Origin: Harmothoe impar
Lineage: Eukaryota > Annelida > Polychaeta > Phyllodocida > Polynoidae
Assembly: GCA_947462335.1 (NCBI GenBank)
Contig: OX381707.1
Coordinates: 81,864,610 to 81,928,609 of the forward strand
Length of the DNA stretch: 64,000 nucleotides
Reading direction: 5' to 3'
Numbering within the stretch: position 1 is the first letter of the stretch; each line of letters opens with the position of its first letter. Below the pieces are notes generated by a model. It did not search any database. It worked only from the letters and a program-made list of their open reading frames with translations, and was not told where the DNA came from. Shown here piece after piece: positions 1-64,000 of this stretch. Both the position numbers and the translations under genes were made by a program.

Positions 1-1
1 T

Positions 2-781
2 GACAAATTGCCATATAAGTTAGACTTTACTTATGAAGGGGATCGCTTTTCTACCAACATCACCGTTCCAGGCAGGGCCCCTGTTTGCTGGAGGTGCCAT
101 GAGCAAGGGCACGTGAAGAGCGAATGTCCGAGAAGTAAGAGGGGAGAGGGGCCAAAAACAGGGTGGGGAGCTCTTTTCCAGACCCCGGACGATCGAAGGC
201 AGGTAGCCATGGACAACGAGGAGGCGGAGAGGAAACGAGCGGAACGAAGGACGACGGAGACCAAGACCCCCGAGGCAACTAAGGCGGTCATGGAGGCGAG
301 GAAACCTGAAGTGAGGAAGAAGGAGGGGACATCAAAACTGGCCTCGGCAGCAGCAGGTGCTCAGGTGTCGGGGGGAAATATGGGAAATAAGGGGAGTGAT
401 AAGGGAAACAGCAATGTGGCAAGGGAGAGAGTACAGATAAGGGATCCAGTAGAAAAGGAAGTAGAGCAAGATTCAGGCAAAGGGCGAGGCTTTTTCTCAA
501 AAGCATCAAATTGGCTAAACAATCGAGCAGGGAAAGGGGAGGGCGAGAAGAAGGATGGGAAGGAGGGGGGAGGTGCAGGGGTGGGAGAGGGAGGAGGGTC
601 GGGGGAAGGGAGAGGGGGAGTAACGGGACACGGGGAGGAGTCTATGGAGGTAGAGGAGAACAACCAGAAACGGAAATCGGTATATTCCCATATTCCAGCG
701 GCGGCCATGCCGTCGCCGCTGTCAGAAATAAAGAAGGCCAAATTGGCGAGTCAAGCCAGGCAGGGTACCAGTGCTACATAG
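2..781 (+). CDS. Retrotransposon ORF1 protein, 3' part (copy A)
   Basis: This is the C-terminal half of the ORF1 nucleic-acid-binding protein; the reading frame is open to the window edge and continues upstream, as copy C shows. A zinc knuckle C-x2-C-x4-H-x4-C (CWRCHEQGHVKSEC) is encoded at 86-127. After it come a basic/acidic low-complexity stretch, a Gly/Glu-rich segment and a lysine-containing C-terminus. It ends 23 bp before ORF2, in a different frame. It differs from copy C at only a few residues, such as Arg/Ser, Met/Tyr, Ser/Arg and Ser/Thr. The protein probably coats element RNA in the RNP, as in related elements. Confidence 0.88.
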   Translation, partial: DKLPYKLDFTYEGDRFSTNITVPGRAPVCWRCHEQGHVKSECPRSKRGEGPKTGWGALFQTPDDRRQVAMDNEEAERKRAERRTTETKTPEATKAVMEARKPEVRKKEGTSKLASAAAGAQVSGGNMGNKGSDKGNSNVARERVQIRDPVEKEVEQDSGKGRGFFSKASNWLNNRAGKGEGEKKDGKEGGGAGVGEGGGSGEGRGGVTGHGEESMEVEENNQKRKSVYSHIPAAAMPSPLSEIKKAKLASQARQGTSAT

Positions 782-804
782 GGTAGCCCCAGCCCAACTT
801 TAAG

Positions 805-3800
805 ATGACCGTAAAGGTAGCCACACTGAACGTGAGAGGGCTGAGAAACCCCAAAAAGGTCTCGGTCCTGTCGTATTTTATTTTGCATCACTGCATTAAT
901 GTGCTTTTTCTCCAGGAGACGTACCTGGTTTCCGACGAGGAGGCCAAGGGTATAGCAGACACCCTTGGGGCCCAGGCTTTCTGGAGTCATGGGAATAACT
1001 CCAGTCGGGGTGTTGGTATTTTGATTAGTAAGTCCCTCCAGTTTCAGATGGGTACATGGTACTCGGACGAAGCCGGAAGAGTCATTGCAGTAAATGTAAA
1101 AATAGCAGACGTTCCGTTTAGTTTCATTAATGTTTATGCCCCAAATGATATTTTAGACAGGAGGGCACTTTTTGCCTTCCTCCCTAATTTTTTGGTTGGA
1201 AATAAAAACATAATATTAGGTGGTGATTTTAATTGCATAGAAAATCCCACTTTGGATAAAGCGGGAGGTTCTATGCGAAAAGGTCATTTTGGTTCTAAAG
1301 AGTTGGGTGATCTGAGAAGGGATTTCCACTTGGAAGATATTTATCGCTCCAAATTCCCTCTTGGCCAAGAGTACACTTGGAATAATAGTAATGGTGTTTA
1401 CTGTAGATTGGATAGATTTTACAGCAACTCTGACTTTTTACAGTTTATATCCAGAATTTCCACTTACCACTGTTCATTCTCAGATCATAATATGGTTGTT
1501 GCAGAAGTCCGGGGCTACGAGCCAAAGCTCGTAGGGCCGGGCTTCTGGAAATGTAATACATCCATACTCGAAAATCCAGGGTTAGTAAAGGATATAAGGA
1601 AATTATGGGGCTTTCTATCCGGATCAGATCGGAAGGATCTTGACTGGTGGGAGTCTTGTAAAGTTTCCTTTAAAAATGTCATCATAAAACACTCTAAATT
1701 GATAGCACGCAGGAAACGTGAAGATGTTAGTCTCGTTGAGGCTGAACTAAGAATATTACGTGCATGTGAGATGCAGTCACCTGGGGAGTTTAGCCAGGAG
1801 ATACTATGTAATGAGAGGGCTCTGGCTAAACTCCTCGAAGAGAAGGTTGAGGGAGCTCGCCTAAGAGCAAAAATAGATCATATAGATCTGGATGAGAAGC
1901 CCAGTAGTTACTTTCTGAGTAAGGAAGTGACTAGGGGGAAAGATAAAGTTATCCAAAGTTTAGTTGTTGACAATGTCCCTATTGAGGGTCAGGAGGAGAT
2001 TCAAGACGCTTGTAGAGAGTTCTACAAGGGTCTTTTTTCCTCTGAACCTATAGATTTAAATATTGTTGATGAATTCACCTCTAACCTACCTTTTCTAGCA
2101 GTGGAGGACAAGCTTTATTGCGAAGGCCCCCTTACAGCCGCCGAGTGTCTCGAGGCCCTGAAGGGTATGAAGGATGGCAAGACTCCAGGCATAGATGGTT
2201 TGCCAAAGGAGTTCTATGTCCATTTTTTCCCCCTTTTTGGTAAAGATTTTGTACAAATCATGAACAATGCCTTCGACCAAGGTTTACTATGTCCATCCCA
2301 GAGAAAGGGGGTTGTAACTTTGATCTGTAAAGACCCCAACAGAAAGGTACTCCTTACCTGTTGGAGACCTATTACTCTTTTGACAGTAGATTATAAGATA
2401 ATATCTAAATCTTTAACTAATAGGCTTTCTAAAGTCATTTCCTCGGTGGTTGGACAGGAGCAGACCTGCGCAGTTCCAGGAAGGTCTATAACAGATCATC
2501 TGCACCTAATTCGATCCCTTTTTGACTATGTCCAGATGAAGGATGTCCCATGTGGCATCCTGAGTCTGGACCAAGCCAAGGCTTTCGACCGAGTGTCGCA
2601 CCAGTATATGTTTCTGTGCTTACAAAAATATGGTTTTGGCCCAGATTTTATATCCTGGGTCAAATTACTATATAATGATATTGTTTCATCTATACAGGTG
2701 AATGGCTTCCTGTCTGAACCGTTTAAGGTGGACAGGTCAGTCCGACAGGGATGTGGTCTTTCCCCTTTGTTATATGTCCTATGTATTGAACCTCTCACCA
2801 GGATGCTTTGTCTATCCCCCCATATACAGGGAGCAAACGTCCCAGGGTTCGAGGGCGAACTAAAGGTTATCCAGTATGCGGATGACACCTCTATTATCAT
2901 TCGGAACGAGGCTTCGGTGCGAGCCGTTCTGGATATTTCTAATAAATTCAGAAAAGCCTCTGGGGCTAAACTAAACAAGGAAAAATGTAAAGGAATGTGG
3001 TTTGGGAGGTGGGCTTCCAAACGTAACTATGTCTTTGGGATGAATTTTACTTATGATAGTTTGAAAATGTTGGGGGTTTATTTCTCCAGAAATGTAGAAG
3101 AATTGTCTAATATAAACTGGAACCCAATCACAGTAAAATTTGAGAATGTACTCGATTATTGGTTATGTAGAAAGACCTCTTTTAGAGGTAGAGCCCTTCT
3201 GGCCAACATTTTTGCCTGTTCTAAGCTGTGGTATGTCGGGAAGGTTCTACAGCTAGACAGGAAGCATCTGAAAATTTTTGATTCAAGAATGTATACTTTC
3301 ATATGGAAAGGTCAAGATCGAGTAAGGAGAACGGTGATGGTCTCCGACCTTATGGAAGGAGGCCAGAAAGTTGTCCATATTCCGACTAAATTGAAGGCTT
3401 TTCGCATTATGCATGTTATTGATCTTCTTTACAAAGATGTCCAGAACTACTGGACCTATTTTGCTGTTTACTTCATCGGTTTTCATTTAAGGAAGTGGAA
3501 AGAGGAGCTGGGGAGGAATTCAATTCCTCACTGCGACTCTATTCCCCCCTTTTATAGGGAATGCCTAACAGACTTTAAGAGTTTCTGTGAGGACAATCCA
3601 GAGATAGATTTAAAGATAATGTCTTCCAAAAAGGTTTATTCTATATTGTTACCCGATGTACAAGAGAAGGCGCAAGTTTCTCTAAAACATGAAAATGCTC
3701 ATTTAGATTTCCAGCTGGTATGGAAGAATACCTTCCACCCCTTTTTGTGCCCCCTTTTAAAGGACTTCAACTGGAGGGTGAGTCATGGTATTCTGCCAGT

Positions 3801-4269
3801 AAGGAGTCTTTTGCATAAGCAGGATGTTTTAACCACCCGCACAGATAAATGTCCCCTCTGTGAAACTGGAGTAGAGGATATTTTTCATCTGTTTTTAATA
3901 TGTCCCTTCACAAAGCCTGTTCTGGCAATCGTAGAAAACATTATAAAAGACATGACAGGTTCTACTGTTATTCTAGACAGGAATGCCCTTTTTTTCAACT
4001 TGCTCCCAAAAGAGTGTAGCAAGTTTATTCCCCTTTGTCTGTTAATTATATCTTTGTTTAAACATAATGTTTGGACTATTAGATGTAAAGTCGAAAAAGA
4101 GAGAAAAGTTTTCAATTCTAATAGTTTACTAGAAATGTTGTTAGCAGACCTGAAGTTTAGGTTTCAGGTCGATCTTAAAAGATTAAAAAGCCCCCAGTTT
4201 AAAAAGATGTGGCTCTGTAACGGAGCTCTGTGTACCCTCTCCAACGAAAGTTGGAGCTTCAACTACTGA
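805..4269 (+). CDS. Retrotransposon ORF2: AP endonuclease-reverse transcriptase (copy A)
   Basis: The 1154-aa protein nicks the target and copies element RNA into it. The endonuclease/exonuclease/phosphatase domain (about 1-232) has its motifs in order: Asn9 (TLNVRGL), Glu38 (LQET), NVYAPN, Asp141/Asn143 (GGDFN), RLDRFY, and Asp227/His228 (SDH). The RT spans roughly 440-760, with RPITLL, Asp589 and Asp595 in SLDQAKAFD, RQGCGLSP, and the catalytic YADD at 691-694. A C-terminal CCHC (C1016, C1019, H1028, C1033) follows WR-x-SHGILPVR, as in Tx1/L1-type ORF2. No stop or frameshift is present. The conserved start is ATG at 805; the upstream ATG of copy C is AAG here. It may be translated from the same RNA as ORF1 by reinitiation, which is inference. 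Confidence 0.95.
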   Translation: MTVKVATLNVRGLRNPKKVSVLSYFILHHCINVLFLQETYLVSDEEAKGIADTLGAQAFWSHGNNSSRGVGILISKSLQFQMGTWYSDEAGRVIAVNVKIADVPFSFINVYAPNDILDRRALFAFLPNFLVGNKNIILGGDFNCIENPTLDKAGGSMRKGHFGSKELGDLRRDFHLEDIYRSKFPLGQEYTWNNSNGVYCRLDRFYSNSDFLQFISRISTYHCSFSDHNMVVAEVRGYEPKLVGPGFWKCNTSILENPGLVKDIRKLWGFLSGSDRKDLDWWESCKVSFKNVIIKHSKLIARRKREDVSLVEAELRILRACEMQSPGEFSQEILCNERALAKLLEEKVEGARLRAKIDHIDLDEKPSSYFLSKEVTRGKDKVIQSLVVDNVPIEGQEEIQDACREFYKGLFSSEPIDLNIVDEFTSNLPFLAVEDKLYCEGPLTAAECLEALKGMKDGKTPGIDGLPKEFYVHFFPLFGKDFVQIMNNAFDQGLLCPSQRKGVVTLICKDPNRKVLLTCWRPITLLTVDYKIISKSLTNRLSKVISSVVGQEQTCAVPGRSITDHLHLIRSLFDYVQMKDVPCGILSLDQAKAFDRVSHQYMFLCLQKYGFGPDFISWVKLLYNDIVSSIQVNGFLSEPFKVDRSVRQGCGLSPLLYVLCIEPLTRMLCLSPHIQGANVPGFEGELKVIQYADDTSIIIRNEASVRAVLDISNKFRKASGAKLNKEKCKGMWFGRWASKRNYVFGMNFTYDSLKMLGVYFSRNVEELSNINWNPITVKFENVLDYWLCRKTSFRGRALLANIFACSKLWYVGKVLQLDRKHLKIFDSRMYTFIWKGQDRVRRTVMVSDLMEGGQKVVHIPTKLKAFRIMHVIDLLYKDVQNYWTYFAVYFIGFHLRKWKEELGRNSIPHCDSIPPFYRECLTDFKSFCEDNPEIDLKIMSSKKVYSILLPDVQEKAQVSLKHENAHLDFQLVWKNTFHPFLCPLLKDFNWRVSHGILPVRSLLHKQDVLTTRTDKCPLCETGVEDIFHLFLICPFTKPVLAIVENIIKDMTGSTVILDRNALFFNLLPKECSKFIPLCLLIISLFKHNVWTIRCKVEKERKVFNSNSLLEMLLADLKFRFQVDLKRLKSPQFKKMWLCNGALCTLSNESWSFNY

Positions 4270-4503
4270 ATAAAAACCTGTATATACATAACCTGTACCA
4301 TGTTTTTAGTTTACAGCAAGGGCCGGTTACCCGAAAGGGGCTGGAACCCGGAAACCATTGAAAAGATTGCCATGGGGAAGGGCAGTAGAGTGGCAGAGCT
4401 CCTCATTGCGAGGGCCTGAACCCGAAAATGATGAATGATTGTAAATAAAAATATAAATATGTTTGGGAAATGGGAAAGGAGGGGAAAAGAGGGACTAAGT
4501 CCC

Positions 4504-4504
<1 letters not shown>
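4270..4504 (+). other. Retrotransposon 3' UTR (copy A)
   Basis: This 235-bp region between the ORF2 stop and the poly(A) tract is conserved in all three copies (17708-17942 and 24422-24655). AATAAA overlaps the ORF2 stop, and an ATAAAAATATAAATA-like A/T run lies near the end. The conserved block is the likely template-recognition region for target-primed reverse transcription. Confidence 0.8.
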
Positions 4505-4535
<31 letters not shown>

Positions 4536-4536
<1 letters not shown>

Positions 4537-4655
4537 CCAATGAGGTCCATCCGAGGCGCGGTTATTGCTAGTTGAAAACTATACCCAATACCCCGCGGTG
4601 TCGTCCTGAAATATGGATCGGCACACGCAATTTCTGACATCTCCTAAGGGAGATG
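4536..4655 (+). pseudogene. U4 snRNA 3' fragment (nt 26-145), split by copy A
   Basis: It begins GCCAATGAGG directly after the poly(A) tail and runs to the terminal hairpin. The first 25 nt are missing, being upstream of the retrotransposon and outside the window. Confidence 0.92.
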
Positions 4656-5078
4656 ACAATTAAACAAAGATAACACTTTCTCTTCTCCCTATGCTCAACA
4701 GTGTTGGTCCCCCCACCACCCCACAATGTGTTGATTCCGCCATTTCGTTTCGTGATGTCACATTGTCAAATACAGACCACTCTCAATTGACAATTTAAGC
4801 CAATAAAGTGGGTGCAACCACTGACATAAGCAGTTGTCAGTAGTGCCAGACCTTGCCACTAGGTGCCTCCACCTACTCCCACTCTCCCCTTTAAACCAAC
4901 CTCTGCCACTCCAAAATGCCACAAACGAATAGTTGCTGGAAACCCTACAGAATATAACACATTCAATAATGTGTAACAATATTTCTGCCTCCACTTTGAC
5001 TCAACATTTCACCCATTAGGTGCCAACAAGAAACGTTTTAGGTGACATGATTAACTCTGCCGGTGCTAGGACACCTTT

Positions 5079-5097
5079 CCCCTGTAATTTGACTAAG
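5079..5097 (+). promoter_or_regulatory. PSE-like element upstream of U4 (representative copy)
   Basis: CCCCTGTAATTTGACTAAG lies at about -50 to -32 relative to the U4 start. Its core GTAATTTGA resembles the vertebrate snRNA proximal sequence element (a GTAACTTGA-type core). A TATAT run follows at about -30. Every intact unit has the same sequence at the same distance. It lies slightly closer to the start than the usual -55, so the assignment is tentative. This would be the promoter used by RNA polymerase II with SNAPc. Confidence 0.5.
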
Positions 5098-5128
5098 CAT
5101 ATATCAAGCCAGTTCACCTTCGCTCGGT

Positions 5129-5273
5129 AGCTTTGCGCAGTGGCAATACCGTAGCCAATGAGGTCCATCCGAGGCGCGGTTATTGCTAGTTGAAAACTAT
5201 ACCCAATACCCCGCGGTGTCGTCCTGAAATATGGATCGGCACACGCAATTTCTGACATCTCCTAAGGGAGATG
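5129..5273 (+). ncRNA. RNU4: U4 spliceosomal snRNA, block A copy 1
   Basis: The 145-nt sequence starts AGCTTTGCGCAGTGGCA and matches animal U4 nearly base for base through its first 70 nt. The U6-pairing stem II (CTTTGCGCAG) and stem I (TGCTAGT, one G-U with standard U6) are present. The 15.5K k-turn strands are CCAATGAGG and CCGAGGC. The central hairpin is rebuilt with different but pairing bases around loop TGAAATAT. An Sm-like site AATTTCTGA precedes a perfect 7-bp 3' hairpin, CATCTCC-TAAG-GGAGATG. U4 carries U6 into the tri-snRNP and is released on spliceosome activation. The preserved folding suggests a functional gene. The 3' end is set by analogy and may vary by a few bases. Confidence 0.94.
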
Positions 5274-5290
5274 ACAATTAAACAAAGATA
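5274..5290 (+). promoter_or_regulatory. 3'-box-like sequence after U4 (representative copy)
   Basis: ACAATTAAACAAAGATA follows U4 immediately in every unit. AAACAAAGA resembles the purine-rich half of metazoan snRNA 3' boxes, which direct Integrator cleavage. Blocks A and C both end at this point (6523, 40306). Confidence 0.4.
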
Positions 5291-5746
5291 ACACTTTCTC
5301 TTCTCCCTATGCTCAACAGTGTTGGTCCCCCCACCACCCCACAATGTGTTGATTCCGCCATTTCGTTTCGTGATGTCACATTGTCAAATACAGACCACTC
5401 TCAATTGACAATTTAAGCCAATAAAGTGGGTGCAACCACTGACATAAGCAGTTGTCAGTAGTGCCAGACCTTGCCACTAGGTGCCTCCACCTACTCCCAC
5501 TCTCCCCTTTAAACCAACCTCTGCCACTCCAAAATGCCACAAACGAATAGTTGCTGGAAACCCTACAGAATATAACACATTCAATAATGTGTAACAATAT
5601 TTCTGCCTCCACTTTGACTCAACATTTCACCCATTAGGTGCCAACAAGAAACGTTTTAGGTGACATGATTAACTCTGCCGGTGCTAGGACACCTTTCCCC
5701 TGTAATTTGACTAAGCATATATCAAGCCAGTTCACCTTCGCTCGGT

Positions 5747-5891
5747 AGCTTTGCGCAGTGGCAATACCGTAGCCAATGAGGTCCATCCGAGGCGCGGTTA
5801 TTGCTAGTTGAAAACTATACCCAATACCCCGCGGTGTCGTCCTGAAATATGGATCGGCACACGCAATTTCTGACATCTCCTAAGGGAGATG
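5747..5891 (+). ncRNA. RNU4: U4 snRNA, block A copy 2
   Basis: Intact; same sequence as copy 1, with T at nt 102. Confidence 0.92.
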
Positions 5892-6364
5892 ACAATTAAA
5901 CAAAGATAACACTTTCTCTTCTCCCTATGCTCAACAGTGTTGGTCCCCCCACCACCCCACAATGTGTTGATTCCGCCATTTCGTTTCGTGATGTCACATT
6001 GTCAAATACAGACCACTCTCAATTGACAATTTAAGCCAATAAAGTGGGTGCAACCACTGACATAAGCAGTTGTCAGTAGTGCCAGACCTTGCCACTAGGT
6101 GCCTCCACCTACTCCCACTCTCCCCTTTAAACCAACCTCTGCCACTCCAAAATGCCACAAACGAATAGTTGCTGGAAACCCTACAGAATATAACACATTC
6201 AATAATGTGTAACAATATTTCTGCCTCCACTTTGACTCAACATTTCACCCATTAGGTGCCAACAAGAAACGTTTTAGGTGACATGATTAACTCTGCCGGT
6301 GCTAGGACACCTTTCCCCTGTAATTTGACTAAGCATATATCAAGCCAGTTCACCTTCGCTCGGT

Positions 6365-6509
6365 AGCTTTGCGCAGTGGCAATACCGTAGCCAATGAGGT
6401 CCATCCGAGGCGCGGTTATTGCTAGTTGAAAACTATACCCAATACCCCGCGGTGTCGTCCTGAAATATGGATCGGCACACGCAATTTCTGACATCTCCTA
6501 AGGGAGATG
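6365..6509 (+). ncRNA. RNU4: U4 snRNA, block A copy 3 (array edge)
   Basis: Intact, T at nt 102. It is the last copy of the block; homology to the array ends 14 bp after the gene. Confidence 0.92.
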
Positions 6510-6523
6510 ACAATTAAACAAAG

Positions 6524-9310
6524 CAAACATGATAAAGTTCATTATTATTGTCATGATGCAGGTTGAAGATGCAATGTAAATTGTAGGTGACATTTGTATA
6601 GTAGCATTCCCAAAGTATTTTGTTTATGTTATCAGAGTATGTGAATAGGTAATTTTTAACTTTCATGCATGTATTTCATGTACCAAAGCTTCAGGGAGTA
6701 TATACTATTGCCATGCAGAATACGAGGCCAGCACGGCACGTCTCCAATAATCCTATATGGGGTGTGTGTGAGAAGGAAGTAGATGTATCTGTATTATAGC
6801 TCACCCTCATCCGTCTGCTAACTCCTAATACATTTTCACATTACGTGTGCAAGTTTCTTTCTTCAATGAAAATTAGACTATTTTGATGTAAGAGTAATGC
6901 AATTCAAGTACCCTCATCCACTCATCATCCCTGTATCCAGTCGGACTGGTCAGATCCGTTCTCCTCCTCACCGCCCGAACCAGTTTACTACACGGCACTG
7001 TGCTCTCACTCTTAGCGCACAAACTTAACATGGAATAATAATTAGTCATTAAGGCTGAATGAACCGCGAGGTAGTAGCAACTTCCAAAAAGGTCGGATCC
7101 AGGTTGGCGGGGAACGGTGAAGAGAGTCGTGACAGTCAGTCATATCCCTGGGACTGCCCCTCACATCGCACGCTGCTTCGCGACTATACATGTATATTCT
7201 GTGGACGTCAGGTCCACACATGGGGAAAAGTGCAAATATTTATCTTGGCTTCTGATGCAACTTTAAAGTAATGTATGCTTACTGTTGTTGAGAGAAGTCT
7301 GTTCAGTTCATTGATGCCAGAGGAGTTAAATCCAAACCAAACGGACCAAAGCGAAGCAGGGCGATAGAGGGGCGGTCTCGTCATAACACATCTACCTCCT
7401 GAGCTTTTGTAGTGCTCGTCTTATTGAGAATCGTGTGGGTTACGTGGATGCAGTCAGATCACAGCGTGAATGTGGTTTTACTAGTAAATTTGCCATTTCT
7501 TACAATGATTATTGCCGTTGTTGATTTACTTCCCGTTTGGGGGGAGCCGCATCCAGTAGTGGACGTGCTGCGGGATCAGACGGTGGCACACGGCGGCAGG
7601 GTGGTGCGCTTTTTCTCCTTCCCCGACTGCTACCTTTCATTTGTAAGTGTCAACTGTCGAGGTGTCAACTGTCATCACACGTGACCTTTTGACTATTACA
7701 CAGCGGCGAGTCGTCTTGTCGGCTTTACCGACACGTCGACGCCCGCTTTCTAACGTCACTCCGGTGTTTGTCTGCATGCCGTATTGTCTATAAAAGAGGG
7801 CATGGCCACTGCACACCAATCCCCCAATCAAGTGCCCGTATATATAGCTTTTTCCTACATAGCTACTTTTGTAGAGCGGCGTGAAGCCCCGAAACGCACT
7901 TCAACAGACACAAACTTGATTCGGAGGCTTGCGCTAGAGTAAATCAGTGTGGAAGTTTTTAGATAAATGGGTCGTTCCTTCCAGATTGACTATTGTGACT
8001 CCTGTTTTCTCGCAGCATGACATCAGTTTTCCTTTTCATTGTCATTATATAACATTCCTAGGTAATTGTCAAATGTTTGTGCTTAACTAAAATGTACTAA
8101 ACTTGTGATATTATTGTTTCTCCCCTTTCCTTGAATGACAAATAAAGGCTCTTGCTGTCCAGCCTTGCCGTGTGCCCTCTGGGAACGTCCTTGAGTTTTG
8201 TCTGTCTGTATGTCCATCCTCCCGTCCTGCCGAGGCAGGGCCGCTGGGGGAGGGGCGTGTGTCGCAGTGTGCCGCACCAATCCAGCTTGTCTGTTATCAA
8301 CCCGTGTAGAACCAAGAGGCGCTACCAATAAACTCTTGTAGCTTTTCAGCACACTGGTGTTTGTTTACCACTTATTGAATTACTCACATAGACTTAGATG
8401 AAAGCTAAAAAAAAATAAGACAGAAGTAGAACAAACAGATTTATATCGATAACTGTTGCATTATTATGATTCATGTTGCATTACAGTAAAACATAATAAC
8501 AAAATAACAAAATTCCATTCATAAGGAACACATTTAGATCTATAATTTAACATGGATGCATCAAATCTATAATACAACAGATTTATCATGCTGGTACCAA
8601 CGAGTTTATTATAACCAGGTTTTATCATTGCTTGGAATGTTTGATACATTAAACAAAACAGTATACTGTAGGGATAAAAATGTTGCATTTACCCTGTCCA
8701 ATGACACACACAAAAAACTTAATAAGAGCCAACCAATGATAGATCCAGTGCCATACTCATTGCAAATGTCTATTCTTGTCAAACACATTTATCATCAGCT
8801 GCCTTGCCCTGCAGGGCCTGCTGGTAATACATCATTCATTAAGTCATCTGATAAAAACCATGACATATGGTACTCTGTATTTGTTATAAATGCATCCTGT
8901 CACTCGTACCAATAATTTAACACACCAGGAATTGTGAACAATGATCACAAAGACTATCTTATTGCAATACTACAAAACTGGCTTTACCACAAATAGTTCC
9001 CCACAATAATGAGGGCAATATACTACAGAATAATATATTACTTAAGTTAATGCATTGTGACTTGATAGAATACAGTAGGAAGTAATATAAGCTTAAGGAT
9101 GGAGAGCACAGACACAGTGAGAAGACAGTGGCTGGCGGTCTACCTGACGGAGCGTTTCACCTGAAGCTGATGCACATTATGCTGCACCATCCTGCCCCCT
9201 ACTGGAGCTGAACAGAAGCTTGTCCTGCCACGGCCTTTAATACACAAGGTGTCATGGTACTAATAGCCAAACAGTCCCCACTAAAAATGGACTTCTAGTG
9301 GATATAATCA
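6524..9310. other. Intergenic, no gene recognised
   Basis: Low-complexity and unique-looking DNA. Short open frames (for example 7059-7271 and 7412-7684) have no recognisable domains or coding bias. The only structured part is the promoter/LTR-like segment near 7650-8380. Confidence 0.5.
7789..7796 (+). promoter_or_regulatory. TATA box-like site in a possible LTR/promoter segment
   Basis: TATAAAAG is followed 340-550 bp downstream by poly(A)-signal-like AAATAAAG (about 8142) and CAATAAAC (about 8328). That spacing suits a retroelement LTR. The end segment TTTTCAGCACACTGGTGT (about 8342-8360) recurs inverted at about 10553-10573 behind another AATAAG-like motif. I could not fix TG/CA ends or a target duplication. 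Confidence 0.3.
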
Positions 9311-9622
9311 GGCCAAAAAAAAAAAAGTTGTGTTCAGGTAACATGGCCCAAAAAAAAAAGGGTAGGTAGGTCGATTTTTTTTTTTTTTTACCAAATTTTT
9401 TTAAGGATTTTGAGACAAAATTCCTCCCATTTTCATATAATGTTCAGAAAAAATATATGATTTTCGGAAAAAATATATTTCAGTTAAAAAAAAGTGTTTT
9501 TTGGTAGAAAAAACACAAAAATGCCTTCCAAAAAAAAAAAAAAAAAAAAAAATTGGGTAGGGCCAACAAAATAGGGTCGCTAGGCCTAGGGATACCTGAA
9601 CACAACTTTTTTTTTTTTGGCC
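9311..9622. mobile_element. MITE with 30-bp TIRs and TCA target duplication
   Basis: The ends read GGCC, twelve A, GTTGTGTTCAGGTA and the exact reverse complement. TCA flanks both sides (9308-9310, 9623-9625). The interior is poly(A)/poly(T) rich with no coding capacity. Confidence 0.75.
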
Positions 9623-11250
9623 TCAGTGCTAGGAGACCTTGTTTTTGACTGGGAGTAATAATAGGCATACCAGAAGATGGGCAATGCTTGGTTTAAAAAA
9701 ACGTTTTAAAAAGTTTGTGGTATCCATGGTAACCAAGGGGTCATGCTTGGAGGTCAAACTCAAGGTCACAGGTCGGTGGGGCACTTGAAAAATTGATCAT
9801 GTTTAGACTGCTTTTTCCATGGCAATTACCGCAAAATCTGATTTGACTCCGATATTGACTGACATTTTAAATAGGCCTAAGCTTTTTGTTATTAAGGCGT
9901 CATCTATGCAGGCCATCAAATATTGAACCACATTTGGAGCCACTTGAAAGTGAAAAAGAGGAAAATATTAGAGCATTACTGTGCCAATTAGTACAGTGAC
10001 AGCACAACATTGAATTGGTTACTTTTTTTAGTCTACCAGCAGCTCCGCTGCCGGCGATAGTGGCGCGGGAAATTCGTGCAGACAGCGTTTGTCTGATTTA
10101 GTACACTGCACTCTGGGAATGCCTCAGCCTCTGTAGTGTTGTGAAAAATCATTCTCCTAGCAGATGTTTGGTCTCTTGTTTTCTACAGTTGAAGACAGAG
10201 TGAGCAGACGAAATGCATTCTTGGGTACGCTCCCGATTTCCCTGTTGTTGTTTAATAAGAAGCACTGAATTGGGTGGGCTTGGGTCAATAATCGCTTTGA
10301 TTCAATGGTCGCAACCTTGACTTCATGACAATCTATGTGATATCATGCATCTGAATAGGCCCTAGGCCTAGTTTCATATGATTACTGTTCCTGGTCATAA
10401 ATCTTGAACGTCCATATTCTTATCTTACTGATATAGAGTCTGAGACCCGGGAACAAATAAAACAATTGTGATTTTCTAATGAAGTTACTCACTTAGGCCT
10501 ACTGTAGGCCTAATGAATAGACAAAGACGGTAGGCCTAATAATAAGAACACACACCAGTGTGCTGAAAACCCGGGGCTTATTAAAGTTCAAGTTCAAGTT
10601 CACAATTTTTTATATTTTTTCCTAGAGTAGCGTAGATCTACATCAACTAATACAGCTGGTCTCCCTGCATAACCACTCTAGGGAGGAGAGTGTAAAGATA
10701 GGCCTATGACCTTTATCTATATTGTCGCACTGTCATGAACATGAATAGGATAATATTATTTCTTTACACTCATCTTAAAAGCTACAAGCGTTTATTGATT
10801 TGATAGCACCTCTTCGTTCTACACAGTGATTGACTTAGATCTACACGTTCAAAGTAAGTTTCTTTTTGCAACAAATGCAAACGGTTTTGTCCACTAGGCC
10901 TACAGCCACATTAGAATAGCCTACATGCGATTCAAGTGAATTAAAAGAGTGCCCGGGCAAAAAGCCGGGGTAAGGTCAAAAGACAAAGCGGCGCCTGGCC
11001 GACGACGTAGTTGAGGCATACCTAGATCCCGGACCTAGATCTACAAGTACCCGGAAAAGCTGCATTATTAACACACATAGTCTAGTTTATAGGCCTAATT
11101 ATTATATTAAAACACCTACCTGCTCATGTCAGTCATGATTATCAGGCATCATTGACAATCCCGTACAAAAACATTCCTGTTAACATCTTGAGATATCGTT
11201 TAATAGCCGTAACGGGAATTCTGCACTGAAGTCGTCCGAAAAGCAATCGT
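9623..11250. other. Intergenic, no gene recognised
   Basis: A-T rich DNA with scattered TAGGCCTA-type motifs. No conserved ORF, tRNA or clear repeat apart from the inverted LTR-end-like match near 10553-10573. Confidence 0.5.
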
Positions 11251-11252
11251 TG

Positions 11253-11390
11253 TGACGTCACGAGACGTTGTGACGTCACGGAACGTTGTGACGTCACAGG
11301 GGCGGATTTCGTGACGCACTTCTAAGAGAGTCAGACTGCAGCATCTCCATGACAACAGCTATTTATGAGTGCACGTCATGGTTGACGTCA
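11253..11390. promoter_or_regulatory. Cluster of four palindromic TGACGTCA (CRE-type) sites
   Basis: TGACGTCA occurs at 11253-11260, 11271-11278 and 11289-11296, an exact 18-bp period inside a GTTGTGACGTCACG repeat, and again at 11383-11390. This is the CREB/ATF full site. No gene start is recognised beside it, so it may be an enhancer, a small minisatellite or a remnant element. Confidence 0.45.
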
Positions 11391-11486
11391 CTACATTTAG
11401 TTACCTCCTTATTTACTTTCGGTCGGCGATCGCCTGGCACATGGTGATCTCTGCAGTTGTCAAAGTCAAATATTTTCCCACCATAA

Positions 11487-11655
11487 AGCCCAAAATCCAC
11501 GGCGGCAGAAAGCTGCGTTAAAATGGTTTCGCGGCCCTGCCGCGCCGATTTCGCCCCTGTAACGCCGTGGACTTTGGCGGCACAGCCGCGAAAAAGGCGC
11601 GACAGGGCCGCGAAACCATTTTAACGCAGCTTCCTGCCGCCGTGGATTTTGGGCT
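11487..11655. mobile_element. MITE, about 60-bp TIRs, TAA target duplication
   Basis: It starts AGCCCAAAATCCACGGCGGC and ends with the reverse complement; the arms continue with very few mismatches through a TTTCGCGGCCCTG segment. TAA flanks both ends (11484-11486, 11656-11658). A 3-bp TWA duplication is the habit of PIF/Harbinger elements; the family call is inference. Confidence 0.75.
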
Positions 11656-12176
11656 TAACTGTCTTCTTATAAATTGATTTCTCATCTTCCTTCATGCTGA
11701 GCACTTCACTTTCTACTTTCTAATATTCTCTGTGAATATTGCAATGGAGGTATAACATTATCTCAGCATATAAACTACTTTTATTTCATAACATCCATCA
11801 TGCAAACATCCACGAAACGGTATGTAACACAGCACGGCCATCTGCGTAGGTAGGCCTGCCTAGGTCATAAAGACGCCCGTACCTCGGCAGCAAAGTTCCC
11901 GCGCCCAAACTGGGGCGACAGTGGTGTATAACGTTCAGTATCCCGGCGACGAAGTCGCTGGTTATAACTAACGAGGGATGTTAAATCATAAAAGTATAGT
12001 AGCATTGCTTCCCTATAGTTTCATGGTTAAATCAATGGTACTTCATAGAAGTATTACCGGTAGTACGGTAGGCCTGCCGCCTAGGCTACGGACCCGGGCC
12101 TACGCCACGGAGCGGTGACAGTGCCGGAAGTGCACTACTATCCACTACTAGGCCCTAGACCATTGTTGCTGAAAGT

Positions 12177-12853
12177 ATGGGGGGGGGGGGGGTGGACCCC
12201 TAAAATCGACAGGGCGACATAGCTGTTTCTTAAATAAAATCATGGTGACATGGGGCTTAGTGACAAACGACAGGAGAAATTAAAAGATAGTGACAAGGGA
12301 CATGGGCATTTCTTAAAAATCGACAGGGGACATGGCCCGGGAGGGCCACTCCCTATCTTTTCTATAGTCACTATGTGCGAACATCACCCTTAAATTGGTA
12401 CCCTTATCAAGGGGCGAAACTTTTAAAAAGCATACCCTTTTCAAGGTAAACTTACCAGAAAAACGGACCCTAATCATGAATGACCCTGAAAAATATACCC
12501 TAATCACAGGGTGACCCTGAGAAAATATCTGAATCAAGGGTGCCCAAGAAATATTGTAGAAAAATAAAGTAAAAAATACCTTTTAAAAAGCCATGAGGGT
12601 CTGAAAATGTACCCCTTTCTCCCCAAATTTGCTTAAAAAGCACCGCTTATCAAGGACCCTCGCGGGTCCGTGCCTAGGGCCCAAAAAGATACCCTTTCCC
12701 TTGGAATTGTGTTCACACATAGTCATTAATACTGAAGGAGTGGCCCTCCCGGGGGACATGGGCATTTCTTAAAATCGACAGGAGGAATAGAAAGATAGTG
12801 ACAAGGGACATGAGCATTTATTAAGGCGACATGGGGACCCCCCCCCCCCCCAT
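12177..12853. repeat. GACATGG-rich repeat, interrupted by a nested MITE
   Basis: The outer parts (12177-12338 and 12751-12853) have degenerate GACATGG/AAATCGACAGGG repeats bounded by long poly(G) and poly(C) runs. An inverted relative lies at 14050-14245 and a third copy at about 51700-52110. The nested insert splits GGGGACATGG from its continuation. Confidence 0.55.
12339..12750. mobile_element. MITE nested in the GACATGG repeat
   Basis: Terminal inverted repeats start GGGAGGGCCACTCC and extend imperfectly to a CTATGTG-GAACA segment. The interior has degenerate 27-30-bp repeats of ACCCTAATCA...TGACCCTGA. No ORF of note. Confidence 0.6.
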
Positions 12854-12939
12854 CTAGATCTCCAAAGTAGGGGGTTTAAATAGCCCAGAGCCTTTAGCGA
12901 GCCCACTGAGGATCACTGACCATGTAGATCTAAACTGTA

Positions 12940-13865
12940 CCCAGCTAGCAAGGATACATTGGGCCAACGTTGGCAATGGTCGGCACCGTCGCAGGCAATA
13001 CCGGTATTTCAACATTGTGCCAACGTTGGTGCAACATTGGCAAATCTATGTTGGACCAATGTTAAAAATACTCCCAATGATCTTCCAACGTTGGTACGAC
13101 ATCAGATAACCCATGTTGTGCCAACGTTAGCAAATCAATGTTGGCCCAACGTTGAATATACTCTCCAACGTATTTCCAACGTCCACCAGAGGGCATGGAA
13201 GGTTGTATGGAGAGATATTAACCACCCACCCCATTATTTGACCCCATAATGGGGTACTAATAGGACCCTCCTGGGCTGTATAATGTTTAAGCAAGAAGTA
13301 TAGCATTCATAAACTACAAAATGTTTAACTACCAAAATTCCAATTGAGATACCATAATCCTAGCAATATTTATATGAGGACACCATTTTGTGGGCAATGG
13401 CAAGCAGATAAGATAATGGTTGAAACCCTTTTTTGTATCACTTCTTGGCCCCTTGGACTAGGATTAAGGTGAAATAAAATGCAAATAGAGAATGAGTCTC
13501 TAAAAAGATGATCACATTTGAAGCTGGGTAAATATATACATATAACATGTTGGCACAATATTGGGCCAACATCACCAATAAATGTTAGAAAATAAATGTT
13601 GGAATAATGTCATTTTTAGGCTCTAAATATCGTCGGCTTGACGTTGGTACAACGTCATAAGACGTTGGCACAATGTTAAAAATCTGACGTTGGGCCAACG
13701 TCGTAATGTTGGGCCAACGTTGGGCCAACGTCATTTCTTTGCGACATCATGGCGACGTTCTGATGGACGGACAAATGAACGTTGGCCCAATGTCAGAATC
13801 TGACGTCATACCAACATTGACTACTGTTGGCCCAACGTTGGCCCAACGTATCTTTGCTGACTGGG
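12940..13865. mobile_element. MITE with CCAACGTTGG minisatellite ends and TA duplication
   Basis: The ends are CCCAGCTAGCAAGGATAC and the inverse of CCCAGTCAGCAAAGATAC, flanked by TA (12938-12939, 13866-13867). Next to each end are degenerate repeats of the palindrome CCAACGTTGG. The central 300 bp is non-repetitive. TA duplication suggests Tc1/mariner-type mobilisation, by inference. Confidence 0.7.
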
Positions 13866-14049
13866 TACGATTCCAACGAGCCTAATATCAAGTCTTTAGT
13901 CCAGTTATTGGTGGATATAGGTCCGTTTAAAGGTCTAAAATGTGGCCAAATTTGGGAAGATACCAGCAATGCCATTATTAGGAATCAATCATCAAATGAG
14001 ATTTTTGTACGGTACAATCATACTGTAGCTTACTGTAGTGATGGGGGTA

Positions 14050-14245
14050 TAGATGGGGGGGTCCCCATGTCGCATGTCGATTTTATCAAATAGCCATGTC
14101 GCATGTCAATGTCGCTTATTAATCCCCATGTCCCTTGTCGATTTTAAGAATTACTCATGTCCCCTGTCACTATCTTTTCAAACCTCATGTCGCATGTCAC
14201 TAAGCTCCATGTCGCCATGTCGAATTTAGCCATCTACCCCCATAG
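14050..14245. repeat. GACATGG-rich repeat, inverted copy
   Basis: On the minus strand it matches the 12177-12338 segment closely, including the GGAGCTTAGTGACAT, AAAAGATAGTGACA and TTCTTAAAATCGACA stretches. Confidence 0.55.
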
Positions 14246-14257
14246 AGATTTCTCTGC

Positions 14258-14487
14258 TGGATGGTGTTTCTCCACAAATATACGGACGTCCGTAAATTTG
14301 CGGACGTCCGTAAATACACTCTCCATATATTTAAGGAGCTCCGCAAATATAGGCTTATATGTCTTTTTGGCACTTAAGCATACAGATACGGACCTCCGTA
14401 TATATTTGCGGACATCCGTATATATTTGCGGAGCTCAATCAATATATTTGCAGACGTCTGCAAATTTGTAGAGAAACAGCACCCTGG
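14258..14487. mobile_element. MITE with GGACGTCCGTAAAT-type palindromic repeats
   Basis: Short inverted ends carry GTGTTTCTC (left) and its inverse. Between them are repeats of the palindromes CGGACGTCCG and GGAGCTCC joined by ATATATTTG spacers. No coding potential. Confidence 0.55.
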
Positions 14488-14497
14488 TAGGGTAAGG

Positions 14498-14824
14498 GAG
14501 TGTTCATTTATTAGTTACGGGGGTTGGGGGAGTGGTGGGTTTGGGGGGGGGGGGGTTGGCGTAAAAATTTCTGACCCTCCTGAGGTGAGGGCGTAAACAT
14601 TCTGGCCTCTCTTGAGGGGGGGGGCGTAAAAATGTAAGGCCCTTTTTAGTTAAAAAACCCGCGCGTTACTACAGTTCAAAGGGGGGGTTAAAATTTTATG
14701 CCACCTTCTGGAAGGGGGGCACACATAACGTTCCACGCGCTCTCGAGGGGGGCAGCTTAAAAAATGTTCTTGCCTCCCCGCGAAAACTCACCACCCCCGC
14801 CCTGTAATTAATAAATGAACACTC
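14498..14824. mobile_element. MITE, GAGTGTTCATTTATTA inverted ends
   Basis: The ends pair as GAGTGTTCATTTATTA, then an A/G variation, TTAC and a G-rich run. The interior is runs of G and CCTC-type repeats. No target duplication could be fixed. Confidence 0.6.
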
Positions 14825-15147
14825 TCTAAGTAGGGGTAAAACACCGGTGGTCAAAATTGGACCAGCTCCTAAATTGGACCATCCTTGTTTCCCTTTACGG
14901 TAAATGTGTGCAATATCACGCATGTGGTAATATCACACACACACCGTAAAAGGCACATTTTTCAACAACAAAATAATAATCTTTCAGTCAGCCACATTAT
15001 ATCTCTGGGACTGCAGGCATGCATGGAAGGGGGGAGGGATGAAGGGAGCCCCAGTGTCAAGCATAGATGCAGAGAGAGGGTTTCTCGGGGTACATCTAAC
15101 ATGGCTGAAAGGAGGGTTTAATATACTGGTGGCCGTGGCTCCAAAAA

Positions 15148-15338
15148 CAGACCGCTCTCAATTGACAATTTAAGCCAATAAAGTGGGTGCAACCACTGAC
15201 ATAAGTAGTTGTCAGTAGTGCCAGACCTTGCCACTAGGTGCCTCCACCTACTCCCACTCTCCCCTTTAAACCAACCACTGCTGCTCCAACATGCCACAAA
15301 CGAATAGTTGCTGGAAACCCTACAGAATATAACACATT
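15148..15338 (+). repeat. Partial U4-array unit at the upstream edge of block B (spacer/promoter part only)
   Basis: It matches the U4 unit from CAGACC...CTCTCAATTG to AACACATT with several substitutions, more than any other unit, as expected for an unhomogenised array edge. It stops 164 bp before a U4 gene would start and joins copy B of the retrotransposon. Confidence 0.85.
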
Positions 15339-15342
15339 ACAC

Positions 15343-17964
15343 TAGTTACTTTCTGCGTAGGGAAGTGACTAGGGGGAGAGATAAAGTTATCCAAAGTTTA
15401 GTTGTTGACAATGTCCCTATTGAGGGTCAGGAGGAGATTCAAGACGCCTGTAGAGAGTTCTACAAAGGTCTTTTTTCCTCTGAACCTATAGATTTAGATG
15501 TTGTTGATGAATTCACTTCTAACCTACCTTTTCTAGCAGTGGAGGACAAGCTTTATTGCGAAGGCCCCCTTACAGCTGCCGAGTGTCTCGAGGCCCTGAA
15601 GGGTATGAAGGATGGCAAGACTCCGGGCATAGATGGTTTGCCAAAGGAGTTCTATGTCCATTTTTTCCCCCTTTTTGGTAAAGATTTTGTACAAATCATG
15701 AACAATGCCTTTGACCAAGGTTTACTATGTCCATCCCAGAGAAAAGGGGTTGTAACTTTGATCTGTAAAGACCCCAACAGAAAGGAACTCCTTACCTGTT
15801 GGAGACCTATTACTCTTTTGACAGTGGATTATAAGATAATTTCTAAATCCTTAACTAATAGACTTTCTAAAGTCATTTCCTCCTTGGTTGGACAGGAGCG
15901 GACCTGCGCAGTTCCAGGAAGGTCTATAACAGATCATCTGCACCTAATTCGATCGCTTTTTGACTACGTCCAGATGAAGGATGTCCCATGTGGCATCCTG
16001 AGTCTGGATCAAGCCAAGGCTTTCGACCGAGTGTCGCACCAGTATATGTTTCTGTGCTTACAAAAATATGGTTTTGGTCCAGATTTTATATCCTGGGTCA
16101 AACTATTATATAATGATATTGTCTCATCTGTACAGGTGAATGGATTCCTGTCTGAACCGTTTAAGGTGGACAGGTCAGTCCGACAGGGATGTGGTCTTTC
16201 CCCTTTGCTATATGTCCTATGTATTGAACCTCTAACCAGGATGCTTTGTCTATCCCCCCATATACAGGGAGCAAACGTCCCAGGGTTCGAGGGCGAACTA
16301 AAGGTTATCCAGTATGCGGATGACACCTCTATTATCATCCGGAACGAGGCTTCGGTACGGACCGTTCTGGACATTTCTAATAAATTCAGAAAAGCCTCTG
16401 GGGCTAAACTAAACAAGGAAAAATGTAAAGGAATGTGGTTTGGGAGGTGGGCTTCCAAACGTAATTATGTCTTTGGGATGAATTTTACTTATGATAGTTT
16501 GAAAATGTTGGGGGTTTATTTCTCCAGAAATGTAGAAGAATTGTCTAATATAAACTGGAACCCAATCACAGTAAAATTTGAGAATGTACTCGATTATTGG
16601 TTATGTAGAAAGACCTCTTTTAGAGGTAGAGCCCTTCTGGCCAATATTTTTGCCTGTTCTAAGCTGTGGTATGTCGGGAAGGTTCTACAGCTAGACAGGA
16701 AGCATCTGAAAATGTTTGATTCAAGAATGTATACTTTCATATGGAAAGGTCAAGATCGAGTAAGGAGAACGGTGATGGTCTCCGACCTTATGGAAGGAGG
16801 CCAGAAAGTTGTCCATATTCCAACTAAATTGAAAGCCTTTCGCATTATGCATGTTATTGATCTTCTTTACAAAGATGTCCAGAACTACTGGACCTATTTT
16901 GCTGTTTACTTCATAGGGTTCCATTTAAGGAAGTGGAAAGAGGAGCTGGGGAGGAATTCAATTCCTCACTGCGACTCTATTCCCCCCTTTTATAGGGAAT
17001 GCCTAACAGACTTTAAGAGTTTCTGTGAGGACAATCCAGAGATAGATTTAAAGATAATGTCTTCCAAAAAGGTTTATTCTATATTGTTACCCGATGTACA
17101 AGAGAAGGCGCAAGTTTCTCTAAAACATGAAAATGCTCATTTAGATTTCCAGCTGGTATGGAAGAATACCTTCCACCCCTTTTTGTGCCCCCTTTTAAAG
17201 GACTTCAACTGGAGGGTGTGTCATAGTATTCTGCCAGTAAGGAGTCTTTTGCATAAGCAGAACGTTTTTACAACACCCACAGAAAAATGTCCCCTCTGTG
17301 AAACTGGAGTAGAGGATATTTTCCATCTGTTTTTAATATGTCCCTTCACAAAGCCTGTTCTGGCAATCATAGAAAACATTATAAAGGACATGACAGGTTC
17401 TACTATTATCCTAGACAGGAATGCCCTTTTTTTCAACTTGCTCCCAAAAGAGTGTAGCAAGTTTATCCCCCTTTGTCTGTTAATTATATCTTTGTTTAAA
17501 CATAATGTTTGGACTATTAGATGTAAAGTCGAAAAAGAGAGAAAAGTTTTCAATTCTAATAGTTTACTAGAAATGTTGTTAGCAGACCTGAAGTTTAGGT
17601 TTCAGGTCGATCTTAAAAGATTAAAAAGCCCCCAGTTTAAAAAGATGTGGCTCTGTAACGGAGCTCTGTGTACCCTCTCCAACGAAAGCTGGAGCTTCAA
17701 CTACTGAATAAAAACCTGTATATACATAACCTGTACCATGTTTTTAGTTTACAGCAAGGGCCGGTTACCCGAAAGGGGCTGGAACCCGGAAACCATTGAA
17801 ACGATTGCCATGGGGAAGGGCAGTAGAGTGGCAGAGCTCCTCATTGCGAGGGCCTGAACCCGAAAATGATGAATGATTGTAAATAAAAATATAAATATGT
17901 TCGGGAAATGGGAAAGGAGGGGAAAAGAGGGACTAAGTCCCCAAAAAAAAAAAAAAAAAAAAAA
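15343..17964 (+). mobile_element. U4-targeted retrotransposon, copy B (5'-truncated)
   Basis: It carries the 3' 2.6 kb of the family: ORF2 from codon 368 on, the conserved 3' UTR and 22 A residues (17943-17964), then U4 nt 26. The 5' junction is not at the U4 target base but in the spacer 190 bp upstream, with about four extra bases (15339-15342). This indicates a truncated insertion with an upstream target deletion, or a later deletion. It is more diverged than copies A and C. Confidence 0.9.
15344..17707 (+). pseudogene. Retrotransposon ORF2, 5'-truncated (RT to C-terminus, copy B)
   Basis: It encodes the equivalent of residues 368-1154 of copy A: the whole RT with SLDQAKAFD and YADD, and the C-terminal CCHC (CPLCETGVEDIFHLFLIC). 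It lacks the endonuclease. The frame is still open, but there is no native start, only spacer sequence fused in frame upstream. Substitutions such as HGIL to HSIL and KQDVLTTRTDK to KQNVFTTPTEK mark it as an older or distinct lineage. Confidence 0.9.
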
Positions 17965-18084
17965 GCCAATGAGGTCCATCCGAGGCGCGGTTATTGCTAG
18001 TTGAAAACTATACCCAATACCCCGCGGTGTCGTCCTGAAATATGGATCGGCACACGCAATTTCTGACATCTCCTAAGGGAGATG
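17965..18084 (+). pseudogene. U4 snRNA 3' fragment (nt 26-145) after copy B
   Basis: Starts GCCAATGAGG directly at the poly(A) end, the same base as after copies A and C. Confidence 0.92.
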
Positions 18085-18558
18085 ACAATTAAACAAAGAT
18101 AACACTTTCTCTTCTCCCTATGCTCAACAGTGTTGGTCCCCCCACCACCCTTCAATGTGTTGATTTCCGCCATTTTGTTTCGTGATGTCACACTGTCAAA
18201 TACAGACCACTCTCAATTGACAATTTAAGCCAATAAAGTGGGTGCAACCACTGACATAAGCAGTTGTCAGTAGTGCCAGACCTTGCCACTAGGTGCCTCC
18301 ACCTACTCCCACTCTCCCCTTTAAACCAACCTCTGCCACTCCAAAATGCCACAAACGAATAGTTGCTGGAAACCCTACAGAATATAACACATTCAATAAT
18401 GTGTAACAATATTTCTGCCTCCACTTTGACTCAACATTTCACCCATTAGGTGCCAACAAGAAACGTTTTAGGTGACATGATTAACTCTGCCGGTGCTAGG
18501 ACACCTTTCCCCTGTAATTTGACTAAGCATATATCAAGCCAGTTCACCTTCGCTCGGT

Positions 18559-18703
18559 AGCTTTGCGCAGTGGCAATACCGTAGCCAATGAGGTCCATCC
18601 GAGGCGCGGTTATTGCTAGTTGAAAACTATACCCAATACCCCGCGGTGTCGTCCTGAAATATGGATCGGCACACGCAATTTCTGACATCTCCTAAGGGAG
18701 ATG
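18559..18703 (+). ncRNA. RNU4: U4 snRNA, block B intact copy
   Basis: Complete, identical in type to block A copies (T at nt 102), with its own PSE-like and 3'-box-like sequences. Confidence 0.92.
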
Positions 18704-19177
18704 ACAATTAAACAAAGATAACACTTTCTCTTCTCCCTATGCTCAACAGTGTTGGTCCCCCCACCACCCTTCAATGTGTTGATTTCCGCCATTTTGTTTC
18801 GTGATGTCACACTGTCAAATACAGACCACTCTCAATTGACAATTTAAGCCAATAAAGTGGGTGCAACCACTGACATAAGCAGTTGTCAGTAGTGCCAGAC
18901 CTTGCCACTAGGTGCCTCCACCTACTCCCACTCTCCCCTTTAAACCAACCTCTGCCACTCCAAAATGCCACAAACGAATAGTTGCTGGAAACCCTACAGA
19001 ATATAACACATTCAATAATGTGTAACAATATTTCTGCCTCCACTTTGACTCAACATTTCACCCATTAGGTGCCAACAAGAAACGTTTTAGGTGACATGAT
19101 TAACTCTGCCGGTGCTAGGACACCTTTCCCCTGTAATTTGACTAAGCATATATCAAGCCAGTTCACCTTCGCTCGGT

Positions 19178-19206
19178 AGCTTTGCGCAGTGGCAATACCG
19201 TAGCCA
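19178..19206 (+). pseudogene. U4 snRNA 5' fragment (nt 1-29), split by copy C
   Basis: AGCTTTGCGC...CCGTAGCCA is followed directly by retrotransposon 5' UTR. With 24694-24813 it makes one U4 gene interrupted by a 5.5-kb insertion. Confidence 0.92.
19203..19206 (+). repeat. Target-site duplication GCCA (left copy)
   Basis: GCCA ends the U4 5' fragment and also begins the U4 3' fragment after the poly(A) tail (24694-24697). A 4-bp duplication is the simplest reading. GCCA could instead be element sequence with blunt insertion. Confidence 0.7.
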
Positions 19207-19214
19207 CTGCCACT

Positions 19215-19370
19215 CCTTAAGCACACTTGTAGCGTCTCTTGCACGCTGCCACTGTGTTGTATTAAGGACAGCAACGGATGCTGTACGGTCATCCTTAAGC
19301 ACACTTTCAGTGTCTCTTGCACACTGCCACTGTGTTTCATTAAGGACAGTGCCGGATGTCTTCCGAGACT
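19215..19370 (+). repeat. Two 78-bp tandem repeats in the 5' UTR of copy C
   Basis: CCTTAAGCACACTT starts at 19215 and again at 19293. Both repeats run through CACTGTGTT and ATTAAGGACAG to CGGATG. The second overlaps the ORF1 start codon region. Tandem 5' UTR monomers often act as promoter units in L1-like elements. Confidence 0.8.
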
Positions 19371-20933
19371 CCGGGCCAGGGACCAGGAGGGCCGGTGTCC
19401 ACGCAGGACGGCCTCCTGGACTCCCAGGACCAACTGATCACGCCCGGTCAGCGGACGCCGGAGACTGGGTCCGATGACGAAGGAGGGTTCACGCTCGTCG
19501 CGGACCGGAAGGGAAGGAGGCGAAACTCATCCCCGACCCCATCACTGCAGGACGCGCAGCGATTTCTCGTGACGCAGGAGACGCAGGAGACGCAGGAAAC
19601 GGAGAAGACGCCGGAGGCACCGCCCGCCAAGCTGCACACCATCCCCGCCCCCGACTTCGTCGCCGAGGTTGAGAAGGAGAGTGGAGCCGCGGCTCCAAAA
19701 GGTGCAATGGGTAGCCCCAATGTGGAGCTGGTTTTTGTGACTCTAGCAATTGAAACTGAATTTAACCTTTTCGATCGAAGCGAAATTGTAAAAGCACTGT
19801 CTGATGTAATCAATTTTTCTCAAGTCAGAGCCATTGTACGTATGGCCAAAGAATGGCAAATAACATTCAAAAGTACCGAAGAATTCGAAAAGTGTTTGGC
19901 ATTGAAAAAGATTGTCTTGAAGGAGCAGAGCTACACCCTCCGCCGGTTCGCCGAGAAGAACCACAAAGGGGAATTTCGGTTTGTTCGGGCCACCAAAATG
20001 GCCCGACTCCACAATTTCCCTGCGTGGATTCCGGAGAACTGGATAAGGAGAAACATTTTTAGGAATGTAGAGGTAGTAGACTTCATTTATGAGTCCGCAG
20101 GGTCAGACACGGCATTGACCGGCACCATCCGTGCAAAGTGTAAAGGGGATGTTGACAAATTGCCATATAAGTTAGACTTTACGTATGAAGGGGATCGCTT
20201 TTCTACCAACATCACCGTTCCAGGCAGGGCCCCTGTTTGCTGGAGGTGCCATGAGCAAGGGCACGTGAAGAGCGAATGTCCGAGAAGTAAGAGGGGAGAG
20301 GGGCCAAAAACAGGGTGGGGAGCTCTTTTCCAGACCCCGGACGATCGAAGGCAGGTAGCCATGGACAACGAGGAGGCGGAGAGGAAACGAGCGGAACGAA
20401 GGACGACGGAGACCAAGACCCCCGAGGCAACTAAGGCGGTCATGGAGGCGAGGAAACCTGAAGTGAGCAAGAAGGAGGGAACATCGAAACTGGCCTCGGC
20501 AGCAGCAGGTGCTCAGGTGTCTGGGGGAAATTACGGAAATAAGGGGAGTGATAAGGGGAACAGAAATGTGGCAAGGGAGAGAGTACAGATAAGGGATCCA
20601 GTAGAAAAGGAAGTAGAGCAAGATTCAGGCAAAGGGCGAGGCTTTTTCACAAAAGCATCTAATTGGCTAAACAATCGGGCAGGGAAAGGGGAGGGCGAGA
20701 AGAAGGATGGGAAGGAGGGGGGAGGTGCAGGGGTGGGAGAGGGAGGAGGGTCGGGGGAAGGGAGAGGGGGAGTAACGGGACACGGGGAGGAGTCTATGGA
20801 GGTAGAGGAGAACAACCAGAAACGGAAATCTGTATATTCCCATATTCCAGCGGCGGCCATGCCGTCGCCGCTGTCAGAAATAAAGAAGGCCAAACTGGCG
20901 AGTCAAGCCAGGCAGGGTACCAGTGCTACATAA
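19356..20933 (+). CDS. Retrotransposon ORF1: CCHC nucleic-acid-binding protein (copy C)
   Basis: The 525-aa protein probably binds element RNA in the retrotransposition RNP. Residues 1-110 are polar and Pro/Thr/Glu-rich with a QET triplet repeat near 74-84. Residues about 120-205 (ELVFVTLAIETEF...KEWQITFKSTEEFEKCL) have the alternating strand-helix look of an RRM-like fold; this is judged by eye. A zinc knuckle C-x2-C-x4-H-x4-C lies at 295-308. A Lys/Glu-rich linker, a Gly/Glu-rich stretch (about 443-480) and KRK/KKAK basic patches follow. The start is the first ATG after the 5' UTR repeats. It ends 20 bp before ORF2, in another frame. Confidence 0.9.
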   Translation: MSSETPGQGPGGPVSTQDGLLDSQDQLITPGQRTPETGSDDEGGFTLVADRKGRRRNSSPTPSLQDAQRFLVTQETQETQETEKTPEAPPAKLHTIPAPDFVAEVEKESGAAAPKGAMGSPNVELVFVTLAIETEFNLFDRSEIVKALSDVINFSQVRAIVRMAKEWQITFKSTEEFEKCLALKKIVLKEQSYTLRRFAEKNHKGEFRFVRATKMARLHNFPAWIPENWIRRNIFRNVEVVDFIYESAGSDTALTGTIRAKCKGDVDKLPYKLDFTYEGDRFSTNITVPGRAPVCWRCHEQGHVKSECPRSKRGEGPKTGWGALFQTPDDRRQVAMDNEEAERKRAERRTTETKTPEATKAVMEARKPEVSKKEGTSKLASAAAGAQVSGGNYGNKGSDKGNRNVARERVQIRDPVEKEVEQDSGKGRGFFTKASNWLNNRAGKGEGEKKDGKEGGGAGVGEGGGSGEGRGGVTGHGEESMEVEENNQKRKSVYSHIPAAAMPSPLSEIKKAKLASQARQGTSAT

Positions 20934-20953
20934 GGTAGCCCCAGCCCAACTTT

Positions 20954-23900
20954 ATGATGACCGTAAAGGTAGCCACACTGAACGTGAGAGGGCTGAGAAA
21001 CCCCAAAAAGGTCTCGGTCCTGTCGTATTTTATTTTGCATCACTGCATTAATGTGCTTTTTCTCCAGGAGACGTACCTGGTTTCCGACGAGGAGGCCAAG
21101 GGTATAGCAGACACCCTTGGGGCCCAGGCTTTCTGGAGTCATGGGAATAACTCCAGTCGGGGTGTTGGTATTTTGATTAGTAAGTCCCTCCAGTTTCAGA
21201 TGGGTACATGGTACTCGGACGAAGCCGGAAGAGTCATTGCAGTAAATGTAAAAATAGCAGACGTTCCGTTTAGTTTCATTAATGTTTATGCCCCAAATGA
21301 TATTTTAGACAGGAGGGCACTTTTTGCCTTCCTCCCTAATTTTTTGGTTGGTAATAAAAACATAATATTAGGTGGTGATTTTAATTGCATAGAAAATCCC
21401 ACTTTGGATAAAGCGGGAGGTTCTATGCGAAAAGGTCATTTTGGTTCTAAAGAGTTGGGTGATCTGAGAAGGGATTTCCACTTGGAAGATATTTATCGCT
21501 CCAAATTCCCTCTTGGCCAAGAGTACACTTGGAATAATAGTAATGGTGTTTACTGTAGATTGGATAGATTTTACAGCAACTCTGACTTTTTACAGTTTAT
21601 ATCCAGAATTTCCACTTACCACTGTTCATTTTCAGATCATAATATGGTTGTTGCAGAAGTCCGGGGCTACGAGCCAAAGCTCGTAGGGCCGGGCTTCTGG
21701 AAATGTAATACATCCATACTCGAAAATCCAGGGTTAGTAAAGGATATAAGGAAATTATGGGGCTTTCTATCCGGATCAGATCGGAAGGATCTTGACTGGT
21801 GGGAGTCTTGTAAAGTTTCCTTTAAAAATGTCATCATAAAACACTCTAAATTGATAGCACGCAGGAAACGTGAAGATGTTAGTCTCGTTGAGGCTGAACT
21901 AAGAATATTACGTGCATGTGAGATGCAGTCACCTGGGGAGTTTAGCCAGGAGATACTATGTAATGAGAGGGCTCTGGCTAAACTCCTCGAAGAGAAGGTT
22001 GAGGGAGCTCGCCTAAGAGCAAAAATAGATCATATAGATCTGGATGAGAAGCCCAGTAGTTACTTTCTGAGTAAGGAAGTGACTAGGGGGAAAGATAAAG
22101 TTATCCAAAGTTTAGTTGTTGACAATGTCCCTATTGAGGGTCAGGAGGAGATTCAAGACGCTTGTAGAGAGTTCTACAAGGGTCTTTTTTCCTCTGAACC
22201 TATAGATTTAAATATTGTTGATGAATTCACCTCTAACCTACCTTTTCTAGCAGTGGAGGACAAGCTTTATTGCGAAGGCCCCCTTACAGCCGCCGACTGT
22301 CTCGAGGCCCTGAAGGGTATGAAGGATGGCAAGACTCCAGGCATAGATGGTTTGCCAAAGGAGTTCTATGTCCATTTTTTCCCCCTTTTTGGTAAAGATT
22401 TTGTACAAATCATGAACAATGCCTTCGACCAAGGTTTACTATGTCCATCCCAGAGAAAGGGGGTTGTAACTTTGATCTGTAAAGACCCCAACAGAAAGGT
22501 ACTCCTTACCTGTTGGAGACCTATTACTCTTTTGACAGTAGATTATAAGATAATATCTAAATCTTTAACTAATAGGCTTTCTAAAGTCATTTCCTCGGTG
22601 GTTGGACAGGAGCAGACCTGCGCAGTTCCAGGAAGGTCTATAACAGATCATCTGCACCTAATTCGATCCCTTTTTGACTATGTCCAGATGAAGGATGTCC
22701 CATGTGGCATCCTGAGTCTGGACCAAGCCAAGGCTTTCGACCGAGTGTCGCACCAGTATATGTTTCTGTGCTTACAAAAATATGGTTTTGGCCCAGATTT
22801 TATATCCTGGGTCAAATTACTATATAATGATATTGTTTCATCTATACAGGTGAATGGCTTCCTGTCTGAACCGTTTAAGGTGGACAGGTCAGTCCGACAG
22901 GGATGTGGTCTTTCCCCTTTGTTATATGTCCTATGTATTGAACCTCTCACCAGGATGCTTTGTCTATCCCCCCATATACAGGGAGCAAACGTCCCAGGGT
23001 TCGAGGGCGAACTAAAGGTTATCCAGTATGCGGATGACACCTCTATTATCATTCGGAACGAGGCTTCGGTGCGAGCCGTTCTGGATATTTCTAATAAATT
23101 CAGAAAAGCCTCTGGGGCTAAACTAAACAAGGAAAAATGTAAAGGAATGTGGTTTGGGAGGTGGGCTTCCAAACGTAACTATGTCTTTGGAATGAATTTT
23201 ACTTATGATAGTTTGAAAATGTTGGGGGTTTATTTCTCCAGAAATGTAGAAGAATTGTCTAATATAAACTGGAACCCAATCACAGTAAAATTTGAGAATG
23301 TACTCGATTATTGGTTATGTAGAAAGACCTCTTTTAGAGGTAGAGCCCTTCTGGCCAACATTTTTGCCTGTTCTAAGCTGTGGTATGTCGGAAAGGTTCT
23401 ACAGCTAGACAGGAAGCATCTGAAAATTTTTGATTCAAGAATGTATACTTTCATATGGAAAGGTCAAGATCGAGTAAGGAGAACGGTGATGGTCTCCGAC
23501 CTTATGGAAGGAGGCCAGAAAGTTGTCCATATTCCGACTAAATTGAAGGCTTTTCGCATTATGCATGTTATTGATCTTCTTTACAAAGATGTCCAGAACT
23601 ACTGGACCTATTTTGCTGTTTACTTCATCGGTTTTCATTTAAGGAAGTGGAAAGAGGAGCTGGGGAGGAATTCAATTCCTCACTGCGACTCTATTCCCCC
23701 CTTTTATAGGGAATGCCTAACAGACTTTAAGAGTTTCTGTGAGGACAATCCAGAGATAGATTTAAAGATAATGTCTTCCAAAAAGGTTTATTCTATATTG
23801 TTACCCGATGTACAAGAGAAGGCGCAAGTTTCTCTAAAACATGAAAATGCTCATTTAGATTTCCAGCTGGTATGGAAGAATACCTTCCACCCCTTTTTGT

Positions 23901-24421
23901 GCCCCCTTTTAAAGGACTTCAACTGGAGGGTGAGTCATGGTATTCTGCCAGTAAGGAGTCTTTTGCATAAGCAGGATGTTTTAACCACCCGCACAGATAA
24001 ATGTCCCCTCTGTGAAACTGGAGTAGAGGATATTTTTCATCTGTTTTTAATATGTCCCTTCACAAAGCCTGTTCTGGCAATCGTAGAAAACATTATAAAA
24101 GACATGACAGGTTCTACTGTTATTCTAGACAGGAATGCCCTTTTTTTCAACTTGCTCCCAAAAGAGTGTAGCAAGTTTATTCCCCTTTGTCTGTTAATTA
24201 TATCTTTGTTTAAACATAATGTTTGGACTATTAGATGTAAAGTCGAAAAAGAGAGAAAAGTTTTCAATTCTAATAGTTTACTAGAAATGTTGTTAGCAGA
24301 CCTGAAGTTTAGGTTTCAGGTCGATCTTAAAAGATTAAAAAGCCCCCAGTTTAAAAAGATGTGGCTCTGTAACGGAGCTCTGTGTACCCTCTCCAACGAA
24401 AGTTGGAGCTTCAACTACTGA
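20954..24421 (+). CDS. Retrotransposon ORF2: AP endonuclease-reverse transcriptase (copy C)
   Basis: This is the 1155-aa intact enzyme. It begins ATGATG; since copy A keeps only the second ATG, 20957 may be the ancestral start. The endonuclease motifs (Asn10, Glu39, Asp142/Asn144, Asp228/His229), the RT aspartates (590, 596; YADD at 692-695) and the C-terminal CCHC (1017, 1020, 1029, 1034) are all present. The endonuclease is the expected source of the U4 site specificity: all three copies enter between GTA and GCC of CCGTAGCCAATGAGG on the strand used for priming. An internal Asp replaces the Glu of copy A in the LTAADCLEAL segment. Confidence 0.95.
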   Translation: MMTVKVATLNVRGLRNPKKVSVLSYFILHHCINVLFLQETYLVSDEEAKGIADTLGAQAFWSHGNNSSRGVGILISKSLQFQMGTWYSDEAGRVIAVNVKIADVPFSFINVYAPNDILDRRALFAFLPNFLVGNKNIILGGDFNCIENPTLDKAGGSMRKGHFGSKELGDLRRDFHLEDIYRSKFPLGQEYTWNNSNGVYCRLDRFYSNSDFLQFISRISTYHCSFSDHNMVVAEVRGYEPKLVGPGFWKCNTSILENPGLVKDIRKLWGFLSGSDRKDLDWWESCKVSFKNVIIKHSKLIARRKREDVSLVEAELRILRACEMQSPGEFSQEILCNERALAKLLEEKVEGARLRAKIDHIDLDEKPSSYFLSKEVTRGKDKVIQSLVVDNVPIEGQEEIQDACREFYKGLFSSEPIDLNIVDEFTSNLPFLAVEDKLYCEGPLTAADCLEALKGMKDGKTPGIDGLPKEFYVHFFPLFGKDFVQIMNNAFDQGLLCPSQRKGVVTLICKDPNRKVLLTCWRPITLLTVDYKIISKSLTNRLSKVISSVVGQEQTCAVPGRSITDHLHLIRSLFDYVQMKDVPCGILSLDQAKAFDRVSHQYMFLCLQKYGFGPDFISWVKLLYNDIVSSIQVNGFLSEPFKVDRSVRQGCGLSPLLYVLCIEPLTRMLCLSPHIQGANVPGFEGELKVIQYADDTSIIIRNEASVRAVLDISNKFRKASGAKLNKEKCKGMWFGRWASKRNYVFGMNFTYDSLKMLGVYFSRNVEELSNINWNPITVKFENVLDYWLCRKTSFRGRALLANIFACSKLWYVGKVLQLDRKHLKIFDSRMYTFIWKGQDRVRRTVMVSDLMEGGQKVVHIPTKLKAFRIMHVIDLLYKDVQNYWTYFAVYFIGFHLRKWKEELGRNSIPHCDSIPPFYRECLTDFKSFCEDNPEIDLKIMSSKKVYSILLPDVQEKAQVSLKHENAHLDFQLVWKNTFHPFLCPLLKDFNWRVSHGILPVRSLLHKQDVLTTRTDKCPLCETGVEDIFHLFLICPFTKPVLAIVENIIKDMTGSTVILDRNALFFNLLPKECSKFIPLCLLIISLFKHNVWTIRCKVEKERKVFNSNSLLEMLLADLKFRFQVDLKRLKSPQFKKMWLCNGALCTLSNESWSFNY

Positions 24422-24654
24422 ATAAAACCTGTATATACATAACCTGTACCATGTTTTTAGTTTACAGCAAGGGCCGGTTACCCGAAAGGGGCTGGAACCC
24501 GGAAACCATTGAAAAGATTGCCATGGGGAAGGGCAGTAGAGTGGCAGAGCTCCTCATTGCGAGGGCCTGAACCCGAAAATGATGAATGATTGTAAATAAA
24601 AATATAAATATGTTTGGGAAATGGGAAAGGAGGGGAAAAGAGGGACTAAGTCCC

Positions 24655-24693
<39 letters not shown>

Positions 24694-24694
<1 letters not shown>

Positions 24695-24813
24695 CCAATG
24701 AGGTCCATCCGAGGCGCGGTTATTGCTAGTTGAAAACTATACCCAATACCCCGCGGTGTCGTCCTGAAATATGGATCGGCACACGCAATTTCTGACATCT
24801 CCTAAGGGAGATG
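24694..24813 (+). pseudogene. U4 snRNA 3' fragment (nt 26-145) after copy C
   Basis: 3' half of the gene whose 5' half is at 19178-19206. Confidence 0.92.
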
Positions 24814-25287
24814 ACAATTAAACAAAGATAACACTTTCTCTTCTCCCTATGCTCAACAGTGTTGGTCCCCCCACCACCCTACAATGTGTTGATTTCCGCC
24901 ATTTTGTTTCGTGATGTCACATTGTCAAATACAGACCACTCTCAATTGACAATTTAAGCCAATAAAGTGGGTGCAACCACTGACATAAGCAGTTGTCAGT
25001 AGTGCCAGACCTTGCCACTAGGTGCCTCCACCTACTCCCACTCTCCCCTTTAAACCAACCTCTGCCACTCCAAAATGCCACAAACGAATAGTTGCTGGAA
25101 ACCCTACAGAATATAACACATTCAATAATGTGTAACAATATTTCTGCCTCCACTTTGACTCAACATTTCACCCATTAGGTGCCAACAAGAAACGTTTTAG
25201 GTGACATGATTAACTCTGCCGGTGCTAGGACACCTTTCCCCTGTAATTTGACTAAGCATATATCAAGCCAGTTCACCTTCGCTCGGT

Positions 25288-25432
25288 AGCTTTGCGCAGT
25301 GGCAATACCGTAGCCAATGAGGTCCATCCGAGGCGCGGTTATTGCTAGTTGAAAACTATACCCAATACCCCGCGGTGTCGTCCTGAAATATGGATCGGCA
25401 CACGCAATTTCTGACATCTCCTAAGGGAGATG
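25288..25432 (+). ncRNA. RNU4: U4 snRNA, block C copy 1
   Basis: Intact; T at nt 102. Confidence 0.92.
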
Positions 25433-25906
25433 ACAATTAAACAAAGATAACACTTTCTCTTCTCCCTATGCTCAACAGTGTTGGTCCCCCCACCACCCTA
25501 CAATGTGTTGATTTCCGCCATTTTGTTTCGTGATGTCACATTGTCAAATACAGACCACTCTCAATTGACAATTTAAGCCAATAAAGTGGGTGCAACCACT
25601 GACATAAGCAGTTGTCAGTAGTGCCAGACCTTGCCACTAGGTGCCTCCACCTACTCCCACTCTCCCCTTTAAACCAACCTCTGCCACTCCAAAATGCCAC
25701 AAACGAATAGTTGCTGGAAACCCTACAGAATATAACACATTCAATAATGTGTAACAATATTTCTGCCTCCACTTTGACTCAACATTTCACCCATTAGGTG
25801 CCAACAAGAAACGTTTTAGGTGACATGATTAACTCTGCCGGTGCTAGGACACCTTTCCCCTGTAATTTGACTAAGCATATATCAAGCCAGTTCACCTTCG
25901 CTCGGT

Positions 25907-26051
25907 AGCTTTGCGCAGTGGCAATACCGTAGCCAATGAGGTCCATCCGAGGCGCGGTTATTGCTAGTTGAAAACTATACCCAATACCCCGCGGTGTCGT
26001 CCTGAAATATGGATCGGCACACGCAATTTCTGACATCTCCTAAGGGAGATG
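25907..26051 (+). ncRNA. RNU4: U4 snRNA, block C copy 2
   Basis: Intact; T at nt 102. Confidence 0.92.
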
Positions 26052-26525
26052 ACAATTAAACAAAGATAACACTTTCTCTTCTCCCTATGCTCAACAGTGT
26101 TGGTCCCCCCACCACCCTACAATGTGTTGATTTCCGCCATTTTGTTTCGTGATGTCACATTGTCAAATACAGACCACTCTCAATTGACAATTTAAGCCAA
26201 TAAAGTGGGTGCAACCACTGACATAAGCAGTTGTCAGTAGTGCCAGACCTTGCCACTAGGTGCCTCCACCTACTCCCACTCTCCCCTTTAAACCAACCTC
26301 TGCCACTCCAAAATGCCACAAACGAATAGTTGCTGGAAACCCTACAGAATATAACACATTCAATAATGTGTAACAATATTTCTGCCTCCACTTTGACTCA
26401 ACATTTCACCCATTAGGTGCCAACAAGAAACGTTTTAGGTGACATGATTAACTCTGCCGGTGCTAGGACACCTTTCCCCTGTAATTTGACTAAGCATATA
26501 TCAAGCCAGTTCACCTTCGCTCGGT

Positions 26526-26670
26526 AGCTTTGCGCAGTGGCAATACCGTAGCCAATGAGGTCCATCCGAGGCGCGGTTATTGCTAGTTGAAAACTATACC
26601 CAATACCCCGCGGTGTCGTCCTGAAATATGGATCGGCACACGCAATTTCTGACATCTCCTAAGGGAGATG
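26526..26670 (+). ncRNA. RNU4: U4 snRNA, block C copy 3
   Basis: Intact; last T102-type gene of the block. Confidence 0.92.
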
Positions 26671-27144
26671 ACAATTAAACAAAGATAACACTTTCTCTTC
26701 TCCCTATGCTCAACAGTGTTGGTCCCCCCACCACCCTACAATGTGTTGATTTCCGCCATTTTGTTTCGTGATGTCACATTGTCAAATACAGACCACTCTC
26801 AATTGACAATTTAAGCCAATAAAGTGGGTGCAACCACTGACATAAGCAGTTGTCAGTAGTGCCAGACCTTGCCACTAGGTGCCTCCACCTACTCCCACTC
26901 TCCCCTTTAAACCAACCTCTGCCACTCCAAAATGCCACAAACGAATAGTTGCTGGAAACCCTACAGAATATAACACATTCAATAATGTGTAACAATATTT
27001 CTGCCTCCACTTTGACTCAACATTTCACCCATTAGGTGCCAACAAGAAACGTTTTAGGTGACATGATTAACTCTGCCGGTGCTAGGACACCTTTCCCCTG
27101 TAATTTGACTAAGCATATATCATGCCAGTTCACCTTCGCTCGGT

Positions 27145-27289
27145 AGCTTTGCGCAGTGGCAATACCGTAGCCAATGAGGTCCATCCGAGGCGCGGTTATT
27201 GCTAGTTGAAAACTATACCCAATACCCCGCGGTGTCGTCCTGAAACATGGATCGGCACACGCAATTTCTGACATCTCCTAAGGGAGATG
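27145..27289 (+). ncRNA. RNU4: U4 snRNA, block C copy 4 (C102 type)
   Basis: Intact. First gene with C at nt 102, in the 8-nt loop of the central hairpin, and with T at -22. Confidence 0.92.
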
Positions 27290-27763
27290 ACAATTAAACA
27301 AAGATAACACTTTCTCTTCTCCCTATGCTCAACAGTGTTGGTCCCCCCACCACCCTACAATGTGTTGATTTCCGCCATTTTGTTTCGTGATGTCACATTG
27401 TCAAATACAGACCACTCTCAATTGACAATTTAAGCCAATAAAGTGGGTGCAACCACTGACATAAGCAGTTGTCAGTAGTGCCAGACCTTGCCACTAGGTG
27501 CCTCCACCTACTCCCACTCTCCCCTTTAAACCAACCTCTGCCACTCCAAAATGCCACAAACGAATAGTTGCTGGAAACCCTACAGAATATAACACATTCA
27601 ATAATGTGTAACAATATTTCTGCCTCCACTTTGACTCAACATTTCACCCATTAGGTGCCAACAAGAAACGTTTTAGGTGACATGATTAACTCTGCCGGTG
27701 CTAGGACACCTTTCCCCTGTAATTTGACTAAGCATATATCATGCCAGTTCACCTTCGCTCGGT

Positions 27764-27908
27764 AGCTTTGCGCAGTGGCAATACCGTAGCCAATGAGGTC
27801 CATCCGAGGCGCGGTTATTGCTAGTTGAAAACTATACCCAATACCCCGCGGTGTCGTCCTGAAACATGGATCGGCACACGCAATTTCTGACATCTCCTAA
27901 GGGAGATG
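27764..27908 (+). ncRNA. RNU4: U4 snRNA, block C copy 5 (C102 type)
   Basis: Intact, C102. Confidence 0.91.
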
Positions 27909-28382
27909 ACAATTAAACAAAGATAACACTTTCTCTTCTCCCTATGCTCAACAGTGTTGGTCCCCCCACCACCCTACAATGTGTTGATTTCCGCCATTTT
28001 GTTTCGTGATGTCACATTGTCAAATACAGACCACTCTCAATTGACAATTTAAGCCAATAAAGTGGGTGCAACCACTGACATAAGCAGTTGTCAGTAGTGC
28101 CAGACCTTGCCACTAGGTGCCTCCACCTACTCCCACTCTCCCCTTTAAACCAACCTCTGCCACTCCAAAATGCCACAAACGAATAGTTGCTGGAAACCCT
28201 ACAGAATATAACACATTCAATAATGTGTAACAATATTTCTGCCTCCACTTTGACTCAACATTTCACCCATTAGGTGCCAACAAGAAACGTTTTAGGTGAC
28301 ATGATTAACTCTGCCGGTGCTAGGACACCTTTCCCCTGTAATTTGACTAAGCATATATCATGCCAGTTCACCTTCGCTCGGT

Positions 28383-28527
28383 AGCTTTGCGCAGTGGCAA
28401 TACCGTAGCCAATGAGGTCCATCCGAGGCGCGGTTATTGCTAGTTGAAAACTATACCCAATACCCCGCGGTGTCGTCCTGAAACATGGATCGGCACACGC
28501 AATTTCTGACATCTCCTAAGGGAGATG
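28383..28527 (+). ncRNA. RNU4: U4 snRNA, block C copy 6 (C102 type)
   Basis: Intact, C102. Confidence 0.91.
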
Positions 28528-29001
28528 ACAATTAAACAAAGATAACACTTTCTCTTCTCCCTATGCTCAACAGTGTTGGTCCCCCCACCACCCTACAATG
28601 TGTTGATTTCCGCCATTTTGTTTCGTGATGTCACATTGTCAAATACAGACCACTCTCAATTGACAATTTAAGCCAATAAAGTGGGTGCAACCACTGACAT
28701 AAGCAGTTGTCAGTAGTGCCAGACCTTGCCACTAGGTGCCTCCACCTACTCCCACTCTCCCCTTTAAACCAACCTCTGCCACTCCAAAATGCCACAAACG
28801 AATAGTTGCTGGAAACCCTACAGAATATAACACATTCAATAATGTGTAACAATATTTCTGCCTCCACTTTGACTCAACATTTCACCCATTAGGTGCCAAC
28901 AAGAAACGTTTTAGGTGACATGATTAACTCTGCCGGTGCTAGGACACCTTTCCCCTGTAATTTGACTAAGCATATATCATGCCAGTTCACCTTCGCTCGG
29001 T

Positions 29002-29146
29002 AGCTTTGCGCAGTGGCAATACCGTAGCCAATGAGGTCCATCCGAGGCGCGGTTATTGCTAGTTGAAAACTATACCCAATACCCCGCGGTGTCGTCCTGA
29101 AACATGGATCGGCACACGCAATTTCTGACATCTCCTAAGGGAGATG
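29002..29146 (+). ncRNA. RNU4: U4 snRNA, block C copy 7 (C102 type)
   Basis: Intact, C102. Confidence 0.91.
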
Positions 29147-29620
29147 ACAATTAAACAAAGATAACACTTTCTCTTCTCCCTATGCTCAACAGTGTTGGTC
29201 CCCCCACCACCCTACAATGTGTTGATTTCCGCCATTTTGTTTCGTGATGTCACATTGTCAAATACAGACCACTCTCAATTGACAATTTAAGCCAATAAAG
29301 TGGGTGCAACCACTGACATAAGCAGTTGTCAGTAGTGCCAGACCTTGCCACTAGGTGCCTCCACCTACTCCCACTCTCCCCTTTAAACCAACCTCTGCCA
29401 CTCCAAAATGCCACAAACGAATAGTTGCTGGAAACCCTACAGAATATAACACATTCAATAATGTGTAACAATATTTCTGCCTCCACTTTGACTCAACATT
29501 TCACCCATTAGGTGCCAACAAGAAACGTTTTAGGTGACATGATTAACTCTGCCGGTGCTAGGACACCTTTCCCCTGTAATTTGACTAAGCATATATCATG
29601 CCAGTTCACCTTCGCTCGGT

Positions 29621-29765
29621 AGCTTTGCGCAGTGGCAATACCGTAGCCAATGAGGTCCATCCGAGGCGCGGTTATTGCTAGTTGAAAACTATACCCAATA
29701 CCCCGCGGTGTCGTCCTGAAACATGGATCGGCACACGCAATTTCTGACATCTCCTAAGGGAGATG
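29621..29765 (+). ncRNA. RNU4: U4 snRNA, block C copy 8 (C102 type)
   Basis: Intact, C102. Confidence 0.91.
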
Positions 29766-30239
29766 ACAATTAAACAAAGATAACACTTTCTCTTCTCCCT
29801 ATGCTCAACAGTGTTGGTCCCCCCACCACCCTACAATGTGTTGATTTCCGCCATTTTGTTTCGTGATGTCACATTGTCAAATACAGACCACTCTCAATTG
29901 ACAATTTAAGCCAATAAAGTGGGTGCAACCACTGACATAAGCAGTTGTCAGTAGTGCCAGACCTTGCCACTAGGTGCCTCCACCTACTCCCACTCTCCCC
30001 TTTAAACCAACCTCTGCCACTCCAAAATGCCACAAACGAATAGTTGCTGGAAACCCTACAGAATATAACACATTCAATAATGTGTAACAATATTTCTGCC
30101 TCCACTTTGACTCAACATTTCACCCATTAGGTGCCAACAAGAAACGTTTTAGGTGACATGATTAACTCTGCCGGTGCTAGGACACCTTTCCCCTGTAATT
30201 TGACTAAGCATATATCATGCCAGTTCACCTTCGCTCGGT

Positions 30240-30384
30240 AGCTTTGCGCAGTGGCAATACCGTAGCCAATGAGGTCCATCCGAGGCGCGGTTATTGCTAG
30301 TTGAAAACTATACCCAATACCCCGCGGTGTCGTCCTGAAACATGGATCGGCACACGCAATTTCTGACATCTCCTAAGGGAGATG
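30240..30384 (+). ncRNA. RNU4: U4 snRNA, block C copy 9 (C102 type)
   Basis: Intact, C102. Confidence 0.91.
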
Positions 30385-30858
30385 ACAATTAAACAAAGAT
30401 AACACTTTCTCTTCTCCCTATGCTCAACAGTGTTGGTCCCCCCACCACCCTACAATGTGTTGATTTCCGCCATTTTGTTTCGTGATGTCACATTGTCAAA
30501 TACAGACCACTCTCAATTGACAATTTAAGCCAATAAAGTGGGTGCAACCACTGACATAAGCAGTTGTCAGTAGTGCCAGACCTTGCCACTAGGTGCCTCC
30601 ACCTACTCCCACTCTCCCCTTTAAACCAACCTCTGCCACTCCAAAATGCCACAAACGAATAGTTGCTGGAAACCCTACAGAATATAACACATTCAATAAT
30701 GTGTAACAATATTTCTGCCTCCACTTTGACTCAACATTTCACCCATTAGGTGCCAACAAGAAACGTTTTAGGTGACATGATTAACTCTGCCGGTGCTAGG
30801 ACACCTTTCCCCTGTAATTTGACTAAGCATATATCATGCCAGTTCACCTTCGCTCGGT

Positions 30859-31003
30859 AGCTTTGCGCAGTGGCAATACCGTAGCCAATGAGGTCCATCC
30901 GAGGCGCGGTTATTGCTAGTTGAAAACTATACCCAATACCCCGCGGTGTCGTCCTGAAACATGGATCGGCACACGCAATTTCTGACATCTCCTAAGGGAG
31001 ATG
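30859..31003 (+). ncRNA. RNU4: U4 snRNA, block C copy 10 (C102 type)
   Basis: Intact, C102. Confidence 0.91.
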
Positions 31004-31477
31004 ACAATTAAACAAAGATAACACTTTCTCTTCTCCCTATGCTCAACAGTGTTGGTCCCCCCACCACCCTACAATGTGTTGATTTCCGCCATTTTGTTTC
31101 GTGATGTCACATTGTCAAATACAGACCACTCTCAATTGACAATTTAAGCCAATAAAGTGGGTGCAACCACTGACATAAGCAGTTGTCAGTAGTGCCAGAC
31201 CTTGCCACTAGGTGCCTCCACCTACTCCCACTCTCCCCTTTAAACCAACCTCTGCCACTCCAAAATGCCACAAACGAATAGTTGCTGGAAACCCTACAGA
31301 ATATAACACATTCAATAATGTGTAACAATATTTCTGCCTCCACTTTGACTCAACATTTCACCCATTAGGTGCCAACAAGAAACGTTTTAGGTGACATGAT
31401 TAACTCTGCCGGTGCTAGGACACCTTTCCCCTGTAATTTGACTAAGCATATATCATGCCAGTTCACCTTCGCTCGGT

Positions 31478-31622
31478 AGCTTTGCGCAGTGGCAATACCG
31501 TAGCCAATGAGGTCCATCCGAGGCGCGGTTATTGCTAGTTGAAAACTATACCCAATACCCCGCGGTGTCGTCCTGAAACATGGATCGGCACACGCAATTT
31601 CTGACATCTCCTAAGGGAGATG
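31478..31622 (+). ncRNA. RNU4: U4 snRNA, block C copy 11 (C102 type)
   Basis: Intact, C102. Confidence 0.91.
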
Positions 31623-32096
31623 ACAATTAAACAAAGATAACACTTTCTCTTCTCCCTATGCTCAACAGTGTTGGTCCCCCCACCACCCTACAATGTGTTG
31701 ATTTCCGCCATTTTGTTTCGTGATGTCACATTGTCAAATACAGACCACTCTCAATTGACAATTTAAGCCAATAAAGTGGGTGCAACCACTGACATAAGCA
31801 GTTGTCAGTAGTGCCAGACCTTGCCACTAGGTGCCTCCACCTACTCCCACTCTCCCCTTTAAACCAACCTCTGCCACTCCAAAATGCCACAAACGAATAG
31901 TTGCTGGAAACCCTACAGAATATAACACATTCAATAATGTGTAACAATATTTCTGCCTCCACTTTGACTCAACATTTCACCCATTAGGTGCCAACAAGAA
32001 ACGTTTTAGGTGACATGATTAACTCTGCCGGTGCTAGGACACCTTTCCCCTGTAATTTGACTAAGCATATATCATGCCAGTTCACCTTCGCTCGGT

Positions 32097-32241
32097 AGCT
32101 TTGCGCAGTGGCAATACCGTAGCCAATGAGGTCCATCCGAGGCGCGGTTATTGCTAGTTGAAAACTATACCCAATACCCCGCGGTGTCGTCCTGAAACAT
32201 GGATCGGCACACGCAATTTCTGACATCTCCTAAGGGAGATG
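32097..32241 (+). ncRNA. RNU4: U4 snRNA, block C copy 12 (C102 type)
   Basis: Intact, C102. Confidence 0.91.
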
Positions 32242-32715
32242 ACAATTAAACAAAGATAACACTTTCTCTTCTCCCTATGCTCAACAGTGTTGGTCCCCCC
32301 ACCACCCTACAATGTGTTGATTTCCGCCATTTTGTTTCGTGATGTCACATTGTCAAATACAGACCACTCTCAATTGACAATTTAAGCCAATAAAGTGGGT
32401 GCAACCACTGACATAAGCAGTTGTCAGTAGTGCCAGACCTTGCCACTAGGTGCCTCCACCTACTCCCACTCTCCCCTTTAAACCAACCTCTGCCACTCCA
32501 AAATGCCACAAACGAATAGTTGCTGGAAACCCTACAGAATATAACACATTCAATAATGTGTAACAATATTTCTGCCTCCACTTTGACTCAACATTTCACC
32601 CATTAGGTGCCAACAAGAAACGTTTTAGGTGACATGATTAACTCTGCCGGTGCTAGGACACCTTTCCCCTGTAATTTGACTAAGCATATATCATGCCAGT
32701 TCACCTTCGCTCGGT

Positions 32716-32860
32716 AGCTTTGCGCAGTGGCAATACCGTAGCCAATGAGGTCCATCCGAGGCGCGGTTATTGCTAGTTGAAAACTATACCCAATACCCCG
32801 CGGTGTCGTCCTGAAACATGGATCGGCACACGCAATTTCTGACATCTCCTAAGGGAGATG
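32716..32860 (+). ncRNA. RNU4: U4 snRNA, block C copy 13 (C102 type)
   Basis: Intact, C102. Confidence 0.91.
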
Positions 32861-33334
32861 ACAATTAAACAAAGATAACACTTTCTCTTCTCCCTATGCT
32901 CAACAGTGTTGGTCCCCCCACCACCCTACAATGTGTTGATTTCCGCCATTTTGTTTCGTGATGTCACATTGTCAAATACAGACCACTCTCAATTGACAAT
33001 TTAAGCCAATAAAGTGGGTGCAACCACTGACATAAGCAGTTGTCAGTAGTGCCAGACCTTGCCACTAGGTGCCTCCACCTACTCCCACTCTCCCCTTTAA
33101 ACCAACCTCTGCCACTCCAAAATGCCACAAACGAATAGTTGCTGGAAACCCTACAGAATATAACACATTCAATAATGTGTAACAATATTTCTGCCTCCAC
33201 TTTGACTCAACATTTCACCCATTAGGTGCCAACAAGAAACGTTTTAGGTGACATGATTAACTCTGCCGGTGCTAGGACACCTTTCCCCTGTAATTTGACT
33301 AAGCATATATCATGCCAGTTCACCTTCGCTCGGT

Positions 33335-33479
33335 AGCTTTGCGCAGTGGCAATACCGTAGCCAATGAGGTCCATCCGAGGCGCGGTTATTGCTAGTTGAA
33401 AACTATACCCAATACCCCGCGGTGTCGTCCTGAAACATGGATCGGCACACGCAATTTCTGACATCTCCTAAGGGAGATG
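33335..33479 (+). ncRNA. RNU4: U4 snRNA, block C copy 14 (C102 type)
   Basis: Intact, C102. Confidence 0.91.
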
Positions 33480-33953
33480 ACAATTAAACAAAGATAACAC
33501 TTTCTCTTCTCCCTATGCTCAACAGTGTTGGTCCCCCCACCACCCTACAATGTGTTGATTTCCGCCATTTTGTTTCGTGATGTCACATTGTCAAATACAG
33601 ACCACTCTCAATTGACAATTTAAGCCAATAAAGTGGGTGCAACCACTGACATAAGCAGTTGTCAGTAGTGCCAGACCTTGCCACTAGGTGCCTCCACCTA
33701 CTCCCACTCTCCCCTTTAAACCAACCTCTGCCACTCCAAAATGCCACAAACGAATAGTTGCTGGAAACCCTACAGAATATAACACATTCAATAATGTGTA
33801 ACAATATTTCTGCCTCCACTTTGACTCAACATTTCACCCATTAGGTGCCAACAAGAAACGTTTTAGGTGACATGATTAACTCTGCCGGTGCTAGGACACC
33901 TTTCCCCTGTAATTTGACTAAGCATATATCATGCCAGTTCACCTTCGCTCGGT

Positions 33954-34098
33954 AGCTTTGCGCAGTGGCAATACCGTAGCCAATGAGGTCCATCCGAGGC
34001 GCGGTTATTGCTAGTTGAAAACTATACCCAATACCCCGCGGTGTCGTCCTGAAACATGGATCGGCACACGCAATTTCTGACATCTCCTAAGGGAGATG
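33954..34098 (+). ncRNA. RNU4: U4 snRNA, block C copy 15 (C102 type)
   Basis: Intact, C102. Confidence 0.91.
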
Positions 34099-34572
34099 AC
34101 AATTAAACAAAGATAACACTTTCTCTTCTCCCTATGCTCAACAGTGTTGGTCCCCCCACCACCCTACAATGTGTTGATTTCCGCCATTTTGTTTCGTGAT
34201 GTCACATTGTCAAATACAGACCACTCTCAATTGACAATTTAAGCCAATAAAGTGGGTGCAACCACTGACATAAGCAGTTGTCAGTAGTGCCAGACCTTGC
34301 CACTAGGTGCCTCCACCTACTCCCACTCTCCCCTTTAAACCAACCTCTGCCACTCCAAAATGCCACAAACGAATAGTTGCTGGAAACCCTACAGAATATA
34401 ACACATTCAATAATGTGTAACAATATTTCTGCCTCCACTTTGACTCAACATTTCACCCATTAGGTGCCAACAAGAAACGTTTTAGGTGACATGATTAACT
34501 CTGCCGGTGCTAGGACACCTTTCCCCTGTAATTTGACTAAGCATATATCATGCCAGTTCACCTTCGCTCGGT

Positions 34573-34717
34573 AGCTTTGCGCAGTGGCAATACCGTAGCC
34601 AATGAGGTCCATCCGAGGCGCGGTTATTGCTAGTTGAAAACTATACCCAATACCCCGCGGTGTCGTCCTGAAACATGGATCGGCACACGCAATTTCTGAC
34701 ATCTCCTAAGGGAGATG
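34573..34717 (+). ncRNA. RNU4: U4 snRNA, block C copy 16 (C102 type)
   Basis: Intact, C102. Confidence 0.91.
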
Positions 34718-35191
34718 ACAATTAAACAAAGATAACACTTTCTCTTCTCCCTATGCTCAACAGTGTTGGTCCCCCCACCACCCTACAATGTGTTGATTTC
34801 CGCCATTTTGTTTCGTGATGTCACATTGTCAAATACAGACCACTCTCAATTGACAATTTAAGCCAATAAAGTGGGTGCAACCACTGACATAAGCAGTTGT
34901 CAGTAGTGCCAGACCTTGCCACTAGGTGCCTCCACCTACTCCCACTCTCCCCTTTAAACCAACCTCTGCCACTCCAAAATGCCACAAACGAATAGTTGCT
35001 GGAAACCCTACAGAATATAACACATTCAATAATGTGTAACAATATTTCTGCCTCCACTTTGACTCAACATTTCACCCATTAGGTGCCAACAAGAAACGTT
35101 TTAGGTGACATGATTAACTCTGCCGGTGCTAGGACACCTTTCCCCTGTAATTTGACTAAGCATATATCATGCCAGTTCACCTTCGCTCGGT

Positions 35192-35336
35192 AGCTTTGCG
35201 CAGTGGCAATACCGTAGCCAATGAGGTCCATCCGAGGCGCGGTTATTGCTAGTTGAAAACTATACCCAATACCCCGCGGTGTCGTCCTGAAACATGGATC
35301 GGCACACGCAATTTCTGACATCTCCTAAGGGAGATG
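35192..35336 (+). ncRNA. RNU4: U4 snRNA, block C copy 17 (C102 type)
   Basis: Intact, C102. Confidence 0.91.
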
Positions 35337-35810
35337 ACAATTAAACAAAGATAACACTTTCTCTTCTCCCTATGCTCAACAGTGTTGGTCCCCCCACCAC
35401 CCTACAATGTGTTGATTTCCGCCATTTTGTTTCGTGATGTCACATTGTCAAATACAGACCACTCTCAATTGACAATTTAAGCCAATAAAGTGGGTGCAAC
35501 CACTGACATAAGCAGTTGTCAGTAGTGCCAGACCTTGCCACTAGGTGCCTCCACCTACTCCCACTCTCCCCTTTAAACCAACCTCTGCCACTCCAAAATG
35601 CCACAAACGAATAGTTGCTGGAAACCCTACAGAATATAACACATTCAATAATGTGTAACAATATTTCTGCCTCCACTTTGACTCAACATTTCACCCATTA
35701 GGTGCCAACAAGAAACGTTTTAGGTGACATGATTAACTCTGCCGGTGCTAGGACACCTTTCCCCTGTAATTTGACTAAGCATATATCATGCCAGTTCACC
35801 TTCGCTCGGT

Positions 35811-35955
35811 AGCTTTGCGCAGTGGCAATACCGTAGCCAATGAGGTCCATCCGAGGCGCGGTTATTGCTAGTTGAAAACTATACCCAATACCCCGCGGTG
35901 TCGTCCTGAAACATGGATCGGCACACGCAATTTCTGACATCTCCTAAGGGAGATG
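35811..35955 (+). ncRNA. RNU4: U4 snRNA, block C copy 18 (C102 type)
   Basis: Intact, C102. Confidence 0.91.
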
Positions 35956-36429
35956 ACAATTAAACAAAGATAACACTTTCTCTTCTCCCTATGCTCAACA
36001 GTGTTGGTCCCCCCACCACCCTACAATGTGTTGATTTCCGCCATTTTGTTTCGTGATGTCACATTGTCAAATACAGACCACTCTCAATTGACAATTTAAG
36101 CCAATAAAGTGGGTGCAACCACTGACATAAGCAGTTGTCAGTAGTGCCAGACCTTGCCACTAGGTGCCTCCACCTACTCCCACTCTCCCCTTTAAACCAA
36201 CCTCTGCCACTCCAAAATGCCACAAACGAATAGTTGCTGGAAACCCTACAGAATATAACACATTCAATAATGTGTAACAATATTTCTGCCTCCACTTTGA
36301 CTCAACATTTCACCCATTAGGTGCCAACAAGAAACGTTTTAGGTGACATGATTAACTCTGCCGGTGCTAGGACACCTTTCCCCTGTAATTTGACTAAGCA
36401 TATATCATGCCAGTTCACCTTCGCTCGGT

Positions 36430-36574
36430 AGCTTTGCGCAGTGGCAATACCGTAGCCAATGAGGTCCATCCGAGGCGCGGTTATTGCTAGTTGAAAACTA
36501 TACCCAATACCCCGCGGTGTCGTCCTGAAACATGGATCGGCACACGCAATTTCTGACATCTCCTAAGGGAGATG
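36430..36574 (+). ncRNA. RNU4: U4 snRNA, block C copy 19 (C102 type)
   Basis: Intact, C102. Confidence 0.91.
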
Positions 36575-37048
36575 ACAATTAAACAAAGATAACACTTTCT
36601 CTTCTCCCTATGCTCAACAGTGTTGGTCCCCCCACCACCCTACAATGTGTTGATTTCCGCCATTTTGTTTCGTGATGTCACATTGTCAAATACAGACCAC
36701 TCTCAATTGACAATTTAAGCCAATAAAGTGGGTGCAACCACTGACATAAGCAGTTGTCAGTAGTGCCAGACCTTGCCACTAGGTGCCTCCACCTACTCCC
36801 ACTCTCCCCTTTAAACCAACCTCTGCCACTCCAAAATGCCACAAACGAATAGTTGCTGGAAACCCTACAGAATATAACACATTCAATAATGTGTAACAAT
36901 ATTTCTGCCTCCACTTTGACTCAACATTTCACCCATTAGGTGCCAACAAGAAACGTTTTAGGTGACATGATTAACTCTGCCGGTGCTAGGACACCTTTCC
37001 CCTGTAATTTGACTAAGCATATATCATGCCAGTTCACCTTCGCTCGGT

Positions 37049-37193
37049 AGCTTTGCGCAGTGGCAATACCGTAGCCAATGAGGTCCATCCGAGGCGCGGT
37101 TATTGCTAGTTGAAAACTATACCCAATACCCCGCGGTGTCGTCCTGAAACATGGATCGGCACACGCAATTTCTGACATCTCCTAAGGGAGATG
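37049..37193 (+). ncRNA. RNU4: U4 snRNA, block C copy 20 (C102 type)
   Basis: Intact, C102. Confidence 0.91.
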
Positions 37194-37667
37194 ACAATTA
37201 AACAAAGATAACACTTTCTCTTCTCCCTATGCTCAACAGTGTTGGTCCCCCCACCACCCTACAATGTGTTGATTTCCGCCATTTTGTTTCGTGATGTCAC
37301 ATTGTCAAATACAGACCACTCTCAATTGACAATTTAAGCCAATAAAGTGGGTGCAACCACTGACATAAGCAGTTGTCAGTAGTGCCAGACCTTGCCACTA
37401 GGTGCCTCCACCTACTCCCACTCTCCCCTTTAAACCAACCTCTGCCACTCCAAAATGCCACAAACGAATAGTTGCTGGAAACCCTACAGAATATAACACA
37501 TTCAATAATGTGTAACAATATTTCTGCCTCCACTTTGACTCAACATTTCACCCATTAGGTGCCAACAAGAAACGTTTTAGGTGACATGATTAACTCTGCC
37601 GGTGCTAGGACACCTTTCCCCTGTAATTTGACTAAGCATATATCATGCCAGTTCACCTTCGCTCGGT

Positions 37668-37812
37668 AGCTTTGCGCAGTGGCAATACCGTAGCCAATGA
37701 GGTCCATCCGAGGCGCGGTTATTGCTAGTTGAAAACTATACCCAATACCCCGCGGTGTCGTCCTGAAACATGGATCGGCACACGCAATTTCTGACATCTC
37801 CTAAGGGAGATG
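37668..37812 (+). ncRNA. RNU4: U4 snRNA, block C copy 21 (C102 type)
   Basis: Intact, C102. Confidence 0.91.
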
Positions 37813-38286
37813 ACAATTAAACAAAGATAACACTTTCTCTTCTCCCTATGCTCAACAGTGTTGGTCCCCCCACCACCCTACAATGTGTTGATTTCCGCCA
37901 TTTTGTTTCGTGATGTCACATTGTCAAATACAGACCACTCTCAATTGACAATTTAAGCCAATAAAGTGGGTGCAACCACTGACATAAGCAGTTGTCAGTA
38001 GTGCCAGACCTTGCCACTAGGTGCCTCCACCTACTCCCACTCTCCCCTTTAAACCAACCTCTGCCACTCCAAAATGCCACAAACGAATAGTTGCTGGAAA
38101 CCCTACAGAATATAACACATTCAATAATGTGTAACAATATTTCTGCCTCCACTTTGACTCAACATTTCACCCATTAGGTGCCAACAAGAAACGTTTTAGG
38201 TGACATGATTAACTCTGCCGGTGCTAGGACACCTTTCCCCTGTAATTTGACTAAGCATATATCATGCCAGTTCACCTTCGCTCGGT

Positions 38287-38431
38287 AGCTTTGCGCAGTG
38301 GCAATACCGTAGCCAATGAGGTCCATCCGAGGCGCGGTTATTGCTAGTTGAAAACTATACCCAATACCCCGCGGTGTCGTCCTGAAACATGGATCGGCAC
38401 ACGCAATTTCTGACATCTCCTAAGGGAGATG
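38287..38431 (+). ncRNA. RNU4: U4 snRNA, block C copy 22 (C102 type)
   Basis: Intact, C102. Confidence 0.91.
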
Positions 38432-38905
38432 ACAATTAAACAAAGATAACACTTTCTCTTCTCCCTATGCTCAACAGTGTTGGTCCCCCCACCACCCTAC
38501 AATGTGTTGATTTCCGCCATTTTGTTTCGTGATGTCACATTGTCAAATACAGACCACTCTCAATTGACAATTTAAGCCAATAAAGTGGGTGCAACCACTG
38601 ACATAAGCAGTTGTCAGTAGTGCCAGACCTTGCCACTAGGTGCCTCCACCTACTCCCACTCTCCCCTTTAAACCAACCTCTGCCACTCCAAAATGCCACA
38701 AACGAATAGTTGCTGGAAACCCTACAGAATATAACACATTCAATAATGTGTAACAATATTTCTGCCTCCACTTTGACTCAACATTTCACCCATTAGGTGC
38801 CAACAAGAAACGTTTTAGGTGACATGATTAACTCTGCCGGTGCTAGGACACCTTTCCCCTGTAATTTGACTAAGCATATATCATGCCAGTTCACCTTCGC
38901 TCGGT

Positions 38906-39050
38906 AGCTTTGCGCAGTGGCAATACCGTAGCCAATGAGGTCCATCCGAGGCGCGGTTATTGCTAGTTGAAAACTATACCCAATACCCCGCGGTGTCGTC
39001 CTGAAACATGGATCGGCACACGCAATTTCTGACATCTCCTAAGGGAGATG
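38906..39050 (+). ncRNA. RNU4: U4 snRNA, block C copy 23 (C102 type)
   Basis: Intact, C102. Confidence 0.91.
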
Positions 39051-39524
39051 ACAATTAAACAAAGATAACACTTTCTCTTCTCCCTATGCTCAACAGTGTT
39101 GGTCCCCCCACCACCCTACAATGTGTTGATTTCCGCCATTTTGTTTCGTGATGTCACATTGTCAAATACAGACCACTCTCAATTGACAATTTAAGCCAAT
39201 AAAGTGGGTGCAACCACTGACATAAGCAGTTGTCAGTAGTGCCAGACCTTGCCACTAGGTGCCTCCACCTACTCCCACTCTCCCCTTTAAACCAACCTCT
39301 GCCACTCCAAAATGCCACAAACGAATAGTTGCTGGAAACCCTACAGAATATAACACATTCAATAATGTGTAACAATATTTCTGCCTCCACTTTGACTCAA
39401 CATTTCACCCATTAGGTGCCAACAAGAAACGTTTTAGGTGACATGATTAACTCTGCCGGTGCTAGGACACCTTTCCCCTGTAATTTGACTAAGCATATAT
39501 CATGCCAGTTCACCTTCGCTCGGT

Positions 39525-39669
39525 AGCTTTGCGCAGTGGCAATACCGTAGCCAATGAGGTCCATCCGAGGCGCGGTTATTGCTAGTTGAAAACTATACCC
39601 AATACCCCGCGGTGTCGTCCTGAAACATGGATCGGCACACGCAATTTCTGACATCTCCTAAGGGAGATG
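39525..39669 (+). ncRNA. RNU4: U4 snRNA, block C copy 24 (C102 type)
   Basis: Intact, C102. Confidence 0.91.
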
Positions 39670-40143
39670 ACAATTAAACAAAGATAACACTTTCTCTTCT
39701 CCCTATGCTCAACAGTGTTGGTCCCCCCACCACCCTACAATGTGTTGATTTCCGCCATTTTGTTTCGTGATGTCACATTGTCAAATACAGACCACTCTCA
39801 ATTGACAATTTAAGCCAATAAAGTGGGTGCAACCACTGACATAAGCAGTTGTCAGTAGTGCCAGACCTTGCCACTAGGTGCCTCCACCTACTCCCACTCT
39901 CCCCTTTAAACCAACCTCTGCCACTCCAAAATGCCACAAACGAATAGTTGCTGGAAACCCTACAGAATATAACACATTCAATAATGTGTAACAATATTTC
40001 TGCCTCCACTTTGACTCAACATTTCACCCATTAGGTGCCAACAAGAAACGTTTTAGGTGACATGATTAACTCTGCCGGTGCTAGGACACCTTTCCCCTGT
40101 AATTTGACTAAGCATATATCATGCCAGTTCACCTTCGCTCGGT

Positions 40144-40288
40144 AGCTTTGCGCAGTGGCAATACCGTAGCCAATGAGGTCCATCCGAGGCGCGGTTATTG
40201 CTAGTTGAAAACTATACCCAATACCCCGCGGTGTCGTCCTGAAACATGGATCGGCACACGCAATTTCTGACATCTCCTAAGGGAGATG
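40144..40288 (+). ncRNA. RNU4: U4 snRNA, block C copy 25 (array edge)
   Basis: Intact, C102. Array homology ends about 18 bp after it. Confidence 0.91.
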
Positions 40289-40306
40289 ACAATTAAACAA
40301 AGATAA

Positions 40307-40887
40307 ACCAATTTCTTTTAGCCTATTGACATTGGGTAGTGCTTGCTAATTTCTATTTCCCATATCAGAACAAATCACAGATTTTATGAATGCATAATAT
40401 CAAAGCTTTCCCTAATTCCCATTTACTAATATAAACCAATCAGAGGCCACAATGTCTTAAATGCCTAGATTTACTGTATGATCGTTTTCACCGTAGTCTC
40501 GTTTTGGTGGCCCGAGATCTCAATGCCGGCCTGCACTTGAATCCAGCTGCTGCCACCTGACGTCTATTTGCAGAACTAGTGAAATATGAAGAAGTAGAGA
40601 CGCCTGGTGGGGCCGATCGTAACTAATTCTACACAAGGGTGCCTTGGGGAAAAAGCTGATATGCCTCCTCGTGTTGCAAGATAATCAAGACATCGTTTTG
40701 CATCTGGAATCATGGACTTTTAGACACCACAACGACCAAGGGCATATTATGTTAAATTATTCCCCAGGGTTATTCTACAGCCCTCAAAGTTTTGATTAGA
40801 ATAAATACGAGTTCTCCGTGATACTTTCTGCACTGCTGTGTTCTCCTGTTACATATGGTCAAATGTGAATATCCGACTTGAGGTGAC
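40307..40887. other. Intergenic, nothing recognised
   Basis: Unique-looking, A-T rich flank of the U4 array without ORFs of interest. Confidence 0.5.
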
Positions 40888-41092
40888 TGCAGAGGGGTTT
40901 TCGGCGACCTGGCGACCTGGGCCTGGGGCGACTTTTCGACCTGGACCATTAATTTTTGTGACCTGCGACCTGTTGTTTTGAAATGGCCATACTAATATAT
41001 GATGAAAAAGTGACCTCCGACCTGGATATTTGTATATTGTAGCCCTTAAAAGAGGCGACTTTGTGACCTCAGGGGGGGGGGACCCCTCTGCA
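40888..41092. mobile_element. MITE of the CGACCTGG family, copy 1
   Basis: The ends are TGCAGAGGGGT and ACCCCTCTGCA. The interior is full of GCGACCTGG/CGACTTTG repeats and ends GTGACCTCAGGGG. Relatives are at 41206-41730 and 51047-51235. Confidence 0.6.
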
Positions 41093-41205
41093 CCCCCACT
41101 GGAGCAGACTCACCAGTTCTGCATTCACGCATCATGACGACAATTTTTATTATACCATACTTTTATAATCCATGGTGTCCACATGGTTTCTACATACATA
41201 GTGGC

Positions 41206-41730
41206 AGTAGAGGGGTTAAAAACGACGTAGCGACCTGGGATGTTTTCCAGGCGACCTGGCGATCTGGTACAATTATTTAAGGCTGTGTCTCACGACCTTG
41301 GGCCAATGTTTTTGTCTCTGACCAGGTGCCAGCTCTGACCGGGTGCCAGCTCTGACTGGGTGCCAGCTCTGACCGGCCTGAATAAAATCGGGTTATTTAG
41401 GGCAGATGTAGATAGAATTTGTCTGAAAAGATTAATGGATGTTATAACGCTCTAAACTAGTCATTAGTTGTCCATTTTTATCACCATCTGCCCTAAATAA
41501 CCCGTTTTTATTCAGGCCGGTCAGAGCTGGCACTCGGTCAGAGCTGGCACCCGGTCAGAGCTGGCACCCGGTCAGAGCTGGCACCCAGTCAGAGACAAAA
41601 ACATTGGCCCAAGGTCGTGAGACAGACCTTGGACACATTCTGCTATGGGATAAAATGGTCTAAAAGTGATTTTGTGACATGGGGTCTTTAATTTTGGCGA
41701 CTTTCCGGCCATATGGGGAGACCCCTCTGT
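41206..41730. mobile_element. MITE of the CGACCTGG family, copy 2, split by a nested MITE
   Basis: The left part (41206-41278) has AGTAGAGGGGT and GCGACCTGGCGATCTGG. The right part (41631-41730) ends GACCCCTCTGT. The nested element occupies 41279-41630. Confidence 0.55.
41279..41630. mobile_element. MITE with GGTGCCAGCTCTGACC repeat arms (nested)
   Basis: The inverted ends begin AAGG-TGTCTCACGACC. Each arm carries three or four 18-19-bp tandem units (GGTGCCAGCTCTGACCG type) and a GGGTTATTTAGGGCAGATG segment, so it is almost a full palindrome. Relatives are at 48533-48877 (same architecture, GGTGCCATCTTTGACC units) and 59534-59702 (one arm). Confidence 0.75.
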
Positions 41731-42286
41731 TCCCCCCATATATACGGAATATGACAAGTGAATGCTAGTTTTAAGGAGCCACTAATTAAGCCTATCGAAT
41801 ATTACGATGATGAATAGAATCGTTTAAAAAAAGAAAGGAAAAGAACGGACCCTCCCTAGTTATTATGCAAATTCTCAAATCGACAATAGACATTTCAGCA
41901 ATGAGAACTCTCTTTTTCACAAAAAAAGTATAATTCGGATAAACTCACTATCAAAAAATAATGAGCCGATCACATAAACACAACCAGCAACAAAAAAAAG
42001 TTTTGTAGACTGAACAGAAGTAACATTTTATTTTCAATAACCTTCACAACATTTCGGCCGTATAGGTATTCATCCATGGGGAAGGGAGGGTCAGAAGTTA
42101 AGCTCCCTCTATGGTGGGTGGGGGGGGGGACCTTTTTCGCACATCTGCGGAAAATCTCAGTGCCCCCCCCCCCTTTTGATTAAAAATGATCACTCCCTAA
42201 TTAGGGCCACCAGACTTTGTCCAGTTTGAGGATGACAATCTTATCTTATAATGTGGACAGTTTGCAGCGCACAAGAAGTGTTTCAC

Positions 42287-42537
42287 TTAACCCTTTAAGG
42301 ACGGCATGATACCTTAATGCATCATGTCCTTGGTCATCTTGATGCATGAATGCAGTCCTGGCGAGTAACTCGCCAATGCTAGATTCAAGCACCATGCCGA
42401 CCCTACGGGGTTGAGACACTCCCGTAGGTTCGACATGATGCTCCAATGAAGCACCGGCGAGTTACTCGCCGGCGCTTCATTGGTGCATGATGACGACAAA
42501 AGTCATCTTTTAGGCACATCCATCCTTAAAGGGTTAA
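42287..42537. mobile_element. piggyBac-like MITE, TTAA ends, copy 1
   Basis: TTAA-CCCTTTAAGGA at the left and TCCTTAAAGGG-TTAA at the right, with TTAA as the target duplication. The interior has CATGATGC/GCATCATG segments and GGCGAGTAACTCGCC palindromes. Two more copies are at 60138-61076 and 61551-61785. Confidence 0.75.
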
Positions 42538-42540
42538 CGC

Positions 42541-42735
42541 CGGGTGAGATGGACGTCTAAATAAGTGTGGCCCCACAGGGTATTAGGTGCTGAAACCCAT
42601 TTACACCAGACAGGATTTGTCAGCGTCCAACAGGGCAGGGTCTCACTTCACTAATTAGTTTGCTGTCCTCTGGCTGCAGGAGGTGAGGGGGAGGAGTGGA
42701 AGGAGGTTTAGAAACACAGGAAGTGTAGGTGGTGG
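42541..42735. repeat. Interspersed repeat (AAACCCATTTACACCAGA family)
   Basis: A copy at about 46035-46320 shares AAACCCATTTACACCAGA, GGGCAGGGTCTCAC, CTAATTAGTTTG, and then GGAGG-TTAGAAACA-GA-AAGTGTA. A third partial copy lies near 43120-43165. No ORF; possibly SINE-like, without a visible pol III head. Confidence 0.5.
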
Positions 42736-42739
42736 TTAA

Positions 42740-43081
42740 AGATGGGTTAGGAGCTAATTTGGGGTAGATTTATATTTTTCAATTAGACAACATACAATGT
42801 AGTTATGTTCATAATGCCCATACAAATATATGTGTGTAGCTTTTTAAATCATTCTGATACTTATAAATCCATAAAATATAGGGAGACCATGGTCAAAATA
42901 GATCAGGGACCCGTCTCTATTACAAAGTGAGGTCCCCAGACCAGGTTTTCTCTTTATGCATTTATAAGTATCAGAATGATTAAAAGAATTACATACATAT
43001 TGATATGGACATGTATTATAAACACAAATAATGTGTAGCTCGAAAATAAATATCTACCCAAAATTAGGTCCTAACCCATCT
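42740..43081. mobile_element. Fold-back element with TTAA target duplication
   Basis: The arms are about 125 bp and imperfect: AGATGGGTTAGGAGCTAATTT at the left, the inverse at the right, and ATTCTGATACTTATAAAT near the centre. TTAA flanks both sides (42736-42739, 43082-43085). The flanks joined across it (GGTGGTTAAATACAT) match an uninterrupted relative at about 46310-46326 (GGTGGTTGAATACAT). Confidence 0.8.
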
Positions 43082-43596
43082 TTAAATACATCGTGGGTGT
43101 TCATTCCTTTAAGGACAGGAGGAGTAGGAGGAGGTCTAGAAACACAACAAGTGCAAGTGGTAGTTAGGCCACTCCTTGTTTCTCATCACCAAGCCATGAA
43201 AAATATGATGAGGGGGATTTTTTTTTTTTTTTTTTTTGCTGTCAGAGGGCTCAATAGGAGGGGAAATCTAGGTCCCGGCTGAACTAAATTTACTGAGATG
43301 TAGCTTGCTGATATCTGTCCATTATTATCATGTTTTTCATGAAAATTTGCAAAATAATCTTCAAAACCCGATTTTTATGATGCATGCAGTGATGAGAAAC
43401 AAGGATACTATTTGGAGTGGCCTTCAATACATTGCCTGTCGTGAGTGTTCTTTAAAAGAAAACACCACTCTAATTTTATGATGACTTCAAATGGTAGTCT
43501 TGGTATAAATTAGAAATATTATGGCACATTTAGTGAAGCATAGGCTATTATAAGGGAGCACAGCAGGCTTATCTGCTGCAGCCCATGACGTCACCA

Positions 43597-44328
43597 CACT
43601 GTAAGAAGTTACTGTATTTAAACAGCACAATGTGCTGTACATTTACAGCACTTTTTGCTGTAGTTGGTATTACAGCACTATTTGCTGTATAATTACAGCA
43701 TTATGTACTGTAAATTGGGTCTCCGGCAATGTTGCTGTACATTAACAGTACATTGTGCTGTAGATTTCCGCCACTAGGTGGCAGCAGTAGACCATTTCTG
43801 TATTAATTATTCCACCCAACCCTTTCCCGAGTCAAATAAAACCTCACAAACTCTCAAGACATCGTAGAATAAGAATGGATGAGAGAGACTGAATGCAGTT
43901 ATCATAAAGTGTATTAATATTTGCATAATTGTGTTGAATAATACAAAAAAACAGCAAAAGTATCTAGAATAGACACCACATTGGTGGGAAAAGTTAAATG
44001 CTTAAGTGCCCGGACTGGGGAAAAGCTGGTATCACGTACGGTTCAGCTGTATTGAAGCAGGATTAAACCATTACCTTGTGTAGTGTGTATTATCCTAGCT
44101 GAGATTGAACTATTATGCAGGAAAGTACTCTCCATGCATGCGTATTAATTGATATAAATTGATGAGAACAACAATATGAAACCTACAGTAGAAGTTGCTG
44201 TAACTTTACAGCAGAAGGTGCTGTAAATTTACAGCAAGTCAGTTGCTGTACACCTACAGCAAAATCTACTGGAACAAAAGTTGCCAGCAACTTTTGCTGT
44301 ACGTGTACAGTACTTACTTCTTACAGTG
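43597..44328. mobile_element. MITE with CACTGTAAGAAGT inverted ends and ACAGCA repeats
   Basis: The ends are CACTGTAAGAAGTTACTGTA and the inverse of CACTGTAAGAAGTAAGTACT. Both arms hold repeats of TGCTGTA-N5-TACAGCA. CACTG ends recall CMC (CACTA/Chapaev) elements; no clear target duplication is seen. A 114-bp relative lies at 62419-62532 and a one-ended fragment at about 49502-49560. Confidence 0.7.
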
Positions 44329-44983
44329 CATTTGGGCAAATACACCCCAGTAGTGCCTGCATAGCACTGTTAGTGCACACCAAGATCCCCCTTGTAGGTT
44401 TCTTTTGCCACTACTTGTAGATTTCACTTGACAAGTAGCACCAAATGACCCAAATTAAGTGCCCTACATAATATTATGACGTTGTACATTTCATATTTAT
44501 GATAAAACCACCACAAAAGTCGTTTGCTTACAACTTCAAGGCTTAAACAATGCTCTACCTGGTGTATTTGCCCCAATGTTTAACCTTTTGTTTGTTATTA
44601 AGAAAACAACTCACCTGGCAGATAAACAGCTGGTTTTAAATATTTTCTTAAACTATGTGAAATCCAGTTTATTCCACTCATTCTCTTGAAATGAGAAAAC
44701 TATTTTTTCTGTGAAGACACCATGATGCGTGACCATGGTTACTTCTCAACATGATACAACAAGCCAGTGGAGGTGAGTAATTTGCCGCAAGTGCATCATG
44801 CCAACCCTTCACAAGTGTATGAAACCTGCAGATTATGTATAATGATTGAATGCTGTAATTCATGCATCATCTCAACAATAGTACATTAAATCGCTATACT
44901 GTCCTTAAAATAACTGAAACCATTTTCCTTGAGAAACATTATTTCATTTCACTATTTTTTTATTCTCAAGATCATATGTATTA
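44329..44983. other. Intergenic, nothing recognised
   Basis: A-T rich DNA without gene or repeat that I could identify. Confidence 0.45.
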
Positions 44984-45094
44984 TAGGGACCTTTAGCAAA
45001 CCCGACGTAGCTCATCTACCCAGACGTATCCTATCCTTTCAGCACCGCTACGTCTGCGTTTAATGAGCTTTTACGTGGTTGCTAAAGGTCCCTA
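44984..45094. mobile_element. Short MITE, TAGGGACCTTTAGCAA ends
   Basis: Inverted termini TAGGGACCTTTAGCAA and TTGCTAAAGGTCCCTA, with internal GACGTA/TACGTC palindromic pieces. 111 bp, no target duplication fixed. Confidence 0.7.
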
Positions 45095-45193
45095 TTGTGG
45101 CAAACATTTGATTAATTTACAGCTCTCTTGGATGCTTTCCTCTCTAATACTATAGCAGATTCTATGCACTTCACAACTTAAAGGAGTTTGCTA

Positions 45194-45264
45194 GAGAACC
45201 GGGGCATCGATCCCGGTACCTCTCACATGCTAAGCGAGCGCTCTACCACTATGGCTTGCTCCCC
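45194..45264 (-). tRNA. tRNA-Ala(AGC)-like sequence, arm 1 of an inverted pair
   Basis: On the minus strand it has an AGC anticodon in TTAGCAT, a GTGGTAGAGCGC A-box region and a B-box-like GGGATCGATGCC. It lacks a clean acceptor stem (GGGAGC- against -GTTCTC). It is probably a tRNA-derived repeat or pseudogene rather than a working gene. Confidence 0.5.
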
Positions 45265-45489
45265 GTGCCTTAAACTTGTAATGTCATAATCTTGTATGAA
45301 CACTGCTATATATGTATAGGACTTATGTCATTATTCCAGTCATATAGCATGAATATCATCTCAGTTATTGGAGCAAGTAGCGCAGCATGTAATTCAAATA
45401 GCACTCAATGCACAATGTATTATAGTCATATATGTCATCTCTCCATATCGCTATACATACAAGATTAATACATTACAACCTTCAGGCAC

Positions 45490-45562
45490 GGGGAGCTAGC
45501 CCAAGTGGTAGAGCGCTCGCTTAGCATGTGAGAGGTACAGGGATCGATACCCATGTTCTCCA
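45490..45562 (+). tRNA. tRNA-Ala(AGC)-like sequence, arm 2 of an inverted pair
   Basis: The 73-nt cloverleaf-like sequence has acceptor GGGGAGC/GTTCTCC (with wobbles), D-arm GTGGTAGAGC, anticodon stem CTCGC/GTGAG with AGC, and a T-arm weakened by mismatches. It mirrors 45194-45264, and the identity extends into AGGCACGGGG beyond the tRNA-like part, so both belong to one fold-back unit. Confidence 0.5.
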
Positions 45563-47595
45563 GCCAAAGATTTTTCTTGGATAAGAATTATATACTAATC
45601 TAAGAGGTAAACAGGAGGGAAGTAAAGAATATAAATGTGTTGCTAGGATACATGTATTAGTAGGGACGTCCAGTGATTACTGTTTTACAAAGATGTATAT
45701 ATAATATATAATCAGGTAAAGAAGGCAATTTTAGAACAACAATAACTTGTAACAACCCCTGATGGGATTTCCATAACTACGTGACTACCACAAATTCTCA
45801 TAACTAATAAGAGTACATATTTAATGAAAACAGAAAAATGTAAAATGTTTTTCATTTAAGAAAAGGGGGGCCTTTTAAAAAAACAATAACTCGGCATCTT
45901 TTGGGAAAAAGTATTTGTTAGGTTCGGCTTTGTTGGCTTGACAATGGTCAAGTTGCCTGAAACACAACCTTTTTACCCTACACCAACAAGTTTCTCTACA
46001 AGAAAGTTCATTAGTTCCCAATGCATCCAAGTAAGAGGGAAATGTAAATAAGTGGTGTGTCCTCGGGGTCTGAGGAGCTAAAACCCATTTACACCAGAGA
46101 AGATTTGTCACAGTCCACCAGGGCAGGGTCTCACCACCCTAATTAGTTTGGTGTGCTCCAATTGCAGTAGGCTGACGTGAGAAAAAAAAACACGATAAAA
46201 TAAAACTCTGATCTACTGACCCCAGACTTTCTCCCCAAGTTCCCTGAAACTTACCATTATTTTTTTCTTGGCTTGAGTGGGAGGAGGCTTAGAAACATGA
46301 CAAGTGTAAGTGGTGGTTGAATACATTGACAGTTGGAGAGGAGGGTCATCGAGAAAAAAATTGTCCAATTTCCCGAAATGAAAAAAAAAGTTTTTAAAAT
46401 GAGCACATGAGAGAAGCCTTCTGATTGGTCCTTGGCAGTGGGTACTTGAAGTAGGGATTTCTCTGTTGGCTCAACTTCAAAAGCCTATAAGGGAATGAAG
46501 CTACATTGTACAGTATCAGCAAAATTGATATGGCAATGTATAGATGCTGCCACTGGCTATGGGGCATGATTGAGATCATATTCTCCAGCAGATTGATTCA
46601 AAAGGTTCTTGCCAAGGAGCACAGAAATTTAATATTTTATATTTCTAGGACCCTTTGATTGGCTGGAAGAATTCTTGCTTTCTGTGGGCAGGTGTAATGC
46701 TTTTATATATATGATGATGTGCCCATGTGACTATACCGCACAAACTGGCTGGCTGCTTGTGCATGGTGTGCCTTTGCTTGGATCCAACACAACACAAACA
46801 GCTCATTTAGATGTCCACATGTGGCAGGCCCATATACTTTAGTTCTCTACTTGTGCACCAGACAGCTACACAGTGCCAGAAGGTCTACAGTTCGATATGG
46901 GTTATAGGGCTCCTAGGTGTTAGGCCATAGACGCAGCCATGTCTAATCCCCGGTGCCTCCTTAGGTTGTCTCTAGATGGGGCCTAAGTCAGTGATTGCTT
47001 CAGTCTGTGTTACCCTGAAGACATGCAAATAGCATTGACCCTCAGTACCTAGGTCTACTCACTGTAGGGCCAAGTCCTGGGAACCAGACCAGACAGAAGC
47101 AATGGTGGCCGGTCCTGTGATGTCATAACCCCTGGTTAGCTGCTCCACCTAGTGGCTAAGGGCTTGTACTGAAGGTTTTCAACTTAGCACAAGTGGTGCT
47201 GCCATCGACTGCCAGGTGCCCTATAGCCGTATTAGCCTTATACACACAAACAAAATGGGGCTGGCAGGATGTAGTTTTTTTTAGATTGGTATACTATATT
47301 GTGTGGGTGGTATAGTAGGTTTGCTCTATCCTCCTGGCACCACAAAGGTCACACAGCCAGTCTGAAGGTCATACAGTGACTTAAAAAGTTCACAGGGTCA
47401 AGCCGGATGTCAAGCGGTACCCGGCTTGACGTCTCCACTCCTCATCCCTACTTCCTGTCTGGGGTTACAGGTACCACCAATCCCACAATCCTCAACCCAC
47501 TCCCTACCTTTGATCATCCACCCTCCCATGGCCCCGTGTCTGTCACAGATTAGTCAGTCTCTCTTTAACCTTATAAGGGCATCAGCTTAGGAAGT
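45563..47595. other. Intergenic, no gene recognised
   Basis: Contains the second copy of the AAACCCATTTACACCAGA repeat (about 46035-46320). The rest is unique-looking DNA with only short open frames. Confidence 0.45.
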
Positions 47596-47822
47596 GGTCA
47601 TTTTTAAACAACAGGGTGGGGGTGGTGGATTTTCGTGTGAGTGGATCAAAATTTTGGACCCCCCCAGGTGGGTTGAAATAGAGCGCAGCTGACCAATTTG
47701 TGCTATAGTAATGCGCGGGCTTTTTCACTATTTTTTGGTCTCCCCTCAAGGGGGGTCCAGATGATGTTGATCCCCTCCTCAAATCCACCAACCCCCCCCC
47801 CCCTTGTTGTTGAAAAATGACC
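47596..47822. mobile_element. MITE, GGTCATTTTT inverted ends
   Basis: The ends are GGTCATTTTTAAACAACA and the inverse of GGTCATTTTTCAACAACA, followed inward by poly(G)/poly(C) and GGTGGATTT/AAATCCACC. 227 bp, no coding capacity. Confidence 0.65.
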
Positions 47823-48532
47823 TTACAACGAAACTTACCAAAAAGGTTTCAAAGCTTTTATAAATGGTTTTTGAGGAAGTCTTTGGAATGTTTTAATCTA
47901 AATTTTAATGCTAGTTTCTTCCAAACGCTTTAATAATGTTTTGACACATTAAGATAACATTTTTGTTAGGCCACACCTTTTTTTGGGGGGGGGGGGTGGG
48001 GGTTAGTGATACCCAAGGAAATTTCAAAAGCATGGAGGAGAAAACTTAAAAGAAAGAAAAAAAGTTGGGCTCTCAGCATTTTACCTACGGATGTGCAGAA
48101 AATGTGAATATTCCAATTTAAGTAGGGAAAATAGAAGGATGATCCAACAATAGAAAATCAATAATGTTTTAGTAAACTGATATTCTGTTGCTTTTTCTTT
48201 CAAAGATTTAGAAAATTTGAATTATTATTTCATCACAATGACAGGTAGATTATTGTTTTCCTGTTTATTTTTATCTTTCCAACGACATATACTGCATATT
48301 ACTTTAATTTTTTTCCTTTGGATTGTTTTCTCTTGAACCCACATCAGAGGGAATAAACAAAGTTGATTTTCCTAATTTTATTTTTATTCTGATTTTGGGC
48401 ATTCTAGTGCAGGGGGCCTGTAACCCTAATTAAAACAAAGTGTGGCCTTAGCCTCATCACCAGAGCTGCATTCATCAACCATGTTGACCAAGGGCATCAA
48501 AGGGTTGCTACAACCTCCCTACAAATCACCTC
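47823..48532. other. Intergenic, nothing recognised
   Basis: A-T rich DNA with a poly(G) run near 47986; no feature identified. Confidence 0.45.
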
Positions 48533-48877
48533 AGGCTGTGTCTCACGAAGTCAGGACAATGTCTTTCACTGGGTGCCATCTTTGATCGGGTGCCATCTTT
48601 GACCAGGTGCCATCTGTGGCCGGCTTGATGGAAAACATTTTATTTAGGGCAGATGAAGATATTAATGAGCTACTAAATACTAATTTAAAGTGTTATAACA
48701 TCCATTAACCTTTTCAGGCCATTTATATCTTTATCTGTCCTAAATAAAATGTTATCTATCAGGTCAGTCAAAGATGGCACCCAGTCAAAGATGGCACCCG
48801 GTCAAAGATGGCACCCGGTCAAAGGTGGCACCCAGTCAAAGACTATGCCATTGTCCCAAGCTCATGAGACATAGCCC
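48533..48877. mobile_element. MITE with GGTGCCATCTTTGACC repeat arms
   Basis: Same architecture as 41279-41630: AGGCTGTGTCTCACGA end, tandem units in both arms, ATTTAGGGCAGATGAAGATA and the TTATAACATCCATTAACC centre. Confidence 0.7.
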
Positions 48878-49944
48878 TCAGCTAGTTTTCCTGTTACCGT
48901 CATAACCTTCAGTTATCATACATCATACCCACCTGCCTCATATACAGCAGTCACTGCTCCCTGAACCTCCTCCGCACCTCACTTAAGTAATGTATAGCTG
49001 GAAAGTATCAATTGATTCCTTAACTGCCATACACCCGTACACCCACCCACCCACTGTTCATTGCTAGAGGGACGTGCATGTGCTCAAACAGTCAAAGCAA
49101 AGAGCGCAGTATAGCAAAGACAAACTTTAAATATGATTGAATGTTGATTCCTGCCTCCCTCCCAGCCTGGCTCTCTTCCTATACCTGCCTGCCCACCATA
49201 TCCCTCTTTATATCATACCTATTTGCCTCCCATTCCTCCCTCCCTCCCTGCTGTAGGTTGGTCGTATAGGGAGCCAAAAAATGACTAACTAGGTTAGGTA
49301 CTAGTGACTGAGAGATTGGTCGTATAGGGAGCCTAGGAATATCAGTGTACTACAGTCCTTCCACCCTCCTGCATGCTCTCCCTCCATCCCTTACCTCTCT
49401 TTTCCTCAACCCTCCTCCCTGTCTGACTGTTACCTGTCTCCTCACCTATCCTTCCATGTGTTCCCCTCCCCAATCCCCCCATTACCTGATTGCTGACGCC
49501 ACACTGTTAGGAGTAAGTGCTGTAGCTGCACAGTATAAAAGGAGGCATTTTTGGTTTTTAGTAGTTTAAACATAGCCAGTATTGCATGGTGGGGTTATGT
49601 ATTGGGCAAACCAGCCCGAGATGCAAGCTTTATTACACAACCAGAAGACAATTATCTACCCCCCCCTACCATATTTTCTTCTTAAATCTGCGAATTTGCA
49701 TCTTAAATCGGCGAGTTTTCTACTTAAGTTGTCGAGTTTTCCTCTTAAATCGGCGAGAGGTTTGTTTACATTGCCGCCATTGATCTATGGCCACGTGACC
49801 ACTGTGCTGGCTTCTGTTTGGTGTAGAGCACAAAAAAGCATACCACACTTAGGGGTGGTATGGAGAAACGTACCACACCCCTGGGTGGTACGGTTTTCCT
49901 TCTTTGTTCTAACACAGAATCGTACCAATAACGTTAGGCCGTGT

Positions 49945-50021
49945 AATACTGTAGGTTACATCACATTGTACTGTAGCTGTAGGTCAATCCAAAGATCCTG
50001 GGTTCAAATCCCAGTCAGGCT
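49945..50021 (+). repeat. tRNA-like T-arm/B-box remnant
   Basis: A perfect T-arm, CTGGG-TTCAAAT-CCCAG, holds the B box GGTTCAAATCC at 50001-50011. An oppositely oriented B-box-like GGTTTGAATCT lies at 50188-50198 (minus strand). No full cloverleaf could be built, so these are probably SINE heads or decayed tRNA sequences. Confidence 0.3.
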
Positions 50022-50280
50022 AGCAGGGTAACAATTATTTTTCTCCTTTTTTCTCTGTCCTTATAACCTACTTGAACGTAAATCTGCCTATATTTACATA
50101 TCAGTGCTAATCCTTTATTTTTTTGATGGTTTATTAGTCTAATTCAGCTGCATTCCAACAGTAATACATATATGCTGTGCCCAATAGAGATTCAAACCCA
50201 GGACCTCTTGTGTATGGGTTTACAGTAGGTAAGTGTAGCTGAACAGTATGCAATACTGGAAACCAAATATATGTCCCTTT

Positions 50281-50286
50281 ATACTG
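50281..50286. repeat. 6-bp target duplication ATACTG (left)
   Basis: Exact match to 59490-59495 on the far side of the 9.2-kb element. Confidence 0.75.
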
Positions 50287-50670
50287 AGTAGTATAGTATG
50301 TATCGGAACAGGACTATAGTTAACTACTGTTTATTACTCAATCGACCTGCAGCCAATCAGAGGCCTCCATTTGGTCACGTGACCCCCTCATTTGCATAAT
50401 TACGTAATAGGCCACGCCCCCTCATTTGCATAATTACGTAATAGGCCACGCCCCCTTGATCACCAGCCAATCAGAGGCCACCATTTGGTCACGTGACCCC
50501 CTCATTTGCATAATAGGCCACGCCCCCTTGATCACGTGACCCCCTCATTTGCATAGTAGACTACGCCCCTTTGATCACCAGCCAATCAGAGGCTTCCATT
50601 TGGTCATGTGACTCCCTCATTTGCATAATAATGGATCACGTGACCCCCTCATTTGCATAATAGGACCACA
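50287..50670 (+). repeat. Terminal inverted repeat, left arm
   Basis: Nearly identical to 59099-59489 inverted for the first 200 bp, diverging inward. It is built of modules: CCAATCAGAGGCC, CCATTTGGTCACGTGACC, CTCATTTGCATAAT, GGCCACGCCCCC. These contain CACGTG, ATTTGCAT and CCAAT motifs, so the arms could also act as promoters. Confidence 0.9.
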
Positions 50671-50819
50671 CCCCCTTGGTCACGTGACCGGAAGCGCTCT
50701 CTATTTTGGAAAATAGACCACACCCCCTTGGTCACGTGACCTGAACCCCTCCCTCATTTGCATAATATAGATAATAGACAGACCATGCCCCCCTTTTGGT
50801 CACATGACTTGGACTAGCC

Positions 50820-50940
50820 AATGGGAGGCTTCTATAAGGGGGGAGGGGAGGGGGGAGGGGGGGGAGGGGGGCACTTTAAGATGCATGGGGAGGGGAGGGG
50901 GGCACTATTTATGGGGTGGGCGGGCACTTGGGGGGGGCTT
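50820..50940 (+). repeat. G-rich low-complexity tract (GGGGAGG)n
   Basis: Repeated GGGGAGGGG and GGGCACTTT-type pieces just inside the left arm; strong potential for G-quadruplexes. Confidence 0.75.
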
Positions 50941-50990
50941 TTGGGGTCTGCTCCGGAGAAAAAAAAAAAAATTATCTGATCTCTAGGGAA

Positions 50991-51034
50991 TCGCCTCCTC
51001 CCTACCCCCCTAAAGGGGGGTAGGGAGGAGGCGA
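50991..51034. other. Perfect 20-bp stem, 4-nt loop hairpin
   Basis: TCGCCTCCTCCCTACCCCCC, loop TAAA, then the exact complement. No mismatch in 20 bp. Confidence 0.9.
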
Positions 51035-51046
51035 GTCGGAGGTGAC

Positions 51047-51235
51047 TGTAGAGGAGTTTTTCGGTGACTTGATGACTTTCAAACGACCGTACTGATAGTT
51101 GATAAATTTGACTTTTTGACTTGAATATTTCTTGCGACTTTGCGACTTGTAAGCGAAAGTGAAAGCGACTTTGCGACCCGTAGCCCCTTAAATAAAGAGG
51201 TGACTTTGTAACCTCAGGGGGGAGATCCTTCTACA
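51047..51235. mobile_element. MITE of the CGACCTGG family, copy 3, inside the 9.2-kb element
   Basis: TGTAGAGGAG and CTTCTACA ends, with GCGACTTTGCGAC repeats and GTAACCTCAGGGG, like 40888-41092. Confidence 0.5.
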
Positions 51236-51587
51236 CCCCCACGGAGTAGAAAGGATCTCGGTTGATTGACTGTACTTTGACTTGTTGTTGTAAACAAAAA
51301 AAAAAATCAATGAATAGAACGACCCCCTTATTGCTAACAAAGGAACGACTTTTGAATTACACAAATGTGACTACCCTCTTTTTGTAGGGGTTAGCGGTAA
51401 CTCGACTTGAATTAGAGTATTAGGGAGAGCAAAACGCGACTACACGCCGTCTTAGACTGTCGTCTTACGGACCGGATAACAATAACCCTAGTTACCTCGG
51501 TTACTGTTGATGACGCGTAATGAGCAACGTCGTCAAAATTAAGCTGACGTCAGCGGTCGGCTAGCCAGACAGTTTTTTTTTGTCAAA

Positions 51588-51689
51588 ATGACCGGAGCAG
51601 GTTACGTTGCGGTCGCTCAAGAGACGGCGATGGATCTGGTCACGTGGATACTGAAAGAAGGTCTACCTATAACCACCACGCTAGTTTGA
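51588..51689 (+). CDS. 33-aa ORF related to the 53597 ORF
   Basis: MTGAGYVAVAQETAMDLVTW is followed by ILKEGLP and a short tail. Its start (YVAVAQETAMD) and its KEGLP segment resemble FVAVSRSMIDAA and MEEGLP of the ORF at 53597-53956. Both are preceded by TGACGTCAGC about 44 bp before the ATG and by ACAAAATG or TCAAAATG at it. It may be an internally deleted paralogue. Function unknown. Confidence 0.3.
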   Translation: MTGAGYVAVAQETAMDLVTWILKEGLPITTTLV

Positions 51690-51699
51690 ACGCGGCGGG

Positions 51700-52110
51700 T
51701 ATGAGTCATCATGGGGCCCTTGACGGGTGGGTCCTCCCCATGCAGCCGTATGTCGAATTTAAGAAATGCCCATGTCACACGTCACTAAGGGAGAAAACGT
51801 TTTTTGAAAATATTTAGAACCCGAATTTGAGCATTCTGGTACATTTTTAAGGACCCAGACACTGCAAAGCCGGGTACCATCCAAGAAAAAAAAAAAAAAT
51901 TTTGGCGAAATGTTTAGGCTTGAAATGGTACTTTTCTGATGCACTCTTCGAACTTTTTTTTTTCCTCATGTCACTATGGTCCATGTCACATGTCGGACTC
52001 AAGAAATGCCACATGTCCCATGTCACTTAGATGTCCGTGCCCGTGTCGTCGTATCGAATTTTAAGAAAATGACCATGTCACCATATCGAATTTAGGGGTC
52101 TAGTGACATC
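51700..52110. repeat. CATGTC-rich repeat, copy 3
   Basis: Degenerate CATGTC/TCGAATTTAAGAAA repeats of the family at 12177-12853 and 14050-14245, same orientation as the latter. Confidence 0.5.
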
Positions 52111-53596
52111 AGCATGTCCGGCTATCCTCCACAAATTTAGCTCTAAAATGTTTACTTTTTTTTGGGCCGATTTTTCATCATTTTAAAAAAACAATAGGCT
52201 GTTGAAATGTTTGCTGTTGTAAATAGAAACAAAAACAAAACAAAGCGCATGGTAAGATTATGTCACATTGTAGTCACGGGTCCGCTCGTGGCTTATCCAG
52301 CCTCTTCGTGGATCCGCGACTGCCAATGTGATCATATACTAATCACCCGGCGTTTACGGTATTATATACTAAGGTATGAGACAGGTCTTACAGAAAAGGT
52401 GTCTAAAAAGCGCTGTGACCTGATTGAAATGACGTCAGCGGCGTCTGCTCGTCAGTGCCCGGCTGTAGCCCGTAGGACATGTCATTCTGCTTTTCTGGAT
52501 GTTTTGAAATATTTTGATTTAACTGATAATACCTGATAACAAGGCTCTGAAGCAGTTTTTGATCGAGTACGTCTTCTCTACTTTTCCATCGATTAGCTGC
52601 TTCAGCAAAAAAAATCGCGCGCGCGCGGTGTAGATGACGGAGTCGCTAAAGCTCTGTTTAGAGAGTGGAACTTGACCTTGACTATAGACTCAGTACTAAC
52701 TGAACGCCCCCCGAGGTCACCCCTCACGTGGGTATATGTACAAGCTCAGGTTCTTCACTTTACGGCTTGACTAAAACTGAGACGCGTCCATGATAAACTC
52801 TAGCCTTTTTTTTTCTTTTCTAGGATCGAGAGAGAGATTTTAAATGGGGCGGTTATCTAAATAGCGTGGAACTAAAATCAGGCTGCGGCAGATAGTATCT
52901 CTGCGCACCTCAAGACTCAACGTAGCTTTCACTCTCCAGCAGAAGTTTAGTTGTCACTAATTATGGGCGGCGACCATCGTGCACCGGCGGATATTGGAGA
53001 GTGTTGGAGAGCTGAACCTTACAGACATATAAATCAATCGCTCTGGTGGAGACAAGTGTCGGAAATATCTCGCCATAGATTGGAACCAAATACTTATCTA
53101 ATGGAATCGTTATCAGTTTTCAGTTTTCTTGCCGTACAAAATTTATTTCCCACTCTTCACGTGGTGATAGCTGAAGGTCACTCGTCGTAGGTACGTGTGA
53201 CCGGAACACCCTTTTTGGTTTTGGCGCGGGTTGACATCAGATTTGTACCGTACTGTCGCGATTAAGGGCTCTGAGGGAGTGCTTTTCAATTCGGTGAAGT
53301 TCTTACTCAGGAGCTATATACAAGCCAGGCGCTGGTGCTTATTCAAAGTCGCGATTTTAGTGCTTAAGAAAAAACATTTGGAGGCTCTTATACTCCGGCG
53401 CTTATACAAGACCGGCGCGCTTTCAACACTAGTTGCTTTATCGCGACCGTACGGTATGACTTTGGTGTCACAAGGTCCCAAACTCCAAATAAGGAAGTGA
53501 AACGACATCGCCTGTCTACCTCGTGCGCGTCATAGCGTCGTCGAAAATAGTGTGACGTCAGCATCTCTCAGGCGGCTAGGAAGTCAGTTCGACAAA
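52111..53596. other. Interior of the 9.2-kb element, no gene recognised
   Basis: Open frames of 75-109 codons (52207-52536, 52963-53190, 53231-53500) show no known motif and may be chance. TGACGTCAGCGG recurs at 52432-52443, as before the two small ORFs. Splicing could join pieces here; I see no way to decide. Confidence 0.35.
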
Positions 53597-53956
53597 ATGG
53601 CTCACCGAGTTAACTTCGTGGCCGTTTCTCGATCTATGATCGATGCGGCCGTGGAGAAGGAATTCGTAGCCGCGCTACAGAGAGAGGAGGCGGAGAGACA
53701 GAACTTCTTGGCCGTTTCTCGATCTATGATCGATGCGGCCGTGGAGAAGGAATTCGTAGCCGCGCTACAGAGAGAGGAGACGGAGAGACAGCGGACTGCT
53801 GCTGAAGCAGAGGGTGTGGCCGATGAGCTGATCACGAAGGTCACTGATCAACTCATCCGACAGTGCGTGGAACAAGTCAAGCAGCAAGTCTGCATGGAGG
53901 AAGGTCTACCGCCCGCCGTGCTGGAGGAGCTGCTGAAGGACTACCACGCGTTATGA
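53597..53956 (+). CDS. Hypothetical protein with a duplicated 30-residue module
   Basis: A 119-aa protein of unknown function. Residues 6-35 and 36-65 are nearly the same module (VAVSRSMIDAAVEKEFVAAL, then QRE-E-ERQ), coded by an exact 90-bp period (53612-53701, 53702-53791). Charged helical sequence with coiled-coil character continues to a C-terminus with EEGLPPAVLEELL. The ATG has a good context (ACAAAATGG) and lies 44 bp after TGACGTCAGC, a possible CRE-type promoter site. I chose this ATG over the open frame upstream, which has no ATG. No Polinton family is recognised. Confidence 0.4.
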   Translation: MAHRVNFVAVSRSMIDAAVEKEFVAALQREEAERQNFLAVSRSMIDAAVEKEFVAALQREETERQRTAAEAEGVADELITKVTDQLIRQCVEQVKQQVCMEEGLPPAVLEELLKDYHAL

Positions 53957-54175
53957 CCACGCCCTCCGCTTCAGCAGCAAGGTCCCTGCGACTCTCTCTA
54001 CTAAACGGTCCTTTTAAGGACCAACCACTGATCACAAAAGTTGAAAATCAATCTCAATATAATATACGCATCAGAAAAACCCCTAATAGGCTCTACACTG
54101 AAACCCTGTTGAGTAGGTAGATCGGGTTGGTTTTTTTTTTTTAGGAAGGGCAATCAGGTCATCGTGTGGAGGTCA

Positions 54176-54234
54176 TCAGGTGTCCTGTGTCCTGTGTGCT
54201 GTCTGCCTGTCTGTCTGTCTGTCTGTGTCTGTCT

Positions 54235-54283
<49 letters not shown>
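54176..54283 (+). repeat. Microsatellite (CTGT)n then (GT)n
   Basis: CTGTCTGTCTGTCTGTC, then GTGTCTGT units, then about 20 GT dinucleotides. Confidence 0.95.
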
Positions 54284-54286
<3 letters not shown>

Positions 54287-54539
54287 TTTATACAAATACA
54301 ATTATTCATTCCTTTCAGCAAGAAAATTAGCTCAATGTAATCATATGATTTTAACCGCCCTACTTATCAGGGCCTTGACGACATCTGACCGCCCCCCTTT
54401 TCAGGATCTAATGGAAATTCACCGCCACCGCTTTTCAGAGTCGTGCTGCAGTGGTTATCCAATACATGGCGGAGTGCCATTACTTAATTCTTTTGTATGT
54501 AAAAAACAGCACTGATAAGGGTTTTTAATTAGACAGATA

Positions 54540-54745
54540 TTGGTTCTACACTATCAAAAAATAACCACTCAGCGCTTTAATGCTAAAGGTAGCATAGTGC
54601 TTTAATGCGCTACGCCCTTTGTCGATATGACAGTGTATGCATGCATGCAGCCCTGGTGAGGAACTCTGAGTGCTGCATTCATGGCTTATGATTACAACGG
54701 GCACTGCACATTAAAGCGCTATGCGACTATTAAAGGGTTAGATCC
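54540..54745. mobile_element. MITE-like segment ending ATTAAAGGGTTAG
   Basis: Inverted GCGCTTTAAT / ATTAAAGCGC pieces and a TTAAAGGGTTA end resemble the piggyBac-like MITE family of this window, but the left end is unclear. Confidence 0.35.
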
Positions 54746-54802
54746 AGTCTTGCTCCAGTCATCCCGAATGCTATACCCAGAGTTGGTGGTCTGATCCAGA
54801 CT

Positions 54803-55565
54803 GCTGTACACAGATTGTGGACGGGATGGCGGGTTGCTGCCAGACTATCCCCCTGGTACGATATGCAGCTGGCGCGGCCGAGACTGTCTTATATGATGCT
54901 GAGTCTAATTATGCATTAGATACCCTACGAGTAACTGAGAGTATGTCAAAATAATCACGGCAAACTGACTGGCGACTTCATAGGACCATAGGGCAGTTAT
55001 TATTACATAACTCAGTAACCTTCGGTTATGTGTTAGATAGAGTACACTTGGACACGGTTATTCCATATACCCACTGCCCCACAGGGTCAAGACGAGGTGA
55101 TTAAATAATAAGACCCAGACGGGTAAAATAGCCAAGTCAACAATGACCTGTTTTTAGCCAATATGGACAAAGAGACACGGGGTGCTGTACACAGCTTGTG
55201 GACGGGATGGCGGGTCGCTGCCAGACTATCCCCCTGGTCCGATATGCAGCCGGCGTGGCCGAGACTGTCTTATATGATGCTGAGTCTAATTATGTATTAA
55301 ATTCCCTACGAGTAACTGAGAGTGTGTCAAAATAATCACGGCAAACTGACTGGTGGCCTCATAGGTCAGTTATTATTACATAACTCAGTAACCTTCGGTT
55401 ATGTGTCAGATAGAGTACACCTGGACACGGTTATTCCATATACCCACTGCCCCACAGGGTCAAGACGAGGTGATTAAGTAATAAGATCCCCAGACGGGGG
55501 GTAAAATAGCCAAGTCAACAATGTCCTGTTTTTAGCCAATATGGACAAAGAGACACAGGGGTGCT
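54803..55565. repeat. 381-bp tandem duplication
   Basis: GCTGTACACAG...GACGGGATGGCGGG starts at 54803 and again at 55184. Both copies run through AATAATCACGGCAAACTGAC and CCATATACCCACTGCCCCAC to AGAGACAC, with scattered substitutions and a small deletion. No shared ORF. Confidence 0.9.
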
Positions 55566-56056
55566 GGGAGTTGGCGACAAGGGGCAAGACGGGCAAGACT
55601 ACTTCTCAAAATAGACAATGACAATGGACAAGACCTAGTTCTTAAATTCGACAAGGACCATTGGCATCTCTTATATTCGACAAGTGACACATGTGCCCCG
55701 TCTGTGGTCCTAATATAGATTTTCTAAAAAGTAAATTTTCTGCACCGTGTGACAACGACCGATCACCTAGATAGCCGAGATTTCCCCAACCTATTTTGGT
55801 TATTTTTCTATTCAGTTTTTTTGATCAGCGCACTATATTATCGTGGTTTTTTTTTAAATTTTTTAATCATAAATAATATGTAGACTTGGAAAAAAAAAAA
55901 AAGAAAAAAAGAGAGCTGACACGCAAACTCCGACTCTCCCCCCCCTCCTACTCACATGTCGCTGTTTTGTCACTAAACCCAAAGACCCACCCACCCCGTA
56001 GGAAGGGGAGACGCTTGTGAACTTTCCCTTAGGCCTCTATTCTTTATTTATTGTGT

Positions 56057-56207
56057 GGCCCCTAAAGAAGGGCCAACCAACTGACGCTGTCAGTTGGTTA
56101 TATGCTGCACAACATGGGCGTAATTAATTACGCCTGGTGTTAAGCAGCATGGATCACTGTGGTTTGACAGACTGACCTCAAAGGGCCCCCGTTGGATGGG
56201 GGCCCTT
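56057..56207. other. Cluster of four hairpins
   Basis: In 151 bp: GGCCC/GGGCC (56057-56074); AACCAACTGAC-GCT-GTCAGTTGGTT (56075-56099), 11 perfect pairs; the 18-bp palindrome GGCGTAATTAATTACGCC (56117-56134) inside an outer ATGCTGC/GCAGCAT stem (56102-56150); and AAGGGCCCCC/GGGGGCCCTT (56181-56207), 10 perfect pairs. It could be a structured RNA, a transcription end region or a replication structure. Confidence 0.8.
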
Positions 56208-56984
56208 GTGGCACAACGAGTCAAAACGAGTTGATCCGTTTTTCAGATTACCGACTCGGCGAGAGTTTCTGACTATGTCTATCTTTTATAAAGCCTTAGA
56301 TATGGTGTGGTATTTTTCATCTCGCTATAGTTTAGTTGGTATTTAAAGAAACTGCCTCATTTCTATCAGAAATACACAATATTGAATTGTTTTTTATATT
56401 TTAATATATTAGAAGCGCACTTTGTTGCCTATATAGCTCATTATGCGTTGAAATGTTCGCGAGCATCGTAGGAATGTACAAAACCCCTATTGTGGCGCCA
56501 TCTGACGAAAGAGCGGGGAACTATACTAGCGCGTTCGTTATTCGCATCTTTGACAGCGACTTTGATAGGTCGTAGATTGACTTCTGACTTTTTTTTCTTT
56601 TTTAGTTAGAATAAAAAACAAAAAAAAACAGTGACGCCGACACAGACCTGAGCATTAACGCGCTCCACCGTCTGCAGAGGGTTAAGTCTATAGTACTGTA
56701 GATTCTACTGTGTACTTACACTAACAGTGCTACATATACATACCCGAGTCATAAGTGGGGGTTTTTTGTTGTTTTTTTTAGGAAAAAAAAGTGATCTACT
56801 CACCCAAACCGCTATTAGTAGGTAACCTGTATGACCCATACCGCAAACATCTGCCTCGTGACTGATAGTGTACCGGTGGTGAAGTGCTGTTGCAAGAACA
56901 ATTGAGGCTCTTTATATAGCTGAGAGAGCGAATGGCCTAATCTTGTTTTCACCTTGAGCCCCACCCTATTCCAGAGAGGGTATC

Positions 56985-57530
56985 AAAAATCACATGTACA
57001 CGTATATGGGCTTATAGCTGGTGAATACATAAGGCGGGACAACTGTGTATACAAAGACTACAGGGGGCGTTTTAACGACAGGTGTGACGCGCCAGCCCGT
57101 GGACGGAGCTTTTGTTTTCACCTAGAGAGGGGATCGAGAGTGTATACAAAGCCTACAGGGGGTGATTAACGACAGGTGTGACGCGCCAGCCGGTGGACGG
57201 ATCACCGCATCTTCTAAGCTTTGTTTTCACCTAGAGAGGGGATCGAGAGTGTATACAAAAGAAAACCCTACAGGGGGTGTTTAACGCGGCCGGCTGCCTA
57301 CATGTTATGGTCTAAGCCTGTTTTCAGCTAGAGAGGGACCTAAATCACCTAAGCCCTTTCCACCCTTAAATCAATCTGATAATTGCCATAAAGAGGAGTA
57401 ATGCGCGTTACATGTATATGGGCTTATAGCTGGGTAAGAGATTAAGACGCTAGTCAACTGTGTATGCAAAAAAAATAAAAATACAGGGGGTGTCTAAGGT
57501 CGATTGTCATGCGCCAGCGGGCGGACGGAA
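56985..57530. repeat. Degenerate tandem repeats, about 100 bp
   Basis: Units share GTGTATACAAAG-CTACAGGGGG, TTAACGACAGGTGTGACGCG, CCAGCC-GTGGACGG and GTTTTCACCTAGAGAGGG. Three copies lie in 57045-57310, a partial one at 57461-57530. The lead-in TATATGGGCTTATAGCTGG occurs at both 57003 and 57416, so a larger block is also duplicated. Confidence 0.7.
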
Positions 57531-57843
57531 GTCTGCCGCTCTAGCTGTGACTACAAGCGCGTGCGTGTGGTAGACAGCTTAAATCAAACACAAGTTAAGC
57601 TCCTTATAGCTTCCTACTGACTGCGGATTCGAGTGCTTGAAAGATGGTCTTTTGTTTTTTTCATCTATTTCCTCGGGGAGTCGAACAGGATTAAAGATGT
57701 AACGAACCCGCACCTACACAGGTAGACAGCTGGTCGCCTTCCTAGTGAGAGTTTTTCTCTTGAGTTAAGAAGCTTATCTCGGAGCCTAGTACATAAGCGA
57801 GAGTGAAACATGGGTCCCACACACTTCTTCTACCACCTTCAGC

Positions 57844-58932
57844 ATGGCGTCATCAGGAATCACTCTACGTTCTACCGAATGTGAGCAATCCCAACACTAC
57901 TACAGAGCCGCGACAACACCACACGAGGAGACGTCCATGTTTACTGATGAGTTAACAAGTAGCAACGTGGAGGTTCGTTTTTATCAAGATTCGTACGGGT
58001 GGCTGGAAAGTGTGAGGGCTACTTCTGCAGCTATTGCTGCTGCTCGTGCAAGACGTGAAGCTCGTATCGCTGTTCGTGCTACACATGCTGCATACGAAGT
58101 CGCCAATGCTGCTAACAACGCTGCTGTTACTCTCGCCGCTGCTGCTCGTGCTGCTAATGTTCTTGCTACTGTTACCGCTCTTGCTACTGATGCTGCTGCT
58201 ACTGATGCTGCAGCGTCTGCTAAAGGTGCCGCTGTTGCGGCTGCTGCTAGGGCTAATGCTATAAATGCTTGTACAGCTGCTAAAAAAATAGCCTGTTTCG
58301 CTTATGCTAGTCGCAATGTCGCTGTTGCGGCTATGGCTGACGCACATGATACCTAGTTACGGGCTGTTGCTTTTGCTGAAGATGCTGTTGATGCTGAAGA
58401 TGTTGCTGCTGCTGCTGCTACTGCTGCTGAAGATGCTACTGCTGCTGCCTCTGCTGCTGCTGAAGATGCTGCTGCTGCTGCGGCTGCTGCTCTAGACGCC
58501 TATGACGCTGCTGCTACTGCTGCTGCTGAAGATGCTGCTGCCGCTGCTGCTACTGCTGCTGCTGAAGATGCTGCTGCCGCTGCTCTAGACACCTATGACG
58601 CGGCTGCTGCTGCTTTTGCTGAAGATGCTGTTGATGCTGAAGATGTTGCTGCTGCTGCTGCTACTGCTGCTGAAGATGCTACTGCTGCTGCCGCTGCTGC
58701 TGCTGAAGATGCTGCTGCTGCTGCGGCTGCTGCTCTAGACACCTATGACGCTGCTGCTACTGCGGCTGCTGCTCTAGACACCTATGACGCTGCTGCTGCT
58801 GCTGAAGATGCTGCTGCTGCTGCTGCACTAGTCATCTATGACGTGGCTGCTGCTCTAGACACCTATGACGCTGCTGCTGCTGCTGCTGAAGATGCTGCTG
58901 CTGCTGCTGCTGCTCTAGACACCTATGACTAA
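57844..58932 (+). pseudogene. Alanine-rich repeat protein ORF, interrupted by one in-frame TAG
   Basis: The first part (57844-58353) codes 170 aa: a polar N-terminus of about 65 residues ending YQDSYGWLESV, then alanine-rich sequence. After a TAG (58354-58356) the same frame stays open for 191 more codons to TAA at 58930. That part repeats blocks of 4-9 Ala with AEDA and ALDTYDA motifs, coded by GCT-rich DNA. Such a pattern suggests a long helical structural protein. The TAG means a broken gene, read-through, or a shorter 170-aa product. No family recognised. The ATG (CAGCATGGC) is the first in frame. Confidence 0.45.
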
Positions 58933-59098
58933 ACTTAGTAGGAGTTATTTACAAACAAAAGAGAGCTGCTACTACTGCTACCTATGACTAAACTTAGTAG
59001 GTGTTATTTACAAACAAGAGAGCCGCGTGGTGTTGTCTACAAACAAAGAGAGCCACGTGGTGTTGTTTACAAACAAAGATAGACACGTGATGTTGTTG
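58930..59098. repeat. Tandem repeats of TTACAAACAAAGAGAGCC, about 30-35 bp
   Basis: ACAAACAA-GAGAGC-CGTGGTGTTGTT units, four or five degenerate copies, fill the gap between the alanine-rich ORF and the right arm. TAAACTTAGTAGG-GTTATTTACAAACAA is repeated at the start. Confidence 0.7.
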
Positions 59099-59489
59099 TG
59101 GCCTATTATGCCAATGAAGGGGTCACGTGATCAAGGGGACGCGGCCTATTATGCAAATGAGGGGGTCTTGTGACCAAATGGCGACCTCTGATTGGCTGGT
59201 GATCAAGAGGGCGTGGCCTATTATGCAAATGAGAGGGTCACGTGATCAAGAGGGCGTGGCCTTTTATGCAAATGAGGGGTCACGTGACCAAATGGTGGCC
59301 TCTGATTGGCTGGTGATCAAGGGGGCGTGGCCTATTACGTAATTATGCAAATGAGGGGGCGTGGCCTATTACGTAATTATGCAAATGAGGGGGTCACGTG
59401 ACCAAATGGAGGCCTCTGATTGGCTGCATGTCGATTGAGTAATAAACAGTAGTTAACTATAGTCCCGTTCCGATACATACTATACTACT
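59099..59489 (-). repeat. Terminal inverted repeat, right arm
   Basis: Reverse complement of 50287-50670, with the closest match at the outer 200 bp. Confidence 0.9.
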
Positions 59490-59495
59490 ATACTG
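59490..59495. repeat. 6-bp target duplication ATACTG (right)
   Basis: Follows directly after the terminal ...CTATACTACT. Confidence 0.75.
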
Positions 59496-59533
59496 TAAAT
59501 CTACAGTTCTTCTGGGAAGTTTGAAGTATATAG

Positions 59534-59702
59534 TGTTAAAATATCCATTAACCTTTTCCCCCCATTTCTGTGTTCTGTGCTTCCATTTCAGCCATTTTAA
59601 AACTTGCTGGTCAAAGACTACACCGGTTAAAGACGACACAGGTCAAAGACGACACCCGGTCAAAGACGTTTCAATTGTTACAAACTCATGAGACACAGCC
59701 TT
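59534..59702. mobile_element. One arm of a GGTCAAAGA-repeat MITE
   Basis: It matches the right half of 48533-48877: ATCCATTAACCTTTT, then GGTCAAAGACGACACC units, then CTCATGAGACACAGCCTT. The left arm is absent. Confidence 0.6.
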
Positions 59703-60137
59703 ATGCCGTCTGGGCCTCTTGCTTGTATCTGTATCATGGATATACAAACACAAAGGTCAACAAACATTGATACCATATCCATCGAGTTGGGGCCTCCCGC
59801 CTTTCCCATTAGAGGTCTCCAAAATGTAGTCTTAAGCATTTATATCCTAATGCTACGTCTATTGTCTTTCATTGTCAGCTCCAGTATTCTGATCAATGTG
59901 TGAAATTGATCTAACTGCCATTTATTTTCAGTGGGAACTATTGTGTATGCACTCTGTTGGGATATGGGGGGTCGTCTTACTTTAGAATCCAGAAACATTT
60001 ACGTTTGAGTTGTAAACATGTTTACAGCGACAGAGGAGTGACAACGACCCCTAATTGGTGCACGCCTCTATCTGCAGCCTACAGGATGTAGAAACAGTGC
60101 ACAGGGCATTGCCCTCACCTCTCTGCACTGCTACTAA

Positions 60138-61076
60138 CCCTTTAAGGTAGGGTTTCAGGGTAATTCAGCTGGACATATTTTTAGTGCATTATTTATCACA
60201 GATTGGTTCAAAGTATATGTAACACACACCAATCTGACCGGAATTGATGTTTCCTTCAAATAATTGCCATTTTATAAGGCGTTGCTATGCATGGAATGAA
60301 AATGGAACAAAAACATTCTTTTTTAGCTTCCAAATCTTCAAACGGAGTTTTGGGACAGAAATTCAACAAAATTATCATTTCTGATGATTTAAGATACATA
60401 TTGAAGTTATTTCCTGGGGAGGGTTTTTGAATCATATCAATATTCCAAGTATAAAGGTCAGGGGAGCTCTTCAAAGTTGCTGAGTTACTAAAAATGGTGA
60501 TTTTTGGGCAAAAATCAGGGAAAATCACTCATTTTTAGTAACTATGCAACTTTGAACAGCTCTCCTGACCTTAATAATCAAGGTATTGACATGTTCAAAA
60601 AACCTCCCCAGGAAATGACTTCAACATATGTGTCCAATCATCAGAAGTTATAATCACATTCAATTTCTATCCCATGAGTCCGTTTGAAGATTGAGAAGCT
60701 CAAAAAGAACGTTTTTGTTCCATTTTGAATCCATGCCTAGCAACGCTACACAAAATGGAATTTACGTGAAGGGGACATCAATTCCGGTCAGATTGGTATG
60801 TGTTACATATAATTTTAGCATACCTGTGACAAATAATACACTAAAAATGAGTTCAGCGGAATTACCCTGAAACCCTACCTTAAGGTCAGTATAGAGCTTT
60901 AGTGTATGACACAGGCCTAGTAACTAGCCAGTACTGCATTGGTGCATCATGACTTTGGGAGTGTATCAGCCTGCAGAAAAAGCATGATGCAGTAATGCAA
61001 GAGTGCTAAGTTACATTTATGCATTATGATGACTAACAAACATAAACCTTTGGAGCATCATACCATCCTTAAAGGG
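60138..61076. mobile_element. piggyBac-like MITE, copy 2, split by a fold-back element
   Basis: CCCTTTAAGG at the left, TCCTTAAAGGG-TTAA at the right. The outer sequence (60886-61076) matches 42287-42537 in its CATGATGC segments. The insert is 60148-60877. Confidence 0.65.
60148..60877. mobile_element. 730-bp fold-back element, 8-bp target duplication (hAT-like)
   Basis: The two halves are inverted copies over nearly the whole length: TAGGGTTTCAGGGTAATTC at the left tip, inverse at the right, through TCTGACCGGAATTGATGT to a centre near 60512. Flanks are CTTTAAGG and CCTTAAGG (one mismatch). Eight-bp duplication and a TAGGG start fit hAT elements; no transposase. Confidence 0.8.
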
Positions 61077-61550
61077 TTAATTTAAGATGATTCTGTGATA
61101 AGGCTGGAAGCCTGCCGCTGGTAAGGTCAGTGGAGATGAGACGGGGTGGTAGGTGACAGGAAGGAGGGCAGGCCGGATCGGGGAGCAGAGAGACGGGGAC
61201 CAGAGATGAAAGCTTAGAGAAGGAGGCAGGCCCCGGGTGGGTGGTGATAGGGTGTATAAGTACTGAGGCTATTTAATAATGTACCGGACACTATCTGAAG
61301 TCTAAGTGCATCATGGCTGTTTGAGAGATGGTTTATTCAGCCAATGTTATCCGGTCTGCACTTTGTAGGATCCTATATATTTCAACAGAGGCAGGGGAAG
61401 AGATGGGGAAGTATTTAGGGATAAAGGGATGGAAGGGGGGAGGCAGGAAGGCAGGCAGGAAGGCAGAGAAGCAGCACAGAGGGTTTCTTGTTTTCTTTTT
61501 GAGCTCTCAAGGGTCTCTTTGTCATCCTCTGTGGCATGATAGTCTACTAA

Positions 61551-61785
61551 CCCTTTGAGGAGGGCATCATGCCTTAATGAATCATGCCCTTGGTTGTCAT
61601 GATACATGAATGCAGCTCCAGCAAGTAACTCGCTAGTGCTCCATTCAAGCATCATGCCGAACCTATGTGGTCGACAGACTCCTGAAAGCTCAGCATATTG
61701 TAGGACTGGTGAGATACTCGCTGGGGCTTCGTTGGTGCATCATGTCAACAAATGTCATCTTTTAGCAACATATTTCCTTAAAGGG
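61551..61785. mobile_element. piggyBac-like MITE, copy 3
   Basis: CCCTTTGAGGAGGGCATCATG start, TCCTTAAAGGG-TTAA end, internal AGTAACTCGCTAGTGCT palindrome, close to 42287-42537. Confidence 0.7.
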
Positions 61786-62418
61786 TTAACCCTCTAAATG
61801 ATTTGTTTTAGGGAGACTTACAGGATTTTCTTTTCCCAAAACTTGTTAACCAAGAAACTTAGAGTTAATCTTTGGAAATAAAAATAATAATTTTGGGCTG
61901 TGAGTTGCTTATTTGAGATTGAGTACTTTGAAGTGAGTGTACGGTAACTGATGGGCTAACATGTGCTGTTTTCACCTCTCAGTACGGGGGTGGCTGAATC
62001 CTGCAATTTACATTTTGACAACTATAGTTGGAATGATGTATACCTGGGGCCTGAGGGAAACCTGCAAATACAGCTGGAGGTGCAGTCATTGGCAGGGAGG
62101 CAGGGGAGATTGAGTGAGCTTATAAGCCTGTAAGTTTCCCACCAGGCCGTAAAGCTGATTGGACTTAAGACTCCTCCCACCTCCAACTTATGTTGAGTTG
62201 GGGGTGGGTGGAGAAGCAGGTTTACTATCAGAGTCAATTTGTGTCAGAATTTAACACCTGAAGCCACAGCCTGGCTGATGTACAATCACTTGGAATCGAG
62301 CGGAACAATTAAAACTACCATGGAATGAAAGATATTTGACAAAAATATGTATGTATTTCCGGACAATGTTATCCATATTGAGGTGTATGCATGTTTAATA
62401 TCATAGTTACACAGCCAT

Positions 62419-62532
62419 CACTGTAAGAAGTTAGTGTAGCTGCACAATGAGTTATACTGCAGATTTATAGTATGAAAGGACTTATTTTTGGTTTCTACAG
62501 TACAACTCACTGTCCACTAACTTCTGACAGTG
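62419..62532. mobile_element. Short CACTG-ended MITE
   Basis: CACTGTAAGAAGTTAGTG at the left and CACTAACTTCTGACAGTG at the right, same end type as 43597-44328. Confidence 0.65.
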
Positions 62533-62855
62533 TTGAGACAAATGAGATTGAAATGAAAACTTGTTATAAGAAAATTATTTTCTTAACATTTTCTAAGAAC
62601 TAGTCATTTTTCCACCAGATGAGCCATATCTTATTTTGTTAAAATGAGAAAAGTTGTTTTGGGCTATGTATAGTCTGACAGATAGGATTGTGAGCCTTGG
62701 AATGCTGGTGTCATCAGCTGGTTGGGGTGGGTGATTGAGGGTGTGGAGGATCATGAGGGATAGGATGTAAGCCTTCCAATCAGAACTAGTCAAAAAGCAG
62801 GGATGAGGATTGGGACGTCATGACGGCTCCTCCCCTACGTCTTGCTTCAACCTTT

Positions 62856-62907
62856 AACCTTCAGGGTGACTGAATGACCTTCAGGGTGACTGAATGACCT
62901 TCAGGCT
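62856..62907 (+). repeat. Tandem repeat CCTTCAGGGTGACTGAATGA
   Basis: Two full copies and a partial third, about 21-bp period. Confidence 0.85.
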
Positions 62908-64000
62908 GACAGGTTGGATCCACCACACTGACCGGCTGCTCACCACTCCTTAAAGTGGCTATATCGGATTTTTCTTAAATTCCAAAATGTTACTTGAATG
63001 TGTTCCAGTGCTGTAACAATATAATATCTAGGGGATGGGGGGCAATTGATCTATGGTCAATAAGAGCATAGAGAGGGGCTCCCATGCGACTAAGTAATGG
63101 TCTTTTATAGTGCAATTTCATTGAGCAGAACAAAATTGTGCACAATTTTATTCACCCATTGACCACAATTTCAGCAAGATAATAGGGAATAATAATGAAT
63201 GGAATAGGAAGAACACCCTAAATTTTTTTGGAGAAAATTTAATTTTGAGTCCTTATAATTGGATATAACAACTTTAGGTAGTAGGGGATATGTGGGGATT
63301 ATGAAAGTTACATTACATTGGCTACATAAATACATTACATCAAGTTACATTACATGGCTCTCCACTCATATATTTAGGTATGCAACCCTGGGACAGATAT
63401 GGTGGAAATATATGCAGACCACCATATGCGTGTTTAGCGTCCAGCACCCTACCTCAGATTGGTATCTGTAGCTCCACTTAGTATCCCAGTTGTCATTTTC
63501 AGTTGCTATTTTTTCTAGTAGGTTGCAGTTCGCAAAAGAGCTAAAACATTTTTTAATCATTTTGATCTAATGAATCCTGTGTCTAAAAAGTCTTTGGAGA
63601 ATCAGCCTTCCTAAATCATTTACAAAGAGGCTCACCACCCCCCTACTCTTGATGAGAACACATAGGCTAAATAGGTCCCTAGGTGCCTGCGGTATAATTT
63701 TTTAGCTAGCAGCTCTCAGATTAGTGGTCCTTTCGCTGCTAAGCCTATATGTAAGACAGAAACCTGCTGTATCAGCAACTCAAGACTTTTGCTGCATCTG
63801 TGCCAAGCTCCCTGGTCTTAATATATCAGAATCAGTTCTCCGTGTCCTATACATAAGACACAATAATACAACCTATGCACTGTGTGTCAATCAGCTTACT
63901 CTGCAGAAGCTGCAGCACTAATCACGTCTTGTAATTAGTTTCTTGGTTTGATTCCCAATCCTGGGCGGCTTAATTAAAGGCACAAAAGTCTATCAAAAGT

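Follow-up and report, generated by a model that had tools for sequence, protein, structure and literature searches.

The U4 snRNA genes of the polychaete Harmothoe impar are confirmed here as a real and recurrent insertion site of a LINE that belongs to a lineage living in snRNA genes, whereas the view that this element keeps to U4 exclusively is unsupported. Most probably we are dealing with a Keno-like snRNA-gene lineage near the Tx1 group, in which the U4 copies are a chimeric form and RNA made from snRNA promoters shapes the 5′ junctions. The element, a two-ORF non-LTR retrotransposon with an AP-type endonuclease, would make its home in snRNA genes and transpose by target-primed reverse transcription. 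Its main family in this genome would prime at U1 nt 33/34, and a chimeric form, with a different ORF1, endonuclease and linker and with the rest like the U1 family, would prime at U4 before nt 26. The RNA would begin at the host snRNA promoter and bear the first ~50 (U1) or 29 (U4) nucleotides of the snRNA, and the homology carried in this way would give the 5′ junctions their uniformity. Of more weight than the U4 insertions themselves are the existence of a U1 family and the chimeric way in which U1-type and U4-type elements are related. A LINE lineage with U1, U2 and U4 members in one genome, having near-identical RT halves and divergent endonuclease halves at two targets, is a natural experiment on LINE target choice, and the question of what determines a LINE's target is useful for site-specific gene insertion.

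The window, by which we mean the whole stretch of 64,000 nucleotides that was analysed, is C4:81864610-81928609 (contig OX381707.1) of a 1.51-Gb genome. Rfam called 29 full U4 genes in it together with three partial U4 matches that cover the poly(A) junctions. The genes are arrayed in tandem in units of 618 or 619 bp, the left block of the array having its right edge just beyond a U4 3′ end, and element copies A, B and C in the window are all oriented in sense relative to U4 (Table 1). A script count over the C4 block gave 36 uninterrupted U4 starts, three element 5′ junctions and four element 3′ junctions. Ten U4 genes at six other loci, the same as the array genes over nt 1-36, were free of the element in the ~4.5 kb fetched on either side, and the U4 insertions known so far are all within one array.

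Table 1. Features of the U4 array and its element copies (window positions unless a C4 position is given)
Feature	Position	Strand	Basis or remark
Copy D, fourth, full-length	C4:81853516-81858990		left of window
Copy A, full-length, 31 A before U4 nt 26	1..4535	+	5′ end left of window at ~C4:81863672
ORF2 of copy A, 1154 aa: endonuclease, RT, zf-RVT	805..4269	+	Pfam
Rest of the U4 gene behind copy A, nt 26 onward	4536..4652	+	junction search, Rfam
Three intact U4 genes, 618-bp units	5129..6529	+	Rfam, self-BLAST
Diverged U4 spacer fragment (96.4%)	15142..15338	+	self-BLAST; abuts 5′ side of copy B
Copy B, 5′-truncated within ORF2, 22 A before U4 nt 26	15340..17964	+
U4 3′ part after copy B	17965..18081	+	junction search, Rfam
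U4 nt 1-29, 5′ part of gene split by copy C	19177..19205	+	self-BLAST
Copy C, complete element, 38 A before U4 nt 26	19206..24693	+
5′ UTR, two ~78-bp tandem repeats	19206..19355	+	copy C
ORF1, 525 aa, one CCHC knuckle (CWRCHEQGHVKSEC)	19356..20933	+	copy C; within cassette differing from U1-type
ORF2 of copy C, 1155 aa: AP-type endonuclease 7-229, RT 519-759, zf-RVT 963-1038	20954..24421	+	Pfam
3′ UTR (234 bp) ending GGGACTAAGTCCCC, then 38 A	24422..24693	+	copy C
Rest of the U4 gene behind copy C, nt 26 onward	24694..24810	+	junction search, Rfam
Right array block, 25 intact U4 genes, 619-bp units	25288..40319	+	Rfam, self-BLAST

A preliminary description of this DNA had reported three copies, one of them diverged, each ending in poly(A) directly before U4 nt 26, and this is what we find. 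GCCAATGAGG follows the poly(A) at window positions 4536, 17965 and 24694, behind runs of 31, 22 and 38 A, and the diverged copy is B, with 97.45% identity to copy C. With copy D included, 4/4 array copies have this 3′ junction. The complete copy had been described as joined at its 5′ end to U4 nt 29, correctly so, as copy C reads ...CCGTAGCCA/CTGCC at window 19205/19206 (the slash marks the junction), right behind that nucleotide. The junction of copy A, which lies in the genome sequence left of the window, is the same, and copy D matches copy C at both ends, so that 3/3 full-length copies (A, C and D) start just past U4 nt 29. Copy B is preceded by a 197-bp U4 spacer fragment in place of U4 nt 1-29, and it is of the U4 type, its linker stretch matching copy C at 146/152 nt and the U1 type at 118/152. 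The 3′ junction, being at one base in all four copies, is more telling than the 5′ junction. At least two independent insertions at one nucleotide of a 1.5-Gb genome are, in our judgement, far above chance. U4 nt 26-29 adjoin the conserved K-turn of the 5′ stem-loop.

That the element is a non-LTR retrotransposon, as first described, is borne out by its architecture. ORF2 carries an AP-type endonuclease, a reverse transcriptase and a zf-RVT domain (PF03372, PF00078, PF13966), the 3′ end is poly(A), and LTRs were not found in copy C from end to end, either by eye or by self-BLAST. The combination of endonuclease and RT in ORF2 with a 3′ poly(A) and without terminal repeats is that of a LINE of the AP-endonuclease type, and on the same three grounds an LTR or DNA transposon was ruled out. 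Among solved structures the best sequence matches of ORF2 are LINE-1 ORF2. A homologue search with ORF1, in which 7990 candidates were scored, gave at least one homologue (P0121). The AlphaFold model of ORF1, built from two sequences, has a mean pLDDT of 36, and its faint beta-alpha-beta pattern at 125-200 was not relied on; four folds of the 5′ and 3′ UTRs were near their shuffled controls (z -1.9 to +0.4).

The preliminary description had also named a way in which its proposal could fail, namely that the copies might be segmental duplicates of a single insertion. One U4 insertion amplified together with its repeat unit by unequal crossing-over, with site specificity absent, would agree with the location of every known U4 copy in one array, with the mere 6 substitutions between A and C in ORF2, and with the small differences between the units that flank A and C (2 to 4 mismatches and one gap per 619 bp). 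We nevertheless consider such an origin very improbable. The 5′ flank of copy D shows 4.4% divergence (95.6% identity) from its counterparts at A and C, whereas elements A, C and D differ among themselves by just 0.7-1.2%. The poly(A) runs are unequal in length, although such runs change fast. In a DNA tree of ORF2 from 15 copies, A, C and D share one branch and B stands on another. Furthermore, strongly synonymous differences, like those of lineages that stayed functional, were seen in 3/5 comparisons: 18/29 changes between A and C in ORF1 (neutral mean 6.9), 23/31 between D and C in ORF2 (neutral mean 9.3) and 44/65 between B and C in ORF2 (neutral mean 18.8), values that were reached in 0/2000 simulations each. 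The remaining two, A against C in ORF2 (4/6 synonymous, P 0.03) and D against C in ORF1 (2/4, P 0.28), have too few changes to say much. A hypothesis in which all array copies are duplicates of one insertion was rejected on the flank divergence and the synonymous-change tests, and it is from these sequence comparisons that we conclude that the U4 array has received more than one insertion. Copies A and C, taken alone, could be duplicates of a single insertion.

Because the differences are mostly synonymous, the array copies appear to have diverged mostly while functional, and the coding sequences thereby demonstrate purifying selection on the element. One stop-creating substitution each was found in A and in D, the ORF2 of copy D holding one stop, so the array copies are not all intact. 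The flanks of copy A are identical to each other across 616 bp and are of the 618-type unit, and those of copy C are 99.7% identical to each other and of the 619-type unit, as expected if each copy inserted within one unit type. Copy A is near C across ORF2 yet not across ORF1, whereas copy D shows the opposite pattern, which makes the copies mosaics.

When the genome was searched in six frames for ORF2, 40 of 8885 candidates were scored, 4 copies in the C4 array and 36 outside it, numbers that are lower bounds and biased toward long, close copies. The 3′ flanks were readable for 34 of these 36 (one that read as N and one at C15:53758687 were left out), and BLAST against a U1 gene of the same genome placed 29 of the 34 in U1 genes. 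The poly(A) joins U1 at nt 33/34 in 26 of the 29, L031 having been assigned by eye as its BLAST match begins later, at nt 37 in one (L028), and further in for two (L051 and L056), whose deeper junctions probably arose after deletions. Six of the 29 were checked with Rfam, which called U1 at the gathering score in L028, L040 and L042 and gave no such call in L030, L031 and L034, where the U1 sequence is truncated or divergent. Several of the U1 copies are spaced by a few kb and are apparently local duplicates, and 29 overstates the number of events. Four copies are in sequence of another kind (L025, L026, L027 and L029), L025 and L026 being probably one event that was duplicated; Rfam gave no name to the off-target sequence of L025 and L027, with one match at chance level. 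A 55% relative, L043, ends in poly(A) followed by GTATCTGTTCTTATCAGC, and Rfam calls U2 at its flank.

The element cannot, then, be called U4-specific as it was in the preliminary description. The U4-type clade, counted over members whose flanks were read, has four copies in U4, a single one in U1 and another four, probably from three events, at other places, with L026 assigned to this clade by a 97% match and not by the tree. A self-contained U4-specific family was rejected, both the U4-type elements and the wider family being found outside U4 too. The earlier proposal was to fall if most other copies lay outside U4, which is literally the case for the wider family, and those copies are mostly in another snRNA gene; the U1 location of most relatives alters the U4 story more than it weakens it. 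The base after the poly(A), which that description had wanted tabulated for all copies, has been collected for the 34 outside flanks and for the four array copies, as given above. In viral contigs neither a relative nor a U4 junction was found. Six remote loci in bacterial MAGs, which are probably contamination, were included in a blastn comparison that gave two weak hits (L003, L004), and were set aside.

The junction contexts read ...ATCTA/TGCGGC in U1, ...ACCGTA/GCCAAT in U4 and ...CACTA/GACCACC in off-target copy L027, to which the U2 site can be added as ...TGTA/GTATCTG, where the letters before the slash come from PMC4640811 and not from this genome. TA precedes the junction in 4/6 contexts and is absent in L025 and in the U1 nt-37 copy; the pattern was noticed post hoc, and its A could be part of the poly(A).

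The relation between the two types is seen when copy C is aligned with a U1-type copy at C10:52 Mb. The identity is 97.3% in the 5′ UTR (146/150 nt), 58.2% of aligned positions in ORF1, 73.0% in the endonuclease plus linker, and 96.5% from the RT to the 3′ UTR, and a U1-type copy on C21 has the same pattern of identity to copy C. At the protein level the U4 and U1 types are 78% identical in the endonuclease, 68.5% in the linker, 97% in the RT and 96-98% in the later parts. The identity steps near residue 400-430 of ORF2 and near nt 150-200 of the element. Judged by these alignments, each of the two types is a chimera when compared with the other. Rate differences alone are an unlikely cause of the step at the DNA level, which means that either one module was exchanged or the remainder was homogenised. 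A distant relative, P0001, is about equidistant from the two types in the endonuclease (64/67%), linker (66/62%) and RT (78/78%). P0121 matches a piece of the U1-type ORF1 at 59% over 157 aa and the U4-type ORF1 at 33% over 533 aa, a weak hint, from two alignments that differ in extent, that the U4-type ORF1 may be the odd one. The U4-type endonuclease and linker are also present in L065, L066 and L067 (96.6-97.9% to copy C). Of these three, L067 is the copy at nt 37 of U1 and L066 the U1-headed off-target copy described below, so there is no one-to-one map of cassette to target, and the cassette by itself did not bar life in U1.

The 5′ ends of the U1 copies bear on the origin of the U4 junctions. 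All of the readable full-length U1 copies (10/10) begin behind U1 nt 51; L064, just upstream of the gene, and L062, the U1 nt-37 copy, in which no element 5′ end was seen, are not counted. Their start reads TTTTTT(C/T)(G/A)GTAGCCAT then TGCC, and the element's own 5′ end in these copies is TTTTTTCGGTAGCCA, within which GTAGCCA is the same as U4 nt 23-29. The U4 copies are without the TTTTTTCG that precedes GTAGCCA in the U1 copies. The U4 5′ junction therefore falls inside a stretch of 7 nt that the element and its target have in common, GCCA being part of both. A GCCA duplication had been reported for the complete copy. GCCA does stand at both junctions, but the apparent duplication has a length of 4 (GCCA) or 5 (AGCCA) nt, U4 nt 25 being A, and it is also what the element itself has at its 5′ end. 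Besides staggered cutting, it may thus reflect joining at a sequence that element and target share. The GTAGCCA match may have eased the entry of a U1 element into U4; alternatively, it may be a relic of former residence in U4.

Since the U1 copies start behind nt 51 and insert at nt 33/34, U1 nt 34-51 are found on both sides of the element. The two 18-nt copies are identical in 2/10 pairs and have 1 to 5 differences in the other 8. A particular form of the 5′ stretch, TGCGGCACTTCTCCCAGG, is present in 4/10 U1 copies and in the head of an off-target copy and in 0/10 of the matching 3′ flanks, and so the 5′ stretch may have been brought by the RNA and not by the target; a plain target duplication that diverged afterwards is a possible alternative. 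The off-target copy in question, L061/L027 on C14, has GACCACCATCAC on either side, and U1 nt 5-51 lie between the duplication and the element, followed by TTTTTTCGGTAGCCACTGCC (U1 nt 3-4 are indistinguishable from the flank). On the simplest reading of its sequence, the RNA of this copy apparently started at, or close to, the beginning of a U1 gene with an element inside, which would make it a record of element RNA able to start in a host snRNA gene. By the same reasoning we infer that the U4 copies are transcribed from the U4 promoter. With the first 29 nucleotides of U4 in the RNA, the new cDNA would be perfectly homologous to the next target, and this homology would explain the three identical U4 5′ junctions.

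It could be argued that the U4 copies are rare misfires of the U1 element, brought in through the 7-nt GTAGCCA match and spread in the array by homology, with an endonuclease that has no preference for U4. In favour of this are the match of the TTTTTTCGGTAGCCA end of the U1 copies to U4 nt 23-29 and the presence of U4-type elements in U1 and elsewhere. However, the 3′ (priming) junction depends on the first nick rather than on the 5′ end, and all four copies have it at the same base; truncated copy B has that same 3′ junction though its 5′ end lies outside U4; and the ORF1-endonuclease cassette is unlike that of the U1 type. We therefore think misfires unlikely, and we prefer a chimeric form that primes at U4. 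Counting against this preferred explanation are the occurrence of the U4 type in U1 (nt 37) and in four copies, probably three events, elsewhere, the U4-type cassette of the U1-headed copy, and the location of every known U4 insertion in one array.

How the chimera arose can be told in two ways. A target switch by module exchange is one, in which a U1-resident LINE would have swapped its ORF1-endonuclease-linker cassette, kept its RNA ends and RT, gained a single-base target in U4 and would now be copied from the U4 promoter; we propose this order of events, and with it the cassette as the target determinant, tentatively and at somewhat less than an even chance. The other involves no cassette swap. 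Two old families, of U1 and of U4, would have had their RT-to-3′ UTR part and 5′ UTR homogenised recently by gene conversion or template switching, and in a variant of this account the TTTTTTCGGTAGCCA end of the U1 copies would be left over from a former residence in U4. This is possible if doubtful. It requires two conversion tracts, against the one double crossover of a cassette exchange, but P0001, at about the same distance from the two types in each domain, favours neither direction, and copies A, C and D are themselves mosaics. Cassette exchange and homogenisation yield the same chimera and differ in which part of it is old.

Among known elements, Tx1L of Xenopus laevis has a similar ORF2 (YTX2_XENLA; 30% identity over 910 aa, 397 bits by BLASTP), and the L1 match of ORF2 has 229 bits by phmmer, a program unlike that used for Tx1L. 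Tx1L has a two-ORF plan, as here; its target is another transposon. Mutsu is likewise placed in the Tx1 clade. Target-specific insertion in a multicopy sequence, as in the Tx1 group, is found in our elements as well (U4 in 4/4, U1 in 29/34). The preliminary description had called Tx1-clade elements relatives and proposed a phylogeny of ORF2. The likeness to Tx1 stands and membership of the clade is unproven: in a protein tree of 41 rows rooted on L1, ORF2 joins P0001 with support 99, outside the subgroup of Tx1L, the rows (the query, 30 of 120 and 9 of 120 listed proteins, and L1) having been chosen by hand and the long L1 branch making the root weak. The separation of the 40 non-L1 rows from the single L1 row is built in by the use of L1 as outgroup.

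By target and by its U2-inserted relative, the nearest known kind is Keno, likened by description and with L043 as its proxy. Keno, of the Tx1 clade and found in U2, is likewise an AP-type endonuclease LINE in an snRNA gene, according to PMC4640811, and the 55% relative L043 is like it in having poly(A) followed by GTATCTG in U2. The difference is that Keno is defined by insertion into U2, whereas the elements described here occupy U4 and mostly U1, with L043 alone in U2. Utopia, also in U2, is likewise a non-LTR retrotransposon whose 3′ site within an snRNA gene is precise, and differs in having a restriction-like endonuclease; PMC4640811 gives Utopia and Keno identical 3′ flanking U2 sequences and prints TGTAGTATCTG among sequences that resemble the Utopia target in U2. 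As of 2015, that paper named Keno and Utopia (U2), Dada-U1 and Dada-U6 as the only transposons then reported in snRNA genes, and by this statement a LINE site in U1 would be new. For U4, the preliminary description knew of no described family, and in agreement with this a family inserting into U4 was not found in the literature on U4 with retrotransposons or transposable elements, as covered by titles and the starts of abstracts. Mutsu, according to PMC3706591, is likewise a target-specific retrotransposon in a small-RNA gene and differs in its target, 5S rRNA. Dada-U1 and Dada-U6 likewise target U1 or U6 genes (PMC4640811; for Dada generally PMC3706591), and they differ from the elements described here in being DNA transposons that move by a DDE transposase, without reverse transcription.

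The relatives of the element that lie outside U4, U1 and U2 genes on two other contigs of the genome, C1 and C14 (handles L025, L027, L060 and L061, of which L027 and L061 belong to a single copy on C14), share the target TATCAGTTCACTAGACCACCATCAC/TGGTTGTGATGCC, and upstream of this site is the motif GACACCTTTTCTGTGA, which is similar to the motif found upstream of the U4 genes of the array. Rfam assigned no name to the target sequence of these copies, which is possibly another snRNA-like gene.

In two copies inserted in U1 genes (L051 and L056) the poly(A) joins U1 deeper in the gene than nt 34, which suggests deletions at the 3′ junction. The U1 part that precedes a further copy, L076, contains the small local repeat TATGCGGCATATGCGGCA.

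Both U4 array blocks have their right-hand edge just beyond the U4 3′ end (window 6529 and 40319). On its left side the right block starts with a spacer fragment of diverged sequence (window 15142-15338), which is joined directly to the truncated copy B, as if the U4 5′ half had been lost through the insertion itself or a later deletion.

The three large inverted repeats in the window are likely to be foldback or MITE-type repeats.

Inverted repeats in the window (83-97% is the range for all three large repeats)
Feature	Window position	Spacing	Percentage
Large imperfect inverted repeat	41286-41624		83-97%
Large imperfect inverted repeat	45187-45567		83-97%
Large imperfect inverted repeat	60142-60883		83-97%
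Inverted segment pair	50287-50630 and 59098-59489	8.5-8.8 kb	85-99% (complementarity)
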